Origin: Tenacibaculum sp. Bg11-29
GTDB lineage: Bacteria; Bacteroidota; Bacteroidia; Flavobacteriales; Flavobacteriaceae
Direction of reading: 5' to 3'
DNA: 64,000 nucleotides
Assembly: GCF_002836595.1 (NCBI RefSeq)
Contig: NZ_PJBB01000003.1
Span: 3,626,501 to 3,690,500 of the forward strand
In this document: positions 1 to 64,000 of the stretch, in pieces
Position numbering within the stretch: the first letter of the stretch is position 1
How the letters are laid out: each line of letters begins with the position of its first letter
Translations under genes and position numbers: made by a program
The notes under the pieces: model-generated
Databases searched by the model: none
What the model saw: only the letters and a program-made list of their open reading frames with translations
What the model was told of the DNA's origin: nothing

Positions 1-2
1 TA

Positions 3-425
3 GCTATTAAAAGAAATCATGCTATTAATGAAATGGTAAATGATCATAAAAAAATTGAAGCTCATGAACATGACCTTTCAAACCCAATACATTTACATGG
101 AACCAAGGGAGAAGAAATAGCAGTAAACCCAATGAATAAATCTTTTTGGATTGGTATGTTACACGGTTTAGCAGGAACAGGTGGTGCATTAACATCTGCT
201 TTAGTTTTAAGTAGTACCACGGTAGCTGATGCTATTCTAATTTTAGCAGTAGAATCATTAGGTATTATTGTAGCAATGGGTGTTTATAGCTATGTTTTAA
301 TTTATGTAATGAGTCGATTTTTAGAACGAAACTTAGCTATTTTTAAATGGATGAATGGTATTGCAGGAATAGCTTCTGTTATTATTGGAATTGTTTGGTT
401 ATATAATAGTGTTCCTCAATTATGA
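3..425 (+). CDS. Ni/Co-type (NicO/UreH-like) permease, C-terminal part
   Basis: The reading frame is open to the left window edge, so the ATG at 33 is probably internal and the gene is 5'-partial. The visible part has a His-rich loop (HEHD and HLHG in the first 25 residues after that Met), then three or four hydrophobic segments starting with GMLHGLAGTGGALTSALVLS. A HGLAG motif followed by small residues is typical of NicO/UreH-like nickel or cobalt permeases. The stop overlaps the start of the chelatase ATPase (ATGA), so the two are translationally coupled. With CobN, CobW and CbiA downstream, cobalt uptake is the likely role. Substrate is inferred from context; a TauE/SafE-like exporter is the alternative. 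Confidence 0.6.
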   Translation, partial: AIKRNHAINEMVNDHKKIEAHEHDLSNPIHLHGTKGEEIAVNPMNKSFWIGMLHGLAGTGGALTSALVLSSTTVADAILILAVESLGIIVAMGVYSYVLIYVMSRFLERNLAIFKWMNGIAGIASVIIGIVWLYNSVPQL

Positions 426-2065
426 TACAAGATAAAAAACATCTCAATTTTCCTTTTTCAGCTATTGTTGGTCAAGATAATTTTAAGCTAGCGCTTATTT
501 TAAATTTGGTTGATCCACTTATTGGTGGCGTACTTGCTATTGGAGATAAAGGTACAGGAAAAACTACTTTAATTCGGTCGGTAGCCAACTTAATGAGCAA
601 GCAGCAAAATTCGTCTTTCGTAAATTTACCTATTGGTGTTTCTGAAGACAGAATTTTAGGTAGTATTGATTTAGAACAATTGATAAATACTAAAAAAGAA
701 GTCGTTAATCTTGGTTTAATGGCACAGGCTCACGAAGGTATTTTATATGTAGATGAAATTAACTTATTACAAGATTATCTTACAGATATACTATTAGATG
801 CTGCTGCCTCTGGTAACTATTATTTAGAAAGAGAAGGTGTTTCACATTATTTTAAAAGTCGTTTTTGTTTAGTTGGTTCTATGAACCCAGAAGAAGGAAA
901 TTTACGTCCTCAGTTAAAAGATCGTTTTGGTTTAAGTGTTACTATAAAAACACCTACTGAGGTTAAAATTCGCCAGCAAATAATTAAGCAACGTTTTAAA
1001 TTTGACGATAATCCTGTTTCCTTTATAGCGAATTATAAAAGTGAAGAAGATAGTATTTCAAAGCAAATTGAATTTGCTAAAAAGAACTTAAAATCTATAA
1101 AAATAGAAGATGCAATTATTGAATATTGTAGCGAATTAGCCGTAAAACATCAAGTGGAAGGTTTACGTGCAGATATTTTATTATTAAAAACTGCAAGAGC
1201 GTATGTAGCGTATCAGAATACCGTTATAATTACTAAAAAAGATGTAGACGTAATTGCCGATTTTGTATTAAATCATAGAAGTTTACACACGCCTCCTAAT
1301 CAACAAGATTCTTCTGAAAATCAAAATAACCAATCACCAGAAAACAATTCTGAGACAAGTTCATCTAAAGAAGAAAACGCAGCTATTCTTATCCCTAAAA
1401 ACGAGTTTCAAAAACAAAAAGAAAGCACCTCTAATACCATACAGCAAGCAACAAACACTATTGATAGTGTAGAAGGTAATATTTCAGTTAATGACACAAA
1501 AAAAACGGTAAGTCAATATTTAGCAACTGATAAATTTGAATTAAAAACAAAACGAAAAAACAACCTATTAAAGCAACATCATATTTTTTTAATTGACTCT
1601 AGCGGTTCAATGTTAAAAGACAAAATTATTGCTTATGCTAAAGGAACTGTAAATAAAATAGCCGAAAACTCTAAAAACCAAAACACAGAATTTTCAATGA
1701 TTTCGTTGTTTGATGGTGAAGCACAACTTCTTTTAAACCAAACAAAAATTTTAAAAGATATTGAAACAGTTTTAATGGATTTAAAAACTGGTGGAAAAAC
1801 CAATTTAAAAGCAGCTTTTAAACCAATAAAACGAATTTCAGCTGCTGTTAATTTTGAACATCACCTACATATAATAACAGATGGAAAATTAAATGCTGGT
1901 GATAATTTAGAAGATATCGTGTTGGCTTTTCAAACCTATTGTAAGGGAATACATAGTACTCAAATTATTGATGCAGAAAAAGGAATGGTAAAAATTGGTG
2001 AAGCCAAAGAACTTGCCAATCGCATTAATGCTAACTATGAAATTTTAATTACTGAAAACCTATAA
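422..2065 (+). CDS. Magnesium/cobalt chelatase-type AAA+ ATPase with VWA domain (ChlI-ChlD fusion)
   Basis: A 547-residue protein with an AAA+ module and a C-terminal von Willebrand A domain. The P-loop GDKGTGKT is at residues 41-48, the Walker B ILYVDEINLL near 107-116, and the VWA MIDAS motif DSSGSM near 392. A polar, Asn/Ser/Glu-rich linker (about 290-350) joins the modules, as in BchD/ChlD. In the Mg-chelatase family these subunits hydrolyse ATP to drive metal insertion by the large subunit. No BchH gene is seen and cobN lies in the same operon, so this is probably the ATPase partner of CobN for cobalt insertion. It starts within the stop codon of the upstream permease gene. Confidence 0.88.
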   Translation: MIQDKKHLNFPFSAIVGQDNFKLALILNLVDPLIGGVLAIGDKGTGKTTLIRSVANLMSKQQNSSFVNLPIGVSEDRILGSIDLEQLINTKKEVVNLGLMAQAHEGILYVDEINLLQDYLTDILLDAAASGNYYLEREGVSHYFKSRFCLVGSMNPEEGNLRPQLKDRFGLSVTIKTPTEVKIRQQIIKQRFKFDDNPVSFIANYKSEEDSISKQIEFAKKNLKSIKIEDAIIEYCSELAVKHQVEGLRADILLLKTARAYVAYQNTVIITKKDVDVIADFVLNHRSLHTPPNQQDSSENQNNQSPENNSETSSSKEENAAILIPKNEFQKQKESTSNTIQQATNTIDSVEGNISVNDTKKTVSQYLATDKFELKTKRKNNLLKQHHIFLIDSSGSMLKDKIIAYAKGTVNKIAENSKNQNTEFSMISLFDGEAQLLLNQTKILKDIETVLMDLKTGGKTNLKAAFKPIKRISAAVNFEHHLHIITDGKLNAGDNLEDIVLAFQTYCKGIHSTQIIDAEKGMVKIGEAKELANRINANYEILITENL

Positions 2066-2076
2066 ATAATTAATCT

Positions 2077-3393
2077 TTGACTAAACAACTCATCATATCT
2101 GCTCCTAGTAGTAACGCTGGTAAAACAACCCTTACTTTAGGTTTATTGCGTTTATTAAAACGTAAAAAAAACGTTGTACAACCTTTTAAAGTAGGACCAG
2201 ATTATATCGATCCAAAATTTCATGAATTGGCATGTGGTAAAACGGGAGTAAATCTCGATTTATTTATGATGTCGCAAAACGAGATCGATACTAACCTAAA
2301 TTTTTACGGTAAAGACGCTCAAGTTAACTGTATTGAAGGTGTAATGGGCTTGTTTGATGGTGCAAAAAAAGACAAAGGTAGTACAGCTGAAATGGCTAAA
2401 AAACTACAAACTCCTGTTTTACTAGTAATTGATGCCAAAGCTGTTGCCTACTCTGTTGCGCCACTTATTCAAGGTTTTGTGAATTTTGATGCAGCTGTAA
2501 AAATAATGGGGGTTGTTTTTAATCGTGTAGGTTCTGAAAGACACTATATGATGTTACAAGAAGCTTGTGAGGATATTGGTGTACACTGTTTTGGATATTT
2601 AGCTAATTTAAAAAACATTGAAATTCCTTCAAGACATCTCGGATTAAACATTCAAGAAATTGAGAAATTTGATAGTGTTATTGATGAAATTGCAGATGCT
2701 TTAGAAAAAACCATACAATGGGAAAGTATTTTAGATGCTTCAAAGAAAGTTAATACAACTTCTATTACATCAAAAAAAACAACACTTACAAAAAGTATCA
2801 AATTTGCAGTAGCTAAAGATGAAGCCTTCAACTTTATATATCCTCATAATATAAATGCAATGAAACAACTGGGAGAAGTTATTTTCTTTAGCCCTATTCA
2901 TGATACCGAAATTCCAAAATGTGATTTTATATTTCTTCCAGGAGGGTATCCTGAATCTCATTTAAAAGAACTTTCTTCTAATACCTCTATGTTAAAAAGC
3001 ATCAAAACATTCGCTGAGAATAATGGTCAAATTTATGCAGAGTGTGGCGGAATGATGTATTTAGGAAAATCAATTATATCTGAAAGCAACATCGCTTTTA
3101 AAATGGTTAATTATTTTGATTTTGAATCGACTATAGCTAATAAAAAATTACATTTAGGCTATAGAACAACCAAAACAAATAACCACATTTTTAAAGGTCA
3201 TGAGTTTCATTATTCTAGTTTACAAAATGATAATGAAACTACTATAAATGCAACAGTTTTAAATGCCAGAGATGGTGAAACTGACACTAAAATTCATAAA
3301 AAAAATAAGGTAATAGGTTCTTATATCCACCATTATTTTGGTAGATCAGAAATACTTTTACAATTGATTAACGAACTAAATAATAACGTATGA
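2077..3393 (+). CDS. cbiA: Cobyrinate / hydrogenobyrinate a,c-diamide synthase
   Basis: This enzyme amidates side chains a and c of the corrin ring using glutamine and ATP. The N-terminal dethiobiotin-synthetase-like P-loop APSSNAGKTT lies at residues 9-18. The C-terminal class I glutamine amidotransferase domain has FLPGGYPE and the nucleophile motif AECGGMMYLG (Cys about 323), with a late His in SYIHHYF. The start is TTG at 2077: the next in-frame ATG lies beyond the P-loop and would delete it. The gap to the chelatase ATPase is 11 bp, and the next gene overlaps its stop. CbiA serves the cobalt-early route and CobB the cobalt-late route; linkage to CobN favours the cobalt-late substrate. 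Confidence 0.92.
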   Translation: MTKQLIISAPSSNAGKTTLTLGLLRLLKRKKNVVQPFKVGPDYIDPKFHELACGKTGVNLDLFMMSQNEIDTNLNFYGKDAQVNCIEGVMGLFDGAKKDKGSTAEMAKKLQTPVLLVIDAKAVAYSVAPLIQGFVNFDAAVKIMGVVFNRVGSERHYMMLQEACEDIGVHCFGYLANLKNIEIPSRHLGLNIQEIEKFDSVIDEIADALEKTIQWESILDASKKVNTTSITSKKTTLTKSIKFAVAKDEAFNFIYPHNINAMKQLGEVIFFSPIHDTEIPKCDFIFLPGGYPESHLKELSSNTSMLKSIKTFAENNGQIYAECGGMMYLGKSIISESNIAFKMVNYFDFESTIANKKLHLGYRTTKTNNHIFKGHEFHYSSLQNDNETTINATVLNARDGETDTKIHKKNKVIGSYIHHYFGRSEILLQLINELNNNV

Positions 3394-3980
3394 AAATTTA
3401 CACAAGAAAAGGAGACAAAGGTAGTACTGGCGTTTTTGGAGGAAAAAGAGAATTTAAAAACTCGGCACGAATTGAATGTATCGGAACTTTAGATGAGGTG
3501 AATTCAACCATAGGATTAATGCGCTCTAAACTAGGAAACGACCATGAATGGCAACCTAACCTACATCGTATTCAAAAAGATATGATGAATATGATGTCGC
3601 ATTTAGCACGCCCATCTGATTCTAAAAAAGTAAATCCAAATCCTGAACCTAAAGACGGTGCTGAATTCTGTGAAATTTGGATGGATGAAATGGAGGATAA
3701 TATTAGTTCTCCTTCAGATTATTTCTTACTACCAGGAGGAAACGAAATATCGGCACTTTGCCACGTTTGTAGAACACAAATACGAAGAGGAGAAAGACAC
3801 TTAGTTACTTTAATGCAAGAAGACCCAGAATGTGTACATGACTATATTATGAGTTACGTAAACAGAATGTCTGACTTATTTTTTACCATGGCAAGAGCCG
3901 AAATGGATAAACATGGTGTTGCTGAAGAAAAATGGAATCTTTTCTTATACAAGAGAAAGAAGAAACCTGCTACCAAGTAA
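3390..3980 (+). CDS. pduO: Cob(I)yrinic acid a,c-diamide adenosyltransferase, PduO type
   Basis: A 196-residue protein starting MKIYTRKGDKGSTG, the classic N-terminal signature of PduO-type ATP:cob(I)alamin adenosyltransferases, where it contributes to ATP binding. Later motifs fit the family: ECIGTLDEVNS, the Arg-rich RTQIRRGERH and YVNRMSDLFFTMAR. It transfers the 5'-deoxyadenosyl group of ATP to cob(I)alamin or a corrinoid precursor. Its ATG overlaps the TGA of cbiA, so the two are coupled. It is the last gene before a 256-bp gap filled with dispersed repeats. Length is normal for the family. Confidence 0.92.
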   Translation: MKIYTRKGDKGSTGVFGGKREFKNSARIECIGTLDEVNSTIGLMRSKLGNDHEWQPNLHRIQKDMMNMMSHLARPSDSKKVNPNPEPKDGAEFCEIWMDEMEDNISSPSDYFLLPGGNEISALCHVCRTQIRRGERHLVTLMQEDPECVHDYIMSYVNRMSDLFFTMARAEMDKHGVAEEKWNLFLYKRKKKPATK

Positions 3981-3984
3981 TTAT

Positions 3985-4195
3985 AATAAAGAATCGTCAA
4001 TCTGAATTTATTTCAGGTTCTCATCCTAATAAATAAAACACAATCGAGATGTGATTCCGAAATAAATTCGGAATGACGAAAACGGATAGTAAGTTTTGCG
4101 TTAGGGATAGCAGCGGCATCCTTTTTTGTCCCGATAGGGCAAAAAAGATATAGCGTATAGCCCGACCCAAAGGGAAACACCCAGAAACAACAAAG
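3985..4195. repeat. Two dispersed palindromic repeats between pduO and cobW
   Basis: The left part (about 3990-4080) has outer arms CGTCAATCTGAA and ATTCGGAATGACG flanking an imperfect hairpin. The right part (4096-4192) begins GCGTTAGGGATAGCAGCGG and ends with AAAAAAGATATAGCG, TAGCCCGACC and GGGAAACACCC. The same pair of end motifs recurs at 37498-37676, so this is a dispersed family. No cobalamin riboswitch was recognised here. The last 40 bases are AT-rich and probably hold the cobW leader. Confidence 0.7.
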
Positions 4196-4236
4196 TAGCA
4201 TTATTATAAAATATTAACGACTTAAAATTAAAAAAA

Positions 4237-5253
4237 ATGAATAAGAAAATACCAATTACCATTGTAACCGGATTTTTAGGAGTAGGTAAAACTACTTTAG
4301 TACATAATATGCTAAAAAATGCCAACGGAAAGCGTATTGCTGTGTTGGTTAATGAATTTGGAGAAGTAGATGTAGATGGGCAATTAATTGCTTCTTCTGA
4401 TTGTGGTGATGATGATTGTAATTTAGTACAACTGCCAAACGGATGTATTTGCTGTACAGTTCAAGAAGAGTTTTTACCATCTATGTTACAATTATTAGAA
4501 CGTAAACACGAAATTGATCATATCGTTATTGAAACTTCAGGTTTATCAATGCCTAAACCTTTAGTAAAAGCTGTTAATTGGCCAGACTTAAAACCTCATA
4601 TAACTATAGATTCAGTTATTACAGTAGTTGATGCTGTAGGAATTGCAACTGGTGAAATTTGTGACAGAGAACGTGTACAAGCACAACGTTTAGCTGATGA
4701 TTCTTTAGACCATGAAACACCAATTGAGGAGTTATTTTTAGATCAATTAGCCTGTGCTGATTTAGTTTTAGTTAGCAAAAGAGATTTAGTTAACGATGAA
4801 AAATTTGAAGAGATAACTAAAATTATAACTGCTAAAGCAAGACCAAATACTAAAATTATACCTGTAGAAAACGGTACGTTAGATAATAGTTTATTGCTAG
4901 GTATTGAAGCTTCTGCAGAAGATGATGTAGATAATCGTCATTCAATTCACGAAGAGCACCATAAACATGGGCACCATCACCATCATAATGACGATATTAA
5001 AACTATTTTGTTAGAATATGCTGAAACAACAGATATCAAAACTTTAGTGAATGATTTAAAAGCACTTGTAGAAAAACACGAAATTTATAGAATTAAAGGT
5101 TTTGTAAACATTCCTAACAAACCAATGCGTATGGTTTTACAAGGTGTTGGGTCGCGTTTTGATTATTATTTTGAAAGACCTTGGAGTGAAAATGAAGAGC
5201 GTAAAACAAAATTAGTAGTTATTGGTAAAGGAATTGAAGGAATAAAGGCATAA
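4237..5253 (+). CDS. cobW: CobW/COG0523-family GTPase (metallochaperone)
   Basis: A 338-residue G3E-family GTPase. The Walker A GFLGVGKT is at residues 12-19, the metal-binding CxCC motif (GCICC) at 70-73, ETSGL follows, and SKRDL serves as the guanine-specificity motif. A His-rich stretch near residues 237-250 (EEHHKHGHHHHH) is a typical metal-binding loop that precedes the CobW C-terminal domain. Members deliver metals to client enzymes. The position between the adenosyltransferase and CobN points to cobalt delivery to the chelatase; zinc or nickel chaperones look similar, so the metal is inferred. Confidence 0.87.
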   Translation: MNKKIPITIVTGFLGVGKTTLVHNMLKNANGKRIAVLVNEFGEVDVDGQLIASSDCGDDDCNLVQLPNGCICCTVQEEFLPSMLQLLERKHEIDHIVIETSGLSMPKPLVKAVNWPDLKPHITIDSVITVVDAVGIATGEICDRERVQAQRLADDSLDHETPIEELFLDQLACADLVLVSKRDLVNDEKFEEITKIITAKARPNTKIIPVENGTLDNSLLLGIEASAEDDVDNRHSIHEEHHKHGHHHHHNDDIKTILLEYAETTDIKTLVNDLKALVEKHEIYRIKGFVNIPNKPMRMVLQGVGSRFDYYFERPWSENEERKTKLVVIGKGIEGIKA

Positions 5254-5263
5254 AATATTATTC

Positions 5264-5827
5264 ATGAATAAAAATATCAAGTATTTACTGATATGTTCCA
5301 TACTAATACATTCAGGAGCTAATTTATTAGCTCCTATCTACGCTATTTACATTAAAAAAATTGGAGGTAATTTAATAGATGCGGGTATTGCTATAGGTAT
5401 TTACGCCATATTTAAGGGAATCTTTTATTTTGTATTAAGTAAACTGGATGAATCTAAATTAAGCAAACGAGTAATGATGTTTAGCGGGTATATTATCATG
5501 GCAATAGCTTATTTGTCATATACTTTTGCTAATAGTCCTGCTCATGTTTTTGCCATTCAGATTGGGCTTTCTTTAGGTGAAACTATTATTAACCCATCTT
5601 GGAGTGCTGTTATAGCTTCTTCATTAAAAAAAGGGAAAGAACATTCTATTTATGCTAATTTCTTTGGCTATCGCTCCCTTTTTGAAGGAATTTCTGCTAT
5701 CGTTGGAGGTTTTTTTGCCATGAGGTTTGGTTTTAACGTAATCTTTACCATAATGTTTTTTTTAGCTTTAAGTTCTGGAATAATTGCACTTTTAATAGAT
5801 GAAAAAACAATTCTTAAAAAAACATAA
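5264..5827 (+). CDS. Half-size MFS-type membrane protein
   Basis: 187 residues with about six hydrophobic segments, ending in a short charged tail. The opening and the short basic loop between helices 2 and 3 resemble one six-helix half of a major facilitator transporter; full MFS proteins have about 400 residues. The stop is followed immediately by the cobN ATG (5828) with no gap, and cobW ends 10 bp upstream, so it is an operon member. It could be a genuine half-transporter that dimerises, or a shortened MFS gene; no second half is nearby. A link to cobalt or corrinoid transport is inferred only from position. Confidence 0.65.
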   Translation: MNKNIKYLLICSILIHSGANLLAPIYAIYIKKIGGNLIDAGIAIGIYAIFKGIFYFVLSKLDESKLSKRVMMFSGYIIMAIAYLSYTFANSPAHVFAIQIGLSLGETIINPSWSAVIASSLKKGKEHSIYANFFGYRSLFEGISAIVGGFFAMRFGFNVIFTIMFFLALSSGIIALLIDEKTILKKT

Positions 5828-8800
5828 ATGCATTTAATTTCTACCATACCAGGCGGCTGGAATCCTAACGATGAAGGAGTATTTTACATCGATCAATCTC
5901 CTGGGGATATTGTTTTTTTATCTTCAGCAGATTCTGATTTATTTATGATGAATAATGCCTACAAATTAGTTCATAATTCTGTAGAAAATGCACCTTCTTT
6001 TCGTTTTGCTAACCTTAGTTATTTTAAACAAGAGCTAACTATAGATACATATGTTGATGAGGTTATTTCATCAGCTAAAATTGTTGTTCTTAAACTTTTG
6101 GGTGGTAAAGCCTATTACAATTATTTATGTGAAGCACTCACTGAATGTTGTGAAGAAAACAATATTCAGTTAGTGTTTTTACCAGGTGATAATAAACCTG
6201 ATTTAGAACTGATGCAGTCTTCTAACATTCCGTTAAAAGACGTTGATCTAATATGGAAATACATTCAATCTGGTGGTCTTGAAAATTGTAAATCGGCATT
6301 GCAATTAATTAGCAATAGAATTACCGATATAAAGGTAACTCCGAATCCGATTAAAACGATTCCCGATCTATTTTTATATCACCCTGATAAAGGTATTTAT
6401 AATTCATCAACCTTAAATAAAGAAAAAAAACAAGCTATTATTTTTGGATATAGAAGTTATTATTTATCTAATAATTTAGCCCCAGTACATAGTATTATAG
6501 CTTCCTTAGAAGCAGAAGGAATTTCTGCAATTGCATTGATGGCTGCTGGATATCGTGAACAAGATATTCAACAACAAATTTTCGATTTACTTAAATCACA
6601 TCACATTGAAAAACCGCAAATAATTATAAATACTACAGGTTTTAGTGTACAAGGGTTTCATGACACCACACAAAGTTTATTTGATGTATTTAACGTTCCT
6701 GTTATTCAAGCTATCATGGGAAGTTGTAATCGTGAAAGTTGGTTAGAAGGTACTTTCGGACTACCTCCTACCGATATTGCCATGAATATTGCTTTGCCTG
6801 AAGTGGATGGTAAAATTATATCTAAAGTAATATCCTTTAAAGAAGCTATAGAAAAAGATACTTTAACCGATTCTGAAGTAGTTTCTTACGTACCCAATAT
6901 GGAAGGTTGCGAATTTGTTGCACAAATGGCAAAAGCTTGGATAAACCTACAACAGAAAAATAATTCAGAAAAGAAAATCGCTTTAGTTTTACCCAATTAC
7001 CCTAATAAAAATAGTCGATTGGCAAATGGTGTTGGTTTAGATACGCCACAAAGCACCTTGCAAATATTAGCGCAATTAGCTGATGAAAATTATAGTTTAG
7101 CTGATGATTATCCTAAAACCACCAATGAGCTTATAAATAAATTAACCAATGCTGTTACCAACGATCTAGAAACGATAAATACCTTAAATGAAAGACATAC
7201 CATCAAATTAGATGCTGGTATATTTTATCAGTATTACAATCAATTGTCTGCCGAACTTCGTGAGAAAGTAGAAACACAATGGGGAAACCCTGAAAAATCA
7301 CCTAATTACAAAGAAGGGCATTTTTTAATTCCAGGGTTTCTTTCTGAAAATATATTTGTTAGTATTCAACCTAGTAGAGGTTATAATTTAGATTTACAAG
7401 CTAGCTATCACTCACCTGACTTACCTCCTCCTCCAGCTTATTTAGCCTATTATATTTGGTTACAACATCATTTTAAAGCAGATGCTTTAGTGCATATTGG
7501 TAAGCACGGAAATTTAGAATGGTTACCTGGAAAAAGTGTTGCCTTGAGTAAAAACACTTGTTTTCCTGCTGCTATTTTGGGTCCGATTCCTCATTTTTAC
7601 CCTTTTATTATTAATGATCCAGGAGAAGGAACCCAAGCTAAAAGAAGAAATCAAGCTATTATATTAGACCATTTAATTCCGCCAATGACGAGAGCTGAAA
7701 ATTATGGTGATTTACTAAAGCTAGAGCTTTTAATTGATGAATTTTACGAATCAGCTTTAGTTGATAGAAAACGTGCTTCACTTATTAAAACTAAAATTGA
7801 AAACCTGGTTAATGAAACACATCTTAAAACTGATTTAAATCAAGATGGAAAAGATATTGATGCATTATTAGAAGTAATTGACGGCTATTTATGTGAGTTA
7901 AAAGAGTCTCAAATTAGAGGGGGTTTACATATTTTAGGAAAATTACCCAGACAAGAAAAATTAGTCGATTTAATTGTTGCTTTACATCGTTTACCTCAAG
8001 GAAACTTAAAAGGGATTACACAATGTTTAGCGGATGATTTACAACTAAATTTCGACCCTATAAATGTGGTTTATTCTGATTCTTTTGACAAAGAGATTTT
8101 CGGTATTCATTGCAGAACCTACGGACAAGCAGTAGAATTACTGGAAAACAAAGCTAAAAATATCGTCAGTCAATTGTTAGCTGGTAATAACGTCAGTAAA
8201 ATTGGTGCTGATACAATACAAATTATAAAATACATACAACAACATACGGTACCTGTTTTACAAAAAACAAGTAATGAAATTGGTAATTTAATTAGAGGAT
8301 TAAATGGACAATATGTTCCTGCTGGTGGTTCTGGTGCTCCCACACGAGGACGTTTAGATATTTTACCTACAGGACGAAATTTTTATTCTGTTGATGTGCG
8401 TACTGTTCCTTCAGAAACTGCATATCAATTAGGTCAAAAGAGTGCGCAGAATATTATTGATCGTTATTTACAAGAAAACGGAGAATACCCTACTTCTATC
8501 GGTTTATCGGTTTGGGGAACTTCGACTATGCGAACTAGTGGTGATGATATTGCACAAGCTTTGGCATTAATTGGTGTAAAACCTGTTTGGCAAGGAAGCA
8601 ACCGAAGAGTTAAAGATTTTAAAGTACTTTCTACGTTAGAACTTAAAAGACCTAGAGTTGATGTGATGCTCCGTATTTCTGGTTTTTTTAGAGATGCTTT
8701 TCCTGATTTAATTTCACTATTTAATGCTGCTATTGAAAAAGTAGCTTCACTAGATGAAACAGCTGAACAAAACCCTATAAAAAAGCGTTTTGATGAAGAA

Positions 8801-9574
8801 AAAAAGCAATGGATAGAAGAAGGTTTAGATGATAAACAAGCCAATGAAAGAGCTTTATACCGTGTATTCGGATCGAAACCGGGTGCTTATGGTGCAGGTT
8901 TACAAGGTTTAATTGACGGTAAAAACTGGACTACTTCTGATGATTTAGCACAAGCCTATATTAATTGGAGTGGTTATGCATATGCTGGTAAAAATAATAG
9001 TGGAAAATCGGCTCATGAAACCTTTAAAAAACGATTAGCGAATATTGAAGTGGTGATGCAGAACCAAGATAATAGAGAGCATGACATTTTAGATTCTGAT
9101 GATTATTATCAATTTCAAGGTGGAATGACAGCCGCAGTGAACACCATAAAAGGATCGCAACCTGAAACTTATTTTGGAGATCATTCTCGCCCTGATAATC
9201 CGAAAGTAAAATCGTTAAAAGAAGAATTGTTAAAAGTATTCCGATCTCGAGTAGTAAATCCTAAATGGATGCAAGGTATGCGTGAACATGGTTATAAAGG
9301 TGCTTTTGAAATGGCTGCTACTATGGATTATTTATTTGCCTACGATGCTACTACTAATTTGATTGAAGATTTTATGTACGAACAAATTACCGATACTTAT
9401 TTGTTTGATGATGAAAATAAAGCTTTCATTGAAGAACATAATCCTTGGGCTTTAAAAGATATGTCTGAACGTATGTTAGAGGCTATTCAAAGAGGTCTGT
9501 GGGAAAACCCATCCGAAGAAACAAAAGAAAACTTAAAAGAGATCTATAAAAATGCTGATGCCGCAACGGAGTAA
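5828..9574 (+). CDS. cobN: Cobaltochelatase subunit CobN
   Basis: A 1248-residue protein of the CobN/BchH large-subunit family, full length. Recognisable landmarks are HIGKHGNLEWLPGKS, FYPFIINDPGEGTQAKRRN, PAGGSGAPTRGR and LSVWGTSTMRTSGDD. CobN binds the corrin ring and, with an AAA+/VWA ATPase, inserts cobalt using ATP. The ATPase partner is probably the ChlI/ChlD fusion at 422-2065, because no CobS/CobT genes are seen. It closes the cobalamin block. A second, degraded copy of its 3' end lies at 11878-11975. Confidence 0.96.
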   Translation: MHLISTIPGGWNPNDEGVFYIDQSPGDIVFLSSADSDLFMMNNAYKLVHNSVENAPSFRFANLSYFKQELTIDTYVDEVISSAKIVVLKLLGGKAYYNYLCEALTECCEENNIQLVFLPGDNKPDLELMQSSNIPLKDVDLIWKYIQSGGLENCKSALQLISNRITDIKVTPNPIKTIPDLFLYHPDKGIYNSSTLNKEKKQAIIFGYRSYYLSNNLAPVHSIIASLEAEGISAIALMAAGYREQDIQQQIFDLLKSHHIEKPQIIINTTGFSVQGFHDTTQSLFDVFNVPVIQAIMGSCNRESWLEGTFGLPPTDIAMNIALPEVDGKIISKVISFKEAIEKDTLTDSEVVSYVPNMEGCEFVAQMAKAWINLQQKNNSEKKIALVLPNYPNKNSRLANGVGLDTPQSTLQILAQLADENYSLADDYPKTTNELINKLTNAVTNDLETINTLNERHTIKLDAGIFYQYYNQLSAELREKVETQWGNPEKSPNYKEGHFLIPGFLSENIFVSIQPSRGYNLDLQASYHSPDLPPPPAYLAYYIWLQHHFKADALVHIGKHGNLEWLPGKSVALSKNTCFPAAILGPIPHFYPFIINDPGEGTQAKRRNQAIILDHLIPPMTRAENYGDLLKLELLIDEFYESALVDRKRASLIKTKIENLVNETHLKTDLNQDGKDIDALLEVIDGYLCELKESQIRGGLHILGKLPRQEKLVDLIVALHRLPQGNLKGITQCLADDLQLNFDPINVVYSDSFDKEIFGIHCRTYGQAVELLENKAKNIVSQLLAGNNVSKIGADTIQIIKYIQQHTVPVLQKTSNEIGNLIRGLNGQYVPAGGSGAPTRGRLDILPTGRNFYSVDVRTVPSETAYQLGQKSAQNIIDRYLQENGEYPTSIGLSVWGTSTMRTSGDDIAQALALIGVKPVWQGSNRRVKDFKVLSTLELKRPRVDVMLRISGFFRDAFPDLISLFNAAIEKVASLDETAEQNPIKKRFDEEKKQWIEEGLDDKQANERALYRVFGSKPGAYGAGLQGLIDGKNWTTSDDLAQAYINWSGYAYAGKNNSGKSAHETFKKRLANIEVVMQNQDNREHDILDSDDYYQFQGGMTAAVNTIKGSQPETYFGDHSRPDNPKVKSLKEELLKVFRSRVVNPKWMQGMREHGYKGAFEMAATMDYLFAYDATTNLIEDFMYEQITDTYLFDDENKAFIEEHNPWALKDMSERMLEAIQRGLWENPSEETKENLKEIYKNADAATE

Positions 9575-10037
9575 AACATTTATAAAATTAGCTTGTAGAT
9601 TGGATATTGTGAGGTATTTTAATTGTTTTTTTAGCTAAGACCTCACAAGTTTTTGAAACCTGTGAGGTCGACCCTTTATTGCCAGTTCGAGCATTACTGA
9701 AATAAAATAACAATTTTATTGAAAGTAGCAAACGAAGTTTACGAGAGCAACTATTAAACTCTAAAAAATAGATTTCGACTGTGCTCAACCAGACATTGTT
9801 CATGGTATTCCAATTAAAATATAGCTGATTAGCTACTCATACCAATTTTTTATGCACAGTTTTATTATTTTTAAAAAAAACTGTACAATTATTTATTTTA
9901 AACCTTGTTGCAATTAATAATTTAAAAACAATAATTAGGTCTTTTAAATTAAATATATTAGTACCCATAAAACAGAAATAAGCGTACCTTTTACAAGAAA
10001 AGGTACGCTTATCTAATTGTTGTAGGTAATTTAAGAA
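9575..10037. other. Intergenic region after cobN with palindromic repeat
   Basis: This 463-bp gap holds no convincing gene. It contains a palindrome at 9639-9669 (GACCTCACA and TGTGAGGTC arms) whose core recurs at 46387-46419, plus a loose third TGTGAGGT at 9609. The remainder is AT-rich, and a perfect hairpin follows at 9978-10012. A minus-strand 71-codon frame over the repeat looks like chance. Confidence 0.6.
9978..10012. terminator. Perfect 15-bp hairpin, terminator-like
   Basis: Arms 9978-9992 (ATAAGCGTACCTTTT) and 9998-10012 pair perfectly around the 5-nt loop ACAAG. It lies 26 bases before the ATG at 10038. There is no strong T run on the + side, so it could be a terminator for cobN read-through or a leader structure for the next gene. 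Confidence 0.55.
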
Positions 10038-11111
10038 ATGAAAAAAAACATCCTTATTTTAATAATAATTATTTCCACAAAATTAATTGCACAAAAAAAA
10101 GATGCATTAGCTTTTAAAGGAAATTGGATTAAATATCATATTGAAATGAAAGACGGAAGCAGTCTTATAGACAGATTTCTAACTGATTCATCTTATGTGA
10201 ATTTTACTATTCTGAATAAAAAAATGATAATAAATGGAAAGCCTACACATAGAGTTAATGAAAGTTCTTTTCCTTATACCTTGAAAAATAATTTCATAAA
10301 AACTTCTTCAACATCTGGTTATACTTTGGAGATTATAAAGAAAGATACTCTAGTTATTTGTGAAAAAATAGATGGTTTAGGAAATGACAAACTAAAGAGG
10401 TTTTATTTTGTCAGAGAACAAAAGTTATTTAATAAAATAAAAGAAAGAAAAGGAACAAATATAAATCAAATCGCAAATAAATTTTACACTCCAACTTTAA
10501 AATCAAGTCTTGAATTAGAATTAAACAATGCTTTCAAGAAAAAACACAGCAATTTTAAAGCAAAAGGGAAAATTCAAATTGATTTATATAATAAAAAAAT
10601 AAAAACATACATATCTTACAGTAATACAGAGGACTCTCTTAAAATTAATCTTATAAAAAAAACTATTGATAAATCATATAAACTTTGGAAATTAAAGAGG
10701 TTTAAAGGTCTTCAAACCTTGGAGCTACCATTTGTCTTTAAAGATGAGAAAACAAGAACATTTTACGGAATCTCAATGATATTCTTTACTGATTCTTTTT
10801 ATCTATTAGACAATTATTATGGTGGGGAAACTAGTGACATTGAAAAAGCTGGAAAATACTTTTCTAAAGCAATTAATGCTTACCAGAATAAAGATTTTAA
10901 CAGGTCAATTGAATATTTTACAAAAAGTTATAGTTTAGATTCAAAAAACATAGATGCTTTATACAACAGAGCTGCAATTTATTATGAAATTGGAAAAATT
11001 GAATTAGCTTGTAAAGATTGGAATGAATTATCCGAACTTGATCAAAAACGAGGAATTGAGTTATTAAAAAACAATTGTAAAAAAACTACCTACAACAAAG
11101 AACTGAGGTAA
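10038..11111 (+). CDS. Secreted TPR protein, possibly TonB-C-like
   Basis: 357 residues with an N-terminal Sec signal peptide (MKKNILILIIIISTKLIAQ). The middle segment around residues 155-240 has a pattern (ELELNNAF, INLIKKTIDKSYKLW, LELPFVF) resembling the C-terminal domain of TonB-like energy transducers. The C-terminal 80 residues hold two tetratricopeptide units (AINAYQNKDFNRSIEYF; NIDALYNRAAIYYEIGKIE). It has its own hairpins on both sides and no operon partner. A periplasmic scaffold is plausible; the exact function is not recognised. Confidence 0.7.
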   Translation: MKKNILILIIIISTKLIAQKKDALAFKGNWIKYHIEMKDGSSLIDRFLTDSSYVNFTILNKKMIINGKPTHRVNESSFPYTLKNNFIKTSSTSGYTLEIIKKDTLVICEKIDGLGNDKLKRFYFVREQKLFNKIKERKGTNINQIANKFYTPTLKSSLELELNNAFKKKHSNFKAKGKIQIDLYNKKIKTYISYSNTEDSLKINLIKKTIDKSYKLWKLKRFKGLQTLELPFVFKDEKTRTFYGISMIFFTDSFYLLDNYYGGETSDIEKAGKYFSKAINAYQNKDFNRSIEYFTKSYSLDSKNIDALYNRAAIYYEIGKIELACKDWNELSELDQKRGIELLKNNCKKTTYNKELR

Positions 11112-11155
11112 AAACCAAACAAATTCTTCATTAAATTAATACAATATTATTCTAT

Positions 11156-11190
11156 GCTCAAAATGCTACTACTTGGTATTTTGAGCTTTT
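11156..11190 (+). terminator. Rho-independent terminator after the TPR gene
   Basis: Arms GCTCAAAAT (11156-11164) and ATTTTGAGC (11178-11186) pair perfectly around a 13-nt loop and are followed by TTTT. It lies 45 bases after the stop of the 10038-11111 gene. Confidence 0.75.
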
Positions 11191-11216
11191 ATTTTCTGTA
11201 TAATTACTACTTATTT

Positions 11217-11683
11217 TCACAAAACTGAAACATGGGGTTCATCATAAGGCAAACCCGATTTTGCAATCGAAAAACTTTGTTTGATTAACTTATTTGAAAC
11301 TGCTATTAAAGTTAGTTTTTTACTCTTCCCTTTGTTTACAATACGCTCATAAATATCTCTACATGCTTTATTGTGTTTGCATGCATTAAAGGAGCATAAA
11401 AACAAAAGATTCCGTAACTTTCTATTACCAACTTTACTTATGCTACTTCGACCTCTTACACTACTCCCAGACTCTCGTATTGTAGGGGTTATACCAACAT
11501 AACTACAGAGTTGTTTTGAATTTTAAAACTTGGTAAAACCATCTGTTATTATAAGCATAAATAAAGCTGTTTTAAGCCCGATTCCTGGAATACTAGTTAA
11601 TAATGTTAACTGTACCTGTTGTTCTTTTCTTTAAAAAACTATCCATTAATCGAAACAATTGTAAGCATTCACTTTGAAAATCC
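11217..11683 (-). pseudogene. IS110-family transposase, C-terminal fragment
   Basis: The minus strand encodes the C-terminal half of an IS110/IS116/IS902 transposase: LTSIPGIGLKTA (helix-hairpin-helix), then NSKQLCSYVGITPTIRESG, VGNRKLRNLLFLCSFNAC, and the KGKSKKLTLIAV motif near the end. The frame is broken by TAA at 11523-11525 (between GFTKF and NSKQL) and by another stop at 11631-11633. The N-terminal DEDD catalytic domain is absent: homology ends where the repeat at 11684 begins. This is an inactive remnant of an insertion sequence. Confidence 0.85.
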
Positions 11684-11880
11684 CGATGGCGCGGATTTGA
11701 AATCCGTGCTTACTTTTTATTAATCTATAAAAACCATACATACTCCTAAGTCATTATAATTGTGTGTTGAATTAAAATAATAACCCTCAGCATTACTGCT
11801 CTAAACTACCATTTTTTTATTATAAATTAATACATATTACGTACTCATTATCGGCTCGGATTGCAAATCCGCGCTATCGC
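11684..11880. mobile_element. Small inverted-repeat (MITE/REP-like) element
   Basis: Two inverted copies of a palindromic motif bound a 197-bp AT-rich segment. The left end (11685-11709) reads CGATGGCGCGGATTTGAAAT onward. The right end (11853-11880) read in reverse starts CGATAGCGCGGATTTGCAAT. Each end is itself an imperfect hairpin (GCGGATTTGAAATCCG). It carries no gene, and abuts the IS110 fragment on one side and the cobN remnant on the other. Confidence 0.6.
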
Positions 11881-11975
11881 CCTGAAAATCGGAAGGTAAA
11901 ATATTTAAAAAAAGAATTATTAAAAGTATTTCGATCTCGAATAGTGAATCCTAGGATGCCTTAACGGAATTAAAT
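11878..11975 (+). pseudogene. Degraded remnant of the cobN 3' end
   Basis: Bases 11878-11954 align without gaps to cobN 9188-9264 at about 87% identity by eye (67 of 77), including TCGATCTCGA and the codons for LKKELLKVFRSR. The following GATGCC..AACGGA..TAA resembles the very end of cobN (9555-9576), so about 290 bases between the two parts are missing. It is non-coding now. It implies a second cobN copy or a partial duplication of this locus. Confidence 0.75.
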
Positions 11976-12034
11976 ATTTCATTTAAAAACAACTTAAAAA
12001 AAATCGTTCCGTTTTTGTATCTTGCCTTCTGCAT

Positions 12035-13429
12035 ATGATACAATTTATACTCAACAATCAGATTATCAAAACATCCGCAAATGCGGGTATTACTTTACTA
12101 GATTTTATTAGAGAATATCAACAATTAAAAGGAACAAAAATTGGCTGTCGCGAAGGTGATTGTGGAGCTTGTACTGTTTTAGTAGGAGAATTAAAAAGCA
12201 ACAATATTGCCTATCAAAGCATAACTTCTTGTATTTCCCCTTTAGGAAATGCAAATGGAAAACATATCGTTACTATAGAAGGTATCAACTTACCAAAAGA
12301 ACTAAATACAGTTCAAAAAGCAATGACAGAAAATTACGCAACTCAATGTGGGTTTTGTACTCCTGGTTTTGTAGTTTCTATGACAGGGTTTGCTTTAGAA
12401 AGCAATAAAAGCACCACTTGTAACGATGCTATTAGCGGGAATATATGTAGATGTACGGGTTATAAATCTATTGAAAAAGCAGGTTTTGAAATTGAAGAAA
12501 AACTACAACAAAAAGATAACAATCATCAAATTGAATGGTTGATAAAAGAAGGATTCATTCCTAATTATTTTGATACTATTCCAAATAAATTAAAAGATTT
12601 ACAGCCTAAAATATTTGAAAAAACGGGAATTAAAATTGCCAACGGAACAGATATTTACGTACGTCATGCAGATAAGATGGCTGAAGAGAATATCTACTTA
12701 TTAGCGGATGATACTGCGTTAAAAGGAATTTTATTCTCTGAAGGAACTTGTACATTAGGAGCAAACACAACTGTAACTGAAATTGCAGAAAGTAAAAAAC
12801 TGCAAATATTGTTTCCAAAGTTAAAAAAATTTATGAAGTTAATTTCTTCTGAACAAATTAGAAATATGGGAACCATTGGTGGAAATTTTGTAAATGCTTC
12901 TCCTATTGGAGATATGTCTATTTTCTTTTTAGCCTTAAACTCAACCTTAACTATTCAAAAAGAAGATAAAACAGTACGAACAATTCCGCTTCAAGAGTTT
13001 CATCAAAATTATAAAGTCTACGATTTACAGGAAAACGAAATTTTAAAATCCATTTCTTTTAAAGTTCCTCAAACAGATGATTCTTTCAATTTTGAAAAAG
13101 TAAGTAAACGTACTCATTTAGATATTGCAAGTGTAAATTCGGCTGGAAGAATTTATATTGAAACCAATACAATTACTGATGCTCATTTTTCAGTTGGTGG
13201 TGTAGCTGCAATTCCTAAATATTTATATAAAACAAACCAATATTTAATTGGAAAAGTAATCAATGCTGAAACGGTAAAAAATGCTGAGGCTGTTTTACAA
13301 TCAGAAATCTCTCCAATTAGTGATGTAAGGGGAACTTCTGAATACAAACGATTATTAGCTAAACAATTATTTTTTGCTCATTTCATAGAGTTGTTTCCTA
13401 GCAAAATTGAACTAGAAAAATTGCTCTAA
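12035..13429 (+). CDS. xdhA: Xanthine dehydrogenase small subunit (FeS + FAD)
   Basis: 464 residues combining two [2Fe-2S] domains and an FAD domain. The plant-type ferredoxin motif GCREGDCGACTVLVG starts at residue 37. The second cluster uses CGFC and CRC motifs (QCGFCTPGF, GNICRCTGY). The FAD domain has NGTDIYVRHAD and GTIGGNFVNASPIGD. XdhA passes electrons from the molybdenum site to NAD+ during oxidation of hypoxanthine and xanthine. The Mo subunit XdhB follows after one dispersed repeat, and the assembly factor XdhC lies further down. A TATCTTGC box just upstream (12017-12024) could be the -7 promoter element. Confidence 0.95.
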   Translation: MIQFILNNQIIKTSANAGITLLDFIREYQQLKGTKIGCREGDCGACTVLVGELKSNNIAYQSITSCISPLGNANGKHIVTIEGINLPKELNTVQKAMTENYATQCGFCTPGFVVSMTGFALESNKSTTCNDAISGNICRCTGYKSIEKAGFEIEEKLQQKDNNHQIEWLIKEGFIPNYFDTIPNKLKDLQPKIFEKTGIKIANGTDIYVRHADKMAEENIYLLADDTALKGILFSEGTCTLGANTTVTEIAESKKLQILFPKLKKFMKLISSEQIRNMGTIGGNFVNASPIGDMSIFFLALNSTLTIQKEDKTVRTIPLQEFHQNYKVYDLQENEILKSISFKVPQTDDSFNFEKVSKRTHLDIASVNSAGRIYIETNTITDAHFSVGGVAAIPKYLYKTNQYLIGKVINAETVKNAEAVLQSEISPISDVRGTSEYKRLLAKQLFFAHFIELFPSKIELEKLL

Positions 13430-13431
13430 AC

Positions 13432-13496
13432 GTCATTGTGAATGAAATGAAGCAATCTTTTATAAACAGATTACTTCGTCATACTTCCTCGCAATG
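13432..13496. repeat. Dispersed REP-like palindrome between xdhA and xdhB
   Basis: The arms CGTCATTGTGAAT..GAAGCAATCT and AGATTACTTCGTC..CTCGCAATGAC form an imperfect hairpin. Similar copies occur at 16848-16913, 35977-36053, 36693-36764, 44783-44850 and nested in 37545-37628. The final AATGAC supplies an ATG at 13494 in frame with xdhB, which is probably not the real start. Confidence 0.75.
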
Positions 13497-13514
13497 ACTA
13501 TAAAAATTAAAAAG

Positions 13515-15767
13515 ATGAAAAACATAGATAGTTACACACACGTTCGAGGAGAATCGCTATTTGTAGATGATTTAATATTACGGCAAGATGCTTTAATTGG
13601 ATTGTGTTTCGATTCACCAAAAGCACACGGAAAAATAAAATCAGTAGATTATTCTAAAGCAGAAGCACTTGAAGGAGTAGTAAGAATATTTACCTATAAA
13701 GATGTTGTAGGTGAAAATCAAATTGGAGGAATTATTCCTGACGAACCACTTTGGGCAGAAAATGAAGTCCATTTTTGGGGGCAACCAATCGCTTTTATCG
13801 TTGCAAAGACAGAAGCAATTGCTAAAAAAGCGAGAGCTTTAATCACTATTGATATTGAAGAGCTTCCTGTGATTACAACAGCAAAAGAAGCGAAAGAGAA
13901 AAACAGTTTTATAAATGCGCCACGTTCTTTTAAATTAGGGGATTCTACTAATTCATTCTCTGAATGTGAGTATGTTTTTGAAGGAGAAACTTTTTCTAAC
14001 GGACAAGAGCATTTATATTTAGAAACTCAAGGATGCTATGCTGTTCCGTTAGAAAATGGAAGTATAAAATTAACTTCTTCTACACAAGGGCCAACACAAG
14101 TACAAAAAACTGCTGCCAAAGTATTAGGGATTCCTATGCACAAAATTGAAGTAGATGTTATTAGATTAGGAGGAGGTTTTGGTGGTAAAGAAGATCAGGC
14201 AACACCTTGGGCTGTTATGACTGCAGTTGCTGTACAACATTTAAACTGCCCTGTAAAATATATGTTAAACCGTCATGATGATTTACGAATGACGGGGAAA
14301 CGTCATCCGTATTCTTCATTCTATAAAATAGGGTTGACAAAAGGATTAAAAATTAAAGCTTTTGAAGTAGAATTTTTACAAAATTCTGGTGCCGCTGCAG
14401 ATTTATCTCCTGCTATTGCAGAACGAACATTATTTCATGCAACCAATAGTTATTTTATTCCGAATGTAAGTACCACTGTTTTTAGTTGTAAAACAAACTT
14501 ACCTCCAAACACAGCTTTTCGTGGTTTTGGTGGACCACAAGGAATGTTTGTTATTGAAAGTGCGATTGCTGATGCAGCTGATAAAATAGGTATTAACAGA
14601 AAAGAAATACAAGAAGTAAATTTATTAGTTGAAAATGATGAATTTTCTTACGGTCAAATTGCAACACAAGTAGAAGCAAAAAATACTTGGTTTACTGCTA
14701 AAGACAAATTCGATTTAGAAAAATCAGAACAAGAGATTACTACTTTTAATAAAGAAAATAAAATCTATAAAAAAGGGATTTCGTTAATGCCAATTACTTT
14801 TGGAATTTCATTTACGAATACTCCTATGAATCATGCACGTGCACTGATTCATATTTATCAAGATGGAAGTGTTGGTGTTTCTACAGGAGCTGTAGAAATG
14901 GGGCAAAGTGTAAATACTAAAATGTTGCAAGTTGCACAATCAATTTTAGGAATTTCAGCAAATAAAGTAAAACTAGAAACCACTAATACTACACGTGTTG
15001 CCAACACCTCTCCTACTGCAGCAAGTTCTACTGCTGATTTAAATGGAAAAGCTGTTGAAATGGCTTGTAATTCTTTAATCGAAAGGTTAACCAAAGTAGC
15101 TGCTAAAATGCTTTCATCTGAAGAAAAAAATATTTCTTTTCAAGAAGATTTTGTTTTTATTGATGACAAAAAATCATCACTTTCTTGGGAAGCTTTAATT
15201 GCTCAAGCAATGTTAGAACGTGTTGCTTTATCTGAAAATGCGCATTATGCAACGCCAATTATTCATTTTGATAAATCTAAAGAAAAAGGGCATCCTTTTG
15301 CATATCATGTTTATGGTACAGCAATTACAACTGTAACGCTAGATTGTTTACGAGGAACCTACGAAATTGATGCTGTAAAAATAGTACATGATTTCGGGAA
15401 ATCTATAAATTTAGGTATTGATATTGGTCAAATTGAAGGTGCTTTAGCACAAGGAATTGGGTGGATGACCATGGAAGAAATTGCTTATAATAAAGACGGA
15501 CGATTATTATCGAATGCTTTGTCTACATACAAAGTACCAGATATTTTTTCAGCACCGAAAATAGTAGAAACGATCCCGGTAGAAACAAAAGGGAACGACA
15601 TGGCAATTCAAAAATCTAAAGCTGTTGGCGAACCACCTTTAATGTATGGAATTGGTGCATACTTTGCCATTCAACAAGCTGTAAAAGAATTCAATCCGAA
15701 TTATAAATTAAAATTCCATTCACCTTTTACTCCTGAAAAAGTATTAATGGGTTTATACGATAAATAA
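13515..15767 (+). CDS. xdhB: Xanthine dehydrogenase large (molybdopterin) subunit
   Basis: About 750 residues of the molybdenum hydroxylase family. Landmarks are GGGFGGKEDQ (about residue 219), AFRGFGGPQG (about 333) and the catalytic Glu in VGEPPL (about 705). With XdhA it hydroxylates purines at a Mo-molybdopterin centre. The frame is open from an ATG at 13494, but that ATG lies in the REP repeat. The ATG at 13515 gives the family-typical MKNIDSYTHVRGES start and is preferred. The next gene starts directly at the stop codon. Confidence 0.95.
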   Translation: MKNIDSYTHVRGESLFVDDLILRQDALIGLCFDSPKAHGKIKSVDYSKAEALEGVVRIFTYKDVVGENQIGGIIPDEPLWAENEVHFWGQPIAFIVAKTEAIAKKARALITIDIEELPVITTAKEAKEKNSFINAPRSFKLGDSTNSFSECEYVFEGETFSNGQEHLYLETQGCYAVPLENGSIKLTSSTQGPTQVQKTAAKVLGIPMHKIEVDVIRLGGGFGGKEDQATPWAVMTAVAVQHLNCPVKYMLNRHDDLRMTGKRHPYSSFYKIGLTKGLKIKAFEVEFLQNSGAAADLSPAIAERTLFHATNSYFIPNVSTTVFSCKTNLPPNTAFRGFGGPQGMFVIESAIADAADKIGINRKEIQEVNLLVENDEFSYGQIATQVEAKNTWFTAKDKFDLEKSEQEITTFNKENKIYKKGISLMPITFGISFTNTPMNHARALIHIYQDGSVGVSTGAVEMGQSVNTKMLQVAQSILGISANKVKLETTNTTRVANTSPTAASSTADLNGKAVEMACNSLIERLTKVAAKMLSSEEKNISFQEDFVFIDDKKSSLSWEALIAQAMLERVALSENAHYATPIIHFDKSKEKGHPFAYHVYGTAITTVTLDCLRGTYEIDAVKIVHDFGKSINLGIDIGQIEGALAQGIGWMTMEEIAYNKDGRLLSNALSTYKVPDIFSAPKIVETIPVETKGNDMAIQKSKAVGEPPLMYGIGAYFAIQQAVKEFNPNYKLKFHSPFTPEKVLMGLYDK

Positions 15768-16346
15768 ATGATGCATTTAATAAATGAAACTATTTTTGAA
15801 AAATTCCCTGAACTAGAAAGCGAACGCCTACTCTTTAAAGAATATAGAAAGGAAGATGCTGCAAGTTTATTGTACATTAGATCGCATCCGAAGGTTTCAA
15901 AATATATGGATTCAGAAATCCTTAAAACAGTTGAAGATTCAGAAAAAAGAATTCATAATATGCAACAAATATTTAAAGAACAAAATGGAATTACTTGGGC
16001 TATTAGAGATAAAGAAACGAATACTTTAATTGGTGATTTTGGTGTTTGGAAATTAGACAGACAAAATTCTAGAGGAGAAATTGGTTATGTTCTAAATCCT
16101 GATTATTGGGGTAAAGGCTACATGAAAGAAAGCATGATTTCCCTAATTAACTTTGCTTTCAATATACTAAATTTGCATAGTTTAGAGGCCAATATAAATC
16201 CTAAAAACGAAAATTCTAAGAAGGCTCTTTTAAAATTTAATTTTAAGCAAGAAGCCTATTTTAGAGAAAATTATTATTTCGATGGTAAATTTTTAGATAG
16301 CGAAATATATTCTCTTCTAGAATCTGATATGCAACTTAATTCATAA
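15768..16346 (+). CDS. GNAT-family N-acetyltransferase (RimJ/RimL type)
   Basis: 192 residues with the ribosomal-protein-alanine acetyltransferase pattern. ESERLLFKEYRKEDA lies at the start, then GEIGYVLNPDYWGKGYMKE (strands 4-5 and the acetyl-CoA pyrophosphate loop), then NINPKNENSKKALLKFNF near the end. It should transfer an acetyl group from acetyl-CoA to an amine; the substrate is unknown. The start codon follows the xdhB stop without a gap, so it is co-transcribed, although no functional link to purine oxidation is evident. Confidence 0.88.
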   Translation: MMHLINETIFEKFPELESERLLFKEYRKEDAASLLYIRSHPKVSKYMDSEILKTVEDSEKRIHNMQQIFKEQNGITWAIRDKETNTLIGDFGVWKLDRQNSRGEIGYVLNPDYWGKGYMKESMISLINFAFNILNLHSLEANINPKNENSKKALLKFNFKQEAYFRENYYFDGKFLDSEIYSLLESDMQLNS

Positions 16347-16841
16347 AATAGTATCAAACTACAATACACAAAACAGAACATATTCAGAGGCGCTATTATT
16401 TATAGTGTAGGAGATACAATTGCTTCATTTTTATTAAATGAATTTTCTATTTATAGATTCTTAGGAATGGTATTCGTTGGCGCAACTATTTATGCTTTTG
16501 AAATACCTAATTATTTTTCTTGGATAGATAAAAAAACTATTTCTTTTAACGGTATAAAAAAAACATTAATAAAAACAATATTAGCAATTGCATATTTTAA
16601 TCCCTTATGGATTTTTAGGCATTTAGCTTTTATCAAGTTATTCTCTGGTAATCACGACCAAATAAATACTTATTTATTAACGATTGCTGTTTGGTCTTTC
16701 TTAGCGAATATCCCAATTTCATTTATTGCAAATTATCTAATACAAAATAAAGTGAAACTCAGTTGGCGTTTTTTAGCAAGTGCTATTTTCTCTGCTATAA
16801 CTGCTATTTATTACGCATTAAGTGAAACTATTTTTAATTAA
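16347..16841 (+). CDS. Small four-helix membrane protein without a clear start (Mpv17-like?)
   Basis: The first ATG is at 16467 (124 residues), but the same frame is open back to 16347, just after the acetyltransferase stop. That upstream part encodes plausible protein: GAIIYSVGDTIASFLL, then FSIYRFLGMVFVGATIYAFE. No ATG, GTG or TTG lies between 16347 and 16467. The GDTIAS and IPNYFSWIDKK motifs faintly recall Mpv17/PMP22 membrane proteins. Either the N-terminus was lost, a non-standard start is used, or the coding part really begins at 16467. The interval listed is the open coding stretch. Function unknown. Confidence 0.5.
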   Translation, partial: NSIKLQYTKQNIFRGAIIYSVGDTIASFLLNEFSIYRFLGMVFVGATIYAFEIPNYFSWIDKKTISFNGIKKTLIKTILAIAYFNPLWIFRHLAFIKLFSGNHDQINTYLLTIAVWSFLANIPISFIANYLIQNKVKLSWRFLASAIFSAITAIYYALSETIFN

Positions 16842-16847
16842 ATGTTT

Positions 16848-16913
16848 ATTTCGAACAAAGTGAAGTAGTCTCTTGTTACAGATTGTTTCGTCATACTTCC
16901 TCGCAATGACAAT
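16848..16913. repeat. Dispersed REP-like palindrome before xdhC
   Basis: An imperfect hairpin between TTTCGAACAAAGTGAAGTAG and TTCGTCATACTTCCTCGCAA. It belongs to the same family as 13432-13496. Confidence 0.65.
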
Positions 16914-16925
16914 AAGTAAAGAAAA

Positions 16926-17876
16926 ATGAAATTCTGGCAACACATATTAAGTAAACTTAAAGGCAATCAAAAAGTATATGTCTTAACAGTAATTGAAAAT
17001 TTTGGAAGTTCTCCTGGACGGAAAGGTTTTAAAATGCTTGTAGCTGAAGATGGTTTTATATTTGGTTCTATTGGTGGTGGAGTTATGGAATTCTCTTTAG
17101 TTGAAGAAGTACAAAAATTACTGCTAGAAAAAAATCAACCTACATTTATAAAAAAAAAAATTCATAAAGGAAATATAAAAAATGGTTCTGGTATGATTTG
17201 TTCTGGCGAACAAACGATTGCTTTTCATTGTTTAAATTCAGAATATATTTCTGATATTCAAAATATCATTAATTGTTTACTTAATGGAGAAAAAGGCACA
17301 TTAAGTTTAACATCCAATTCATTTTATTTTTCACATAAATTAATAGAAAATCAATTTGATTTTCAAATAAACTCGAATAAAGATTGGTCGTTTATTGAAC
17401 ATATTGGTTTTAGGGAAACTTTATATATTATTGGTGGAGGTCATGTTGGTGTTGCTGTTTCAGAAATCTTTGTAAAACTTGGATTTTATGTTTTTGTTTT
17501 TGATAATCGAGAAAACTTAAACACCTTAGAAAATAATAGTTTTGCACATCAAAAATTAGTAACTGACTATCATACTATTAGTAATTATATTCCGCAAGGA
17601 AACTCTAGTTACGTTGCTATTATGACTAATAAATACACTGATGACAAATTAGTTTTGGGTGAGCTAATTAAAAATAATTATAAATTTATCGGAGTTTTAG
17701 GTAGCATAGCGAAACTAAAAACTATGTGGGAAGTTTTACTAAAAGAAGGTTTTACTCAAGATGACTTAGATACTATTCACGCACCTATTGGTATATCTAT
17801 AAAAAGTGAAACACCTGAAGAAATTGCAGTAAGTATCGCAGCTCAAGTTATTCAAATTAAGAATAGAAACAAATAA
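16926..17876 (+). CDS. xdhC: XdhC/CoxI-family molybdenum cofactor insertion protein
   Basis: 316 residues. The N-terminal XdhC_CoxI domain has GSSPGRKGFKMLV, IGGGVMEFSL and SGMICSGEQ (a conserved Cys). The C-terminal Rossmann domain has LYIIGGGHVGVAV and ends IGISIKSETPEEIAVSIAAQ. Family members bind and sulfurate Moco and insert it into xanthine dehydrogenase. It is the natural maturation factor for XdhAB upstream and is separated from them by the acetyltransferase and membrane genes. The gene is followed by a convergent terminator pair. Confidence 0.92.
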   Translation: MKFWQHILSKLKGNQKVYVLTVIENFGSSPGRKGFKMLVAEDGFIFGSIGGGVMEFSLVEEVQKLLLEKNQPTFIKKKIHKGNIKNGSGMICSGEQTIAFHCLNSEYISDIQNIINCLLNGEKGTLSLTSNSFYFSHKLIENQFDFQINSNKDWSFIEHIGFRETLYIIGGGHVGVAVSEIFVKLGFYVFVFDNRENLNTLENNSFAHQKLVTDYHTISNYIPQGNSSYVAIMTNKYTDDKLVLGELIKNNYKFIGVLGSIAKLKTMWEVLLKEGFTQDDLDTIHAPIGISIKSETPEEIAVSIAAQVIQIKNRNK

Positions 17877-17898
17877 GTTTAATTTGTTATCAACCCAA

Positions 17899-17974
17899 TT
17901 TAGCTAATGTTAAAAATCCATTAAAAAGAAACATATTCTTAACATTAGCTAAAATGTAAAAAGAGCTTTTTACA
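17899..17974. terminator. Convergent double hairpin between xdhC and the OmpA gene
   Basis: A long hairpin has perfect 15-base arms (17899-17913 TTTAGCTAATGTTAA; 17939-17953) around a 25-nt loop. A second stem, TGTAAAAAG (17955-17963) with CTTTTTACA (17966-17974), overlaps the stop of the minus-strand gene. Flanking A and T runs allow use in both directions. Confidence 0.75.
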
Positions 17975-20024
17975 TTTTTATAATTATAAATTCTGATCTT
18001 CTATTTAATTGATGCTCTAAAGAACTACATTTCACTCCATCAGAACATTTATTAAGTAATTGGCTTTCACCATACCCTTTGGCACTATCAATTCTATTTG
18101 GTTGAATACCACTTTTAATTAAGTACTCTTTAGTTGATTTTGCTCTTTTATCTGATAAACTTAAATTATAAGAATCTGTGTTACGTGAATCTGTATGTGA
18201 TTCTATTCTTATTACCATTTTAGGATACTGCATCATTAATATTACTATTTTATTAAGTTCAATAGCTGCATTAATTCTAACACGTGCTTCATTTAAAGCA
18301 AAATAAATAATTCCTATTTTAATTTTTAATAATCCTTTCTCTTCAACTATAAGTTCGTTTAGTGTTTCTAAACCTAGTGGAACAATTGTTTCACCTGTTT
18401 TTGTTCCTGTTAATAATGGTTTATTTTTTTGCTGATACCCAGTTTTTGATGCTACAATTTTATATTTTGTTTTACAATCAAATACTTTTGTAAACGTATA
18501 AGCTCCGTTTATATTTGTTATTGTTGTTTCTAGCAATTCTTCATTTTTATTATATAGTGCTACTTTAGCATTAGAAATAGTTTCTCCTGTAATTGTATTT
18601 GATACCGAACCTTTTACCAATTGATTACATGCTTGTATTTCTATTAATTTTGTAGGTACTCTAACAAAAGAGTAAATATCATCATCACCTTTTCCTAGTT
18701 TTCTATTAGATGATACAAATCCAGTGTTTTTATCTTCTTTAATAATAAATGCAAAATCATCTAATTTACTATTTAATGGTGCTCCCAAATTTACGGGTTT
18801 CCTAAAACTACTTTCTTTAGCTGTACTTTGATAAACGTCTAATCCTCCTAAACCTAAATAACCATCTGAAGCAAAATACAATGCATTATCTGTTATGTAA
18901 GGAAACATTTCTCTACCGGCTGTATTTATGTTATCTCCAAGATTTCTTGGTTTAGAATAGCTCGTATATATTGAATCTTTGTTATTGTTAATTTGATTTT
19001 CTAAAATATCAACAACAAAAATATCTGTTGCTCCGATAGATCCTGGCATATCAGAAACAAAATATAATAATTTACCATCACTACTCACTGAGGGATGCCC
19101 CACAGAATAGTTTTCACTATTAAACGGTAACTCTTTTACATTTTTCCACTCAGCTATGCTGCCTTCTCCTGTTTTAATTAAATCGGCACTATATAACTTT
19201 AAATGATTTGTTCCTTTATTATCTCTTTCTAATTTACCATTATAATTATTTCTTGTAAAATAAACCCTTTTTTCATCAGCCGAGAAAGCTAATGTTGCTT
19301 CATGATATATCGTATTTAAATTTTCAGAAAAATCTCCATCCTTTTTAACGTTTGATGCTGTTTTATTGATTGTACCTACATACATATTCAAAAAAGGTTG
19401 TTCATTCCAATGATAAATTCTTGTATGATAATTTGATGAATCTACCGCTGATGAATAAATTAATTTATCTTTATAATACATAGGCCCAAAATCTGAATAC
19501 TTTGTATTTATTGATAAATTAGTTAAAATAAACTGAGGTTCTATATCAAGTATATCTTCGATTGTTTTATTTTCTTGATTGTACTTTTCTGATCTGTTAT
19601 CTGTTTTTTTTGTTATTCTAGAAAACTTTTTCATCCAGTACTTTGCTTCTTTGTACTCTCCAATACCTTCTAAACTATGCGCATATTTAAATACATATTC
19701 TGCCTCTATTTCTGGATAATAGTTTGATATTAATTGCTTGTAAATACGATTCGCATTTTTCATATCTGTATTAAAAAAGTAAGAATCTCCTGCTTTTTTT
19801 AATACTCTTAAATAATCAATATCTCTGTTTTTCTTTTTACTTAAACTATTTAATTCTCTTTCATAAATTTTTGCAGCTTCTTTATACCACATTCTTTTAA
19901 AAAATTTATCTGCTTTAGGTGTTGAACTTTTATCTATTTGATTGTATGTAGTAACGCTTTGCGCAAAAGATGAACTCCCTAGCCATAAGATTAATACTAA
20001 TATAATTGCTTTTTTCATTTTCAT
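17970..20024 (-). CDS. OmpA/PD40/TPR outer-membrane-associated protein (PorE-like)
   Basis: 684 residues with signal peptide MKKAIILVLILWLGSSSFAQ. In order: TPR-like helices (about 30-140); WD40-like beta-propeller repeats with PD40 motifs such as GHPSVSSDGKLLYFVSDMPG and PYITDNALYFASDG (about 190-440); a carboxypeptidase-regulatory-like fold (VKGSVSNTITGETISNAKV, about 470-550); and an OmpA C-terminal peptidoglycan-binding domain (IESHTDSRNTDSYNLSLSDKRA, about 600-680). This architecture matches PorE-type proteins linked to type IX secretion. It is 5 bp downstream of the porP/sprF-like gene and third in the adhesin operon, so it probably anchors the PorP-adhesin assembly to the cell wall. 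Confidence 0.88.
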   Translation of the reverse strand: MKMKKAIILVLILWLGSSSFAQSVTTYNQIDKSSTPKADKFFKRMWYKEAAKIYERELNSLSKKKNRDIDYLRVLKKAGDSYFFNTDMKNANRIYKQLISNYYPEIEAEYVFKYAHSLEGIGEYKEAKYWMKKFSRITKKTDNRSEKYNQENKTIEDILDIEPQFILTNLSINTKYSDFGPMYYKDKLIYSSAVDSSNYHTRIYHWNEQPFLNMYVGTINKTASNVKKDGDFSENLNTIYHEATLAFSADEKRVYFTRNNYNGKLERDNKGTNHLKLYSADLIKTGEGSIAEWKNVKELPFNSENYSVGHPSVSSDGKLLYFVSDMPGSIGATDIFVVDILENQINNNKDSIYTSYSKPRNLGDNINTAGREMFPYITDNALYFASDGYLGLGGLDVYQSTAKESSFRKPVNLGAPLNSKLDDFAFIIKEDKNTGFVSSNRKLGKGDDDIYSFVRVPTKLIEIQACNQLVKGSVSNTITGETISNAKVALYNKNEELLETTITNINGAYTFTKVFDCKTKYKIVASKTGYQQKNKPLLTGTKTGETIVPLGLETLNELIVEEKGLLKIKIGIIYFALNEARVRINAAIELNKIVILMMQYPKMVIRIESHTDSRNTDSYNLSLSDKRAKSTKEYLIKSGIQPNRIDSAKGYGESQLLNKCSDGVKCSSLEHQLNRRSEFIIIKM

Positions 20025-20029
20025 AAACT

Positions 20030-20959
20030 TTAAAAGAAACGAGGTGATTTTAATTGTTTTTCTTTTGTTATTAACTCATAACGCAGCATTATTTCGTGTG
20101 TTCCTGAATTAAAATCGCCTAATCTTGTCGTTGTTAAATCATACGCATATCCTAATAATAACCTTGGGCTAATTTGCATTCCTATTAATCCACTAAAAGA
20201 ATCATCCCAACGATATCCAACTCCTAACCTTACTGTATCATAGAGCATAAAATTAGCAGACAAATCTACTATTGCAGGAGCTCCTGCAACAAATTTCCCT
20301 AAAAACGCGGGTTTAAATTTCACACTCGAACTAATATTAAAAACTTTACCTGCAATTAAATAATAATGTAAACGCTCTGCACTTACCTTATAATTATTAG
20401 TGCTAAAATCATCTCTATTAAAATATTTATTTGTTAAAAAGTTTGGTACTGATAAACCAAAATATGTTTTTTCATTTCGCCAATAAATACCTGCTCCAAC
20501 TGTTGGTAGAAATTTATTATTAATTGATGCGATGTCTGATTGATTTTGAAAACCATCAAATAAATCAACATTAAGTAACCTTCCTCCTGCTTTCATTCCA
20601 AAAGATAACTGACTTTCATTATTTAAGCGTATGGTATATGAAAAATTAGCATCAATGTATATTTCTTTTGCAGGCCCTAAACGATCATTTACCAACGATA
20701 ATCCTAAACCAAGGTTTTTACCTATTGGAGATTCTATACTTAATGATTGTGTTTGTGGTGCTCCATCTACACCAACCCATTGGCTTCTGTGCAATGCTGT
20801 TACCGATAAATGACCTCTAGATCCTGCATAGGCTGAGTTTACAGATAAAGGGTTAAACATATAATTTGTATACTGAGGGTCTTGTTGAGCTAAACAAGTT
20901 ATAGTTTGTAAAATTAAAAACAAGACTAATAATATTTTAAATTTTAAATACATTTTCAT
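20030..20959 (-). CDS. PorP/SprF family type IX secretion membrane protein
   Basis: 309 residues with a signal peptide (LVLFLILQTITCLAQQ) directly followed by QDPQYTNYMFNPLSVNSAYAGSR in pieces: the QYTNYMFN and NSAYAGSRG motifs are hallmarks of PorP/SprF proteins. The rest alternates short beta strands, as expected for an outer-membrane barrel, and ends in an aromatic residue (RFF). In Flavobacterium johnsoniae, SprF is needed for secretion of the SprB adhesin encoded beside it. Here the giant adhesin gene lies 34 bp upstream, giving the same pairing. The family call is firm; the dedicated role for this adhesin is inferred. Confidence 0.93.
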   Translation of the reverse strand: MKMYLKFKILLVLFLILQTITCLAQQDPQYTNYMFNPLSVNSAYAGSRGHLSVTALHRSQWVGVDGAPQTQSLSIESPIGKNLGLGLSLVNDRLGPAKEIYIDANFSYTIRLNNESQLSFGMKAGGRLLNVDLFDGFQNQSDIASINNKFLPTVGAGIYWRNEKTYFGLSVPNFLTNKYFNRDDFSTNNYKVSAERLHYYLIAGKVFNISSSVKFKPAFLGKFVAGAPAIVDLSANFMLYDTVRLGVGYRWDDSFSGLIGMQISPRLLLGYAYDLTTTRLGDFNSGTHEIMLRYELITKEKQLKSPRFF

Positions 20960-20993
20960 TTTTTAAAAAAGGTTTTTATCTTATTTTTAATTT

Positions 20994-23900
20994 TTATCGA
21001 ACAATATATAACCATCCTACCTTAACTTTAGTTCCATCTCCTAAATCAAGTACATAATAATATGTTCCGACTGGTAATTGCACATCCTTATTAACTACCG
21101 CTCTTCCGTTAGATGTTCCTTCAAAAGTATTGTCATATCCTAATTTAGAATACACAATATTTCCCCATCTATTAAAAATTTCTAATTTATTGTTTGGGTA
21201 ATTACTAATACAATCAATATAAAATACTTCATTTTCAGTATTTCCATTTGGTGAAAACTTATTATGAACTTTAAGACAAATAGGTGTTATTACAGCACTA
21301 TTAGTATCATTACTTGTATCTGAATCTATTTGATCTAAAGATGTTAATGATGCCGTATTTAAATAATCTTTAATATCTAATACCTTAACTTCAATTTCTA
21401 ATATTTCTAAAGAACCTACAGATACCATTGGTAAATTCCATTCACCACCACTATTATCATAAGAACCTGAAGTTGAAACTGACGATACATATTCATATCC
21501 TGAAGGTAAAACTTCTGAAATGATTACTGATGTTGCATCTATTTGTCCTTCATTACCTACAGTAATCGTAAAAGTAATAATATCGCCAATCGATGGCTCT
21601 AAAACATCTACTTCTTTAGTAACTGTTACATCTGCTGTTGGTGTATTTATAAAACTATTAGATTCATCATTTTCACTTTGATCACCGTCATCGTTTCCTG
21701 GTGTACTATTAAGATCAAATTGATCACTAGCTGTTATTTGAGCTATGTTTAAATATTCTCCATCTTGTAATGTTGGCATGTTTACAGTGGCTTCGTACGT
21801 AATTGTTAAACCTGTTAATGGTACATTTAAATTAGACCAATTAATTATATTTCCATTTAATAAGCCTCCATTACTTATATTATTTATAGCACTATAACCA
21901 ATTGGTAAAATATCTTCAATAGCAACTCCTGTTCCATCATTTGGTCCAAAATTATTAATTTTTAATGTAAAAGTTATAACATCTCCTACATTTGCATTTT
22001 GATTACCTACTGATTTAATTAACTCTAAATCGGCAAATGCTACTTGCACAACAAAATTAGCTTCATCATCATCGGCTATTCCATCATTTAAATCATCAGA
22101 TGAAGCATCACTACTCACATCACTATCAGGATCTATTTGATCTGAAGCTACAATTTCTGTAAAGTTGATAAACTCATTTGCAGTGTTAGTAGGGTTATTA
22201 ACTATAACATCTATAAATAATGTTTGAGAACCGTTTGCTGGAATATTATCTACTGTCCACAACCCTGTTATTGGATTATACACACCTGATGTTGTACTAA
22301 ACTGTTCATACGAAAATCCTATTGGTAGTATATCTAACACTTCTACATTTGTTGCTGTGTTAGGCCCAGCATTACTTACATTAATTTGAAAACGTAATGC
22401 ATCACCTGGTTGTGCAGTTGTTATACCTCCTACAGTTGTTTTACTTATCGAAAGATCTGCAATCGTTTGAATAGGTGTTGTATTAGCCTCTGCATAATCA
22501 TCTTCGGTTGTTAAACCGTTTCCTGGAGTAGAATCATTATCTAAAATATTAGAACCTGTTATTTCCGCAGTGTTTAAATATACACCTGTTGGTTTAACAA
22601 TTACATCTATTAATAATGTTTCAATAGCTCCGTTTGCTAAATTACCAATAATCCATTCTCCTGAAATTTCATTATAAGTTCCTGTTGAAGAACTAAATGT
22701 TTCGAAATCATAACCTGATGGCAATAAGTCTGTTATTTTTACTCCCGTAGCATCTTCTGGTCCATCATTGGTTACTGTTAATTTAAATGTTATTTCATCA
22801 CCAACCAGTGGTGTTATATCTCCATCTACAACTGCTTTAGTTAAAGATAAATCTGCTAAAGGAATTATTGGAGTAACGACTACATCATCCATATCATCTT
22901 CTGATAAAATTCCGTTACCGTGAACAGAATCCGAATCATTTCCGTTTGAAGACATTATTTCTGCAATATTATTATAGTTTCCTACTGCTAATACTGTTGC
23001 TGTTACTGTTAACGTTTGAGATGTGTTATTTGGCATATCATCTAACCCATCCCATAACCCTGTTGTTGATGTATAGAATCCTGATGATACTGTATGACTT
23101 ACATAACTATAACCTGAAGGTAATAAATCTAATACATCTATTCCTGTTGCTCTGTTAGGTCCATTATTTGTTACTACAATATCAAATGTAATTTGACTTC
23201 CTATAACTGGTGAATGATTACCATCTGTTACTACTTTAGTTAGTGATAAATCAGAATTTGATAACATAGGTGTAACTACTGCATCATCCATATCATCTTC
23301 TGACAAAATTCCATTACCATGTACAGAATCTACATCAAACTCATTTACGAACAGAACTTCTGCAATATTGTTATAATTACCTGTTGATAATACTATTGCT
23401 GTTACTGTTAAAGTTTGAGATGTACTATTTGGCATATCATCAAGTCCGTCCCATATTCCTGTTGCTGGTGTATAAAATCCTGATGATACTGTATGGCTTA
23501 CATAACTATAACCTGAAGGTAGTAAATCAACCACATTTACTCCTGTTGCTGAACTAGGCCCATCATTTGTTACTACAATATCAAATGTAATTTCATTCCC
23601 AATAATTGGTGTATAATTACCATCTGTTACTACTTTAGTTAATGAAATATCGTTCTGTTTAACTATCGGTGTGACACTTGTTTCATCATCGTCTGCTATT
23701 CCATCGCCATTATCATCTACACTAGCTCCTGAGCTTGGATCACTGTCTGGATCGTATTGATCACTTCCGCTAATCTCCGCATTGTTTGTATAAACAACTC
23801 CTGCTCCTGGTGCTAATATCGTAGTGGTATAACTTACACTCACGGTTCCGTTATTCGCTGGTACACTTAAACTTATCCAATCAATCGTGGTTCCTGTTGC

Positions 23901-26900
23901 TACCCCTCCATCATTTATCGTTCCGATCGTATATCCGTTTGGTACTACATCTTTTATTGAAACGCCTGTCGCAACATTTGGCCCTGCATTGGTTACTGTG
24001 ATTGTAAAGGTTACAACATCACCTACATTTGGAGCCATATTACTAACTGTCTTCGCAATACTTAAATCCGATTGTTGGATTGTTATCGATACTGAACTTT
24101 CATCATCATCCGATATTCCATCGCCATTATCATCTACACTTGCATCACTCGTAACATCACTATCAATATCAAACTGATCACTTGCAGTGATTTCTGCTAC
24201 ATTTAAATACTCATTCAATACGCCTGTTGGGGCATCTACTGTTGCTTCAAAAGTTAAACTTACAGATCCGCCATTGGTAACGGTTAAATTAGACCATGTT
24301 ACTGTATCTGTACTTCCGCCTAAACTTCCTGCTCCACTGATGTTTGTGATGCCGCTATAGCCTGCAGGCACAACATCTACAACACTTACATTGGTGGCAT
24401 CGTTATTTCCTGCATTGCTTACTAATAATGTAAAGGTTACTACATCACCTACATTTGGACTCGCATTACTTACACTTTTTAATAAACTTAAATCTGCCGT
24501 TTGAGGCGTAATTGTTGAGGCTACCTGATCATCTTCTGTTAAAACATTATTATTAGGACTACTGTTTGGATCATATTGATCACTTGCTGTAATCTCTGCT
24601 ACATTGATATAACTTATTCCTGTTCCTGGGGCTAATACTCTTGCTGTATAAGTTACCGACAATGTATTACTTCCTACCGTAGCTGATACATTTAAGCCAC
24701 TCCAAACAATAACGTTTCCTGTTTGGGTTCCGGTTCCTGCACTTACGATTTGTAAACCGTTTGGAACGGTATCGGTAACATTTACTCCAGTAGCATCACT
24801 CGATCCGTTGTTGGTTATAACAACTGTATAGGTGATTACGTCTCCTACATTTGGAGTTAATATACTCGGGGTTTTTGCCAATTCTAAATCTGCTTGACTT
24901 GGGGTTACCGTTTCTGTATCCTGGTCATCTTCTGCTGATACATCATTATTTGGTGTACTATTCGGATCATACTGATCACTTGCTGTTACCTGAGCGATAT
25001 TCTGATATTCATTCGCTGCTCCTGTTGGGGCATTTACCGTTACTTTATAGGTTAAACTTACTGAACTTGCGCCTACTGCTACGTTTAATCCACTCCAATT
25101 AATTGTTGTTGCGCCTGCATTGTAAACTCCTGAATTATCAATACTTCCTGGCACTAAACTATAACCTAATGGTAGTACATCTTCAATATCTACGCCTGTG
25201 GCTGCATCGCCTACATTACTTAATGCAATGGTAAATGTTAACACATCGCCTACTTCTATAGTGCCGCCATTATCATCAACGTAATTCTTTGCTAAACTTA
25301 AATTTGATTGTTGTGGGGTTATGCTAAAAAAGGTATCATCATCTTGGTCTGTCGTACTCTGTTGTACTGCCGGATCACTATCTGGATCATGCTGATCACT
25401 CTTGGTGATCTCTGCAACATTACGATACTGATTCACGGCACCTGTTGGTGCTTTAACAGTTGCCATATAGGTTAATGTAATACTGCTTCCTGATGCAATT
25501 ACTAAATTACTCCAAGTTGCTGTGTTTCCTGTTGCTACTCCTGCATTGTTTACCGTTCCTAATGTATATCCTGCTAATGGCAATACATCAACTACTTCAA
25601 CTCCTGTTGCTGCACTTGGGCCTGCATTACTTATCGTTAACTCAAAAGTTAATACATCGCCTACATTTGGCGTTACACTTCCTGCTGATAATCCTTTGGT
25701 GATACTTAAATCTGATTGCTCAACTGTTGGTGTGACACTTGTTTCATCATCATCTGAAATTCCATCGCCATTATCATCTACTCCTGAACCTACCGTTGGA
25801 TCACTGTCTGGATCGTATTGATCACTTCCGCTAATCTCCGCATTGTTCGTATAAACAACTCCTGCTCCTGGTGCTAATACCGTAGCCGTATAACTTACAC
25901 TTACGGTTCCGTTATTCGCTGGTACACTTAAACTTATCCAATCAATCGTGGTTCCTGTTGCTAATCCACTATCATTTATCGTTCCGATCGTATATCCGTT
26001 TGGTACAATATCTTGTATCGAAACGCCTGTTGCTACATTTGGCCCTGCATTGGTTACTGTGATTGTAAAGGTTACAACATCACCTACATTTGGAGCCATA
26101 TTACTAACTGTCTTCGCAATACTTAAATCCGATTGTTGGATTGTTATCGATACTGAACTTTCATCATCATCCGATATTCCATCGCCATTATCATCTACAC
26201 TTGCATCACTCGTAACATCACTATCAATATCAAACTGATCACTTGCAGTGATTTCTGCTACATTTAAATACTCATTCAATACGCCTGTTGGGGCATCTAC
26301 TGTTGCTTCAAAAGTTAAACTTACAGATCCGCCATTGGTAACGGTTAAATTAGACCATGTTACTGTATCTGTACTTCCGCCTAAACTTCCTGCTCCACTG
26401 ATGTTTGTGATGCCGCTATAGCCTGCAGGCACAACATCTACAACACTTACATTGGTGGCATCGTTATTTCCTGCATTGCTTACTAATAATGTAAAGGTTA
26501 CTACATCACCTACATTTGGACTCGCATTACTTACACTTTTTAATAAACTTAAATCTGCCGTTTGAGGCGTAATTGTTGAGGCTACCTGATCATCTTCTGT
26601 TAAAACATTATTATTAGGACTACTGTTTGGATCATATTGATCACTTGCTGTAATCTCTGCTACATTGATATAACTTATTCCTGTTCCTGGGGCTAATACT
26701 CTTGCTGTATAAGTTACCGACAATGTATTACTTCCTACCGTAGCTGATACATTTAAGCCACTCCAAACAATAACGTTTCCTGTTTGGGTTCCGGTTCCTG
26801 CACTTACGATTTGTAAACCGTTTGGAACGGTATCGGTAACATTTACTCCAGTAGCATCACTCGATCCGTTGTTGGTTATAACAACTGTATAGGTGATTAC

Positions 26901-29900
26901 GTCTCCTACATTTGGAGTTAATATACTCGGGGTTTTTGCCAATTCTAAATCTGCTTGACTTGGGGTTACCGTTTCTGTATCCTGGTCATCTTCTGCTGAT
27001 ACATCATTATTTGGTGTACTATTCGGATCATACTGATCACTTGCTGTTACCTGAGCGATATTCTGATATTCATTCGCTGCTCCTGTTGGGGCATTTACCG
27101 TTACTTTATAGGTTAAACTTACTGAACTTGCGCCTACTGCTACGTTTAATCCACTCCAATTAATTGTTGTTGCGCCTGCATTGTAAACTCCTGAATTATC
27201 AATACTTCCTGGCACTAAACTATAACCTAATGGTAGTACATCTTCAATATCTACGCCTGTGGCTGCATCGCCTACATTACTTAATGCAATGGTAAATGTT
27301 AACACATCGCCTACTTCTATAGTGCCGCCATTATCATCAACGTAATTCTTTGCTAAACTTAAATTTGATTGTTGTGGGGTTATGCTAAAAAAGGTATCAT
27401 CATCTTGGTCTGTCGTACTCTGTTGTACTGCCGGATCACTATCTGGATCATGCTGATCACTCTTGGTGATCTCTGCAACATTACGATACTGATTCACGGC
27501 ACCTGTTGGTGCTTTAACAGTTGCCATATAGGTTAATGTAATACTGCTTCCTGATGCAATTACTAAATTACTCCAAGTTGCTGTGTTTCCTGTTGCTACT
27601 CCTGCATTGTTTACCGTTCCTAATGTATATCCTGCTAATGGCAATACATCAACTACTTCAACTCCTGTTGCTGCACTTGGGCCTGCATTACTTATCGTTA
27701 ACTCAAAAGTTAATACATCGCCTACATTTGGCGTTACACTTCCTGCTGATAATCCTTTGGTGATACTTAAATCTGATTGCTCAACTGTTGGTGTGACACT
27801 TGTTTCATCATCATCTGAAATTCCATCGCCATTATCATCTACTCCTGAACCTACCGTTGGATCACTGTCTGGATCGTATTGATCACTTCCGCTAATCTCC
27901 GCATTGTTCGTATAAACAACTCCTGCTCCTGGTGCTAATACCGTAGCCGTATAACTTACACTTACGGTTCCGTTATTCGCTGGTACACTTAAACTTATCC
28001 AATCAATCGTGGTTCCTGTTGCTAATCCACTATCATTTATCGTTCCGATCGTATATCCGTTTGGTACAATATCTTGTATCGAAACGCCTGTTGCTACATT
28101 TGGCCCTGCATTGGTTACTGTGATTGTAAAGGTTACAACATCACCTACATTTGGAGCCATATTACTAACTGTCTTCGCAATACTTAAATCCGATTGTTGG
28201 ATTGTTATCGATACTGAACTTTCATCATCATCCGATATTCCATCGCCATTATCATCTACACTTGCATCACTCGTAACATCACTATCAATATCAAACTGAT
28301 CACTTGCAGTGATTTCTGCTACATTTAAATACTCATTCAATACGCCTGTTGGGGCATCTACTGTTGCTTCAAAAGTTAAACTTACAGATCCGCCATTGGT
28401 AACGGTTAAATTAGACCATGTTACTGTATCTGTACTTCCGCCTAAACTTCCTGCTCCACTGATGTTTGTGATGCCGCTATAGCCTGCAGGCACAACATCT
28501 ACAACACTTACATTGGTGGCATCGTTATTTCCTGCATTGCTTACTAATAATGTAAAGGTTACTACATCACCTACATTTGGACTCGCATTACTTACACTTT
28601 TTAATAAACTTAAATCTGCCGTTTGAGGGGTTGGAATAGTAAATGAAGACTGATCGTCTTCGGTTATAATGTTATTATTAGGTGTACTATCTGGATCAAA
28701 TTGATCACTTGCTATAATTTCTGCTATATTTTTATACTCATTAGTTAAATTTACTGGAATATTAACTTTTACATCATACGTAAGACTTAAAGTACCTGTA
28801 GCTGTTGTTAAACCTAATCCACTCCAATTAATAATATTTCCTGATAAAGTTCCTCCATTACTTATATTCGTAATATTACTATAACCAGTAGGAATAACAT
28901 CTTTAATATTAATTCCTGTAGCATCATTTACTCCTGCATTAGTTAATACTAATTCGAAAGTAATTATGTCACCTACATTAGCTGGTAAAACTGTTCCTGA
29001 ATTCTGTACCCCTTTAACTAAACTTAAATCTGTTGACTGAATAGTTACTTCTGCTGAATCTTCATCATCTTCACTTTGGTCTCCATCATCATTATTAGGT
29101 ATACTATCTGGATCAAAATTATCACTTGTAATAATTTGAGCTGTATTAACATAGGGACCAGTTTCTTTAACTGTAGCATTAAGGGTTAAATTTATAGTAG
29201 CCCCACTTGTAATACTTAAATTTGTCCAAGTAATTTTTTGAGCTCCCAAATCAAAAGAGCCACCGTTAGAAACAGTTCCTGGCACCAAAGAATAACCTAT
29301 CGGTAAAATGTCAGACACACTAACTCCTGTTGCCTCTGAATTAGATCCACTCGAATCATTATTATAAATAGCAATCGTAAATGTTACTACATCACCAATA
29401 TTTACGTTAGAATTTGACACTGTTTTAGTGAGTTCTAAATCTGAAATTGGGTTAATAGTTATTGTAACTTGATCTGTAGCTTTATTACAAGAACCATTAT
29501 CAATACTCCATTCAAAAACATAAGTTCCTACTTGTGTTCCTCCTAATGCTGTGGTAGCACTATTTACATTTATAAAAGAAACTGTAGAAGGACCTGATAT
29601 TTGACTCCAAGTACCAACTCCTACAGTTGGTGGTGTTGCTCCGAGTGTTACACTAGAAAATTCTGGTAAAGCTTGATTTGGACCAGCTTCTGTCGTTATA
29701 GGGTCTGTATAAACAACAATTTTTGTTATTGATGAATTTGAACAACCACCACCTACTGCTGTCCATTTAAATTCGTAAGTACCAGGAGCAAGTCCATTTA
29801 CCAAACTATTAGGGTTATTAGGTGAAAGTACATTTACCGCACTTCCCATTGGCGAACTCTCTATTGTCCATGTACCAGTACCTTCTGTTAAAGGTGTTGC

Positions 29901-32900
29901 ATTTAAAAAAGTACTTGTTACATCACAAAATTCCTGATCTATACCAGCTATTGCGGTAGAAGGAGGTAAAGCTGGAAATGTAACAATAACAGTATCTGAT
30001 TGAGGGCCACATGGAGTTCCTATTCCATATGGTGAGCCATTAGAAACTGTCCATGTCAACTCATATTCTCCAACCTCTATATCTGATAAACTAGTAACTG
30101 GATTGTTAATATTATCAATTGTTGCTGTTCCTCCTGATCCTATTGGGTGACTCGTAATTGTCCAAGTTCCTATTCCTGATTCTGATGGTGTTGCATCAGT
30201 TTTATAATCTAATTGACAAGCGTTATTATTAGCAGTACCTGCTTCTATAGGTTTTGGGCTTTCAAACACTTCAATTCTAAGAATATCAGCCAAATCTGTA
30301 CAAAAACTAGAAGAAAAATTAAGTTGAACAATATATAAACCTGGTTTAGTTAATCCACTGATGGTAGATGATAAAGTATGTGGTGTAGGTGGAAAAGAAG
30401 CACTTGCTCCTGTAGGTTCTGATAAAACTTTCCATTCAACAGCATTTACATCTGCAGGAATAGCAGCATTAAGTGCCATTACATTTAATGAAGTATTTAC
30501 TCCTGGTGTTGGATCATCTAAACAGACTGTAACAGGTGGCCCTAAATTTGGAGCTTCACTTGGCCCATCACTAATCGTTACTGTTACTTGCTCAGAAGAG
30601 TTCGGACAACCTGGATAATCTGTTGTATATTCAAAAACATAAGTATTCCCAGGAATTACATTTGCATTTGCAACATTACTATTACTTGGAGATTGTGATG
30701 GTGAATGTGCTGTATTTTCAGCAGGTGTAGGTACTACAGTATTAATTGATACCAAACTCCATACACCCGTTGTACCTTCAGTAGCTTCTAAAAAAACGCT
30801 TGTTACTTCGCAAAGATTAATTGATGATATTGTTGTAGAAGCTTTATATACATTAATCGTTACCTCAGCAGAATCGTCAGGACAAATAATTGAATTACTT
30901 GATGTTGTCCATCTAAAAACATAACTTCCTGTAACTAATCCATTAACGTTTATATTATGTTTATCTTCTGCCACAGGATACGTTATCATTGGCGTATTTG
31001 GCCCTGAAACTATTGTCCAAAAACCAACTTCTTCGTTTGGATTTAATAAAGCATTAGCATTTATTAAAGTTTGACTACTATTACAAACTGCTCCTGATGG
31101 AGTCGTAATAACTGCAGCTGTTGGGGCAATCCCTATATTTATTGTCACTGTTTCTGAAGGAAGACTTGAAGTACATCCTCCATATGAAATATCCCATTCA
31201 AAAACATAAGTTCCGTTTGATAAATTAGAGAACTCAGCCATAGGGCTATTAATATTATCTACTATATAACCTGTATTACCTGACACTAATTTCCAAGTTC
31301 CTATTCCACCAAATATTGCTGGATCTATAGCATTCATTTGAAATGAACCAGTTACTGATGTTACACACAAACTTTGATCTGAACCAGCACTAACAGGAAC
31401 ATTTGTATCTGCTATTACAATATTAACCGTATCGGTTGTTGAGCTACAGTTTACACCAGATGGAACACTGTCAATTGTCCATCTAAATTCATATTGACCA
31501 TTTATTAAGTTTGCTAAACTAGCATTTGTGTCATTGATTGACGGGCTAAAAGTTGCTATTGTTGGCCCTGAAACTTGCGTCCAAGTACCTTGTTCATTTA
31601 CTTTCAAAGGCAAAGAACTATTAGCTTGTAATGTTGCTGTTGTACTTCCTGATGAAATACACTGATCTATACCTGCTTTTGCAAGTGTTGGTGATTCAAA
31701 CGCTGTAGTTGTTATAACAACGGTGTCTACAGCTGGCGCTCCACAATCTCTATATCCATCAGCTTCATCTACAGTCCATGTAATTGTATATGGGTTACTT
31801 CCTAGTGTAAAACCAGTTACAATTGCATTAGGATCGTTTATATTTGGAGAGAAGGTTAATCCATCTGGTGATGACCATTCTCCTTTTTGACTTTCAAGTA
31901 AAGGGTCGGCTGCTAATTGGGCTGAACCATTAATACAGACATCTTGGGGAGAACCAGCTTCTAATGGATAATTACTTAATGGAGTTACTATTACTGTAGT
32001 TGTATCTATAGCTGGAGGGCAATTAACTCCTGAAGTAACAGTATACTGAAAAACATAAGTACCGGGAATAAGTCCTGTAATACTAGTACTTGATGCATAT
32101 CTATCATCAATAGCGGCATTAGTCATACCGTGATCTCCATCTAATAAAGACCATAAAGATGTTTCTCCTAATGCAACTATATTTCCTGATATACTTCCAT
32201 CAACTTGACCGCAAACAAATTGTTGATCTGTACCTGTAACAGCTCCTGACGGGCTTTTAGATACATAAATTTTTATAGTACTACTTGCTTCATCGCACCC
32301 CAATAATAGGCTCCCTGTTCTTTCTCTTACTAATTTTAAAGTATACATTCCAGGAACATCAAAACCAGTTACCTTTCTTGTTCCATTTGCACCGCTTCTT
32401 GTACCTAATGACACAGGGAATGCTAATAAAGAAGCAGTAGGTCCATCGGTTATTGTATATACTGTTCTATTGCCCCCTACAGAAGTATAAGGAATAGCTA
32501 TTTCATTGATATCACAGTCTAAAACTACATCTGCCCCTCCGTTAGCTACAATACTAATATTTGATACATTATACCTTATAAAAACATTTGCAGATGTTTC
32601 ACAATTTGTTACTATATTTTTTATCGTATATTTAAATTCATATGTTTTATTTGTCCCACCAGGTGGCACCAAACCAGTTACTTGAGTAGTACTACTACCA
32701 TCATCTACAATTGTTACAGCTGCATGACTATCTACTTGTTCCCATAAAACAGTTTCATCTGCAAAATTAGGTAAAGATCCAGATAATGTAACTTCTGTAA
32801 CTGAAGCGTCACAGATTCTTTGGCTCCCACTTGTTGACGCTACTGTTACATCTTGCGTAGCTGGAAGAATTTTTATAGTTACTGTATCGCTACCTGATGC

Positions 32901-33785
32901 ACACGGTCCAACGACATCCCATCTAAAAACATAATCACCTTCCATTAAATTTGATACTCCTGTATTATTCCGATTAACATTTGCAATCGTAGGTAAAGAA
33001 GGCCCACTAACAAATGACCATGTTCCTTGTTGACCATTTAAACCACTACCACCAAAACTACCTGCTAAGTTTGTTGATTGACTTACAGTATAACAACCAT
33101 CTAACTCATCATCTGCTCCTGCAAATACTGGATCTAATCCTCCATAATTAGTAACTGTAATCTGATCAGAAGATTCACAACTACCTGATGATGAAGTTAT
33201 CGTCCATACTAATGTTGTTACTCCTCCATTTGTTTTTGGTAGTGTAATTACAGTCGAAGCAGAATTTGTATTTGTTATTACAACACCTGCAGCATTATCT
33301 CCATTCAAGAACGTCCATTTTCCTGTTTCACCAGAAATAACATTTGGCTCATTACCAATAATAACTAAAGAACCCGAATTATCTGGACATGAAGCAACAT
33401 CATTTCCTGCATCAGCAACTGTAATATTTGTTACTGTAATTGTTACATCTTGAAAAGGTGTATTTCCATTTCCACAAGTTCCTGAATACCTAAATTTATA
33501 AACATTACCACCTGTATATCCTGTAATTATGGGTTCATCAATATTTGGATTACTAATTACTACAGATGGTCCTGAAATTTGAGTCCAAATTGGACCATCT
33601 GTAAAAGTTCCATTTCTTATACCTTGTAAAACCAAAGGTTCATTAGCACATATAGTTTGTGGTAATCCTGCTATAACTGTACAAGATTGGGAGTAAACAT
33701 TTATAGTTTGCACTAGATTTAACAGAAGGAATAAAAAGAAAATATTTGATTTAAAAAAAGAAGCAATTAAGTTTTTTTTTTTCAT
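20994..33785 (-). CDS. Giant DUF11/PKD-like surface adhesin with T9SS type B sorting domain
   Basis: 4263 residues in one intact frame. After a signal peptide ending near NVYSQS, residues 35-1440 are about fourteen ~100-residue PKD/Ig-like repeats with recurring W..SGP, YVFRW and paired Cys. Residues about 1447-4160 hold 20 DUF11 domains, each starting near DLSLTK and containing NVGDVVTF and [12 protein letters not shown] acidic, calcium-binding-like segments. The last ~98 residues ([47 protein letters not shown]) form the gliding-motility-associated type B C-terminal domain that directs secretion by T9SS. A 2061-bp unit is tandemly repeated inside. It is first in an operon with PorP/SprF and the OmpA protein. 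A role in adhesion or SprB-like gliding is inferred. Confidence 0.93.
23690..28628 (-). repeat. 2061-bp tandem repeat inside the adhesin gene (about 2.4 copies)
   Basis: Copy 1 spans 26568-28628, copy 2 24507-26567, and partial copy 3 about 23690-24506. The period is exactly 2061 bp (687 codons, five DUF11 domains). Landmark words such as GTTTGAGG recur at 28621, 26560 and 24499. Copies 1 and 2 look identical wherever compared. Copy 3 is identical for about 480 bp and then accumulates substitutions before homology ends. The period keeps the frame. Confidence 0.93.
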
Positions 33786-34162
33786 ACTATTTATATGTGA
33801 CTGGTGGTTTATAATTTATTAAAAGTACTTATTTTTAAGGTAATTTTAACATTTTTTTTTTCACAAAAAAAAAATGTTTTACGTAAAACCTAAAACATAA
33901 ACATACAATAATAACTAATTTAAAATGCACCTATAAGTATTTTACCGTAAAAAAAGTAAGGTAAAACCGTAAAAAAAATCTAATTAAAAATTGATAATTT
34001 TCAACATCTGATTTTAACATATATTGATTAATTATACCATAAAGACACTAATATTTTAAGAAATATAGTTGTTCAAAAAACTGCCAATAAAAAATACTCA
34101 TTAGGTTAAAAATAAACATTACTTAAATTACTCCCTTTATACTATAAACTCATGAATAACAT
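33786..34162. promoter_or_regulatory. AT-rich upstream region of the adhesin operon with direct repeats
   Basis: No gene is seen in this stretch. It contains a direct repeat ACCGTAAAAAAA at 33944-33955 and 33966-33977 (22-base spacing) and a related palindrome, GTTTTACGTAAAAC, near 33875-33888. These sit 90-190 bases before the adhesin start and are candidate regulator sites; no exact promoter could be fixed. Confidence 0.35.
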
Positions 34163-34194
34163 CAAAAAAAGGCTGTCAATAAACGACAACCTTT
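34163..34194 (-). terminator. Rho-independent terminator after the slipin gene
   Basis: Read on the minus strand, AAAGGTTGTC and GACAGCCTTT form a 10-bp stem with one G-U pair, followed by a run of seven T. It starts 2 bases after the slipin stop and ends the first RNA-repair transcript. Confidence 0.9.
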
Positions 34195-34196
34195 TA

Positions 34197-35297
34197 TTAT
34201 TTATTCGCAGCAAAAATTTCTTTTAATTGCTTTACCATATTTCCGTTTCCAGAAACAGAAATCTCTCCTACTTTATCTGCAATTTTCTCAACATATTCCA
34301 TTTCTTTTAATTTGAATAACATTTCGTTACTTTCCATTAATTTAGCAGTGTTTAATAAACTTCTAGTAGAAGCTGTTTCTTCTCTTCTAGTAATTATATT
34401 AGCTTGTGCCTTTTTTTGAGCAATTAAAACCTGATTCATAATCTCTTTCATATCTCCAGTTAAAATTACATCTCTAATTCCGCAGTTAATAATTTTCACC
34501 CCCAATTCATCGGTGTTTTTAGATACTTCATTAAATACAGCTGTTGCAATATTTTCTTTTTCAGCTAATAATTCATCTAGAGTATACGTACCAACATACA
34601 TTCTTAATGCCAATTGCATTAATATATATAATTGCTTTTCATACTCTTTGTTTTCTAACAACGCTTTTTCAATAGCAACAACTTTATATTGTGTGTAAAA
34701 ATTGATTCTAATCGTTGCTTTATCTTTGGTTAATAACTCTTGTCCTGCTATTTCTAATTGTAATTGCCTCATATCTGCTTTTGCAATTTTAATAGTTGTA
34801 TCATTTTTCCAAAATCGATACGTTCCACCTGTTAAGGTTTTAATGTGTGCATCATTAACTAGTAATACTGCTTTTTCATAAGCTGCTACTTCAAATATTC
34901 TAATGTACTTGTTAAATTCATAGTTACTAAACAATGCTTTATCAATAGCTTCTGTAATATAAATTTTACTGATGTCAATCTTCTGAAATCTTCTATTTAC
35001 AAAACCTTTCCAATAAAAATATCTCCCCGCTTGTAAGACCCTCGTAAAGTTATCATTCTCATAAATAATAACCAATTCATTATCTTTTACATTAACAACT
35101 TCGAGCATTTCAGCTAAAACAATGTCTTTTAATAAAATTTCTATCGCTACAGCCGCATTAAATTCTTTTGTTAAATCATATATAATTACGTTTTGGTTTA
35201 AAAATAACCAATGGCTTCCTTGTGTAATTACCTTTTGATAATCTCCATTTTTAAATATTAATCCTACTTTTCCTGTATTAATTCTTACTCTTTTCAT
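34197..35297 (-). CDS. Slipin / SPFH (band 7) domain protein
   Basis: 366 residues of the stomatin/prohibitin superfamily. A short N-terminal beta-rich part (KRVRINTGKVGLIFKNGDY) is followed by the band 7 core (DKATIRINFYTQYKV, ALRMYVGTYTLDELLAEKENI, GVKIINCGIRDVIL) and a coiled-coil tail with QKKAQANIITRREE. No membrane anchor is visible at the N-terminus, so it may be peripheral or soluble. Slipins are recurrent neighbours of RtcB RNA-repair genes. Here it is last in the minus-strand run rtcB-prfH-TPR-tRNA-like RNAs-slipin, just before a terminator. The biochemical role in repair is unknown. Confidence 0.87.
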   Translation of the reverse strand: MKRVRINTGKVGLIFKNGDYQKVITQGSHWLFLNQNVIIYDLTKEFNAAVAIEILLKDIVLAEMLEVVNVKDNELVIIYENDNFTRVLQAGRYFYWKGFVNRRFQKIDISKIYITEAIDKALFSNYEFNKYIRIFEVAAYEKAVLLVNDAHIKTLTGGTYRFWKNDTTIKIAKADMRQLQLEIAGQELLTKDKATIRINFYTQYKVVAIEKALLENKEYEKQLYILMQLALRMYVGTYTLDELLAEKENIATAVFNEVSKNTDELGVKIINCGIRDVILTGDMKEIMNQVLIAQKKAQANIITRREETASTRSLLNTAKLMESNEMLFKLKEMEYVEKIADKVGEISVSGNGNMVKQLKEIFAANK

Positions 35298-35629
35298 TTT
35301 TTATAATTTTTAAATTCTGATAATTTATTCTTTATTAATTTCAGAATGATTCATTTTATATAACATTCTCTGTAACGGAGAAATATGTGTTAATTTTAAA
35401 AACGATACGCTAAAATGCTTAACAAATTACGGAAGTGATTGGTATAAAAAAGTTTGAAACTTCTTTTTAAAAATGGATTGAATTCATAAATAAAATCAAC
35501 TGATTTATAAAAAGTTATTCCTTACTATTTTTAAAACTAAAAACTTCAAAGTTCTTTTTTAAGTGTTTATTAAAAAACTCATTTAGAACGTATCGTTTTA
35601 TTTTTTAATAATCAGTTTTACAAGGTGAT
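35298..35629. other. AT-rich spacer between the tRNA-like RNAs and slipin
   Basis: No gene is recognised in this 332-bp stretch. It is AT-rich, with only weak hairpins such as AACATTCTCTGTAACGGAG. It probably carries the 3' tail of the RNA and the slipin leader. Confidence 0.5.
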
Positions 35630-35685
35630 TAGCTTAAGGGGCTTTACTCAAGCCAAGAGGTTGGACTCGAACCAACTCGCCCTGA
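35630..35685 (-). ncRNA. Third T-arm-like element of the tRNA-mimic cluster
   Basis: On the minus strand a T arm (GTTGG-TTCGAGT-CCAAC, 35676-35660) is followed by CTCTT and a small hairpin (GGCTT and AAGCC arms). The bracketing AAGCC/GGCTT stem could enclose the T arm. No D arm or matching acceptor strand is apparent. It may be the 3' end of the RNA carrying the two modules upstream, or a decayed module. Confidence 0.45.
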
Positions 35686-35699
35686 GGCTTACCATAATT

Positions 35700-35768
35700 A
35701 CTAGAACCGAAATCTAGTGCATTTGACCGCTCTGCCATATCCTTTCGGATAGTGGGATTCGAACCCAC
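35700..35768 (-). ncRNA. Permuted tRNA-like module B (Y RNA-like)
   Basis: Minus strand, 5' to 3': T arm GTGGG-TTCGAAT-CCCAC (35768-35752); acceptor strands TATCC and GGATA closed by GAAA (35751-35738); D-like arm GCA..GCGGTC..TGC (35735-35719); anticodon-like arm with perfect 6-bp ACTAGA/TCTAGT stem and 7-nt loop TTTCGGT (35718-35700). The order is circularly permuted relative to tRNA: the acceptor is a closed hairpin, not free ends. The tRNA-mimic modules of bacterial Y RNAs (YrlA) also carry D-, T- and acceptor-like elements. It lies between the TPR gene and slipin in the rtcB-prfH run. Confidence 0.72.
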
Positions 35769-35780
35769 GAATTTTTCTAT

Positions 35781-35834
35781 TGCATTAACCGGACTGTGCT
35801 ACATAACTTTCGTTATGGAAGGATTCGAACCTTC
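35781..35834 (-). ncRNA. Permuted tRNA-like module A (Y RNA-like)
   Basis: Minus strand: T arm GAAGG-TTCGAAT-CCTTC (35834-35818), immediately followed by a perfect 6-bp acceptor-like stem CATAAC/GTTATG closed by GAAA (35817-35802), TA, then a D-like arm GCA..CCGGTTAA..TGC (35799-35782). Same order as module B, 13 bases downstream, separated by AATAGAAAAATTC. Two tandem modules with matching T loops, GAAA closures and GG-containing D loops argue against chance. The 5' part of the RNA probably extends to about 35890. Confidence 0.72.
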
Positions 35835-35976
35835 GTATATAGAGTGAGATTATTTTTTGGGAAATAATCGAAACCTTCAAGACTAGTTGCATATAAAAAC
35901 CGAATACAAAAACTGTACAGATTTATACAATGGTGCTATACAGAAACACACAACAAGACTTGCTTGATATTTTTAA

Positions 35977-36053
35977 ATGTCATTGCGAGAGAAACGAAGC
36001 AATCTTTTCTTTTAAACTAGAAGCTTACTTCGTTATATTACCTCATAACGACA
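35977..36053. repeat. Dispersed REP-like palindrome
   Basis: GTCATTGCGAGAGAAACGAA..GCAATCTTTT pairs imperfectly with AAGCTTACTTCG..CTCATAACGAC. It belongs to the 13432-13496 family and lies between the TPR gene and the tRNA-like cluster. Confidence 0.7.
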
Positions 36054-36142
36054 TATTTATTTTAATTCATTTTTTCTTTTTCTTAATAACACTACAAATA
36101 TGCAATGCTATTACGCATTGTATTTGCGTAGTATAATTTAGT

Positions 36143-36673
36143 TTACTTTTTTTTCGCTTTTTTGCCTGTTTTAGTACGTTTGCTCTTCTTTTTCTTTGGC
36201 ATTTTTTCTTTAACTCTTTCTTTCTGTTCTTTTATAGTTTGTATAAACTCTGAATTAAAAGCGTTTTCTTTAGCTAATTTGATAAAACTCAATGCAATCT
36301 TGTACTTTTTAAGTTGCTCATTTAAAGCTGCCTTTTTTAAGTATAATAGTGCTTTATCTGATCCTTTTACCGTTAATGCAAAATCAATAAAAGTATCAGC
36401 TTCTTTTACATCTTCATTCCATAATAACACATTAATATAATGTGTATATACCTCAAAAGCATTGATATTTATTGCTAGTACCTCTTTGTAATAACCAATC
36501 GCCTCAGTATACTTATATAACCTTTCGGCATATACCCTACCCATTAATGTTAATGCCATGGTATTTTTATCATCATATGATAAGGCATAATTTAAGGACT
36601 CCATTGTTTCTTCTAAATCGTAGTGATAAGAATCTAGTGCTTTAAAAACGTAATTATTTATACTATTCCCCAT
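36143..36673 (-). CDS. TPR protein with a Lys-rich C-terminal tail
   Basis: 176 residues. Helical TPR-like units run from about residue 10 to 135 (MALTLMGRVYAERLYKYTEAI; ALLYLKKAALNEQLKKYKIALSF in pieces). The last 30 residues are strongly basic (KKKKSKRTKTGKKAKKK), suggesting contact with RNA or ribosomes. It follows prfH by 92 bp, with a dispersed repeat between, on the same strand. No family function is recognised; a role in the RNA-repair operon is inferred from position and the basic tail. Confidence 0.7.
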   Translation of the reverse strand: MGNSINNYVFKALDSYHYDLEETMESLNYALSYDDKNTMALTLMGRVYAERLYKYTEAIGYYKEVLAININAFEVYTHYINVLLWNEDVKEADTFIDFALTVKGSDKALLYLKKAALNEQLKKYKIALSFIKLAKENAFNSEFIQTIKEQKERVKEKMPKKKKSKRTKTGKKAKKK

Positions 36674-36692
36674 ATTGTTTCTTGTTTCTAAT

Positions 36693-36764
36693 TGTGAGAG
36701 ATACGAAGCTATCTTTTCATTTAATCTAACAGATTACTTCGTTATTCTTCCTCGTAATGACGTA
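36693..36764. repeat. Dispersed REP-like palindrome between prfH and the TPR gene
   Basis: TGTGAGAGATACGAAGCTATC and its imperfect complement AGATTACTTCGTTATTCTTC..TCGTAATGACG. Same family as 13432-13496. Confidence 0.65.
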
Positions 36765-36765
36765 T

Positions 36766-37458
36766 TTATTCTAATTGTTTTCTTAAATCGGTTTTTAACT
36801 GACTTCGTTTTGTTTTAAAAGATTTCTCTTGCTTTTTTTGTTTAAAATCAGAACCTGTAAATATTCTTACAGGGTTTCCTCTTTCTAAACTTAAATGGTT
36901 TTCCCATTCACTTTTTACAGCTTCTTTTAACTGATTTGTATTGTGCTCTCGAATCTTTTCTTTTAAGCGTTCTATCGCTATTTTTTTATTTTGATGTTGA
37001 GAACGACTATCCATTACCAAAACTTGAATTCCTGTTGGTGTATGTTTTGCTCTTACAGCAGAACTTACTTTGTTTACATGTTGTCCGCCAGCTCCAGAAC
37101 TTCTAATAGCCTGAAATTGAATTTCATTTTCATTGATTGTTTTTTCTTCAAATTGATGTAATTCATAACATCCTATAAACCAATTTTTACGTTTATGATA
37201 TTTTCTGAATGTTGATGTGCCAATCCATTGAATTGAGCCTAACCAATCGTTTAAAAATTCGGGAAGTTGTTTTCCTTTTAATTCTATACTAACTGATTGT
37301 ACCGTGCCATTCTCTATTCCGTTTTCTTTGTGAAGAATCTGATATACAATCTTATTATGTATCAATTCTTTTAAAAATAGTTTTAACACTTTGGCTACTA
37401 CCCAAGCACATTCTGCGGGTCCTTTTGCAGCTGTTAATTGTATTATTTTAGTTTTCAT
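36766..37458 (-). CDS. prfH: Peptide chain release factor-like protein PrfH
   Basis: 230 residues carrying the catalytic GGQ loop of class I release factors (SSGAGGQHVNKVSSAVRAKH, about residues 119-138) and the basic C-terminal helix (ERGNPVRIFTGSDFK). It lacks the codon-recognition domain of RF1/RF2, as in the PrfH family. PrfH is typically encoded beside RtcB; the pair is known to deal with ribosomes whose 16S rRNA has been cut at the decoding centre, PrfH freeing the peptide so RtcB can religate the RNA. The rtcB gene is directly upstream on the same strand with a 222-bp repeat element between. Confidence 0.92.
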   Translation of the reverse strand: MKTKIIQLTAAKGPAECAWVVAKVLKLFLKELIHNKIVYQILHKENGIENGTVQSVSIELKGKQLPEFLNDWLGSIQWIGTSTFRKYHKRKNWFIGCYELHQFEEKTINENEIQFQAIRSSGAGGQHVNKVSSAVRAKHTPTGIQVLVMDSRSQHQNKKIAIERLKEKIREHNTNQLKEAVKSEWENHLSLERGNPVRIFTGSDFKQKKQEKSFKTKRSQLKTDLRKQLE

Positions 37459-37494
37459 TATTTCTTATTATTTATGCTAATACCTTTGCAAGTA

Positions 37495-37677
37495 CACTTG
37501 CGTTAGGGATTGAAGCGGCATCCTTTTTATAGCTTATATAAATACGCGTCATTGCGAGGTACAAAGCAATCTGTTAATCGATTATAAGATTGCCACTGTT
37601 TACAAAACAGTAAACTTCGCAATGACAGCTATAAAAAGATATAGTGTAAAGCCCGACCTTTAGGTAACGCCCAAAGA
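37495..37677. repeat. Composite dispersed repeat with a nested REP element
   Basis: The outer ends match the repeat at 4096-4192: GCGTTAGGGATTGAAGCGG at the left; AAAAAGATATAG, AAGCCCGACC and GGTAACGCCC at the right. A second palindrome, CGTCATTGCGAGG..AAGCAATCT with GATTGCCACT..CGCAATGAC (about 37549-37626), sits inside, so one repeat family has inserted into the other. It separates rtcB from prfH. Confidence 0.8.
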
Positions 37678-37680
37678 ATG

Positions 37681-39072
37681 CTATTTGTCCATTCGAACAA
37701 TTTTAGGTGTAAATGTTCCTAACACTTCAACCAATTCTTGTTGATTACTCATTACTTTTTTAATGTTTTTGTACGCCATTGGTGCCTCATCAATTCCGCC
37801 CCCAATAAGACTTACATCATTCATTTTTAATTGATGCTTAATTTCACTTTTGGTAAATTTTTCTTTACATTTTTTGCGAGAAAACAAGCGTCCTGCACCG
37901 TGTGAAGCAGAATTTAAACTTTCGTTATTTCCTAAGCCTCTAACAATATATCCTGGCGCTGTCATAGAACCCGGAATAATACCTAACTGTCCTTTATTTG
38001 CAGGTGTTGCTCCTTTTCTATGTACAATTAATTCTTGTCCATTTATTTGTTCTTTCCAAGCAAAATTGTGATGATTCTCTATTTTAGCAATAGCTTTTGC
38101 ACCTAATAACTTACCTATACGTTTGTGAATATTATCATGACAAGCCTTTGCATAATCTCCAGCCAAATTCATTGCCAACCAATATTCTTGTCCGTCGTGG
38201 GTATTTAAATCTAACCACGCCAAATGCTGTACATTTTTAGGAAGTGGACATTGTTTTGTTGCCAAATACGTGTAGTGTTTGGCTATGTTAGCTCCAAAAC
38301 CTCTACTTCCGCTGTGGGTTAATAACCCTACATATTCACCAATTGGTAAATCAAACTCATTATTCGCATCTGTAATATTTACAGTTCCAAACTCCACAAA
38401 ATGGTTTCCTCCTCCCGAGGTTCCTAATTGTTTATAGGCTTTGGTTTTTAAGCGTTTTAATAACGGAATATCATTAAATTCAGTACGTTCAAATATTTCA
38501 TGATCGTGTTTTACATTGTGTGTTTCACGCATTCCAAATTTGGTATGTTCCGACAAGATATTTTCTAACTGGTGTCGTTTTCCTTTTAAATAAGATGCTT
38601 TTATCGGGTAAATTGTTAAACACATTCTACATCCAATATCTACTCCTACTCCGTACGGAATTACTGCATTTTTAGTAGCTAAGACTCCGCCAATTGGCAA
38701 GCCATACCCAGCATGTGCATCGGGCATTAAAGCGCCTTGTACCGCTATTGGTAATTTTAAAGCATCATACAATTGATATTTTGCTAAGTCGTCAATTTCG
38801 TTTTCTCCGTAAATTGTAAAGGGTGCTCTGGTATTTTTTAATTGATGAAAACGTACTTCTACGGGTTTTATTAATCCTTCAACTACTTTTCCCCAAATGG
38901 CATTTCCCTGAAACTTTTCTGGTGTTAACAGCACTTCTTTCGCTTCTTCTAAAATGCGTTCTTTCTTTTCTTTTTTACGGTACCTGTTTATTTGACCTAA
39001 AGCAATATTGATACTATTATTCTTTGGAAACCCTAATTTTATTAGGTCTTTTCCCTTTAATTTATTTCCCAT
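37681..39072 (-). CDS. rtcB: RtcB family RNA ligase (PrfH-associated)
   Basis: 463 residues of the RtcB RNA-splicing ligase family, which joins 2',3'-cyclic phosphate or 3'-phosphate to 5'-OH RNA ends using GTP and Mn2+. Metal and catalytic motifs are intact: GVGVDIGCRMC (Cys ligand, about residue 145), GTSGGGNHFVEFG (about 220), LTHSGSRGFG (about 252) and the guanylylated His in SASHGAGR (about 389). It heads the run with prfH, a TPR protein, tRNA-like RNAs and slipin. A long leader with its own promoter and terminator hairpin precedes it. Substrate is probably damaged rRNA, from the PrfH pairing. Confidence 0.95.
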   Translation of the reverse strand: MGNKLKGKDLIKLGFPKNNSINIALGQINRYRKKEKKERILEEAKEVLLTPEKFQGNAIWGKVVEGLIKPVEVRFHQLKNTRAPFTIYGENEIDDLAKYQLYDALKLPIAVQGALMPDAHAGYGLPIGGVLATKNAVIPYGVGVDIGCRMCLTIYPIKASYLKGKRHQLENILSEHTKFGMRETHNVKHDHEIFERTEFNDIPLLKRLKTKAYKQLGTSGGGNHFVEFGTVNITDANNEFDLPIGEYVGLLTHSGSRGFGANIAKHYTYLATKQCPLPKNVQHLAWLDLNTHDGQEYWLAMNLAGDYAKACHDNIHKRIGKLLGAKAIAKIENHHNFAWKEQINGQELIVHRKGATPANKGQLGIIPGSMTAPGYIVRGLGNNESLNSASHGAGRLFSRKKCKEKFTKSEIKHQLKMNDVSLIGGGIDEAPMAYKNIKKVMSNQQELVEVLGTFTPKIVRMDK

Positions 39073-39192
39073 GATTTAATTTTGAGATGTTTTTTCTACG
39101 GAAGCCAATTTTTTAATTGGTTTCCTTTTAAAATTCCTACTTAGGCAGGAAAACTATAAACTTCGAAAAAATCCCTTGGAAATAAACTCCAT

Positions 39193-39227
39193 AAAAAAAG
39201 TCCGAAATTTTAAAACTTCGGACTTTT
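39193..39227 (-). terminator. Intrinsic terminator/attenuator in the rtcB leader
   Basis: Read on the minus strand, AAAAGTCCGAA and TTCGGACTTTT form an 11-bp stem followed by TTTTTTTA. It lies between the promoter at 39420-39451 and the rtcB start, so it ends a ~200-nt leader RNA or attenuates the operon. Confidence 0.85.
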
Positions 39228-39245
39228 CATATATAATAGTGTTTG

Positions 39246-39332
39246 CTATGTATAGTGTGGAAAGTCGCGAAGTAAACAATAAAAAGAACCTAGTTCTCTT
39301 TGTATGTTTTTGTTGAATAATGTATTTAACAT
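39246..39332 (-). CDS. Possible 28-residue leader peptide upstream of rtcB
   Basis: An ATG at 39332 (minus) opens a 28-codon frame ending TAG at 39248-39246, 19 bases before the terminator hairpin. The product begins MLNTLFNKNIQREL and ends with aromatic and basic residues. Its place between a good promoter and a terminator makes a leader peptide possible, but the length is within chance and no family is recognised. Confidence 0.3.
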   Translation of the reverse strand: MLNTLFNKNIQRELGSFYCLLRDFPHYT

Positions 39333-39419
39333 GTACTTCGTTTTTAATTTTATTGAAAGATCTTTATACTGTACTTAAGGTAACATTTCAATAATAATGT
39401 TTTGTGCTTTATTGCGATG

Positions 39420-39451
39420 CAAACTTATAACGTGTTTTTGAATTACACAAA
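39420..39451 (-). promoter_or_regulatory. Bacteroidota-type promoter for the rtcB-prfH run
   Basis: On the minus strand, TTTG (39451-39448), 20 bases, then TAAGTTTG (39427-39420). This is an exact match to the -33/-7 consensus TTTG-N19-21-TAnnTTTG. Transcription would start near 39412 and pass through the leader frame and terminator into rtcB. Confidence 0.7.
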
Positions 39452-39616
39452 TAAAATTAAATAATAATTACCTAAAAATCAACCAGTTAAAAACAATATA
39501 GGCATTAGATTTCCTGCCCACTTTTTGTAGATTCTTTAATTGACTGATTCTTTGTTAAGTACCTTTTTTGCTACACGATTCAAATTGGTTTTCAGGCTTT
39601 TAAATTTTTTATAAAA

Positions 39617-39649
39617 AAAAGCGTCCAAAATTTAATTTTGGACGCTTTT
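39617..39649. terminator. Perfect 14-bp terminator hairpin
   Basis: AAAAGCGTCCAAAA (39617-39630) and TTTTGGACGCTTTT (39636-39649) are separated by TTTAA. Runs of A and T on both sides allow use in either direction. It ends the minus-strand transcript of the S24/S26-like gene and a 21-codon frame. Confidence 0.88.
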
Positions 39650-39669
39650 ACTTTTTATGGTATAAATTT

Positions 39670-39735
39670 CTACCTAAAATACAACTCACAAAGTCGCATT
39701 TTTGCGTCCTGATATGTGATTTTTTGTATTATCAT
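39670..39735 (-). CDS. Possible 21-residue small protein
   Basis: A minus-strand ATG at 39735 opens 21 codons, ending TAG at 39672-39670, 20 bases before a strong terminator. The peptide begins MIIQKITYQDAKMR. It is downstream of, and on the same strand as, the S24/S26-like gene. Coding is possible because the terminator follows so closely, but there is no family evidence. Confidence 0.3.
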   Translation of the reverse strand: MIIQKITYQDAKMRLCELYFR

Positions 39736-39828
39736 AGGTTTAAATTTTAGTTTTTTAATTAATTTATAAAATATATGTAAGCGTTTTAACGCTCTTTACT
39801 TGTTTTCTTTTAAGAATGTCTATGGTAT

Positions 39829-40116
39829 TTATAGTATTTCTACTACTTTTCCATACACATTTTTTGTCCATCCGTTAATTCTCCCTCGGTTGTTACCTAT
39901 TAACAATCCTCGTTTGTCATTTTTACCTTTTACAAGGTGCGTAAAGCAGTTTCCACGAACTTTACAAAAAACAATATCTCCAACTTCGCAATTTCCCCAA
40001 ACAATAGGTTGTAACCGTACTGGTTGTTTCGACTTTAAAAGTGGTAACATAGAATTACCTGGTTCTTTTGAAATAATGGTTTCATCATTAAGTAATTTTT
40101 GAATTTTCCAATTCAT
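39829..40116 (-). CDS. Small S24/S26 peptidase-like protein
   Basis: 95 residues. The motif PGNSMLPLLKSKQPV resembles the SxSMxPxL serine motif of S24/S26 (LexA/signal peptidase) folds. The remainder (VWGNCEVGDIVFCKV; LLIGNNRGRINGW) fits the beta-rich core, including a GD-V turn. There is no DNA-binding domain and no membrane segment, and a catalytic Lys is not certain, so protease activity is unproven. It has its own promoter and hairpin leader and lies between rtcB and the glycosyltransferase. A link to RNA repair is only positional. Confidence 0.7.
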   Translation of the reverse strand: MNWKIQKLLNDETIISKEPGNSMLPLLKSKQPVRLQPIVWGNCEVGDIVFCKVRGNCFTHLVKGKNDKRGLLIGNNRGRINGWTKNVYGKVVEIL

Positions 40117-40137
40117 ATTTATTATATTTTATAAATT

Positions 40138-40234
40138 ATGTAGCGCAATACTGTGCTACATATCTCATAAACTATAAAAGAACCTTTTCAATGAACTACT
40201 GCAAAGATGCGATAATTAATAGATTACCTCCAAA
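40138..40234 (-). promoter_or_regulatory. Promoter and leader hairpin of the S24/S26-like gene
   Basis: On the minus strand, TTTG (40234-40231), 21 bases and CATCTTTG (40209-40202) form a good -33/-7 promoter. Downstream, ATGTAGC (40161-40155) and GCTACAT (40144-40138) form a hairpin in the leader, 22 bases before the ATG. Confidence 0.6.
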
Positions 40235-40682
40235 TTTAATTTTCCCGAGCTACGAAAAAGCGTAAATAATATGACAACATTCGTCTATTAAAAAATAATA
40301 TGTATAAATTCTAAGTGTTTTAATATTTAGATTATTCTAGCTTTCGTATCCCTAAAAAAATAATTCTTCTCAGTACATGCCAATAATTAAGAATATTCTT
40401 CAATTCTGTTTTATCGGTAGAATTCTTAAATTACCTGTCTTAAAACGTTTTAACAAAATACTAATATTATTCTAGTTCCGTAATTCTTTCCTTTTATAAA
40501 CCTCGTTTACTTCCTTTAAAAAGGAGCGGCAACATAATTAGTGTGTAAAAAATATACAGTTGCACGATTAACGTGTAATAAATATACACAAAAAATAATC
40601 TGAAACCTATAATAACTAGCAAATAGGCTTTAATTACTAATGGTATGTAAATTGATATAATGGACTTAAATAAAACTATAAT
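40235..40682. other. AT-rich region upstream of the glycosyltransferase
   Basis: About 450 bases with no gene recognised. There is a weak local direct repeat around 40545-40590 (GTGTAAAAAATATACA and GTGTAATAAATATACAC), which may be a regulator site or chance in AT-rich DNA. It should contain the + strand promoter of the glycosyltransferase. Confidence 0.4.
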
Positions 40683-42077
40683 ATGAGTATAGGAACTATT
40701 AATTTAAAATCATTACATACCAAATATCCTAGAGCAAACCAAAAAACGACTCCAATTAACTTTCGAGCTCTTCTTATTATGGTGAGTTCATTTGCTATTA
40801 TGATTAGTGCTACTTATTCTGTTTACTTATTACAAGATGATTTTTCAAAATTCAATTTCGAAAGATTAAATACAACTTGGGGTTTTACCTTTTTTATACT
40901 TGCTGCCACATTGTTTGCTTTTGGAGCAATGACTTTTATTTATGATTTATACTTATATTTTAAATACAAGCCAATAGCATCTGTAAATGATAACGAACTG
41001 CCTACTATTACTGTTATAGTACCTGCTTATAATGAAGGTAAACAGGTTTTAGAAACTTTAAAAAGTTTAGATAAAAGTGATTATCCTAAAGAAAAATTAC
41101 AATTATTGTCTATTGATGATGGTAGTAAAGATGATACTTGGTATTGGATGCAAGAAGCTAAAAGAATTTTAGGTAGTCAAGTTACTATAATGCAACAACC
41201 TAAAAATATGGGTAAACGTCATGCCTTGTATCGTGGTTTTAATATTGGTACAGGAGAAGTTTTTGTAACAGTTGATAGTGATTCAATAGTAAAAAAAGAT
41301 ACGCTTCGTAATTTAGTAAGCCCAATAGTTATTGATAAAAAATGTGGCGCTGTAGCTGGTAACATTCAAGTATTAAATAACAAAAAAGCTTTATTACCTA
41401 AAATGCTAAATGTAAGTTTTGTAATGAGTTTTGAATTTAAACGCTCTGCTGAAAGTAGTTTAAATTCTGTTTTATGTACTCCTGGTGCATTAGCTGCTTA
41501 CAGATCAACTGCCGTTTTTGCTTGTTTACCAGAATGGATTGATCAAAAATTTATGGGTAAATCATCTGATATTGGTGAAGATAGAGCGTTAACAAACATG
41601 ATCTTAAAACAAGGCTATAGCGTTTTATTTCAAAAAAATGCATATGCATATACAAATGTACCTGAAGATTATATAGGCTTATATAAAATGTTTATTAGAT
41701 GGGATAGAAGTAATGTTCGAGAAAACATTGCGATGTCTAAATATGTATTTACAAATTTTAAAGAAGATAATAAATTTGGGGCAAGATTATTATTTGTTAC
41801 CCAGTCAATAAAAATGATTATGTCATATCCTTTTTTATTATTTATGCTATATTTCTTATTAACTCACCCCGTTTTATTTATAAGTTCTACTTTATTTAGT
41901 ATTTTGATAGTATCAACGTTCCCCGTTTTATTTTATGCTAAAAGATATGATTCAAAAGAAGCTTTCTGGGCATATTCTTATAGTATTTTATATACTTTTG
42001 GATTATTCTGGATTACTCCATACGCTATTGCTACTGCAGGTAAGAGTGGATGGTTGACTCGTGAAATATCTGCATAA
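40683..42077 (+). CDS. Hyaluronan/chitin-synthase-like family 2 glycosyltransferase
   Basis: 464 residues. Two N-terminal transmembrane helices (about 28-50 and 75-100) precede a GT2 domain. Key motifs are DDGSKDDT (about 145), DSDS (about 198), GEDRALTN (about 298) and IRWDRSNVRE (about 338, the (Q/R)xxRW-like polymerising motif). Two or three C-terminal helices follow. This layout matches processive synthases of the HAS/NodC type, which build and export a beta-linked polysaccharide. It is a single + strand gene with a terminator directly after and does not belong to the minus-strand runs. The product sugar is unknown. Confidence 0.9.
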   Translation: MSIGTINLKSLHTKYPRANQKTTPINFRALLIMVSSFAIMISATYSVYLLQDDFSKFNFERLNTTWGFTFFILAATLFAFGAMTFIYDLYLYFKYKPIASVNDNELPTITVIVPAYNEGKQVLETLKSLDKSDYPKEKLQLLSIDDGSKDDTWYWMQEAKRILGSQVTIMQQPKNMGKRHALYRGFNIGTGEVFVTVDSDSIVKKDTLRNLVSPIVIDKKCGAVAGNIQVLNNKKALLPKMLNVSFVMSFEFKRSAESSLNSVLCTPGALAAYRSTAVFACLPEWIDQKFMGKSSDIGEDRALTNMILKQGYSVLFQKNAYAYTNVPEDYIGLYKMFIRWDRSNVRENIAMSKYVFTNFKEDNKFGARLLFVTQSIKMIMSYPFLLFMLYFLLTHPVLFISSTLFSILIVSTFPVLFYAKRYDSKEAFWAYSYSILYTFGLFWITPYAIATAGKSGWLTREISA

Positions 42078-42090
42078 ATATATTATTAAG

Positions 42091-42125
42091 AACCTGTAAT
42101 AATTAAACTTATTACGGGTTTTTAA
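42091..42125 (+). terminator. Terminator after the glycosyltransferase
   Basis: AACCTGTAATAA and TTATTACGGGTT form a 12-bp stem (one G-U) around TTAAAC, followed by TTTAATTTTT. It lies 14 bases after the stop. Confidence 0.85.
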
Positions 42126-42189
42126 TTTTTGAAATAGACTAAATATATTAATCTCAAAAAAAAGAAATAATTACCCCTTCATTTTTAAG

Positions 42190-42265
42190 TACACCCTAAT
42201 TTAATTTTTACTGAAGGCATAAAGCAGTCTGACAACATTTTATGCAAATTAGGGTGTTTCTTTTT
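42190..42265. ncRNA. Nested long hairpin with T run (sRNA or second terminator)
   Basis: The outer stem is ACACCCTAATTT (42191-42202) with AAATTAGGGTGT (42246-42257). Inside is a second stem, GCATAAA (about 42217-42223) with TTTATGC (42239-42245). The + strand continues TTCTTTTT. It lies between convergent transcripts. The size suits a terminator with a large loop or a small structured RNA. Confidence 0.45.
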
Positions 42266-42328
42266 CAACAACATTGATCGTTCAAAAAAATATTCTAAAG
42301 GCACAGTAAAAATTATATTTCTTTAATT

Positions 42329-43000
42329 TCACTTAAAAAAAGGCTCTACAAAACCAATAAATTCTAAGTCTTCTTTTTTCCAACGTGCACCATGTCCTGA
42401 TGCTATTCTTACTTCATAAACTAATTCATGCTTGTAATGATAATATACATTCCACCAAGTTTTATTTTTTAACATGTTCGTCAATAAACTCCGTACTTTT
42501 TTTTCCTTTTCAGCTGGATTTCCAATCGCTTTTCCCCAAAAATTATTTGTGATTCTTTCTGAATGTTTTTCAAAAGCTCTTACCGCTTTCGTAATTTGGG
42601 CATTAAAAATTTCAAAACTTGCGTCATAAACTTCTTTGTTTATAGGTGGAATTGCTTTTTCATTTTTAATTGTTGCCGATGTTATTCTTTGCCCTAAAAC
42701 AATTAGAAAGTCGTTAATATTTATTTCTTGAAACTTTTGCATTGTTTCAAGTATATGCTCTTCTTCTTTTAAAAACTGAAATTTATTAAAAGCTATGCTT
42801 CTATTCATTTTAATTTCTTCTTCAAAACAAGGCAATTCATATTTTTTAAGAAAACCTTGTTCTGTAAAATAGTTCGTTAAATTACACGCTATCATTTTAA
42901 GATGTTCTTCTTGGCACTTTAATATGTAATGTTCCTTTTTTTGATACAAATACTGTTTTTGTATTTCTATTAATTTATTCTTTAGAGTTTCTTTTTCCAT
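42329..43000 (-). CDS. Unknown protein, last gene of the rtcB2 run
   Basis: 223 residues, soluble, mostly helical and rich in Lys/Glu at the N-terminus (KLIEIQKQYLYQKKEHYILKC). The C-terminal part has NNFWGKAIGNPAEKEKKVRSLL and VYYHYKHELVYEVRIASGHGARW, with several aromatic and His residues that could form an active or binding site. No family is recognised. It begins 7 bp after the DUF434 gene stop on the same strand, so it is very probably part of the RNA-repair transcript. Function unknown. Confidence 0.7.
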   Translation of the reverse strand: MEKETLKNKLIEIQKQYLYQKKEHYILKCQEEHLKMIACNLTNYFTEQGFLKKYELPCFEEEIKMNRSIAFNKFQFLKEEEHILETMQKFQEININDFLIVLGQRITSATIKNEKAIPPINKEVYDASFEIFNAQITKAVRAFEKHSERITNNFWGKAIGNPAEKEKKVRSLLTNMLKNKTWWNVYYHYKHELVYEVRIASGHGARWKKEDLEFIGFVEPFFK

Positions 43001-43007
43001 TTCATTA

Positions 43008-43712
43008 TTATTCGCAAGTTATTAAACTAGAGTAATTTTTAGGGATTATAATTTCTATAATATTACTCCATGATTTTATTTTATCTAAAATCCAAGCATC
43101 AGAACTTACTCCAATGAACTCACTATTAGCAATAAATTTATCTGGATTATTCAATAGCACAACTTCCCAATTATGTTCTTTTTCTTTTGCATAATCAATT
43201 AGCTTTGTTTTCATACGTCCACTATTAGAAACTGGGGCATCAAATACCCAAATAACTTTTGAAACTTTATATTTTTTAAAAAATGCTGCAAAAGTTTCAA
43301 TTGCAATTTGAGTTTGGCTTACGCTTTTATAAGTTCCGTATAAATTTGATAAATCTCTATACGCTCCATCTCTTCCTTTAAAAACACAGGCTCCAGATAA
43401 TATACTTTCTAATAATATTAATTGATTAAATCCGTCAATAATTAATGTCGCTCCTTCTAACACTTCAACAGTTACTTTAGTATTTTGCCTATTAACAACA
43501 GCTGTTTTACTTGCTGCCATTCCTTTTATAGCTTGTTGCTGCCGTTTATTAAGCTTATAACGATTTCCTACCAATTCACATGAAGATGATTCACCATAAC
43601 CTCGTTCTAATAAAAAAGACATATCAAATACAGCTTCTTTTATTTTTCGCTGCATAAATACTTCTCCAAATAAATAATCGTCTCTGCCAACTTTACCTCT
43701 ATTTTTAGCCAT
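43008..43712 (-). CDS. DUF434/DUF5616 family protein
   Basis: 234 residues. The N-terminal half matches the DUF434 pattern (FDMSFLLERGYGESSSCELVGNR in pieces; LNKRQQQAIKGMA). The C-terminal half has LIIDGFNQLILLES, CVFKGRDGAYRDLS, KVIWVFDAPVSNSGRMK and a late SSDAWILD. Conserved acidic residues at strand ends resemble a PIN- or Toprim-like nuclease fold, so nucleic-acid cleavage is possible but unproven. Its start overlaps the end of the RlaP-like gene at 43705, indicating translational coupling. Confidence 0.75.
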   Translation of the reverse strand: MAKNRGKVGRDDYLFGEVFMQRKIKEAVFDMSFLLERGYGESSSCELVGNRYKLNKRQQQAIKGMAASKTAVVNRQNTKVTVEVLEGATLIIDGFNQLILLESILSGACVFKGRDGAYRDLSNLYGTYKSVSQTQIAIETFAAFFKKYKVSKVIWVFDAPVSNSGRMKTKLIDYAKEKEHNWEVVLLNNPDKFIANSEFIGVSSDAWILDKIKSWSNIIEIIIPKNYSSLITCE

Positions 43713-44763
43713 TTTGTGTGTAGTGTTCGTTTCTTATAGAAATTAACAGTGAATTAATTTTCTGTGAATCTGGTTTTTCTAACAAATCCGATGCGTGATA
43801 AACCAACTCTAATTCTTCTTTCATTTCTTCTGCTCTACTTACCAAATCATCATATTCATATTCAGCATTTTTTATAGCTAACAAAAACTCTCTATCGTTT
43901 CGTCTTACATTAATAGTTCCATCTTTTCCAATTTCTTTTGCCATGTGCAATAATCGAAAAGTATGCATCATATTTTTAGCATCATAATTCTTATCATGAG
44001 AAATATTGCTTTTATAGCGTTCATCATTTCTTTTTTCAACCCAAGACCAGTACTCTTTATATTTTTTGCAATACGATGAATAACCATCCAAATTACAATA
44101 TAACATTGCTATTGGTTGTTCTTCTTTTGAAATAGAACTCGTACAAACTTCATTTGCACCTTCTCTTGAGATTCCTTTGTAATTTGAAGACTTACTATAA
44201 AATAAATTAAAGCAATTTTTCATATTCGGTATTTTTGCTAATCCGATATTTTCTTTTTCTAATGATTTTTCTTTTAGAAAGTCTTCAATTTTTATAGCTC
44301 TCTTGTCTGTTCTTATAACACAAAAATCATCTATTGTTTTACGTTCTTTTTCAACAGGATTAACAATTTTCTTATTTAATCCTCTTGCTTTTTTAATTTG
44401 TGTAAATGCATAATTAGCAAAAGTGTTTTCACATAATTTAGATAAAAAATATTCTTTTTTAATCTCATTAAATAATGGATGCTTGTATAAAGTACAATCT
44501 TCAGGGACGTTTAGCATTTCTAAAATATTCGGATTATTTCTTGAACATAACTCCATAAATTTTCTTAATTCATAATAAACAATATCATTCGTTTCATTAT
44601 TTATTTGCCCAATGTAATCTAAAGAGTAAAACTGTTCTTTTGGTAAAACAAACACGCCTCTTATATCTCTATCAGAGGTTGGTGTTTGTAAACCATAAGC
44701 TCTACTCCCACTTATACATTCAAAAATAATACTTCCTGATTTTTTTAGTTCTTCTAGTGTCAT
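43705..44763 (-). CDS. RlaP-type nucleotidyltransferase (pol beta superfamily)
   Basis: 352 residues. The nucleotidyltransferase signature is near the N-terminus: GSRAYG at 19-24 and the metal-binding pair D31/D33 in TSDRDIRG. It matches the YcgL/RlaP group of predicted nucleotidyltransferases, named for recurrent association with RNA ligases. It would add nucleotides to, or otherwise process, an RNA end before ligation. A second, shorter RlaP-like gene lies 91 bp upstream beyond a dispersed repeat, and DUF434 overlaps its end. The exact reaction is not established. Confidence 0.85.
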   Translation of the reverse strand: MTLEELKKSGSIIFECISGSRAYGLQTPTSDRDIRGVFVLPKEQFYSLDYIGQINNETNDIVYYELRKFMELCSRNNPNILEMLNVPEDCTLYKHPLFNEIKKEYFLSKLCENTFANYAFTQIKKARGLNKKIVNPVEKERKTIDDFCVIRTDKRAIKIEDFLKEKSLEKENIGLAKIPNMKNCFNLFYSKSSNYKGISREGANEVCTSSISKEEQPIAMLYCNLDGYSSYCKKYKEYWSWVEKRNDERYKSNISHDKNYDAKNMMHTFRLLHMAKEIGKDGTINVRRNDREFLLAIKNAEYEYDDLVSRAEEMKEELELVYHASDLLEKPDSQKINSLLISIRNEHYTQNG

Positions 44764-44782
44764 TATACAATTTTTTATTGTC

Positions 44783-44850
44783 AGCGCGAGATACGAAGCA
44801 ATCCGTTTATTGATAAATAGATTATTTCACTTCGTTGTATTCGCAACGAT
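44783..44850. repeat. Dispersed REP-like palindrome between the two RlaP-like genes
   Basis: GTCAGCGCGAGATACGAAGC pairs imperfectly with CACTTCGTTGTATTCGCAAC. Same family as 13432-13496. Confidence 0.6.
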
Positions 44851-44854
44851 TTTT

Positions 44855-45598
44855 TTAAATATATTTTAGAAAAAATGCATTGAACTTGTTAGGGTTCGAT
44901 TTCTTATTTGTTAAACTACTTTTAAGAGAGTTATTCTCTGCTATAATCACTCTAACTAAATCAATCAACTCTTCTGCTACATTTTCAGTACTCTTTTCAA
45001 TTCGTTTGCTTTTTAGTTGAATCAATTCATCTATTTTACCATGAAAATTTTCGTCAACCAATTCGTATAAGTACTTAAAACATACTGGAGGAATTGTGTT
45101 TTTCTTTACAATCCAATTCACGCAAAGTGCTGTACGAATTGTATAAAAAAAACTCTTCAAGGTCATACTTTCTGTTCCTAAAGTTTCTTCAAAACCTTTA
45201 TTCATAGAATGGAAATGATAAAAGCCAGCAACAGGATTAAAATTATCATTCGCTAATTGTTTAATTTCTTTTAGAAAAACAGCATCTGATTTATAAACAA
45301 CAGGTGAAAATAACCAGCCTGTAAATGAAGCATTCGACTTAGATAATAATCGTAGTGCTTTTCTTATGTCCCAACCAACACCATCCAAATCATCTTCTGT
45401 CATAAATTCAATCGTATCTTTTTGTTCCCAAAGGTTCAAATACCAAGCTGTTTTATGTTTGTATACAAAACGAATGTCATAATCGGAATCTGGAGAAGCA
45501 AAGCCCCAAGCTCTACTTCCCGATTCTACTGCTAATAAAATTTCGATATTATTATCTTTTTCTATTTTCTCTAAGTGTTCTAAAATTCTCTTTCCCAT
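44855..45598 (-). CDS. Second RlaP-type nucleotidyltransferase
   Basis: 247 residues. The signature VESGSRAWGFASPDSDYDIR holds GSRAWG at 27-32 and the catalytic D39/D41. The remainder is the helical domain common to the RlaP/YcgL group (LLSKSNASFTGWLFSPVVY; HFHSMNKGF). It is about 100 residues shorter than its neighbour at 43705-44763 and clearly divergent, so the two probably have different jobs. It belongs to the minus-strand rtcB2 run, with 140 bp separating it from the upstream unknown gene. Confidence 0.85.
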   Translation of the reverse strand: MGKRILEHLEKIEKDNNIEILLAVESGSRAWGFASPDSDYDIRFVYKHKTAWYLNLWEQKDTIEFMTEDDLDGVGWDIRKALRLLSKSNASFTGWLFSPVVYKSDAVFLKEIKQLANDNFNPVAGFYHFHSMNKGFEETLGTESMTLKSFFYTIRTALCVNWIVKKNTIPPVCFKYLYELVDENFHGKIDELIQLKSKRIEKSTENVAEELIDLVRVIIAENNSLKSSLTNKKSNPNKFNAFFLKYI

Positions 45599-45738
45599 TA
45601 TTTTTCTTTAATTTCTCCCGTTTCTTTCTACTAAAATATAGTTTATCGTTTCGCACTTATAAGGAAAGTTTCTTAACTTTAAAGTATTTAAATTTCCTCA
45701 TTTTATATTAAAACTTACTACTGTATTCTTTTTTTATT

Positions 45739-46371
45739 TTATATTAAACCTAGTATTCCTTTCAATAAATCGATAATTTTATTCGACAGACTTTTACTTT
45801 GTTCTATTGAAGTATACTTAGTTTTTATAATGTTGTTTTTATGCTCTTCTTCTTTTTCAATTATACATTTTAAAAAACCTTTCCAATCATGACTTTTTTT
45901 AAAAAAGTTAAATTTTAAAATAACTTCTTTAGAGTACATTATAGCTTTAGCTATCCCTTCCGCTTCAGATAGATGATAATAATCGTCACCAAATGATGAT
46001 GGCATACTAATATTTAACATATAAAATTCATGTAACATATCAAGTTCATAATCATTTTGTACCCATAAACTAGATAAATCACTAATCAATTCTAAAATAA
46101 ATTTATCTGTATCACTACTCAATAAATTTAAACATGAAAAATATATTTTAAAACTTAATAATTCTTCATCAGAGCAATAACATTCAAGTAAATTAAATAA
46201 AGGCTTCTTATAGTTTCCTAATTTATAATTGATATTCACAAAATCAAAAATTAATGTTTTACTATTAAATTGACTTATTTCAACCAATTCATATAGATAC
46301 TTTTCAAAAGTATCTACATCAATTTTATCTATTAATAATTGATATGCTTTTTGTGTTAATTCTTCGTTCAC
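45739..46371 (-). CDS. Unknown helical protein downstream of rtcB2
   Basis: About 210 residues from the GTG at 46371. The frame is open further upstream through a palindromic repeat into the end of rtcB2, but those codons only translate the repeat, so GTG (NEELTQKAYQLLI) is preferred. The protein is helical and acidic in its first two thirds (FEKYLYELVEIS; LISDLSSLWVQNDYEL) with a Lys-rich segment and a hydrophobic C-terminus (IIDLLKGILGLI). No family is recognised. Same strand as rtcB2 and RlaP; it could be a regulator or immunity-like partner, but this is a guess. Confidence 0.55.
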   Translation of the reverse strand: MNEELTQKAYQLLIDKIDVDTFEKYLYELVEISQFNSKTLIFDFVNINYKLGNYKKPLFNLLECYCSDEELLSFKIYFSCLNLLSSDTDKFILELISDLSSLWVQNDYELDMLHEFYMLNISMPSSFGDDYYHLSEAEGIAKAIMYSKEVILKFNFFKKSHDWKGFLKCIIEKEEEHKNNIIKTKYTSIEQSKSLSNKIIDLLKGILGLI

Positions 46372-46386
46372 TATTTCTTGTTTATT

Positions 46387-46419
46387 AAACCTCACAGGTT
46401 TCAAATACCTGTGAGGTTT
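46387..46419. repeat. Perfect 13-bp palindrome after rtcB2
   Basis: AAACCTCACAGGT (46387-46399) and ACCTGTGAGGTTT (46407-46419) flank TTCAAAT. The same core occurs at 9639-9669. It lies 9 bases after the rtcB2 stop and may also act as a weak terminator. Confidence 0.75.
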
Positions 46420-46427
46420 TTTATCTT

Positions 46428-47843
<1,416 letters not shown>

Positions 47844-47893
47844 TTATGAAGCGATTACTTTTAAAAGAATTAATATCTTTCTTATAATTCTGT

Positions 47894-47940
47894 TGCAAAT
47901 ATTCTATATAAGTGCGCAATCTTTTTACGTAGCTAAAATT
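47894..47940 (-). promoter_or_regulatory. 47-bp conserved upstream element, copy 1 (before rtcB2)
   Basis: 43 of 47 bases match 50116-50162 in the same orientation. Minus-strand features are ATTGCGCA, ACTTATATAG and AATATTTGCA, the last being close to the TAnnTTTG -7 box. It lies 63 bases upstream of the rtcB2 start. It is a candidate promoter/operator shared by two transcripts of the island. Confidence 0.6.
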
Positions 47941-49704
47941 TTATTTAAAAATTGAAATAAAACTATCCTTTTGTAAAGTATCTAAAGAAAAATCATAATC
48001 TGCTTCTACGCTCTTTTTAACAATTTCACCCCCCAATTCTTTTATTATTTTTTTAAAAGATAAAGGCTTGTTCCATTGCTGATATAAAGCTTTTGTAGCA
48101 AGGTTAGAAATTTCAGAAGTACCAGAAACTCTAGTATGACCAGCTCCAAAATTCAATAAAACAAAACATTGCTTTTCTTTTTTAGGTATTAATATTCCTA
48201 GAATGGTTTGTTGTTGTATTGATTTACATTTAATCTCTGTAAAAAGGTTATTAGGGTTCATCATAAAATCTTTAGAGATACTATCTCCTTTACCTATTAC
48301 AATTTTATAATCACAGTCTGATTCTCCTGAATAAACATTACTATTAATCAGCGTAGGTGCATTTAAACCTTTATTTGCATATAAATATTCAACAGCTCCA
48401 TTAGGTGCTGAAGTTATATCGCCTGAATACATTAAATTACTTTCTTCTTGGTTATAAGTACTATTCCAACCTATTTTACCTCCAATATTTAATCCTGATA
48501 AATCTAAATCATCCGCTCCCCAAGCATCTTTCCAATAAATACCAATAGCTAATTTTTTACCATAAAACTTAGTTCCTGTAGGAATATTTCCTACAAACAT
48601 TTTTTCGGAGGTAGGCAACGCATAATTTATATTTTTTGGTAGAAATATTTTTTTTCCTGATAAATTAACTCGCTTCTGTAAATATCTTATTAAGAAACTA
48701 TAGTTTACTTCGTTTACATAATTTACTGCATTTAATTTTACCCACGATTTTCCGTTTCTAATACGATATAAAAAAGTGTCCTGTCCTTTTTTTCTTGTAT
48801 AACAAGCACTTAATGCTTTAAATAAAGCAAAAGGCGTCGCATTATCTAACCAATGTATATCGCTCTCTGTTAAAAGAACATTAGTAACCTCATTTAACGG
48901 GTTTATAATAAGTGGTTTGTGATATTTTTTAGATAATTTACTTATTCTATTAATCACTTTTGATGCGCTATTCTTATACGCTAAAAACAAAGGTTTAAAT
49001 CTATTAAATATCTCTGCCAATTTTTCTAACCCAAATTCTCTAAAAGCAATGGTTGGGTTGTATGTACTATTTTTAATTTCTTCAATTAAATCATTACTTT
49101 TTATTACTAAAGTTGAATCGGTTGTTTTATAAATGATATATCTAAAAAACTCCACAACATTTTCAGGATATATTTTATATGTATCTGCAATTATAACAAG
49201 CGCTTCCTTATTTCTTATATTTTCTTTCCCTGTAAATACATACTTCAATTCATCAACTAATATTGATAATACATCAGCAATTGTTTCTTCTTTTAAAGCA
49301 ATACCAGATTGTAATAATGAAAGGCATTTGGCTCTCATCTCTTCTATTGAGTATGCTTTTATTACTTTGTATTTTATTTTTAAATCAGGAATATTTAATA
49401 CTTCGTTTGGTATATAAACCTCAGCTTTAAAAACAGTTACGTATGTTGAAATATAATGTTGAATTTGTTCAACATATAATTCGAATCGAGTACTTTCTTT
49501 AATACGTTCCCATGATTTATGAAATGTTTTATTTAATGCTTCTCCTGTTAGTTTTTCATTCTCAAAATAATTTAAAATGCCTTCTTTTGCCCACATCGCA
49601 TTTTTTTCAATAATAAAACCATTTTCAGAAATAAAACATTTAGTTAAAGAAGTCTCGTTTGTATTATTAGCAATAACTGCATTGAATAATTTTAATGTTT
49701 TCAT
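47941..49704 (-). CDS. Large helical protein with a TerD-like beta domain (RNA-repair partner)
   Basis: 587 residues from the preferred ATG at 49704 (MKTLKLFNAV); the frame is open to an ATG at 49737. Residues about 90-370 are helical (LSLLQSGIALKEETIADVLS; FALFKALSACYTRKKGQD). Residues about 375-520 are beta-rich and match the TerD pattern: LAIGIYWKDAWGADDLDLSG, GKIGWNSTY, MYSGDITSAPNGAVEYL. It lies directly downstream of tRNA-like RNAs and upstream of rtcB2. Ro60 has a comparable helical-plus-VWA plan and binds Y RNAs in related operons. No TROVE signature was recognised, so a Ro60-like role is a hypothesis from position and shape. Confidence 0.6.
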   Translation of the reverse strand: MKTLKLFNAVIANNTNETSLTKCFISENGFIIEKNAMWAKEGILNYFENEKLTGEALNKTFHKSWERIKESTRFELYVEQIQHYISTYVTVFKAEVYIPNEVLNIPDLKIKYKVIKAYSIEEMRAKCLSLLQSGIALKEETIADVLSILVDELKYVFTGKENIRNKEALVIIADTYKIYPENVVEFFRYIIYKTTDSTLVIKSNDLIEEIKNSTYNPTIAFREFGLEKLAEIFNRFKPLFLAYKNSASKVINRISKLSKKYHKPLIINPLNEVTNVLLTESDIHWLDNATPFALFKALSACYTRKKGQDTFLYRIRNGKSWVKLNAVNYVNEVNYSFLIRYLQKRVNLSGKKIFLPKNINYALPTSEKMFVGNIPTGTKFYGKKLAIGIYWKDAWGADDLDLSGLNIGGKIGWNSTYNQEESNLMYSGDITSAPNGAVEYLYANKGLNAPTLINSNVYSGESDCDYKIVIGKGDSISKDFMMNPNNLFTEIKCKSIQQQTILGILIPKKEKQCFVLLNFGAGHTRVSGTSEISNLATKALYQQWNKPLSFKKIIKELGGEIVKKSVEADYDFSLDTLQKDSFISIFK

Positions 49705-49794
49705 TTTTATCATTTTATAAGTGAGGTATATTATCAATATTTTTTAGGAATACCTTTTACCTATTATTTTATAAAAGACGAAGAGTAAAATGAA

Positions 49795-49909
49795 CCATAT
49801 TCTCTTGCGAGTACTGGAATCGAACCAGTATATAGGAACTCTTTTTGTCTTTTAAACCGACGGAAAGTGTCTTTTAAGTTGAATAGGAACTTTCTTTGTC
49901 CGTTTTTAG
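49795..49909 (-). ncRNA. T-arm-containing RNA segment E of the second tRNA-mimic cluster
   Basis: A T arm (ACTGG-TTCGATT-CCAGT, 49829-49813) follows an AT-rich segment with a GAAAGT/ACTTTC stem and two copies of an AAGTTCCTAT-type motif. No D arm or acceptor partner is found upstream, so it may be the 3' domain of a longer RNA that begins with the tRNA-like module at 50020. It ends near ACTCGCAAGAG. Confidence 0.5.
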
Positions 49910-49970
49910 TGATTCGGGCAGGAATCGAACCTGCGACACATAGTTTGGATCTTATAGGAACTTTGTTTGC
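49832..49970 (-). repeat. Three copies of an 18-nt motif within the RNA cluster
   Basis: On the + strand the word ATAGGAACT occurs at 49832, 49883 and 49954, each time continuing as CTTTTTGTC, TTCTTTGTC or TTGTTTGC. On the transcribed minus strand this reads GnCAAAnAnAGTTCCTAT. It lies once inside the tRNA-like RNA D and twice in the downstream segment. Confidence 0.7.
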
Positions 49971-50020
49971 TTATTTGCGCAAAGTATTTTCTATTGCTCT
50001 ACCTACTGAGCTACCGAATC
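49910..50020 (-). ncRNA. tRNA-like RNA D with an enlarged anticodon arm
   Basis: Minus strand: acceptor GATTCGG (50020-50014) pairs perfectly with CCGAATC (49917-49911), leaving A at 49910. A standard D arm TA-GCTC-AGTAGGTA-GAGC follows, and a perfect T arm GCAGG-TTCGATT-CCTGC (49934-49918) lies at the 3' side. The middle is about 60 nt rather than a normal anticodon arm and variable loop. It contains an elongated stem (ATAG/CTAT, then ACTTTG/CAAAGT) and no ordinary 7-nt anticodon loop. Total 111 nt. It is best read as a tRNA mimic, as in bacterial Y RNAs; a tRNA with an insertion is the alternative. Confidence 0.75.
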
Positions 50021-50115
50021 TATTTATAGTAAAGAACGTCTCTAAAAAATTATCCGTTTTTCTTTTTAACGGAATAATTTTATGCTGTAATTATATATAT
50101 TTCCCTTAACAACAC

Positions 50116-50162
50116 TGCAAATATTCTACATAAGTGCGCAATCTTTTTGCGTAGAAAAAATT
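50116..50162 (-). promoter_or_regulatory. 47-bp conserved upstream element, copy 2 (before the RNA cluster)
   Basis: Nearly identical to 47894-47940. Read on the minus strand it contains an inverted pair TTCTAC/GTAGAA, a CGCAA-N5-TTGCG dyad and AATATTTGCA near the expected -7 box. RNA D starts about 95 bases downstream. It lies between the divergent HD/WYL genes and the minus-strand run, where a WYL regulator would be expected to act. Confidence 0.6.
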
Positions 50163-50193
50163 AATTGCTATTTTTATTGAAATTTTTATGTAA

Positions 50194-50808
50194 ATGGATT
50201 TAAAAAAGCGATTTCACAAATTAGTTTCAAACTATACCAAAGATGAAAACCGAATAGAATCACTATGGATAGACATTCATAAACATTATTCTGAAAAACA
50301 TAGAGCATACCATAATCTTACCCATTTAAATGAAATTTTTAAATATGTTGATGTATACAAGCAGCATATAGAAAACTATGATTGTTTGGCTTTCTCTATT
50401 TTTTATCATGATGTTATTTATAATATTTGGAAACAAGACAATGAAGAAAAAAGTGCTGATTTTGCTGTTAAGCAACTATCAAAAATAAATATTGAAACTT
50501 CTTTTTTAGAAAAAATTTATCAGCAAATAATAGCAACTAAAACACATGAAACAACTGACAAGGATACCAAGTGGATGGTAGATTTCGACTTGGGTATTTT
50601 AGGAGTATCTGCTGAGACTTACATTAATTACACGAAGCAAATTAGAGAAGAATACAAGTTAGTACCCAAAATACTTTATAAAAAAGGTCGTAAAAAAGTA
50701 CTGCAACATTTTATAGATAAGCCCTTTATTTATGCCACAGAAGAATTTAGAAACTTATATGAAGACCAAGCAAAACACAATTTAACTAATGAATTAAACA
50801 AGTTGTAA
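50194..50808 (+). CDS. HD-domain metal-dependent phosphohydrolase
   Basis: 204 residues of the COG4339-like HD superfamily. Metal-binding residues are seen in YHNLTHLNEI (His40, His44) and FYHDVIYN (His72-Asp73), with a later Asp in WMVDFDLGILG. Such enzymes hydrolyse phosphomonoesters or diesters. It is divergent from the tRNA-like RNA/TerD-like/rtcB2 run and ends 1 bp before the WYL regulator, so the two are one operon. Trimming of RNA-end phosphates is a reasonable hypothesis; the substrate is not shown by the sequence. Confidence 0.85.
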   Translation: MDLKKRFHKLVSNYTKDENRIESLWIDIHKHYSEKHRAYHNLTHLNEIFKYVDVYKQHIENYDCLAFSIFYHDVIYNIWKQDNEEKSADFAVKQLSKINIETSFLEKIYQQIIATKTHETTDKDTKWMVDFDLGILGVSAETYINYTKQIREEYKLVPKILYKKGRKKVLQHFIDKPFIYATEEFRNLYEDQAKHNLTNELNKL

Positions 50809-50809
50809 A

Positions 50810-51808
50810 ATGGCTTCTAATAAAAATGCACTTATCCGTTATAAAACGATAGATCAATGTTTACGGAATACAATGAAACGTTGGACTTTAAATGATTTAA
50901 TTGATGCTTGCTCTGATGCTTTATATGAGTACGAAGGAAAAGATGTGTATATAAGCAAACGAACTATTCAGTTAGATATTCAGCTGATGCGAAGTGATAA
51001 ACTTGGGTACAATGCACCTATTGAAGTGTATGAACGAAAATACTATCGTTATGCAGAAGAAGGCTATAGTATTATGAATATTCCTGTAACTGATAATGAT
51101 GTAAAAATTATAAATGAATCAATTCAGGTACTTCGTCAGTTTAAAGACTTTTCTTTATTTAAAGAAATGGACGGAGTTTTACAACGATTAGAAGATTCTG
51201 TTTATGCATCGCAAAAAACGAACAGGCCAATTATTCATTTAGATAAGAACGAACAATTAAAAGGCTTGGAATATATTGATCCTATTTACAAAGCTATTCA
51301 AAATAAAAAAGTACTTACAATTACATATCAATCTTTTAAAGCTCATAAAGCGAGTGATATGACGGTGCATCCGCAATTATTAAAAGAATACAATAATAGG
51401 TGGTTTTTATTAGCAACACATAAAAAACAATATATAACACTTGCTCTCGATAGAATATCAAATATTTTTTCTAATGAAAAAATGGAATACAATGATTTAG
51501 CAATTGATGGTGATCTATATTATAAAGATGTAATTGGAGCTACTGTTTCAAACACACGTCCACAACGTATTCAATTTTGGATCGATAAAAAAAATGCTCC
51601 GTATGTAATTACGAAGCCTTTTCATAAAAGTCAACGATTGATTAAACATACCGATGATGGTGTAATTTTTAATATTTTAGTTCAAATAAATTATGAATTA
51701 GAACGTATGATTCTTGGTTTTGGAGATGCTATTGAAATTCAAAAACCTGAAAAACTTCGTAACCGAATGATTACTAAATTACAGAATGCAGTTAGTAGGT
51801 ACTCTTAA
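50810..51808 (+). CDS. WYL-domain transcriptional regulator
   Basis: 332 residues. An N-terminal helix-turn-helix region (KRWTLNDLIDACSDALYEYE; SKRTIQLDIQLMR) is followed by a WYL domain (KVLTITYQSF; HPQLLKEYNNRWFLLATHKK; ITLALDRISNI) and a C-terminal WCX-like extension. WYL regulators sense ligands, possibly nucleic-acid fragments or nucleotides, and are common controllers of defence and RNA-repair loci. It is encoded with the HD gene and divergent from the rtcB2 run, whose upstream element (50116-50162) is a candidate target. It ends just before a convergent terminator. Confidence 0.9.
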   Translation: MASNKNALIRYKTIDQCLRNTMKRWTLNDLIDACSDALYEYEGKDVYISKRTIQLDIQLMRSDKLGYNAPIEVYERKYYRYAEEGYSIMNIPVTDNDVKIINESIQVLRQFKDFSLFKEMDGVLQRLEDSVYASQKTNRPIIHLDKNEQLKGLEYIDPIYKAIQNKKVLTITYQSFKAHKASDMTVHPQLLKEYNNRWFLLATHKKQYITLALDRISNIFSNEKMEYNDLAIDGDLYYKDVIGATVSNTRPQRIQFWIDKKNAPYVITKPFHKSQRLIKHTDDGVIFNILVQINYELERMILGFGDAIEIQKPEKLRNRMITKLQNAVSRYS

Positions 51809-51831
51809 TATATATCTTAAAAAAATAATAA

Positions 51832-51865
51832 AACACCAAGTAAAAAATGTTCTTTACTTGGTGTT
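51832..51865. terminator. Bidirectional terminator between the WYL and Trp-rich genes
   Basis: AACACCAAGTAAA (51832-51844) and TTTACTTGGTGTT (51853-51865) pair perfectly over 13 bp around an 8-nt loop between two convergent genes. Confidence 0.88.
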
Positions 51866-51879
51866 CTACATAACTATAA

Positions 51880-52221
51880 TTATTCTTTTGTAATTATTTG
51901 TTCAACATATACATAAGGTCCATTAGGTGCCGATTGTGCTATTCTTGCACAATACCAATCTGATCCCCATCTTAATCCAGAATCCCAAGGGCTATTCTTT
52001 GCATCTGCCCATGTCCATGCTTTTGCGTTTGAATCAGGATTTGAAGGCCATCCATTTGCATAAACTTCAATCTTGTCTTGTTGTGCTCTAAAAGGGGCAT
52101 TGGTACTCCATTGAAGCCATAAATTCCCTTGCTTTTCAAAAGCACTCAAAGTCCATTCAAATTTTTTTGTTACTGTTTGCATTGCTGCGGCTACTTCTGC
52201 CACGTTTTTAGTTTGAGACAT
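51880..52221 (-). CDS. Unknown Trp-rich small soluble protein
   Basis: 113 residues, no signal peptide or membrane segment. It is unusually rich in Trp (FEWTLSAF, GNLWLQWST, YANGWPSNP, KAWTWADAK, RWGSDWYCAR) and beta-prone, with one Cys. Such density suggests a carbohydrate- or ligand-binding beta fold (lectin-like), but no family is recognised. It stands alone, with a terminator downstream and a 311-bp AT-rich region upstream. Confidence 0.7.
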   Translation of the reverse strand: MSQTKNVAEVAAAMQTVTKKFEWTLSAFEKQGNLWLQWSTNAPFRAQQDKIEVYANGWPSNPDSNAKAWTWADAKNSPWDSGLRWGSDWYCARIAQSAPNGPYVYVEQIITKE

Positions 52222-52532
52222 AATACTAATTATTAAAGTTGGTTAGTTGCGCTTACTCTTTTAATGGATTTTCAGCTTTCTCCTTATTTTTCGTAATACA
52301 ATTTAAAAATTATATTATCTCACTTTAATAAAAAGACCTTAAGCGTCTATAAATCAACCACTAACAAACATAGTTTTAACACAAACGTAAATACACAACT
52401 ACTAAAAACCTAATAAACAAACACTTAATAGTAATTATCTTATTAAAATAACATATTAAAAATGAATTAGTCACTTATAAAATATATGCTAATTTTAAAA
52501 TTTCACAATAACGTTTTCTTTATATTTACCTT
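52222..52532. other. AT-rich divergent intergenic region
   Basis: No gene is seen. It must carry the promoter of the Trp-rich gene (minus) and that of the SDR gene; a TATATTTA box about 10 bases before the SDR start is the best -7 candidate. Confidence 0.4.
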
Positions 52533-53258
52533 ATGAATATTATAATTATTACAGGCGGAAGTAAAGGGATTGGAAAAGCATTAGTAAAAAAATATGCTTC
52601 AGAAAACTATAAAGTATTTTCTTTAGCAAGAACAGCTTCTTTATTAGAAAGTGTTCAAAACATTTCAGTTGATCTATCTAATCTTACTGTAACAGAAAAT
52701 AAATTCACTTCTCTTTTAAAGGAAATACTCCTTCAAAAAATAACATCAATTACTTTGGTTAACAATGCTGGTAGGCTAGGTAAAATAGGTGATTTAGAAA
52801 ATTTAAAAGCTTATGACATTGCTAAATCTATTCAATTAAACACCACTACTCCACTTATACTTTCTAGTTTATTTATTAAAATGACTCAAGAACTCGTATG
52901 CAAAAAACAAATTATAAATATTTCATCAGGAGCTGCTAAAAATGCCTATCAAGGTTGGTCTGTGTATTGCACCTCTAAAGCTGCAATAGATATGATGACC
53001 AAAGCGATTGCTACAGAACAAAATGAGGAAGAAAATGAAGTGAAATGTGTTTCAATTTATCCTGGAGTTGTAGATACAAATATGCAATCTCAAATTAGAA
53101 GCACTCATGAATCTGATTTTACAAGCTTACAACGTTTTGTGGATTTAAAGAATAATAACGAACTATATTCTCCTGATTTCGTTGCTAATTCTATTTATAA
53201 AATTGATATAGAAAATCAATTAGAGAGCGGAGACATTATTGATATTCGAAATTTTTAA
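52533..53258 (+). CDS. Short-chain dehydrogenase/reductase
   Basis: 241 residues of the classical SDR family. The cofactor loop TGGSKGIG is at residues 7-14, the NNAG motif near 77 (LVNNAGRLGKIGD), the catalytic Ser in INISSGAA (about 132) and YxxxK at about Y145/K149 (YCTSKAA). The sequence around the substrate loop (YPGVVDTNMQSQIR) resembles sepiapterin or benzil reductase-like SDRs. NADPH use is likely. It is a single gene. Confidence 0.9.
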   Translation: MNIIIITGGSKGIGKALVKKYASENYKVFSLARTASLLESVQNISVDLSNLTVTENKFTSLLKEILLQKITSITLVNNAGRLGKIGDLENLKAYDIAKSIQLNTTTPLILSSLFIKMTQELVCKKQIINISSGAAKNAYQGWSVYCTSKAAIDMMTKAIATEQNEEENEVKCVSIYPGVVDTNMQSQIRSTHESDFTSLQRFVDLKNNNELYSPDFVANSIYKIDIENQLESGDIIDIRNF

Positions 53259-53325
53259 AAATAAAAATATCAACTTCCATAAAACAAACTACTTCGAAAA
53301 TATCTAAATTTTAATTACAGATTAA

Positions 53326-53736
53326 CTAGAGTTTAGATAAAATAAGGAATGTATTGGTATCACTAAATACCATTAACTGATCTAGCAGCTCTTGTAAACT
53401 TAATTGATTTTTTACCACAACCTTTAAGTGTATATTTTGACTTCCTGTAATTCTATGTGCTTCTTTCACTTCTTTAAAACTTTTTATTTTTTTAAGAATA
53501 TGTATAAGTTGCCCTGGAAAAACTTTTAATAAAATAAAAGCTTCTAAGTCATTACCTAATTTTTTATTGTCTAGTTGAATTGTATATTTTTGAATAATAC
53601 CTGTATCTTCTAATTTTTGCACTCTTTCTCTAACTGCCGATGGAGATAAGTTTATTTTTCTACCTAAATCAGCAAAAGACAATCTAGAATTATCTTTTAA
53701 ATTATCAATTAACTGTCTATCTAAATCATCTACCAT
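53326..53736 (-). CDS. Lrp/AsnC family transcriptional regulator
   Basis: 136 residues. The N-terminal winged helix-turn-helix (LDRQLIDNLKDNSRLSFADL; LSPSAVRERVQKLEDTGII) is followed by an RAM/AsnC ligand domain (AFILLKVFPG, VKEAHRITGSQNIHLKVVV). It probably senses an amino acid. It is divergent from the 2-hydroxyacid dehydrogenase at 53857, with a 120-bp gap, and may control it. Confidence 0.92.
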   Translation of the reverse strand: MVDDLDRQLIDNLKDNSRLSFADLGRKINLSPSAVRERVQKLEDTGIIQKYTIQLDNKKLGNDLEAFILLKVFPGQLIHILKKIKSFKEVKEAHRITGSQNIHLKVVVKNQLSLQELLDQLMVFSDTNTFLILSKL

Positions 53737-53856
53737 CGAATCAATTTTAATTAAATCACAAAATCGCTATTTCAATTGTAAATATAAATAAATTACAAAC
53801 ATTCAATTTTAACTTCTACTAATTTATTTCTAATTTTATATCAAAATTCACAAACT

Positions 53857-54786
53857 ATGAGCATCCTTTTTATCTTTGAAAATAAAAACGTTATGCCTTG
53901 GGTAAAAGCTCTAAAAAAAGCTTTGCCAAACACAACGATTGAAGTATACCCTGAAGTGAAAAATAAAGATGCTATAGATTTTGTTATCTGTTGGAAGCCT
54001 ACTAAAAATGTGTTAGCACAGTTCCCCAACATCAAAGTAATTCAATCAGTTGGTGCTGCTATAGATCATATTACGAATTCACAAACAATACCTACAAATA
54101 CCATTATTACACGTATTATTGACGAAAAATTATCTAATGATATGTGGGAGTTTTTAATAACTATTGTTTTATCTGAATTAAAAAATATACAGCAATATTC
54201 AAACCAAAAAACAACAAAAATATGGGAACAATATAATTATAAATCTATTAACAACACAACAGTTGCTATTTTAGGTTTAGGGAATATTGGTGGCTATGTT
54301 GCTGAAAAATTTGCTAAGATTGGTTTTAAAGTAAAAGGTTGGAGTAATTCTAAAAAAGAAATACCAAGTGTTAAAAGTTATCATGAAGAAGATAAATTTG
54401 ATGCTTTTTTAAATAACGCTGATTTTCTAATTAATCTTTTACCTTTAACAGCAAATACAAAAGACATTTTAAATAAAAACACCTTTAATAAACTACCTAA
54501 AGGTTCTTTTCTTATCAATGTTGCAAGAGGTGAACATTTAGTTGATAATGATTTAATAAATGCTCTTGATACCTCAATACTTTCTGGCGCTTTTTTAGAT
54601 GTTTTTAGAATTGAACCTTTATCAAATGAGCATCCTTTTTGGAAACACCCTAAAATTAAAATAACACCACATATCGCTAGTTTAACTAATGTAGATACTG
54701 CCATAAATCAAATTGTAGAAAATTACAAACGTTTCTTAAATAAAGAAGAAATACAAAATAGTGTATCATTAAAAAAAGGATATTAA
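53857..54786 (+). CDS. D-isomer-specific 2-hydroxyacid dehydrogenase (GhrA-like)
   Basis: 309 residues. NAD(P)-binding motif GLGNIGG at about 139-145. The catalytic triad is in expected places: Arg in NVARGEH (about 225), Glu in RIEPL (about 253) and His in TPHIASL (about 273). Lack of a long insert and the FWKHPKIKITPHIAS stretch fit glyoxylate/hydroxypyruvate reductase A-like enzymes, which reduce 2-oxoacids with NADPH. A VOC protein follows 3 bp later, so they form an operon probably controlled by the divergent Lrp protein. Confidence 0.92.
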   Translation: MSILFIFENKNVMPWVKALKKALPNTTIEVYPEVKNKDAIDFVICWKPTKNVLAQFPNIKVIQSVGAAIDHITNSQTIPTNTIITRIIDEKLSNDMWEFLITIVLSELKNIQQYSNQKTTKIWEQYNYKSINNTTVAILGLGNIGGYVAEKFAKIGFKVKGWSNSKKEIPSVKSYHEEDKFDAFLNNADFLINLLPLTANTKDILNKNTFNKLPKGSFLINVARGEHLVDNDLINALDTSILSGAFLDVFRIEPLSNEHPFWKHPKIKITPHIASLTNVDTAINQIVENYKRFLNKEEIQNSVSLKKGY

Positions 54787-54789
54787 ATT

Positions 54790-55203
54790 ATGAATAGTAA
54801 ATTTCACCTCGCATTTAAAGTAAAAGATATTAAAAATACGATTAAATTTTATCACACTATTTTAGGTTGTGAATTAGGTAGGCAAACAATTCATTGGGTT
54901 GACTTTAATTTTTTTGGACATCAATTATCTGCACATGTGTCTAATGAAATTCCTGAATTAGATCATTGCGGAATCGTAGATAACTTAAAAGTACCTATTC
55001 CTCATTTTGGTTGTATTGTAGATGATAGTACTTTTAATACGATAAAAAAAAGCTTAGAAAAACACAGCATAAACTTTATTGTTAAGCCACAAAAAAGATA
55101 TGAAGGTAAAGAAGGTGCTCAACAAACAATGTTTATTTTAGATTATAGTAATAATGCGTTGGAATTTAAAAGTTTTAAAAATAGTGAAGAAATTTTCAAA
55201 TAA
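54790..55203 (+). CDS. VOC (glyoxalase/dioxygenase) family protein
   Basis: 137 residues with the vicinal oxygen chelate pattern: FHLAFKVKDIKNTIKFYHTI at the start, GHQLSAH, PHFGCIV and a late FILDYSNNALEFKSF. His and Glu residues at the usual metal positions are present (His6, His58 region, Glu127 region). Substrate unknown. It is encoded 3 bp after the 2-hydroxyacid dehydrogenase. Confidence 0.88.
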   Translation: MNSKFHLAFKVKDIKNTIKFYHTILGCELGRQTIHWVDFNFFGHQLSAHVSNEIPELDHCGIVDNLKVPIPHFGCIVDDSTFNTIKKSLEKHSINFIVKPQKRYEGKEGAQQTMFILDYSNNALEFKSFKNSEEIFK

Positions 55204-55248
55204 TAAAAATTCACAATAAATAACCTACTACCTCCCTATTTAATATTA

Positions 55249-56103
55249 TTATACATTCACTATTTTATAGATAGGAATAGGTAATGCAACACCTTCAGCT
55301 AAAAAACGTTTGTGCACTGCTTCTTTTAATGCACATTTGGTTTTAAATTCTTTAAATGGCTCATTTAACCAAACATACGCACGCATATGTATATGATCTG
55401 TATGTACATCAATTACACGTACATCTACTTGTTGAGTATCTGCCATTACTTGTTCTGGTGTTCTAAAATCTATTACAGATGGTAACTTAATAGCTTCCTC
55501 TTGTATAATTTGTCTTGCTAAATCAATATCTGCTTTTATTCCTAACTTAAAGTTATTGAAACTAAGAATATGTGAATCTTCAATAGTATGATTTAATACT
55601 GAATCGGTACTTATTACCGAGTTTGGTATAATTAATCGTTTGTTTTCAAAATTATTAATTACGGTATGTCGCAACGTAATATCTTCAACAATTCCCACAC
55701 GGGTATCATCTAACTTAATATAATCTCCAACTCTAAAAGGTCTAAAAATAACAATAAATGCGCCTGCTATTAAATTAGATAAAGCTGCTTGTGCAGCAAA
55801 ACCAATAATGGCTGCCAAAATACCTGCTCCAGAAAAAATTAAAGTGGCTTTACTTCGAAAAGCTGGTACTGTAGAAATGATATAGGCAATACCAAAAAGG
55901 CCTAAAAAAAACTTTACTGAATTACGTAAAAATAAAATACTGGTTCTACCATTTTGATCCGTTTTTCTACGCTTTATGACTTGTACTATTAAATAGCGGA
56001 ATATTCGTGAAATGACCCAAGTAATAAAAACGATGAGTAATACATACCCTAAAACGCCTAAAAAAGAATCTAAATTAAAACGATATGCTAGTAATTCTTT
56101 CAT
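55249..56103 (-). CDS. Small-conductance mechanosensitive channel (MscS family)
   Basis: 284 residues. Three transmembrane helices: residues about 14-34, 60-80 and the pore helix with GAGILAAIIGFAAQAALSNL (about 92-111). The MscS beta domain follows (FRVGDYIKLDDTRVGIVEDI; RLIIPNSVISTDSVLN). It protects cells from hypo-osmotic shock by opening under membrane tension. It starts right after the racemase stop at 56104 on the same strand and so is co-transcribed. Confidence 0.93.
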   Translation of the reverse strand: MKELLAYRFNLDSFLGVLGYVLLIVFITWVISRIFRYLIVQVIKRRKTDQNGRTSILFLRNSVKFFLGLFGIAYIISTVPAFRSKATLIFSGAGILAAIIGFAAQAALSNLIAGAFIVIFRPFRVGDYIKLDDTRVGIVEDITLRHTVINNFENKRLIIPNSVISTDSVLNHTIEDSHILSFNNFKLGIKADIDLARQIIQEEAIKLPSVIDFRTPEQVMADTQQVDVRVIDVHTDHIHMRAYVWLNEPFKEFKTKCALKEAVHKRFLAEGVALPIPIYKIVNV

Positions 56104-56790
56104 TTATACCGATAGTTTAAATGCTTTTGTTGCATGTATGGTTGTGGTATCGAAAACAGGAATTGAAACGTCTTTTTGTTCAATTAATAAAGGAATTTCT
56201 GTGCATCCTAAAATAACACCTTCTGCACCTTTTTGCACTAATTTATTTATAATTGTTAGGTACGCTTTTTTAGATGCTTTATTTAAAATACCTTTAGACA
56301 ACTCATCATATATTACATCATGAATAATTGTTCTGTCTTCTTCTTCTGGAATTATTGCTTCTATTCCCATATTTTTTAAAACATCGGTATAAAAGTTTTT
56401 CTCCATTGTGTACTTTGTTCCTAACAAAGCTACTTTCTTTAATTTTTGTTCTAAAATTAACTCGCCAGTAGCTTCCGCTATATGAATTACGGGAATAGTA
56501 ACAGCCTCTCTAACTTCATTAATAGTTAAATGCATTGTATTCGCACAAATTAGAATACAATGAGCACCTCCTGCTTGTAAACTCTCGGCTGCATTTACCA
56601 TTATCTTTCCTAAAAGATCCCATCTACCTTCAGATTGTAATTTAGAAATCTCTCCAAAATCTACAGCGTTCATTACTACTTTTGCTGAATGTTTTTCACC
56701 AAATGTTTCACTTGCTAATTTATTTAACACTTGATAATACATAATGGTAGACTGTGGAGTAATACCTCCTATTAATCCTATTGTTTTCAT
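56104..56790 (-). CDS. Aspartate/glutamate racemase family protein
   Basis: 228 residues of the two-cysteine racemase family. N-terminal GLIGGITPQSTIMYY, first catalytic Cys in ICANTMH (about 84), second in LGCTEIPLL (about 196), both intact. It interconverts L- and D-amino acids, probably Asp or Glu, without PLP. Adjacent parC ends at 56791, one base away, and MscS follows, so the three are one transcript. Confidence 0.92.
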   Translation of the reverse strand: MKTIGLIGGITPQSTIMYYQVLNKLASETFGEKHSAKVVMNAVDFGEISKLQSEGRWDLLGKIMVNAAESLQAGGAHCILICANTMHLTINEVREAVTIPVIHIAEATGELILEQKLKKVALLGTKYTMEKNFYTDVLKNMGIEAIIPEEEDRTIIHDVIYDELSKGILNKASKKAYLTIINKLVQKGAEGVILGCTEIPLLIEQKDVSIPVFDTTTIHATKAFKLSV

Positions 56791-59490
56791 TTAAAATAAA
56801 CTTTCTTGACTATCGTCATCTTTTGTCTTTTTCTTTTGAAGTGCTCTATCTAAAGCTTTTTTTGCTTTATCTTCTTTTGTTGTTTTAAATTCTTTTTGTG
56901 GCACTTCTTCAATATCTAAAGGTAAGCTGTCTTCAATAATCTCTTCCTCATCATTTACCTCAATTTCTTCTACCTTTTCTTCCTCTGGTTCATCATAAGG
57001 TAATGATTCTAATAAATTAACGGTACGTATTTTATCTGTCGTTAATTGGTTACCATATGCTTTTATACCTTTTATTGCTATAAAATCTTCAAAATTCACT
57101 TTTATTTTATCTAAGCTACGTTTTGAAAATAATACTTCAGCCATTGGACGGTAATCAGTAGAAACAATCTCTAATTTCGATTTCTCGGTATCAGAAATAA
57201 AAACATCTTCTTTATCTGCTGTTTCAATTAAAAAACGTTTTACATAATAACGTTCTTTTTCACCATCAAAATAAATAGCAGATATAGGTTTGTTTGGTTT
57301 CCACTTTTCTAATACAATCATATCACTTTCGAAGTGCATTGCTAGATTTGGTGCTACTGCTTTAATTTTACCTGATTGTGTTGCTATTAAAATTTTGTCC
57401 TCTGCTCTAAACTCGCCTAGTAATTCTCCTCTATCATCAACATTTAAACGCTGTACTGTATCATCAAACCAAATTTTTCGAGGTTTTAGTGTAGAAACAC
57501 CCGCAGATTTAAATTCGATTTTTCGAATTGCAAACTTGGTTATTTGATTACCACGAACTGCACGTCCTTTAATTGCTAAATCTGCAAAATCAATATCCCA
57601 TTTCAGTTTTTTTATACTACCTACAGATCGTAAATTAATAGTAACGACCTCAGCTTCCCCATTCGGGTTTACTGTAAAATACAAAACCTTAGATCCTTTA
57701 TTACCTGTGGTTAAATCATACTCTTTATCTCGTGTTACACTCGTTACGTTAAAACGCTTCATATAACTAGGTCCTTTTAAACCATCCTTATACATCATAT
57801 TGTACACAGTACGCTTATCTCTCTTTTTAAAGATTGCAATATGAATAATATCTTTTCCTACAAAAGTCTTCGATGCTACTTTGGTAACAATCATTTTACC
57901 ATCACTTTTAAAGATAATTATATCATCAATATCTGCACACTCAGTAACATATTCATCTTTTTTAAGTGAAGTACCTACAAAACCTTCTTCTCTATTTACA
58001 TAAAGTTTCGTGTTTCGCATTACGACTTTGGTTGCTACGATATCATCAAAAATTCTAATTTCTGTTTTACGTTCGCGACCTTTACCGTACTTCGTTTTTA
58101 AGTTTTTAAAATAGTTTACAGCAAACTCTATTAAATTATCTAAATGATGTTTTACCTCAGCTATTTTCTCTTCTAAACTTTCAATATGTTGTTTTGCTTT
58201 GTCAATATCGAACTTTGAAATTTTCTTTATTCGAATTTCAGTTAAGCGAACAATATCTTCTTCTGTTATTTCTCTTTTTAAATGTTTAATATGCGGTTGT
58301 AAACCTTTGTCAATTGCTTCAATTACACCTTGCCAAGTATCAACTTCTTCAATATCACGATATATTCTGTTCTCAATAAAAATTCGCTCTAAAGATGCAA
58401 AATGCCATTGTTCTTGTAATTCATTTAACTGAATTTCTAGTTCGCTTTTAAGTAACTTCACCGTTAAATCTGTAGAGTGCTTTAACATTTCAGAAACTCC
58501 AACAAATACAGGTTTGTTATCTTCAATAGTACAAGATAGTGGTGAAATTGAATTTTCGCAATTCGTAAATGCGTATAATGCATCTATTGTTTTGTCTGGC
58601 GATATTCCGGCAGGTAAATGCACTAAAATTTCTACATTGGCCGCGGTATTATCTTCAATCTTTTTAATTTTAATTTTACCTTTCTCATTTGCTTTTAAAA
58701 CACTGTCGATTAACGTAGTTGTTGTTGTAGCAAAAGGAATTTCAGTAATTACTAAGGTCTTTTTATCTAATTGTGAAATTTTCGCACGTACACGTACTTT
58801 CCCTCCTCGTATACCATCATTATAATTAGTGAAGTCAGCAATTCCGCCAGTTAAAAAATCTGGAAAAATCGAAAAACTTTTCCCTTTTAAATACTTTACA
58901 GAAGCATCTATTAATTCTATAAAATTGTGTGGTAGTATTTTCGTTGATAATCCTACCGCAATTCCTTCAGCTCCTTGTGCTAATAATAAAGGAAATTTTA
59001 CTGGTAAATCTATTGGTTCTCTCCTTCTTCCATCATACGACATTTTCCAATCGGTTGTCTTAGGATTAAAGACAACTTCTAATGCAAACTTTGATAAACG
59101 AGCCTCTATATACCTTGATGCAGCAGCTCTATCTCCTGTTAAGATATTACCCCAGTTTCCTTGCATATCAATCAGCAATTCTTTCTGACCAATTTGCACC
59201 ATAGCATCTGCAATTGAAGCATCTCCATGCGGGTGATATTGCATCGTATGCCCAACAATGTTCGCTACTTTATTGTAACGTCCATCATCTAAGTCTTTCA
59301 TAGAATGCATTATTCTACGTTGTACTGGTTTTAAGCCATCTTCTAACGAAGGAACTGCTCTTTCTAAAATTACATACGAAGCGTAATCTAAAAACCACTC
59401 CTTATACATTCCTGTTACTTTCGTAATAGTTTCTGTATTTTCAATTGGTTGATTTAATTCTTCGTCGTGCTCGTTTATATCTTCACTCAT
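56791..59490 (-). CDS. parC: DNA topoisomerase IV subunit A
   Basis: 899 residues. The breakage-reunion domain begins with MYKEWFLDYASYVILERAVP and DGLKPVQRRIMHSM. The catalytic Tyr is in AAASRYIEARLS (about 127). HGDASIADAMVQIGQ marks the quinolone-resistance region. A long coiled-coil tower (about 360-460) is followed by the C-terminal DNA-wrapping repeats and an acidic/Lys-rich tail. Absence of the GyrA-box favours ParC. It decatenates chromosomes with ParE at 60097; an ORF6N gene separates the two. Confidence 0.93.
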   Translation of the reverse strand: MSEDINEHDEELNQPIENTETITKVTGMYKEWFLDYASYVILERAVPSLEDGLKPVQRRIMHSMKDLDDGRYNKVANIVGHTMQYHPHGDASIADAMVQIGQKELLIDMQGNWGNILTGDRAAASRYIEARLSKFALEVVFNPKTTDWKMSYDGRRREPIDLPVKFPLLLAQGAEGIAVGLSTKILPHNFIELIDASVKYLKGKSFSIFPDFLTGGIADFTNYNDGIRGGKVRVRAKISQLDKKTLVITEIPFATTTTTLIDSVLKANEKGKIKIKKIEDNTAANVEILVHLPAGISPDKTIDALYAFTNCENSISPLSCTIEDNKPVFVGVSEMLKHSTDLTVKLLKSELEIQLNELQEQWHFASLERIFIENRIYRDIEEVDTWQGVIEAIDKGLQPHIKHLKREITEEDIVRLTEIRIKKISKFDIDKAKQHIESLEEKIAEVKHHLDNLIEFAVNYFKNLKTKYGKGRERKTEIRIFDDIVATKVVMRNTKLYVNREEGFVGTSLKKDEYVTECADIDDIIIFKSDGKMIVTKVASKTFVGKDIIHIAIFKKRDKRTVYNMMYKDGLKGPSYMKRFNVTSVTRDKEYDLTTGNKGSKVLYFTVNPNGEAEVVTINLRSVGSIKKLKWDIDFADLAIKGRAVRGNQITKFAIRKIEFKSAGVSTLKPRKIWFDDTVQRLNVDDRGELLGEFRAEDKILIATQSGKIKAVAPNLAMHFESDMIVLEKWKPNKPISAIYFDGEKERYYVKRFLIETADKEDVFISDTEKSKLEIVSTDYRPMAEVLFSKRSLDKIKVNFEDFIAIKGIKAYGNQLTTDKIRTVNLLESLPYDEPEEEKVEEIEVNDEEEIIEDSLPLDIEEVPQKEFKTTKEDKAKKALDRALQKKKTKDDDSQESLF

Positions 59491-59530
59491 TAAATAATAT
59501 GTATTCGCTTAAGAGTTATTATTTATTTAA

Positions 59531-60058
59531 TTATTTTTTGTAACCTATTTTACTTCTCTCTGATGAATTTTCTTTCTTTTCTACCAACTCATCTAAATAA
59601 GAAAATACCAATTCTATATTTTTATCGTGATTGTTCATTTTCTTTTTAATATCTTCAATCTCTAATCGTAAACTTAAATTATCACTCAATAAATCTCGCA
59701 TTTTAGTAAATATTCTAATAATTTTAATATTTACGGCAATTGCTCTGTCACTTTTTAATACACTTGATAACATTGCAACTCCTTGCTCTGTAAAAACCAT
59801 CGGAACATACCGTAATCCCATTTTATCAGCATTGGAGGTCGCAAATTGCGTCCTCCAATTCTTAAACTCCTCTTTTGTTAATTCAAACATAAAATCTTCT
59901 GGAAAACGGTTATGATTTCTTCTAACTGCTTCCTTTAATCTTTTTGTTTCAACTTGATATAACTCTGCTAAATCTCTATCTAACATTACCTTTTGATTTC
60001 GAATCAAATAGATTTTGTTTGAAATAATTTCATTTGGTATAATTATATCTTTTTTCAT
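59531..60058 (-). CDS. ORF6N domain protein between parC and parE
   Basis: 175 residues. The ORF6N domain occupies residues about 8-95 (IYLIRNQKVMLDRDLAELYQ; ETKRLKEAVRRNHNRFPEDF; FTEQGVAMLSSVL), a DNA-binding-like module common in phage antirepressor proteins and also in many bacterial genomes. A coiled-coil C-terminus follows (LRLEIEDIKKKMNNHDKNI). It is inserted between the two topoisomerase IV genes on the same strand, 40 bp after parE and 40 bp before parC. Phage origin is possible, but no other phage gene is present. Confidence 0.88.
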   Translation of the reverse strand: MKKDIIIPNEIISNKIYLIRNQKVMLDRDLAELYQVETKRLKEAVRRNHNRFPEDFMFELTKEEFKNWRTQFATSNADKMGLRYVPMVFTEQGVAMLSSVLKSDRAIAVNIKIIRIFTKMRDLLSDNLSLRLEIEDIKKKMNNHDKNIELVFSYLDELVEKKENSSERSKIGYKK

Positions 60059-60096
60059 TACACTTTTTTTAAATTCACAATTTGTAAGACCTTGCT

Positions 60097-61956
60097 CTAA
60101 CCTTCATCTTCAACAACATCTAATTCAACTTTTAAATTCTCGATGATAAATTTTTGTCTGTCTGGTGTATTCTTTCCCATATAAAATTCTAACATTTTCT
60201 CAATAGACATTTCTTTATCTAACATCACTGGGTCTAAACGAATATCATCTCCAATAAAATGAACAAATTCATTTGGTGAAATTTCTCCTAATCCTTTAAA
60301 TCGAGTTATTTCTGGTTTTCCTCTTAATTTAGCTATTGCCTCTCTTTTTTCTTCTTCAGAATAACAGTAATAAGTATCTTTCTTATTACGAACTCTAAAT
60401 AAAGGCGTTTCTAAAATATATAAATGCCCTTCTTTAATTACTTCTGGAAAAAACTGTAAAAAGAACGTTATTAATAACAAACGAATGTGCATACCATCTA
60501 CATCGGCATCGGTAGCAATTACTATATTATTATAACGCAAATCTTGTATACCTTCCTCTATATTTAAGGCTGCTTGTAATAAATTAAATTCTTCATTCTC
60601 GTATACAATTTTCTTACTAAGTCCGTAAGAATTTAAAGGTTTTCCTTTTAAACTAAAAACTGCTTGTGTATTTACGTTTCTAGATTTTGTGATCGATCCA
60701 GATGCAGAATCTCCCTCTGTAATAAATAATGTTGATTCTAAATAAGCATCTTTCTTAGTATCACCTAAATGCACTCTACAATCACGTAACTTTTTGTTAT
60801 GTAAACTTGATTTTTTTGCTCTATCTTTTGCTAACTTTCTAATTCCAGATAATTCTTTTCGCTCTTTTTCTGCTTGTATAATTTTACGCTGTAGCTTATC
60901 TGCTGTTTCTACATTTTTATGTAAAAAATTATCTAACTGTGTTTTTAGAAAATCATTAATATACGTTCTAACACTTGGTAGACCATCTCCCATTTCAGTA
61001 GATCCTAATTTTGTTTTTGTTTGACTTTCAAAAATAGGTTCCATTACTTTAATGGCAATAGCAGAGATAATTGATTTACGAATATCTGAAGCTTCAAAAT
61101 TCTTTCCGTAAAACTCACGAATCGTTTTTACAATAGCTTCTCTAAATGCAGCTTGATGCGTACCTCCTTGTGTTGTATGTTGTCCATTTACAAACGAATG
61201 GTATTCTTCTGAATATTGTGTTTTACTATGCGTTATGGCAACTTCTATATCGTCTCCTTTTAAATGAATAATCGGATACAACATATCTTCTTTACTATTG
61301 TTATCTTCTAATAAATCTTTCAATCCATTTTCTGAAACATATTTTTCTCCGTTAAAAACAATAGTTAACCCTGTATTTAAGTATACATAGTTTTTAAGCA
61401 TTTTAGAAACATACTCGTTTCTATACTTATAGTTTTTAAAAATTGCTTCATCAGGAATAAAAGAAACCTTTGTTCCTTTTCTACGTGAAGTTTCTTCTAA
61501 GAATTCTTGATCTGTTAAATTACCTTGAGAAAATTCTGCTGCTGCAGATTTACCATCTCTTGATGATTCTACTCTAAAAAATGAAGAAAGCGCATTTACT
61601 GCTTTGGTACCTACACCGTTTAATCCTACCGATTTTTTAAATGCTTTCGAATCATACTTACCTCCAGTATTCATTTTAGATACTACATCGACTACTTTAC
61701 CTAAAGGAATACCACGACCATAATCTCTAACAATTACTTTATTTCCTTGAATAGAAATTTCGATGGTTTTACCCGCCCCCATTACATATTCATCAATAGA
61801 GTTATCTAAAACTTCTTTTACTAAAATATAAATTCCATCATCGGCAGACGAACCATCACCTAATTTACCAATGTACATTCCCGGACGCATACGGATGTGT
61901 TCTTTCCAATCGAGCGAGCGTATATTATCTTCGGTATATTTTGTTTCTTGAGTCAT
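60097..61956 (-). CDS. parE: DNA topoisomerase IV subunit B
   Basis: 619 residues. The GHKL ATPase domain has [42 protein letters not shown] and [16 protein letters not shown]. The TOPRIM domain has [12 protein letters not shown] and [15 protein letters not shown], and [13 protein letters not shown] lies near the C-terminus. The length fits ParE rather than the longer GyrB of many bacteria. It drives ATP-dependent strand passage with ParC. Confidence 0.94.
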
Positions 61957-62049
61957 AAAAGTTGAGGAAATTGAAGTCTCTGCTAAAGTAGTATTTCCTA
62001 CTGTAAAAATAAAAAAACTCTGCTAATTTAGTTATTAACAGCGTTTCAT

Positions 62050-62817
62050 TTATTTCTTTTCTAATTGTTTTTTTTCTAATTTACACAGTATTCTCCCCAG
62101 TCTTTCCGCCTTCTTTACTGTTGTTATTTTCACTTCTGTCTTACACATTTTCAACCCTTTACATGTTTTTTTTAAATGATAACGTTTACTTGCAACGCTC
62201 TTACATATAAACACTTTTTTAACTTCTTTTTCTTGAAAGGCAGTTAAAGCAAATCCTACTAGTATTAATGGTATTATTTTTTTCATACTTTTAAATTTCA
62301 TATTCATTTTCTCTATCTGTTGTATTTTATCAATGCTTTTTCTCTTTTTACCTCCTCGTCTATATTCCCAAGGGGGTATTAAATTAGGATCTGACCAAAT
62401 ACCTATTTTATTATTTTTGGCTTCAATTTCTAATTGTTTATATTTTTGGTCTTTTGAGTATTTTTTAAAATGCATTGCCAAACCATTACTTATCAATTCT
62501 TTATTTAAATTTTTATTACCATCATAATATACCTCAGCTATTAATCTATTCCAATGCCACTTACCACTATGGATTATTTTCACTTTCTTCCCAAAAATTT
62601 CATTGGACACAAATCGCTTTGTTTTTTTACCAAAGGGTTGTTTTTTTTCAGGACAATCAATATGCGCTAATCGTATATGTATTGGTTTGTTTTCATATAA
62701 CACTTCTATAGTATCTCCATCTATAACACCAATTACTTTAGCACAGAAATTTTCAGGTAGTTTTACTGTTTTTGGTATTATAAATAATAGTAAAATGAAT
62801 AGTATTTTTAAGTGCAT
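62050..62817 (-). CDS. Staphylococcal-nuclease-like protein fused to a Cys-rich secreted domain
   Basis: 255 residues. After an N-terminal signal (LKILFILLLFIIPKTV), a SNase domain spans about 22-152: VIDGDTIEVLY, IRLAHIDCPEKKQPFG, WNRLIAEVYYDG and GLAMHFKKYS. From about residue 178 a second signal-like segment begins (MKKIIPLILVGFALTAFQ), followed by a small basic Cys-rich domain (ICKSVASKRYHLKKTCKGL). The second part looks like an independent secreted protein whose gene has become fused in frame. It cleaves nucleic acid in the periplasm or outside, if active. Confidence 0.82.
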   Translation of the reverse strand: MHLKILFILLLFIIPKTVKLPENFCAKVIGVIDGDTIEVLYENKPIHIRLAHIDCPEKKQPFGKKTKRFVSNEIFGKKVKIIHSGKWHWNRLIAEVYYDGNKNLNKELISNGLAMHFKKYSKDQKYKQLEIEAKNNKIGIWSDPNLIPPWEYRRGGKKRKSIDKIQQIEKMNMKFKSMKKIIPLILVGFALTAFQEKEVKKVFICKSVASKRYHLKKTCKGLKMCKTEVKITTVKKAERLGRILCKLEKKQLEKK

Positions 62818-62819
62818 AT

Positions 62820-63725
62820 TTATTTAAAGAGAAATTTTTTTATAATTTTATCAATGTGTGAAGGTAAATCAGTTCTTTTCAATTCAAACTTTTTTACATT
62901 CATAGCTGTTAGCCATTTTTTCCAATACTCCTTCATTACATCTTCTTCATATGGGTTTATTGTATCTGGATTAATACCTAATACTAAAACTTCTAAGTTT
63001 TCTAAATTCTGATCTATTGGTAAAAACCCTAGCTCTTTTTCATCAAACTTCTTTTTCCATCTACTTGTTCTTAAATTAAATCCTTTAATAGTTTCTGGAG
63101 TTAGATATGTAGTACTGTTCTTTTCTCTTTTTTTATTATCCTTATGATAAATATAACCATCTGTTAAAATTACAACGATGTTTCTATAATCATCATCTAT
63201 ACAGTAATCTTCAATCTTATTTTTAAAGAACCCCCAAGTATCTGAACCTACATATTTTCCATCTAATATTGCCTGTTCATAAATTGCGGTACAGGTTTTT
63301 GTATATTTTTTTGAAGTTTCTAATATCAACTCTTTAGTTGCATTTGTTTTATCAAAAGAGATCTTTAAATCTGATATTTTTTGATTCAACGCTTTATCCG
63401 ATGGTTCTGGATCTAAAAACAACTGAATTTTATCTTTTATTTTTCTACTTTTTTTATTTCGAATATGATTTTCAAAATTTTTAGCTATCAATTCTATATA
63501 GCCTATATCTCTTTGAAAAAGTTCCATTGATTCTTTAGGATATTTCTCTGGATCAATTCTATCTGAAAGATCCAATAAAATACTGATATTCAAATTCGAA
63601 TTTTTCTTCTTTACTTCAACCTGTTTTGCTGTTTCTAATGCCACCACTGAAGCGTTTTCTTTTTTACATGCATTTGTAGTAAAAAAGAAAATAGCTACTA
63701 GTATAAATAATACACTTCTTTTCAT
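62820..63725 (-). CDS. vWA-like lipoprotein
   Basis: 301 residues with a lipoprotein signal peptide ending FFTTNAC (Cys20). The mature protein has ISILLDLSDRIDP (a partly conserved MIDAS-like DxSxR) and VVILTDGYIYHKD, the first and later strands of a von Willebrand A-like fold. It is encoded 2 bp before the nuclease fusion gene and 6 bp after the partial gene at the window end, all on one strand. Exact role unknown; probably anchored in the inner or outer membrane facing the periplasm. Confidence 0.78.
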   Translation of the reverse strand: MKRSVLFILVAIFFFTTNACKKENASVVALETAKQVEVKKKNSNLNISILLDLSDRIDPEKYPKESMELFQRDIGYIELIAKNFENHIRNKKSRKIKDKIQLFLDPEPSDKALNQKISDLKISFDKTNATKELILETSKKYTKTCTAIYEQAILDGKYVGSDTWGFFKNKIEDYCIDDDYRNIVVILTDGYIYHKDNKKREKNSTTYLTPETIKGFNLRTSRWKKKFDEKELGFLPIDQNLENLEVLVLGINPDTINPYEEDVMKEYWKKWLTAMNVKKFELKRTDLPSHIDKIIKKFLFK

Positions 63726-63731
63726 TACTTC

Positions 63732-64000
63732 TTAATTTAATTGTGATTTATAAATAATTCCCTCTGTGTGTTCGTCATTCAAATCATATTTTGTTAAATG
63801 ATCTTTTTCTACCACTTCACATGTAGAGAGTACTTTATTCTTTTTATCTAACTCTATATAATTATCTGCTATTGATAAATACCAACCTTTTACATACTCT
63901 GCGTGGTATGTTAAATAACGTTTGTTAGGAAAAACAAAACCATCAATAGTTCTTTGCATCTCCGCAATTTTCCCTTCTTTTTCTGATATTCCTTTTTTTA
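63732..64000 (-). CDS. Unknown protein, 5' part outside the window
   Basis: The minus-strand frame stays open from the ATG at 63959 to the window edge, so the start is probably outside. The 75-residue part after that Met is soluble and beta-prone (RYLTYHAEYVKGWYLSIADNY). It is the first visible member of the run leading to the vWA-like lipoprotein. Function unknown. Confidence 0.55.
   Translation of the reverse strand, partial: KKGISEKEGKIAEMQRTIDGFVFPNKRYLTYHAEYVKGWYLSIADNYIELDKKNKVLSTCEVVEKDHLTKYDLNDEHTEGIIYKSQLN

Follow-up and report, generated by a model that had tools for sequence, protein, structure and literature searches.

A Tenacibaculum RNA-repair island with tRNA-mimicking RNAs and a candidate counterpart of the Ro60/Y RNA particle

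Introduction

In Salmonella, the rtc operon (rsr-yrlBA-rtcBA) includes the Ro60/Rsr protein and the Y RNA YrlA, the tRNA-like domain of which has been proposed as a competitor of an anticodon nuclease (PMC7790460). An RtcB2-PrfH operon has also been described (PMC9223846), while in Anabaena, RtcB, slipin, and an array of 26 tRNAs are under the control of a single repressor, forming the TrcR regulon (PMC10272220). In the Listeria phage CKA15, in turn, a protein recognized as Rsr-like by an HHpred match is found with abundant putative Y RNAs beside the tRNA genes (PMC12282133).

Gene content of the island

The window is the whole stretch of DNA that was analysed, 64,000 nt of Tenacibaculum sp. 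Bg11-29, and the genes named in an earlier note on it were recovered in place by Pfam and NCBIfam matches. The minus strand carries a slipin (SPFH/Band_7; 34197..35297; PF01145, 91.8 bits), a TPR-like protein with TPR matches under the cut-off, which is retained as a neighbour in relatives (36143..36673), prfH (36766..37458; NCBIfam equivalog TIGR03072, 225.6 bits vs. a cut-off of 166.65), and an adjoining rtcB (37681..39072; PF01139, 286 bits). On the same strand are X223 (42329..43000), a protein with no Pfam match that is kept as a neighbour in some relatives, a protein with the Pfam domains DUF434 and DUF5616 (43008..43712), the nucleotidyltransferases RlaP2 (43705..44763; PF10127, 104.7 bits) and RlaP1 (44855..45598; PF10127, 223.9 bits), and Y249 (45739..46488), with no match in Pfam or NCBIfam. 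A second rtcB (46428..47831, minus strand; PF01139, 125.4 bits) adjoins the gene of M590 (47941..49713, minus strand), a protein of 590 aa with a helical N-terminal part and a C-terminal TerD fold. The interval also includes a small gene without a Pfam match (39829..40116) and a GT2-like gene, named by eye, on the strand opposite to the island (40683..42077). Of the divergent HD and WYL genes reported previously, the WYL/WCX regulator is supported by PF13280 and PF25583 (50810..51808, plus strand), whereas the "HD" gene (50194..50808, plus strand) has no HD match in Pfam (E ≤ 0.1).

The two ligases claimed are both above the PF01139 cut-off, and are the only RtcB genes found in a search of the genome. 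The first is alignable to the RtcB PH1602, the Cys and His columns of which are presumably catalytic; in the HMMER alignment to this protein, the GNHF, HxGSRG, and HGAGR His are retained in both ligases, and the Cys column is also aligned in both, in the second only through a 2.9-bit piece. A genome-wide search for TROVE (Ro60) genes came up empty, in agreement with the lack of a visible Ro60 gene reported earlier.

Conservation in related genomes

The island recurs within the genus, with two rtcB genes, prfH, slipin, two RlaP genes, DUF434, and WYL. Among 97 related genomes, RtcB is present in 24, slipin in 14, and RlaP in 12, and every genome with slipin or RlaP is also RtcB-positive; M590 is found in six, all of them with RtcB and five with RlaP. 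In one region (L153), WYL, the HD-like gene, rtcB, RlaP1, RlaP2, DUF434, X223, rtcB, prfH, TPR, and slipin form a single run, without M590, and blocks of this order are retained, partly rearranged, in the other regions compared. The HD-like gene adjoins WYL in L006 and L151 as well as in L153. The genes are conserved together, and on this co-occurrence and the retained gene order, a chance grouping was rejected and the island accepted as a true one.

Arrays of 5 to 17 tRNAs precede slipin in six of the regions (L152, L153, L154, L157, L006, and L068), a feature absent from the earlier note, as were the phage versions of M590 and its RNA described below. Over a set of 93 M590 loci, an RtcB match was obtained in 73, all of them bacterial, and a WYL match in 69.

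Two structured RNAs

While ARAGORN predicted zero tRNAs across the 64,000-nt window, an Rfam tRNA match was obtained at 49910-50020(-), with 53.5 bits, together with two matches under the Rfam gathering score, one to tRNA at 35654-35744(-), with 28.7 bits, and one to YrlA at 35758-35851(-), with 28.5 bits. The comparative data show that RNA structure is conserved beyond chance in both regions, and the covariation alignments bear out the two clusters of tRNA-like RNAs that had been proposed. They are two distinct structured RNAs, neither with an Rfam family match at threshold, denominated here RNA 1 and RNA 2. Neither of these RNAs, nor M590, was found described in the literature searched, with subscription papers lying mostly outside its coverage.

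RNA 1 is a module of the M590 leader, built from stem A, an ANA/C internal loop, a 6-bp stem B, and UCCUAU, which matched no Rfam family. A leader usually has two to four copies (range seen: 1 to 6), mostly in tandem. In the window, all on the minus strand, a normal-order tRNA body carries the module in its anticodon arm (49910..50020; fold z −3.44), followed by a plain hairpin (49856..49903; 49.0 bits with R1, the RNA 1 covariance model; folded alone, z −0.87), a module with a loop that holds a T-arm and GCAA-sealed acceptor mini-element (49774..49852; R1, 46.6 bits; z −2.36), and the last copy (49717..49764; R1, 43.1 bits; folded alone, z −1.04), some 12 nt before the conserved Met of M590. 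Paired cells account for 97.4% in the RNA 1 alignment vs. 77.7% in shuffles, with both-side changes in nine of the 11 pairs, and RNAalifold, unaided, returned the identical structure. The alignment of the tRNA body with its anticodon-arm module (A7) has 25 pairs, 15 of them double-changed.

The training set of the R1 model comprised 38 hairpins of 32 sources, including the window, L066 (cf. G045:C6), and L068 (cf. G366:C2); L079, L069, and L018 (cf. G025, G061, and G093) and the three phages named below were outside it. The R1 matches fall almost exclusively in M590 leaders (69 of 70, from 25 sources). One match in L004 (E 0.03) and three weak matches in M590-negative genomes (E 0.004-0.008) were treated as chance. 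Matches at E < 1e-4 and M590 occur in the identical six of the 97 related genomes (Fisher p 1e-9), and in the identical four of the 395 genomes of a class sample. Judging from these sequences, the module and M590 are inherited together. A pattern scan recovered the motif no more than 900 bp upstream of M590 in 89 of the 93 loci, and in at least 60 of the 93 the module is set into the anticodon arm of a tRNA body. Used by itself, the heuristic motif scan has a high background, with 563 matches on both strands vs. 184 when the sequences were Markov-shuffled once, so counts were taken from covariance models where possible. The module, its tie to M590, and the status of the slipin-leader RNA as a separate family were absent from the earlier note.

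This second RNA, RNA 2 (35610..35968, minus strand; alignments A4/A5/A6, outer limits by eye), is composed of a 5' domain, a hairpin, permuted acceptor-sealed tRNA modules, and a 3' hairpin. The 98-nt 5' domain (35870..35968, minus strand; model R2, 113.8 bits) was found in 12 of the 97 related genomes, in one copy each, always adjoining and upstream of slipin. Module 1 (35776..35843, minus strand), which overlaps the YrlA match, corresponds to helices 5-8 of A5, where covariation is observed, with the UCUAU/AUAGA anticodon stem outside, then the T-arm, an acceptor sealed as AUAAC-GAAA-GUUAU, and the D-arm; folded alone, only the T-arm and sealed acceptor form (z −1.31). Module 2 (35701..35768, minus strand), read from the sequence in the region of the weaker tRNA match, has a T-arm, a GAAA-sealed acceptor, a D-arm, and an anticodon-like arm. 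In the RNA 2 alignments, 22 of the 54 pairs have changes on both sides. The permuted tRNA mimics claimed previously are thus present at 35701-35843, whereas the M590-side cluster of the window has a normal-order body and the T-arm/acceptor mini-element.

The tRNA-like module of YrlA is also in permuted order. Against the YrlA family (RF02553), RNA 2 at four loci and in the window scored under the gathering score of 69 bits, with a best value of 56.0 bits (E 1.5e-10; L140), then 43.8, 40.3, 33.4, and 31.9, and 28.5 in the window. The TROVE gene occurs in two of the 97 related genomes (G085 and G093), neither of which carries RNA 2.

The M590 protein and its viral homologues

M590 has no match in Pfam (E ≤ 0.1), NCBIfam, PHROGs, or PADLOC. 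The TerD-like character attributed to it holds for the fold of the C-terminal part, by fold match only, and not for a Pfam TerD match (E ≤ 0.1). The N-terminal part is helical and basic (median pI 9.2, n = 29). M590 was rejected as a TROVE protein by sequence. When the whole protein, its N part, and four of its sub-regions were aligned by hhalign to 12 TROVE proteins of Bacteroidia, the E values (0.11-0.52) were no better than those of shuffled columns (0.06-0.81). Foldseek searches of the PDB with the whole model or the N part returned nothing at E ≤ 0.001, a sequence profile search of the same database yielded only two rows, both at chance level (E 0.2 and 0.43), and no plasmid match was found. 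In the BFVD, full-length-like matches were obtained in Campylobacter virus IBB35, Siphoviridae ctFn287, and Lactobacillus phage LpeD (E 1.7e-16 to 9.6e-12).

Homologues of M590 with the module lie among the tRNA genes of the phages S-CRM01, S-CBWM1, and Phass-1. A full permuted tRNA, with a sealed acceptor, enclosed by the RNA 1 module, was found only in the viral contig L092 (fold z −3.26) and in S-CRM01. In a scan of 20 viral ORFs, an RNA ligase was located within approximately 4.3 kb of M590 in the contigs L086, L088, and L096. Rnl2 was also found in L080.

Discussion

Like the Ro60/Rsr-YrlA system (PMC7790460), the island pairs a putative helical RNA-binding protein with a tRNA-mimicking RNA beside RtcB, and the permuted modules of RNA 2 give YrlA scores that stay under the threshold. 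The differences are also clear. M590 lacks TROVE similarity in sequence and has TerD where Ro60 has its C-terminal vWA domain, no TROVE gene was found in this genome, and the RNA 1 module is connected to its tRNA body through the anticodon arm; tRNA bodies in normal order are present too, and the phage versions lie among tRNA genes. The island resembles the RtcB2-PrfH operon (PMC9223846) in that an rtcB precedes prfH, which passes its NCBIfam cut-off, and differs in that this rtcB is under the TIGR03073 cut-off (155.3 vs. 271.8) and is set in a larger island. The Anabaena trn array and TrcR regulon likewise unite rtcB and slipin with an extensive set of additional tRNAs in one response to translational stress (PMC10272220). 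The genes are scattered there and controlled by an RHH repressor, while those of the island are linked in one stretch of DNA, with a WYL gene close by and RNAs that mimic tRNAs. As in CKA15, the M590 phages combine a putative RNA-binding Ro-like protein with non-coding RNAs beside tRNA genes (PMC12282133); the CKA15 protein was recognized as Rsr by HHpred, whereas no Listeria phage is among the tblastn matches listed for M590.

The chances appear to be about even that the island serves as a response system for RNA damage, built around a new M590/RNA 1 ribonucleoprotein. By analogy, it is just as plausible as not that M590 and RNA 1 form a Ro60/Y-RNA-like particle for the protection or repair of tRNAs. 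The basic helical N part of M590 would bind the module, as Ro60 binds a Y RNA, and the tRNA body would serve as bait, drawing in or tying up enzymes that act on tRNAs. These would be the cognate ligase (RtcB, or an Rnl-type enzyme in phages) and nucleotidyltransferases, and/or an attacking anticodon nuclease, unable to cut a mimic that lacks the anticodon loop. Given that approximately 12 nt separate the end of the last module copy from the start codon, free M590 may block the translation of its own mRNA until the RNA has built up sufficiently. RtcB, RlaP, and PrfH would re-seal and rescue cut tRNA or rRNA, the extra tRNA genes in the cluster of several relatives could refill the tRNA pool, and RNA 2, with its permuted sealed modules, probably has a related job with another partner. 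The presence of M590 among viral tRNA genes, together with the module RNA, suggests a new machine that defends or repairs tRNAs.

It is possible, albeit rather unlikely, that the tRNA bodies are decoys, or sponges, for anticodon nucleases or other tRNA-targeting toxins, and that M590 merely shields them from decay. The replacement of the anticodon loop by the module, the sealed acceptor of the permuted forms, and the phage tRNA genes that accompany M590 all fit this reading, and the same idea has been proposed for YrlA (PMC7790460). Many RNA 1 copies have no tRNA body, however, and in a PADLOC scan of ten island proteins, the WYL regulator alone matched anything. A leader RNA acting solely as a cis-regulator, with M590 or another factor binding the modules and thereby setting the expression of M590, and the tRNA bodies acting at the mRNA as sensors for the condition of tRNAs or of tRNA enzymes, is an unlikely account. 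The position of the last copy points in this direction: apart from three of the listed loci, its end is 4-24 nt upstream of where the M590 alignment begins, and it is close to that start in S-CRM01 and S-CBWM1. The strong R1 matches, which are on the same strand as M590 and within the leaders, do likewise. Tandem copies, with several complete tRNA-like RNAs that have their own ends, nevertheless exceed the needs of an operator, and module copies are also found away from the leader in Phass-1, S-CRM01, and S-CBWM1.

With its insert in the anticodon arm, its permuted forms, and an adjoining RtcB, the system is reminiscent of the intron-containing and permuted tRNA genes of archaea, and the insert may be read as a putative intron, removed by a nuclease before RtcB joins the halves into a normal tRNA. 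This is highly improbable, given that the module also occurs as a plain hairpin without any tRNA, that its 6-bp stem B with ANA/C is unlike the bulge-helix-bulge of archaeal tRNA introns, and that no RtcB is annotated in the stretches examined of S-CRM01, S-CBWM1, and Phass-1. Inverted repeats would covary at the DNA level too, and the WYL regulator is nearby in 69 of the 93 loci, so the repeats could be DNA operators bound by WYL or another repressor, rather than RNA. This is barely credible when the stems admit G-U pairs (at one pair, in 16 of the 38 rows), the conserved ANA/C loop and one-sided UCCUA are asymmetric, the stretch between the arms varies from ~16 to ~90 nt and may include whole tRNA bodies, and the 13 viral loci have no WYL match.

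Returning to the particle, a broader and more tentative reading, held at somewhat below even chances, is that M590 and the module RNAs are an independently evolved counterpart of Ro60 and Y RNA, common to the Bacteroidota and tRNA-rich phages, including cyanophages. The RNA would adopt two circular permutations of one tRNA-plus-module fold, in a dedicated tRNA-defence particle, and the slipin-leader RNA would be a second one, with several permuted acceptor-sealed tRNAs per molecule. The occurrence of one module in two circular permutations suggests that it is the tRNA-like shape, not the order of the strand, that is selected.

The island provides two new structured RNA families and one protein family, with concrete partners. 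It also offers a testable idea for the large tRNA sets of some phages and bacteria, in which a supply of tRNAs goes hand in hand with RNA ligases and a particle that mimics tRNA, and it opens the role of bacterial Y-type RNAs to direct tests, using strains of Tenacibaculum and Chryseobacterium, and cyanophage isolates.

The island and its surroundings

The minus-strand genes between 34.2 and 51.8 kb of the window, which lies within contig C3 of a 4.54 Mb genome, are slipin, TPR, prfH and rtcB, and then X223 (a protein with no Pfam match), DUF434/DUF5616, the nucleotidyltransferases RlaP2 and RlaP1, Y249 (no family match), a second rtcB, and M590 (47941-49713), a 590-aa protein with a helical N part and a C-terminal TerD fold. 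Two genes are divergent from the M590 run, one small and the other encoding a WYL regulator. The island holds both of the RtcB genes detected in the whole genome, and a search of this genome for the TROVE (Ro60) domain found none.

A 757-bp gap upstream of rtcB (37681-39072) contains two terminator-like hairpins with T-runs (39184-39706, minus strand), a pair that looks like an sRNA or attenuator, and a similar hairpin with a T-run is found near position 12520 of the fetched locus L006. The window has two matches to the Flavo-1 RNA (RF01705), at 4093-4171 (+) and at 37495-37662 (+), the latter in the prfH-rtcB gap and opposite in strand to these genes, and a DUF805b RNA motif (RF02914, 40.5 bits; 52250-52285, minus strand) lies immediately upstream of a 113-aa ORF. 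Next to the island, positions 20994-33785 encode a repetitive protein of 4263 aa, whose internal repeats are long and nearly identical.

Conservation of the gene set in relatives

The 93 M590 loci (the best 80 of 86 bacterial loci, and 13 from viral contigs) were gathered with a single M590 query, in one scan per collection, and are mostly from Chryseobacterium, so that the locus counts are not independent, and the genome samples are the fairer test. The tblastn searches of the flanks of these listed loci, which extended up to 10 kb and were often shorter, matched RtcB in 73/93, WYL in 69/93, RlaP1 in 62/93, and RlaP2 in 54/93. In the fetched flanks of the 13 viral loci, tblastn returned no match to RtcB, WYL or RlaP, except for one RlaP2-like match.

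Among 97 relatives, RtcB is present in 24 genomes, slipin in 14, RlaP in 12, M590 in six, and TROVE in two, with RtcB being present in every genome that has slipin (p 7e-11), RlaP (4e-9) or M590 (1e-4). Given that 18 of the 24 RtcB genomes lack M590, this protein is an accessory of the island. Gene blocks recur across sixteen regions fetched from these relatives, including one (L153) that preserves nearly the whole gene order of the window, without M590, and two (L149 and L150) in which the same blocks are rearranged. An in-frame TAG lies inside the matched stretch of the RlaP1 of one relative (G045:C6:188654-189382).

RNA 1, a hairpin module in the M590 leader

The side-by-side reading of M590 leaders revealed a repeated unit, RNA 1: stem A is followed by ANA and by stem B, which has 6 bp and ends in GU, and after UCCUA(U) and a variable segment come stem B', C, and stem A'. 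Of the cells in an alignment of 38 hairpins, drawn from bacteria and viral contigs as well as the window, 97.4% are paired, versus 77.7 +/- 1.2 in shuffles, both sides are changed in nine of the 11 pairs, and covariation reaches 0.711, versus 0.313 in the shuffled alignments and ≤0.215 with the partners slid; further pair types do not exceed the shuffles (21 vs 20.3). RNAalifold recovers exactly the same structure from this alignment.

A pattern scan found one to six RNA 1 motifs, mostly three or four, in the leaders of 89 of the 93 listed loci; three of the four misses were lost to a contig end, and one (L086) is a true miss. In all but three listed loci, the final copy stops 4-24 nt before the start of the M590 alignment. 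Across 25 sources totaling 518 kb, the covariance model of this module (R1) has 70 matches at E≤0.1, 69 of them in M590 leaders, and its matches at E≤0.01 in the window's genome are only the three in the M590 leader. In the 97 genomes, R1 matches at E<1e-4 are found in G000, G025, G045, G061, G085, and G093, exactly the six M590 genomes, and in a sample of 395 genomes of the class, which overlaps the former in some genomes, they occur in exactly the four with M590.

RNA 1 joined to tRNA bodies

A tRNA body of normal strand order (7-bp acceptor, D-arm, and T-arm), with the RNA 1 module in its anticodon arm, is present in the window and in at least 60 of the 93 listed loci (64 distinct pattern matches, including the window's own copy in L102). 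RNAalifold, applied to 24 of these bodies, gives the two module stems, A and B, together with the acceptor and the D and T stems, with 25 pairs, 15 of them double-changed. The order is inverted in the viral contig L092 and phage S-CRM01, where the module encloses the tRNA, its loop containing the T-arm, a tetraloop-closed acceptor (UUAA, UUCG), and the D-arm. The limits of the permuted modules were set by eye; the L092 form has a fold z of -3.26, and the S-CRM01 piece used for folding ended short of the 3' side of the module. A third form, with only the T-arm and sealed acceptor, was recognized by eye in the window (49774-49852), L041, L080, and S-CRM01. The existence of both permutations argues that the three-dimensional tRNA-plus-module shape is under selection.

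RNA 2, the slipin leader

RNA 2 lies upstream of slipin, covers roughly 360-450 nt, with its outer limits set by eye, and comprises a nearly invariant first 98 nt, a hairpin, and a circularly permuted tRNA with a sealed acceptor, in which the outer stem is an anticodon stem (UCUAU/AUAGA; GCUAU/AUAGC and CCUG/CAGG in the genomes G069 and G060, respectively, which belong to other families). Additional T-acceptor-D units are found 3' in most copies, other than L152 and L153, as judged by eye. The alignment of 12 sequences has 54 pairs, with 98.6% of the cells paired vs 89.0 in shuffles, and 22 pairs altered on both sides vs 9.7; none of these double changes falls in stems 1 and 2 of the 5' domain. 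Module 1 was not significant in single-sequence folding, either in the window or in L159.

The model of the 5' domain (R2), trained without G060 and G069, has one match at E≤0.01 in each of 12 of the 97 genomes, all of which have slipin, with the match upstream of it, while the two slipin genomes without R2 have slipin fragments only. As 10 of these 12 genomes lack M590, the two RNAs are independent. The Rfam model of YrlA (RF02553), a tRNA-mimicking Y RNA, matches the RNA 2 modules of the window and four loci at 28.5-56.0 bits (lowest E 1.5e-10), which is below its gathering score of 69, and no TROVE was found in any of the 12 RNA 2 genomes.

Viral versions and tRNA arrays

Homologs of M590 were found by tblastn in the Synechococcus phages S-CRM01 (g174, 34.9% identity) and S-CBWM1 (31.4%), inside annotated tRNA clusters, and in the gut phage Phass-1 (29.5%), beside annotated tRNAs. 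The R1 model, trained without these three phages, finds two modules upstream and one downstream of the homolog in S-CRM01, two in S-CBWM1, of which one immediately precedes the homolog and the other is inside the tRNA cluster, and four downstream in Phass-1 (one weak, E 0.024), adjoining a tmRNA, with none upstream. Further upstream units are visible by eye in S-CRM01, one with a permuted tRNA and one with the mini-element of T-arm and sealed acceptor. Among the 13 viral M590 contigs, eight have tRNAs in the fetched stretch, numbering 5, 18, 13, 5, 5, 17, 7 (with an additional tmRNA), and 2, and the other five have none there. A scan of 20 viral ORFs identified RNA ligases in L086, L088, and L096, and a terminase in L085. 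The tmRNA of Phass-1 directly adjoins the module array (L179 11174-11902), and another lies directly 3' of M590 in L093 (6971-8962); in S-CBWM1, the M590 homolog has downstream of it two features annotated as tRNA pseudogenes (L178 10180-10356), which could be mimics.

In the eight fetched regions that have both TPR and slipin by tblastn, tRNA arrays lie between these genes in three (five tRNAs in L153, eight in L154, and five in L157, which shares its contig with L066, also with five), a single tRNA-Tyr in L149 and L150, and no tRNA in L151, L155, and L156. In L152, where slipin was matched and TPR was not, 17 tRNAs precede slipin, and L006 and L068 have seven and 14, respectively. The Psychroserpens locus L080 combines Rnl2, RtcB, and two RlaP genes with 22 ARAGORN tRNAs, 19 of them in one array. 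An RNaseH_like gene (PF04308; 4755-5240) immediately follows this array, and a similar-looking gene, by eye, follows those of L006 and L157. Between the L080 array and RtcB, M590 is surrounded by genes for an Rnl2-type RNA ligase, a RimK-like protein, and two R2K ATP-grasp proteins (5894-12704).

Possible mechanism and precedents

At the level of sequence comparison, two conserved RNAs are established, together with their neighbors, their co-inheritance, and their tRNA-like folds. Published studies describe related cases: Hughes et al. (PMC7790460) raised a competitor role for YrlA, a tRNA array of Anabaena belongs to one stress regulon with rtcB and slipin (PMC10272220), RtcB2-PrfH is reported to protect E. 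coli ATCC25922 from colicin E3 (PMC9223846), and Ro/TROVE proteins are reported in some jumbo phages (PMC7824862). M590 may bind RNA 1 and control its own leader, and the tRNA body of RNA 1 would engage tRNA-handling or tRNA-attacking enzymes, while RtcB, RlaP, and PrfH would carry out repair and rescue, and the extra tRNAs of the cluster would refill the pool.
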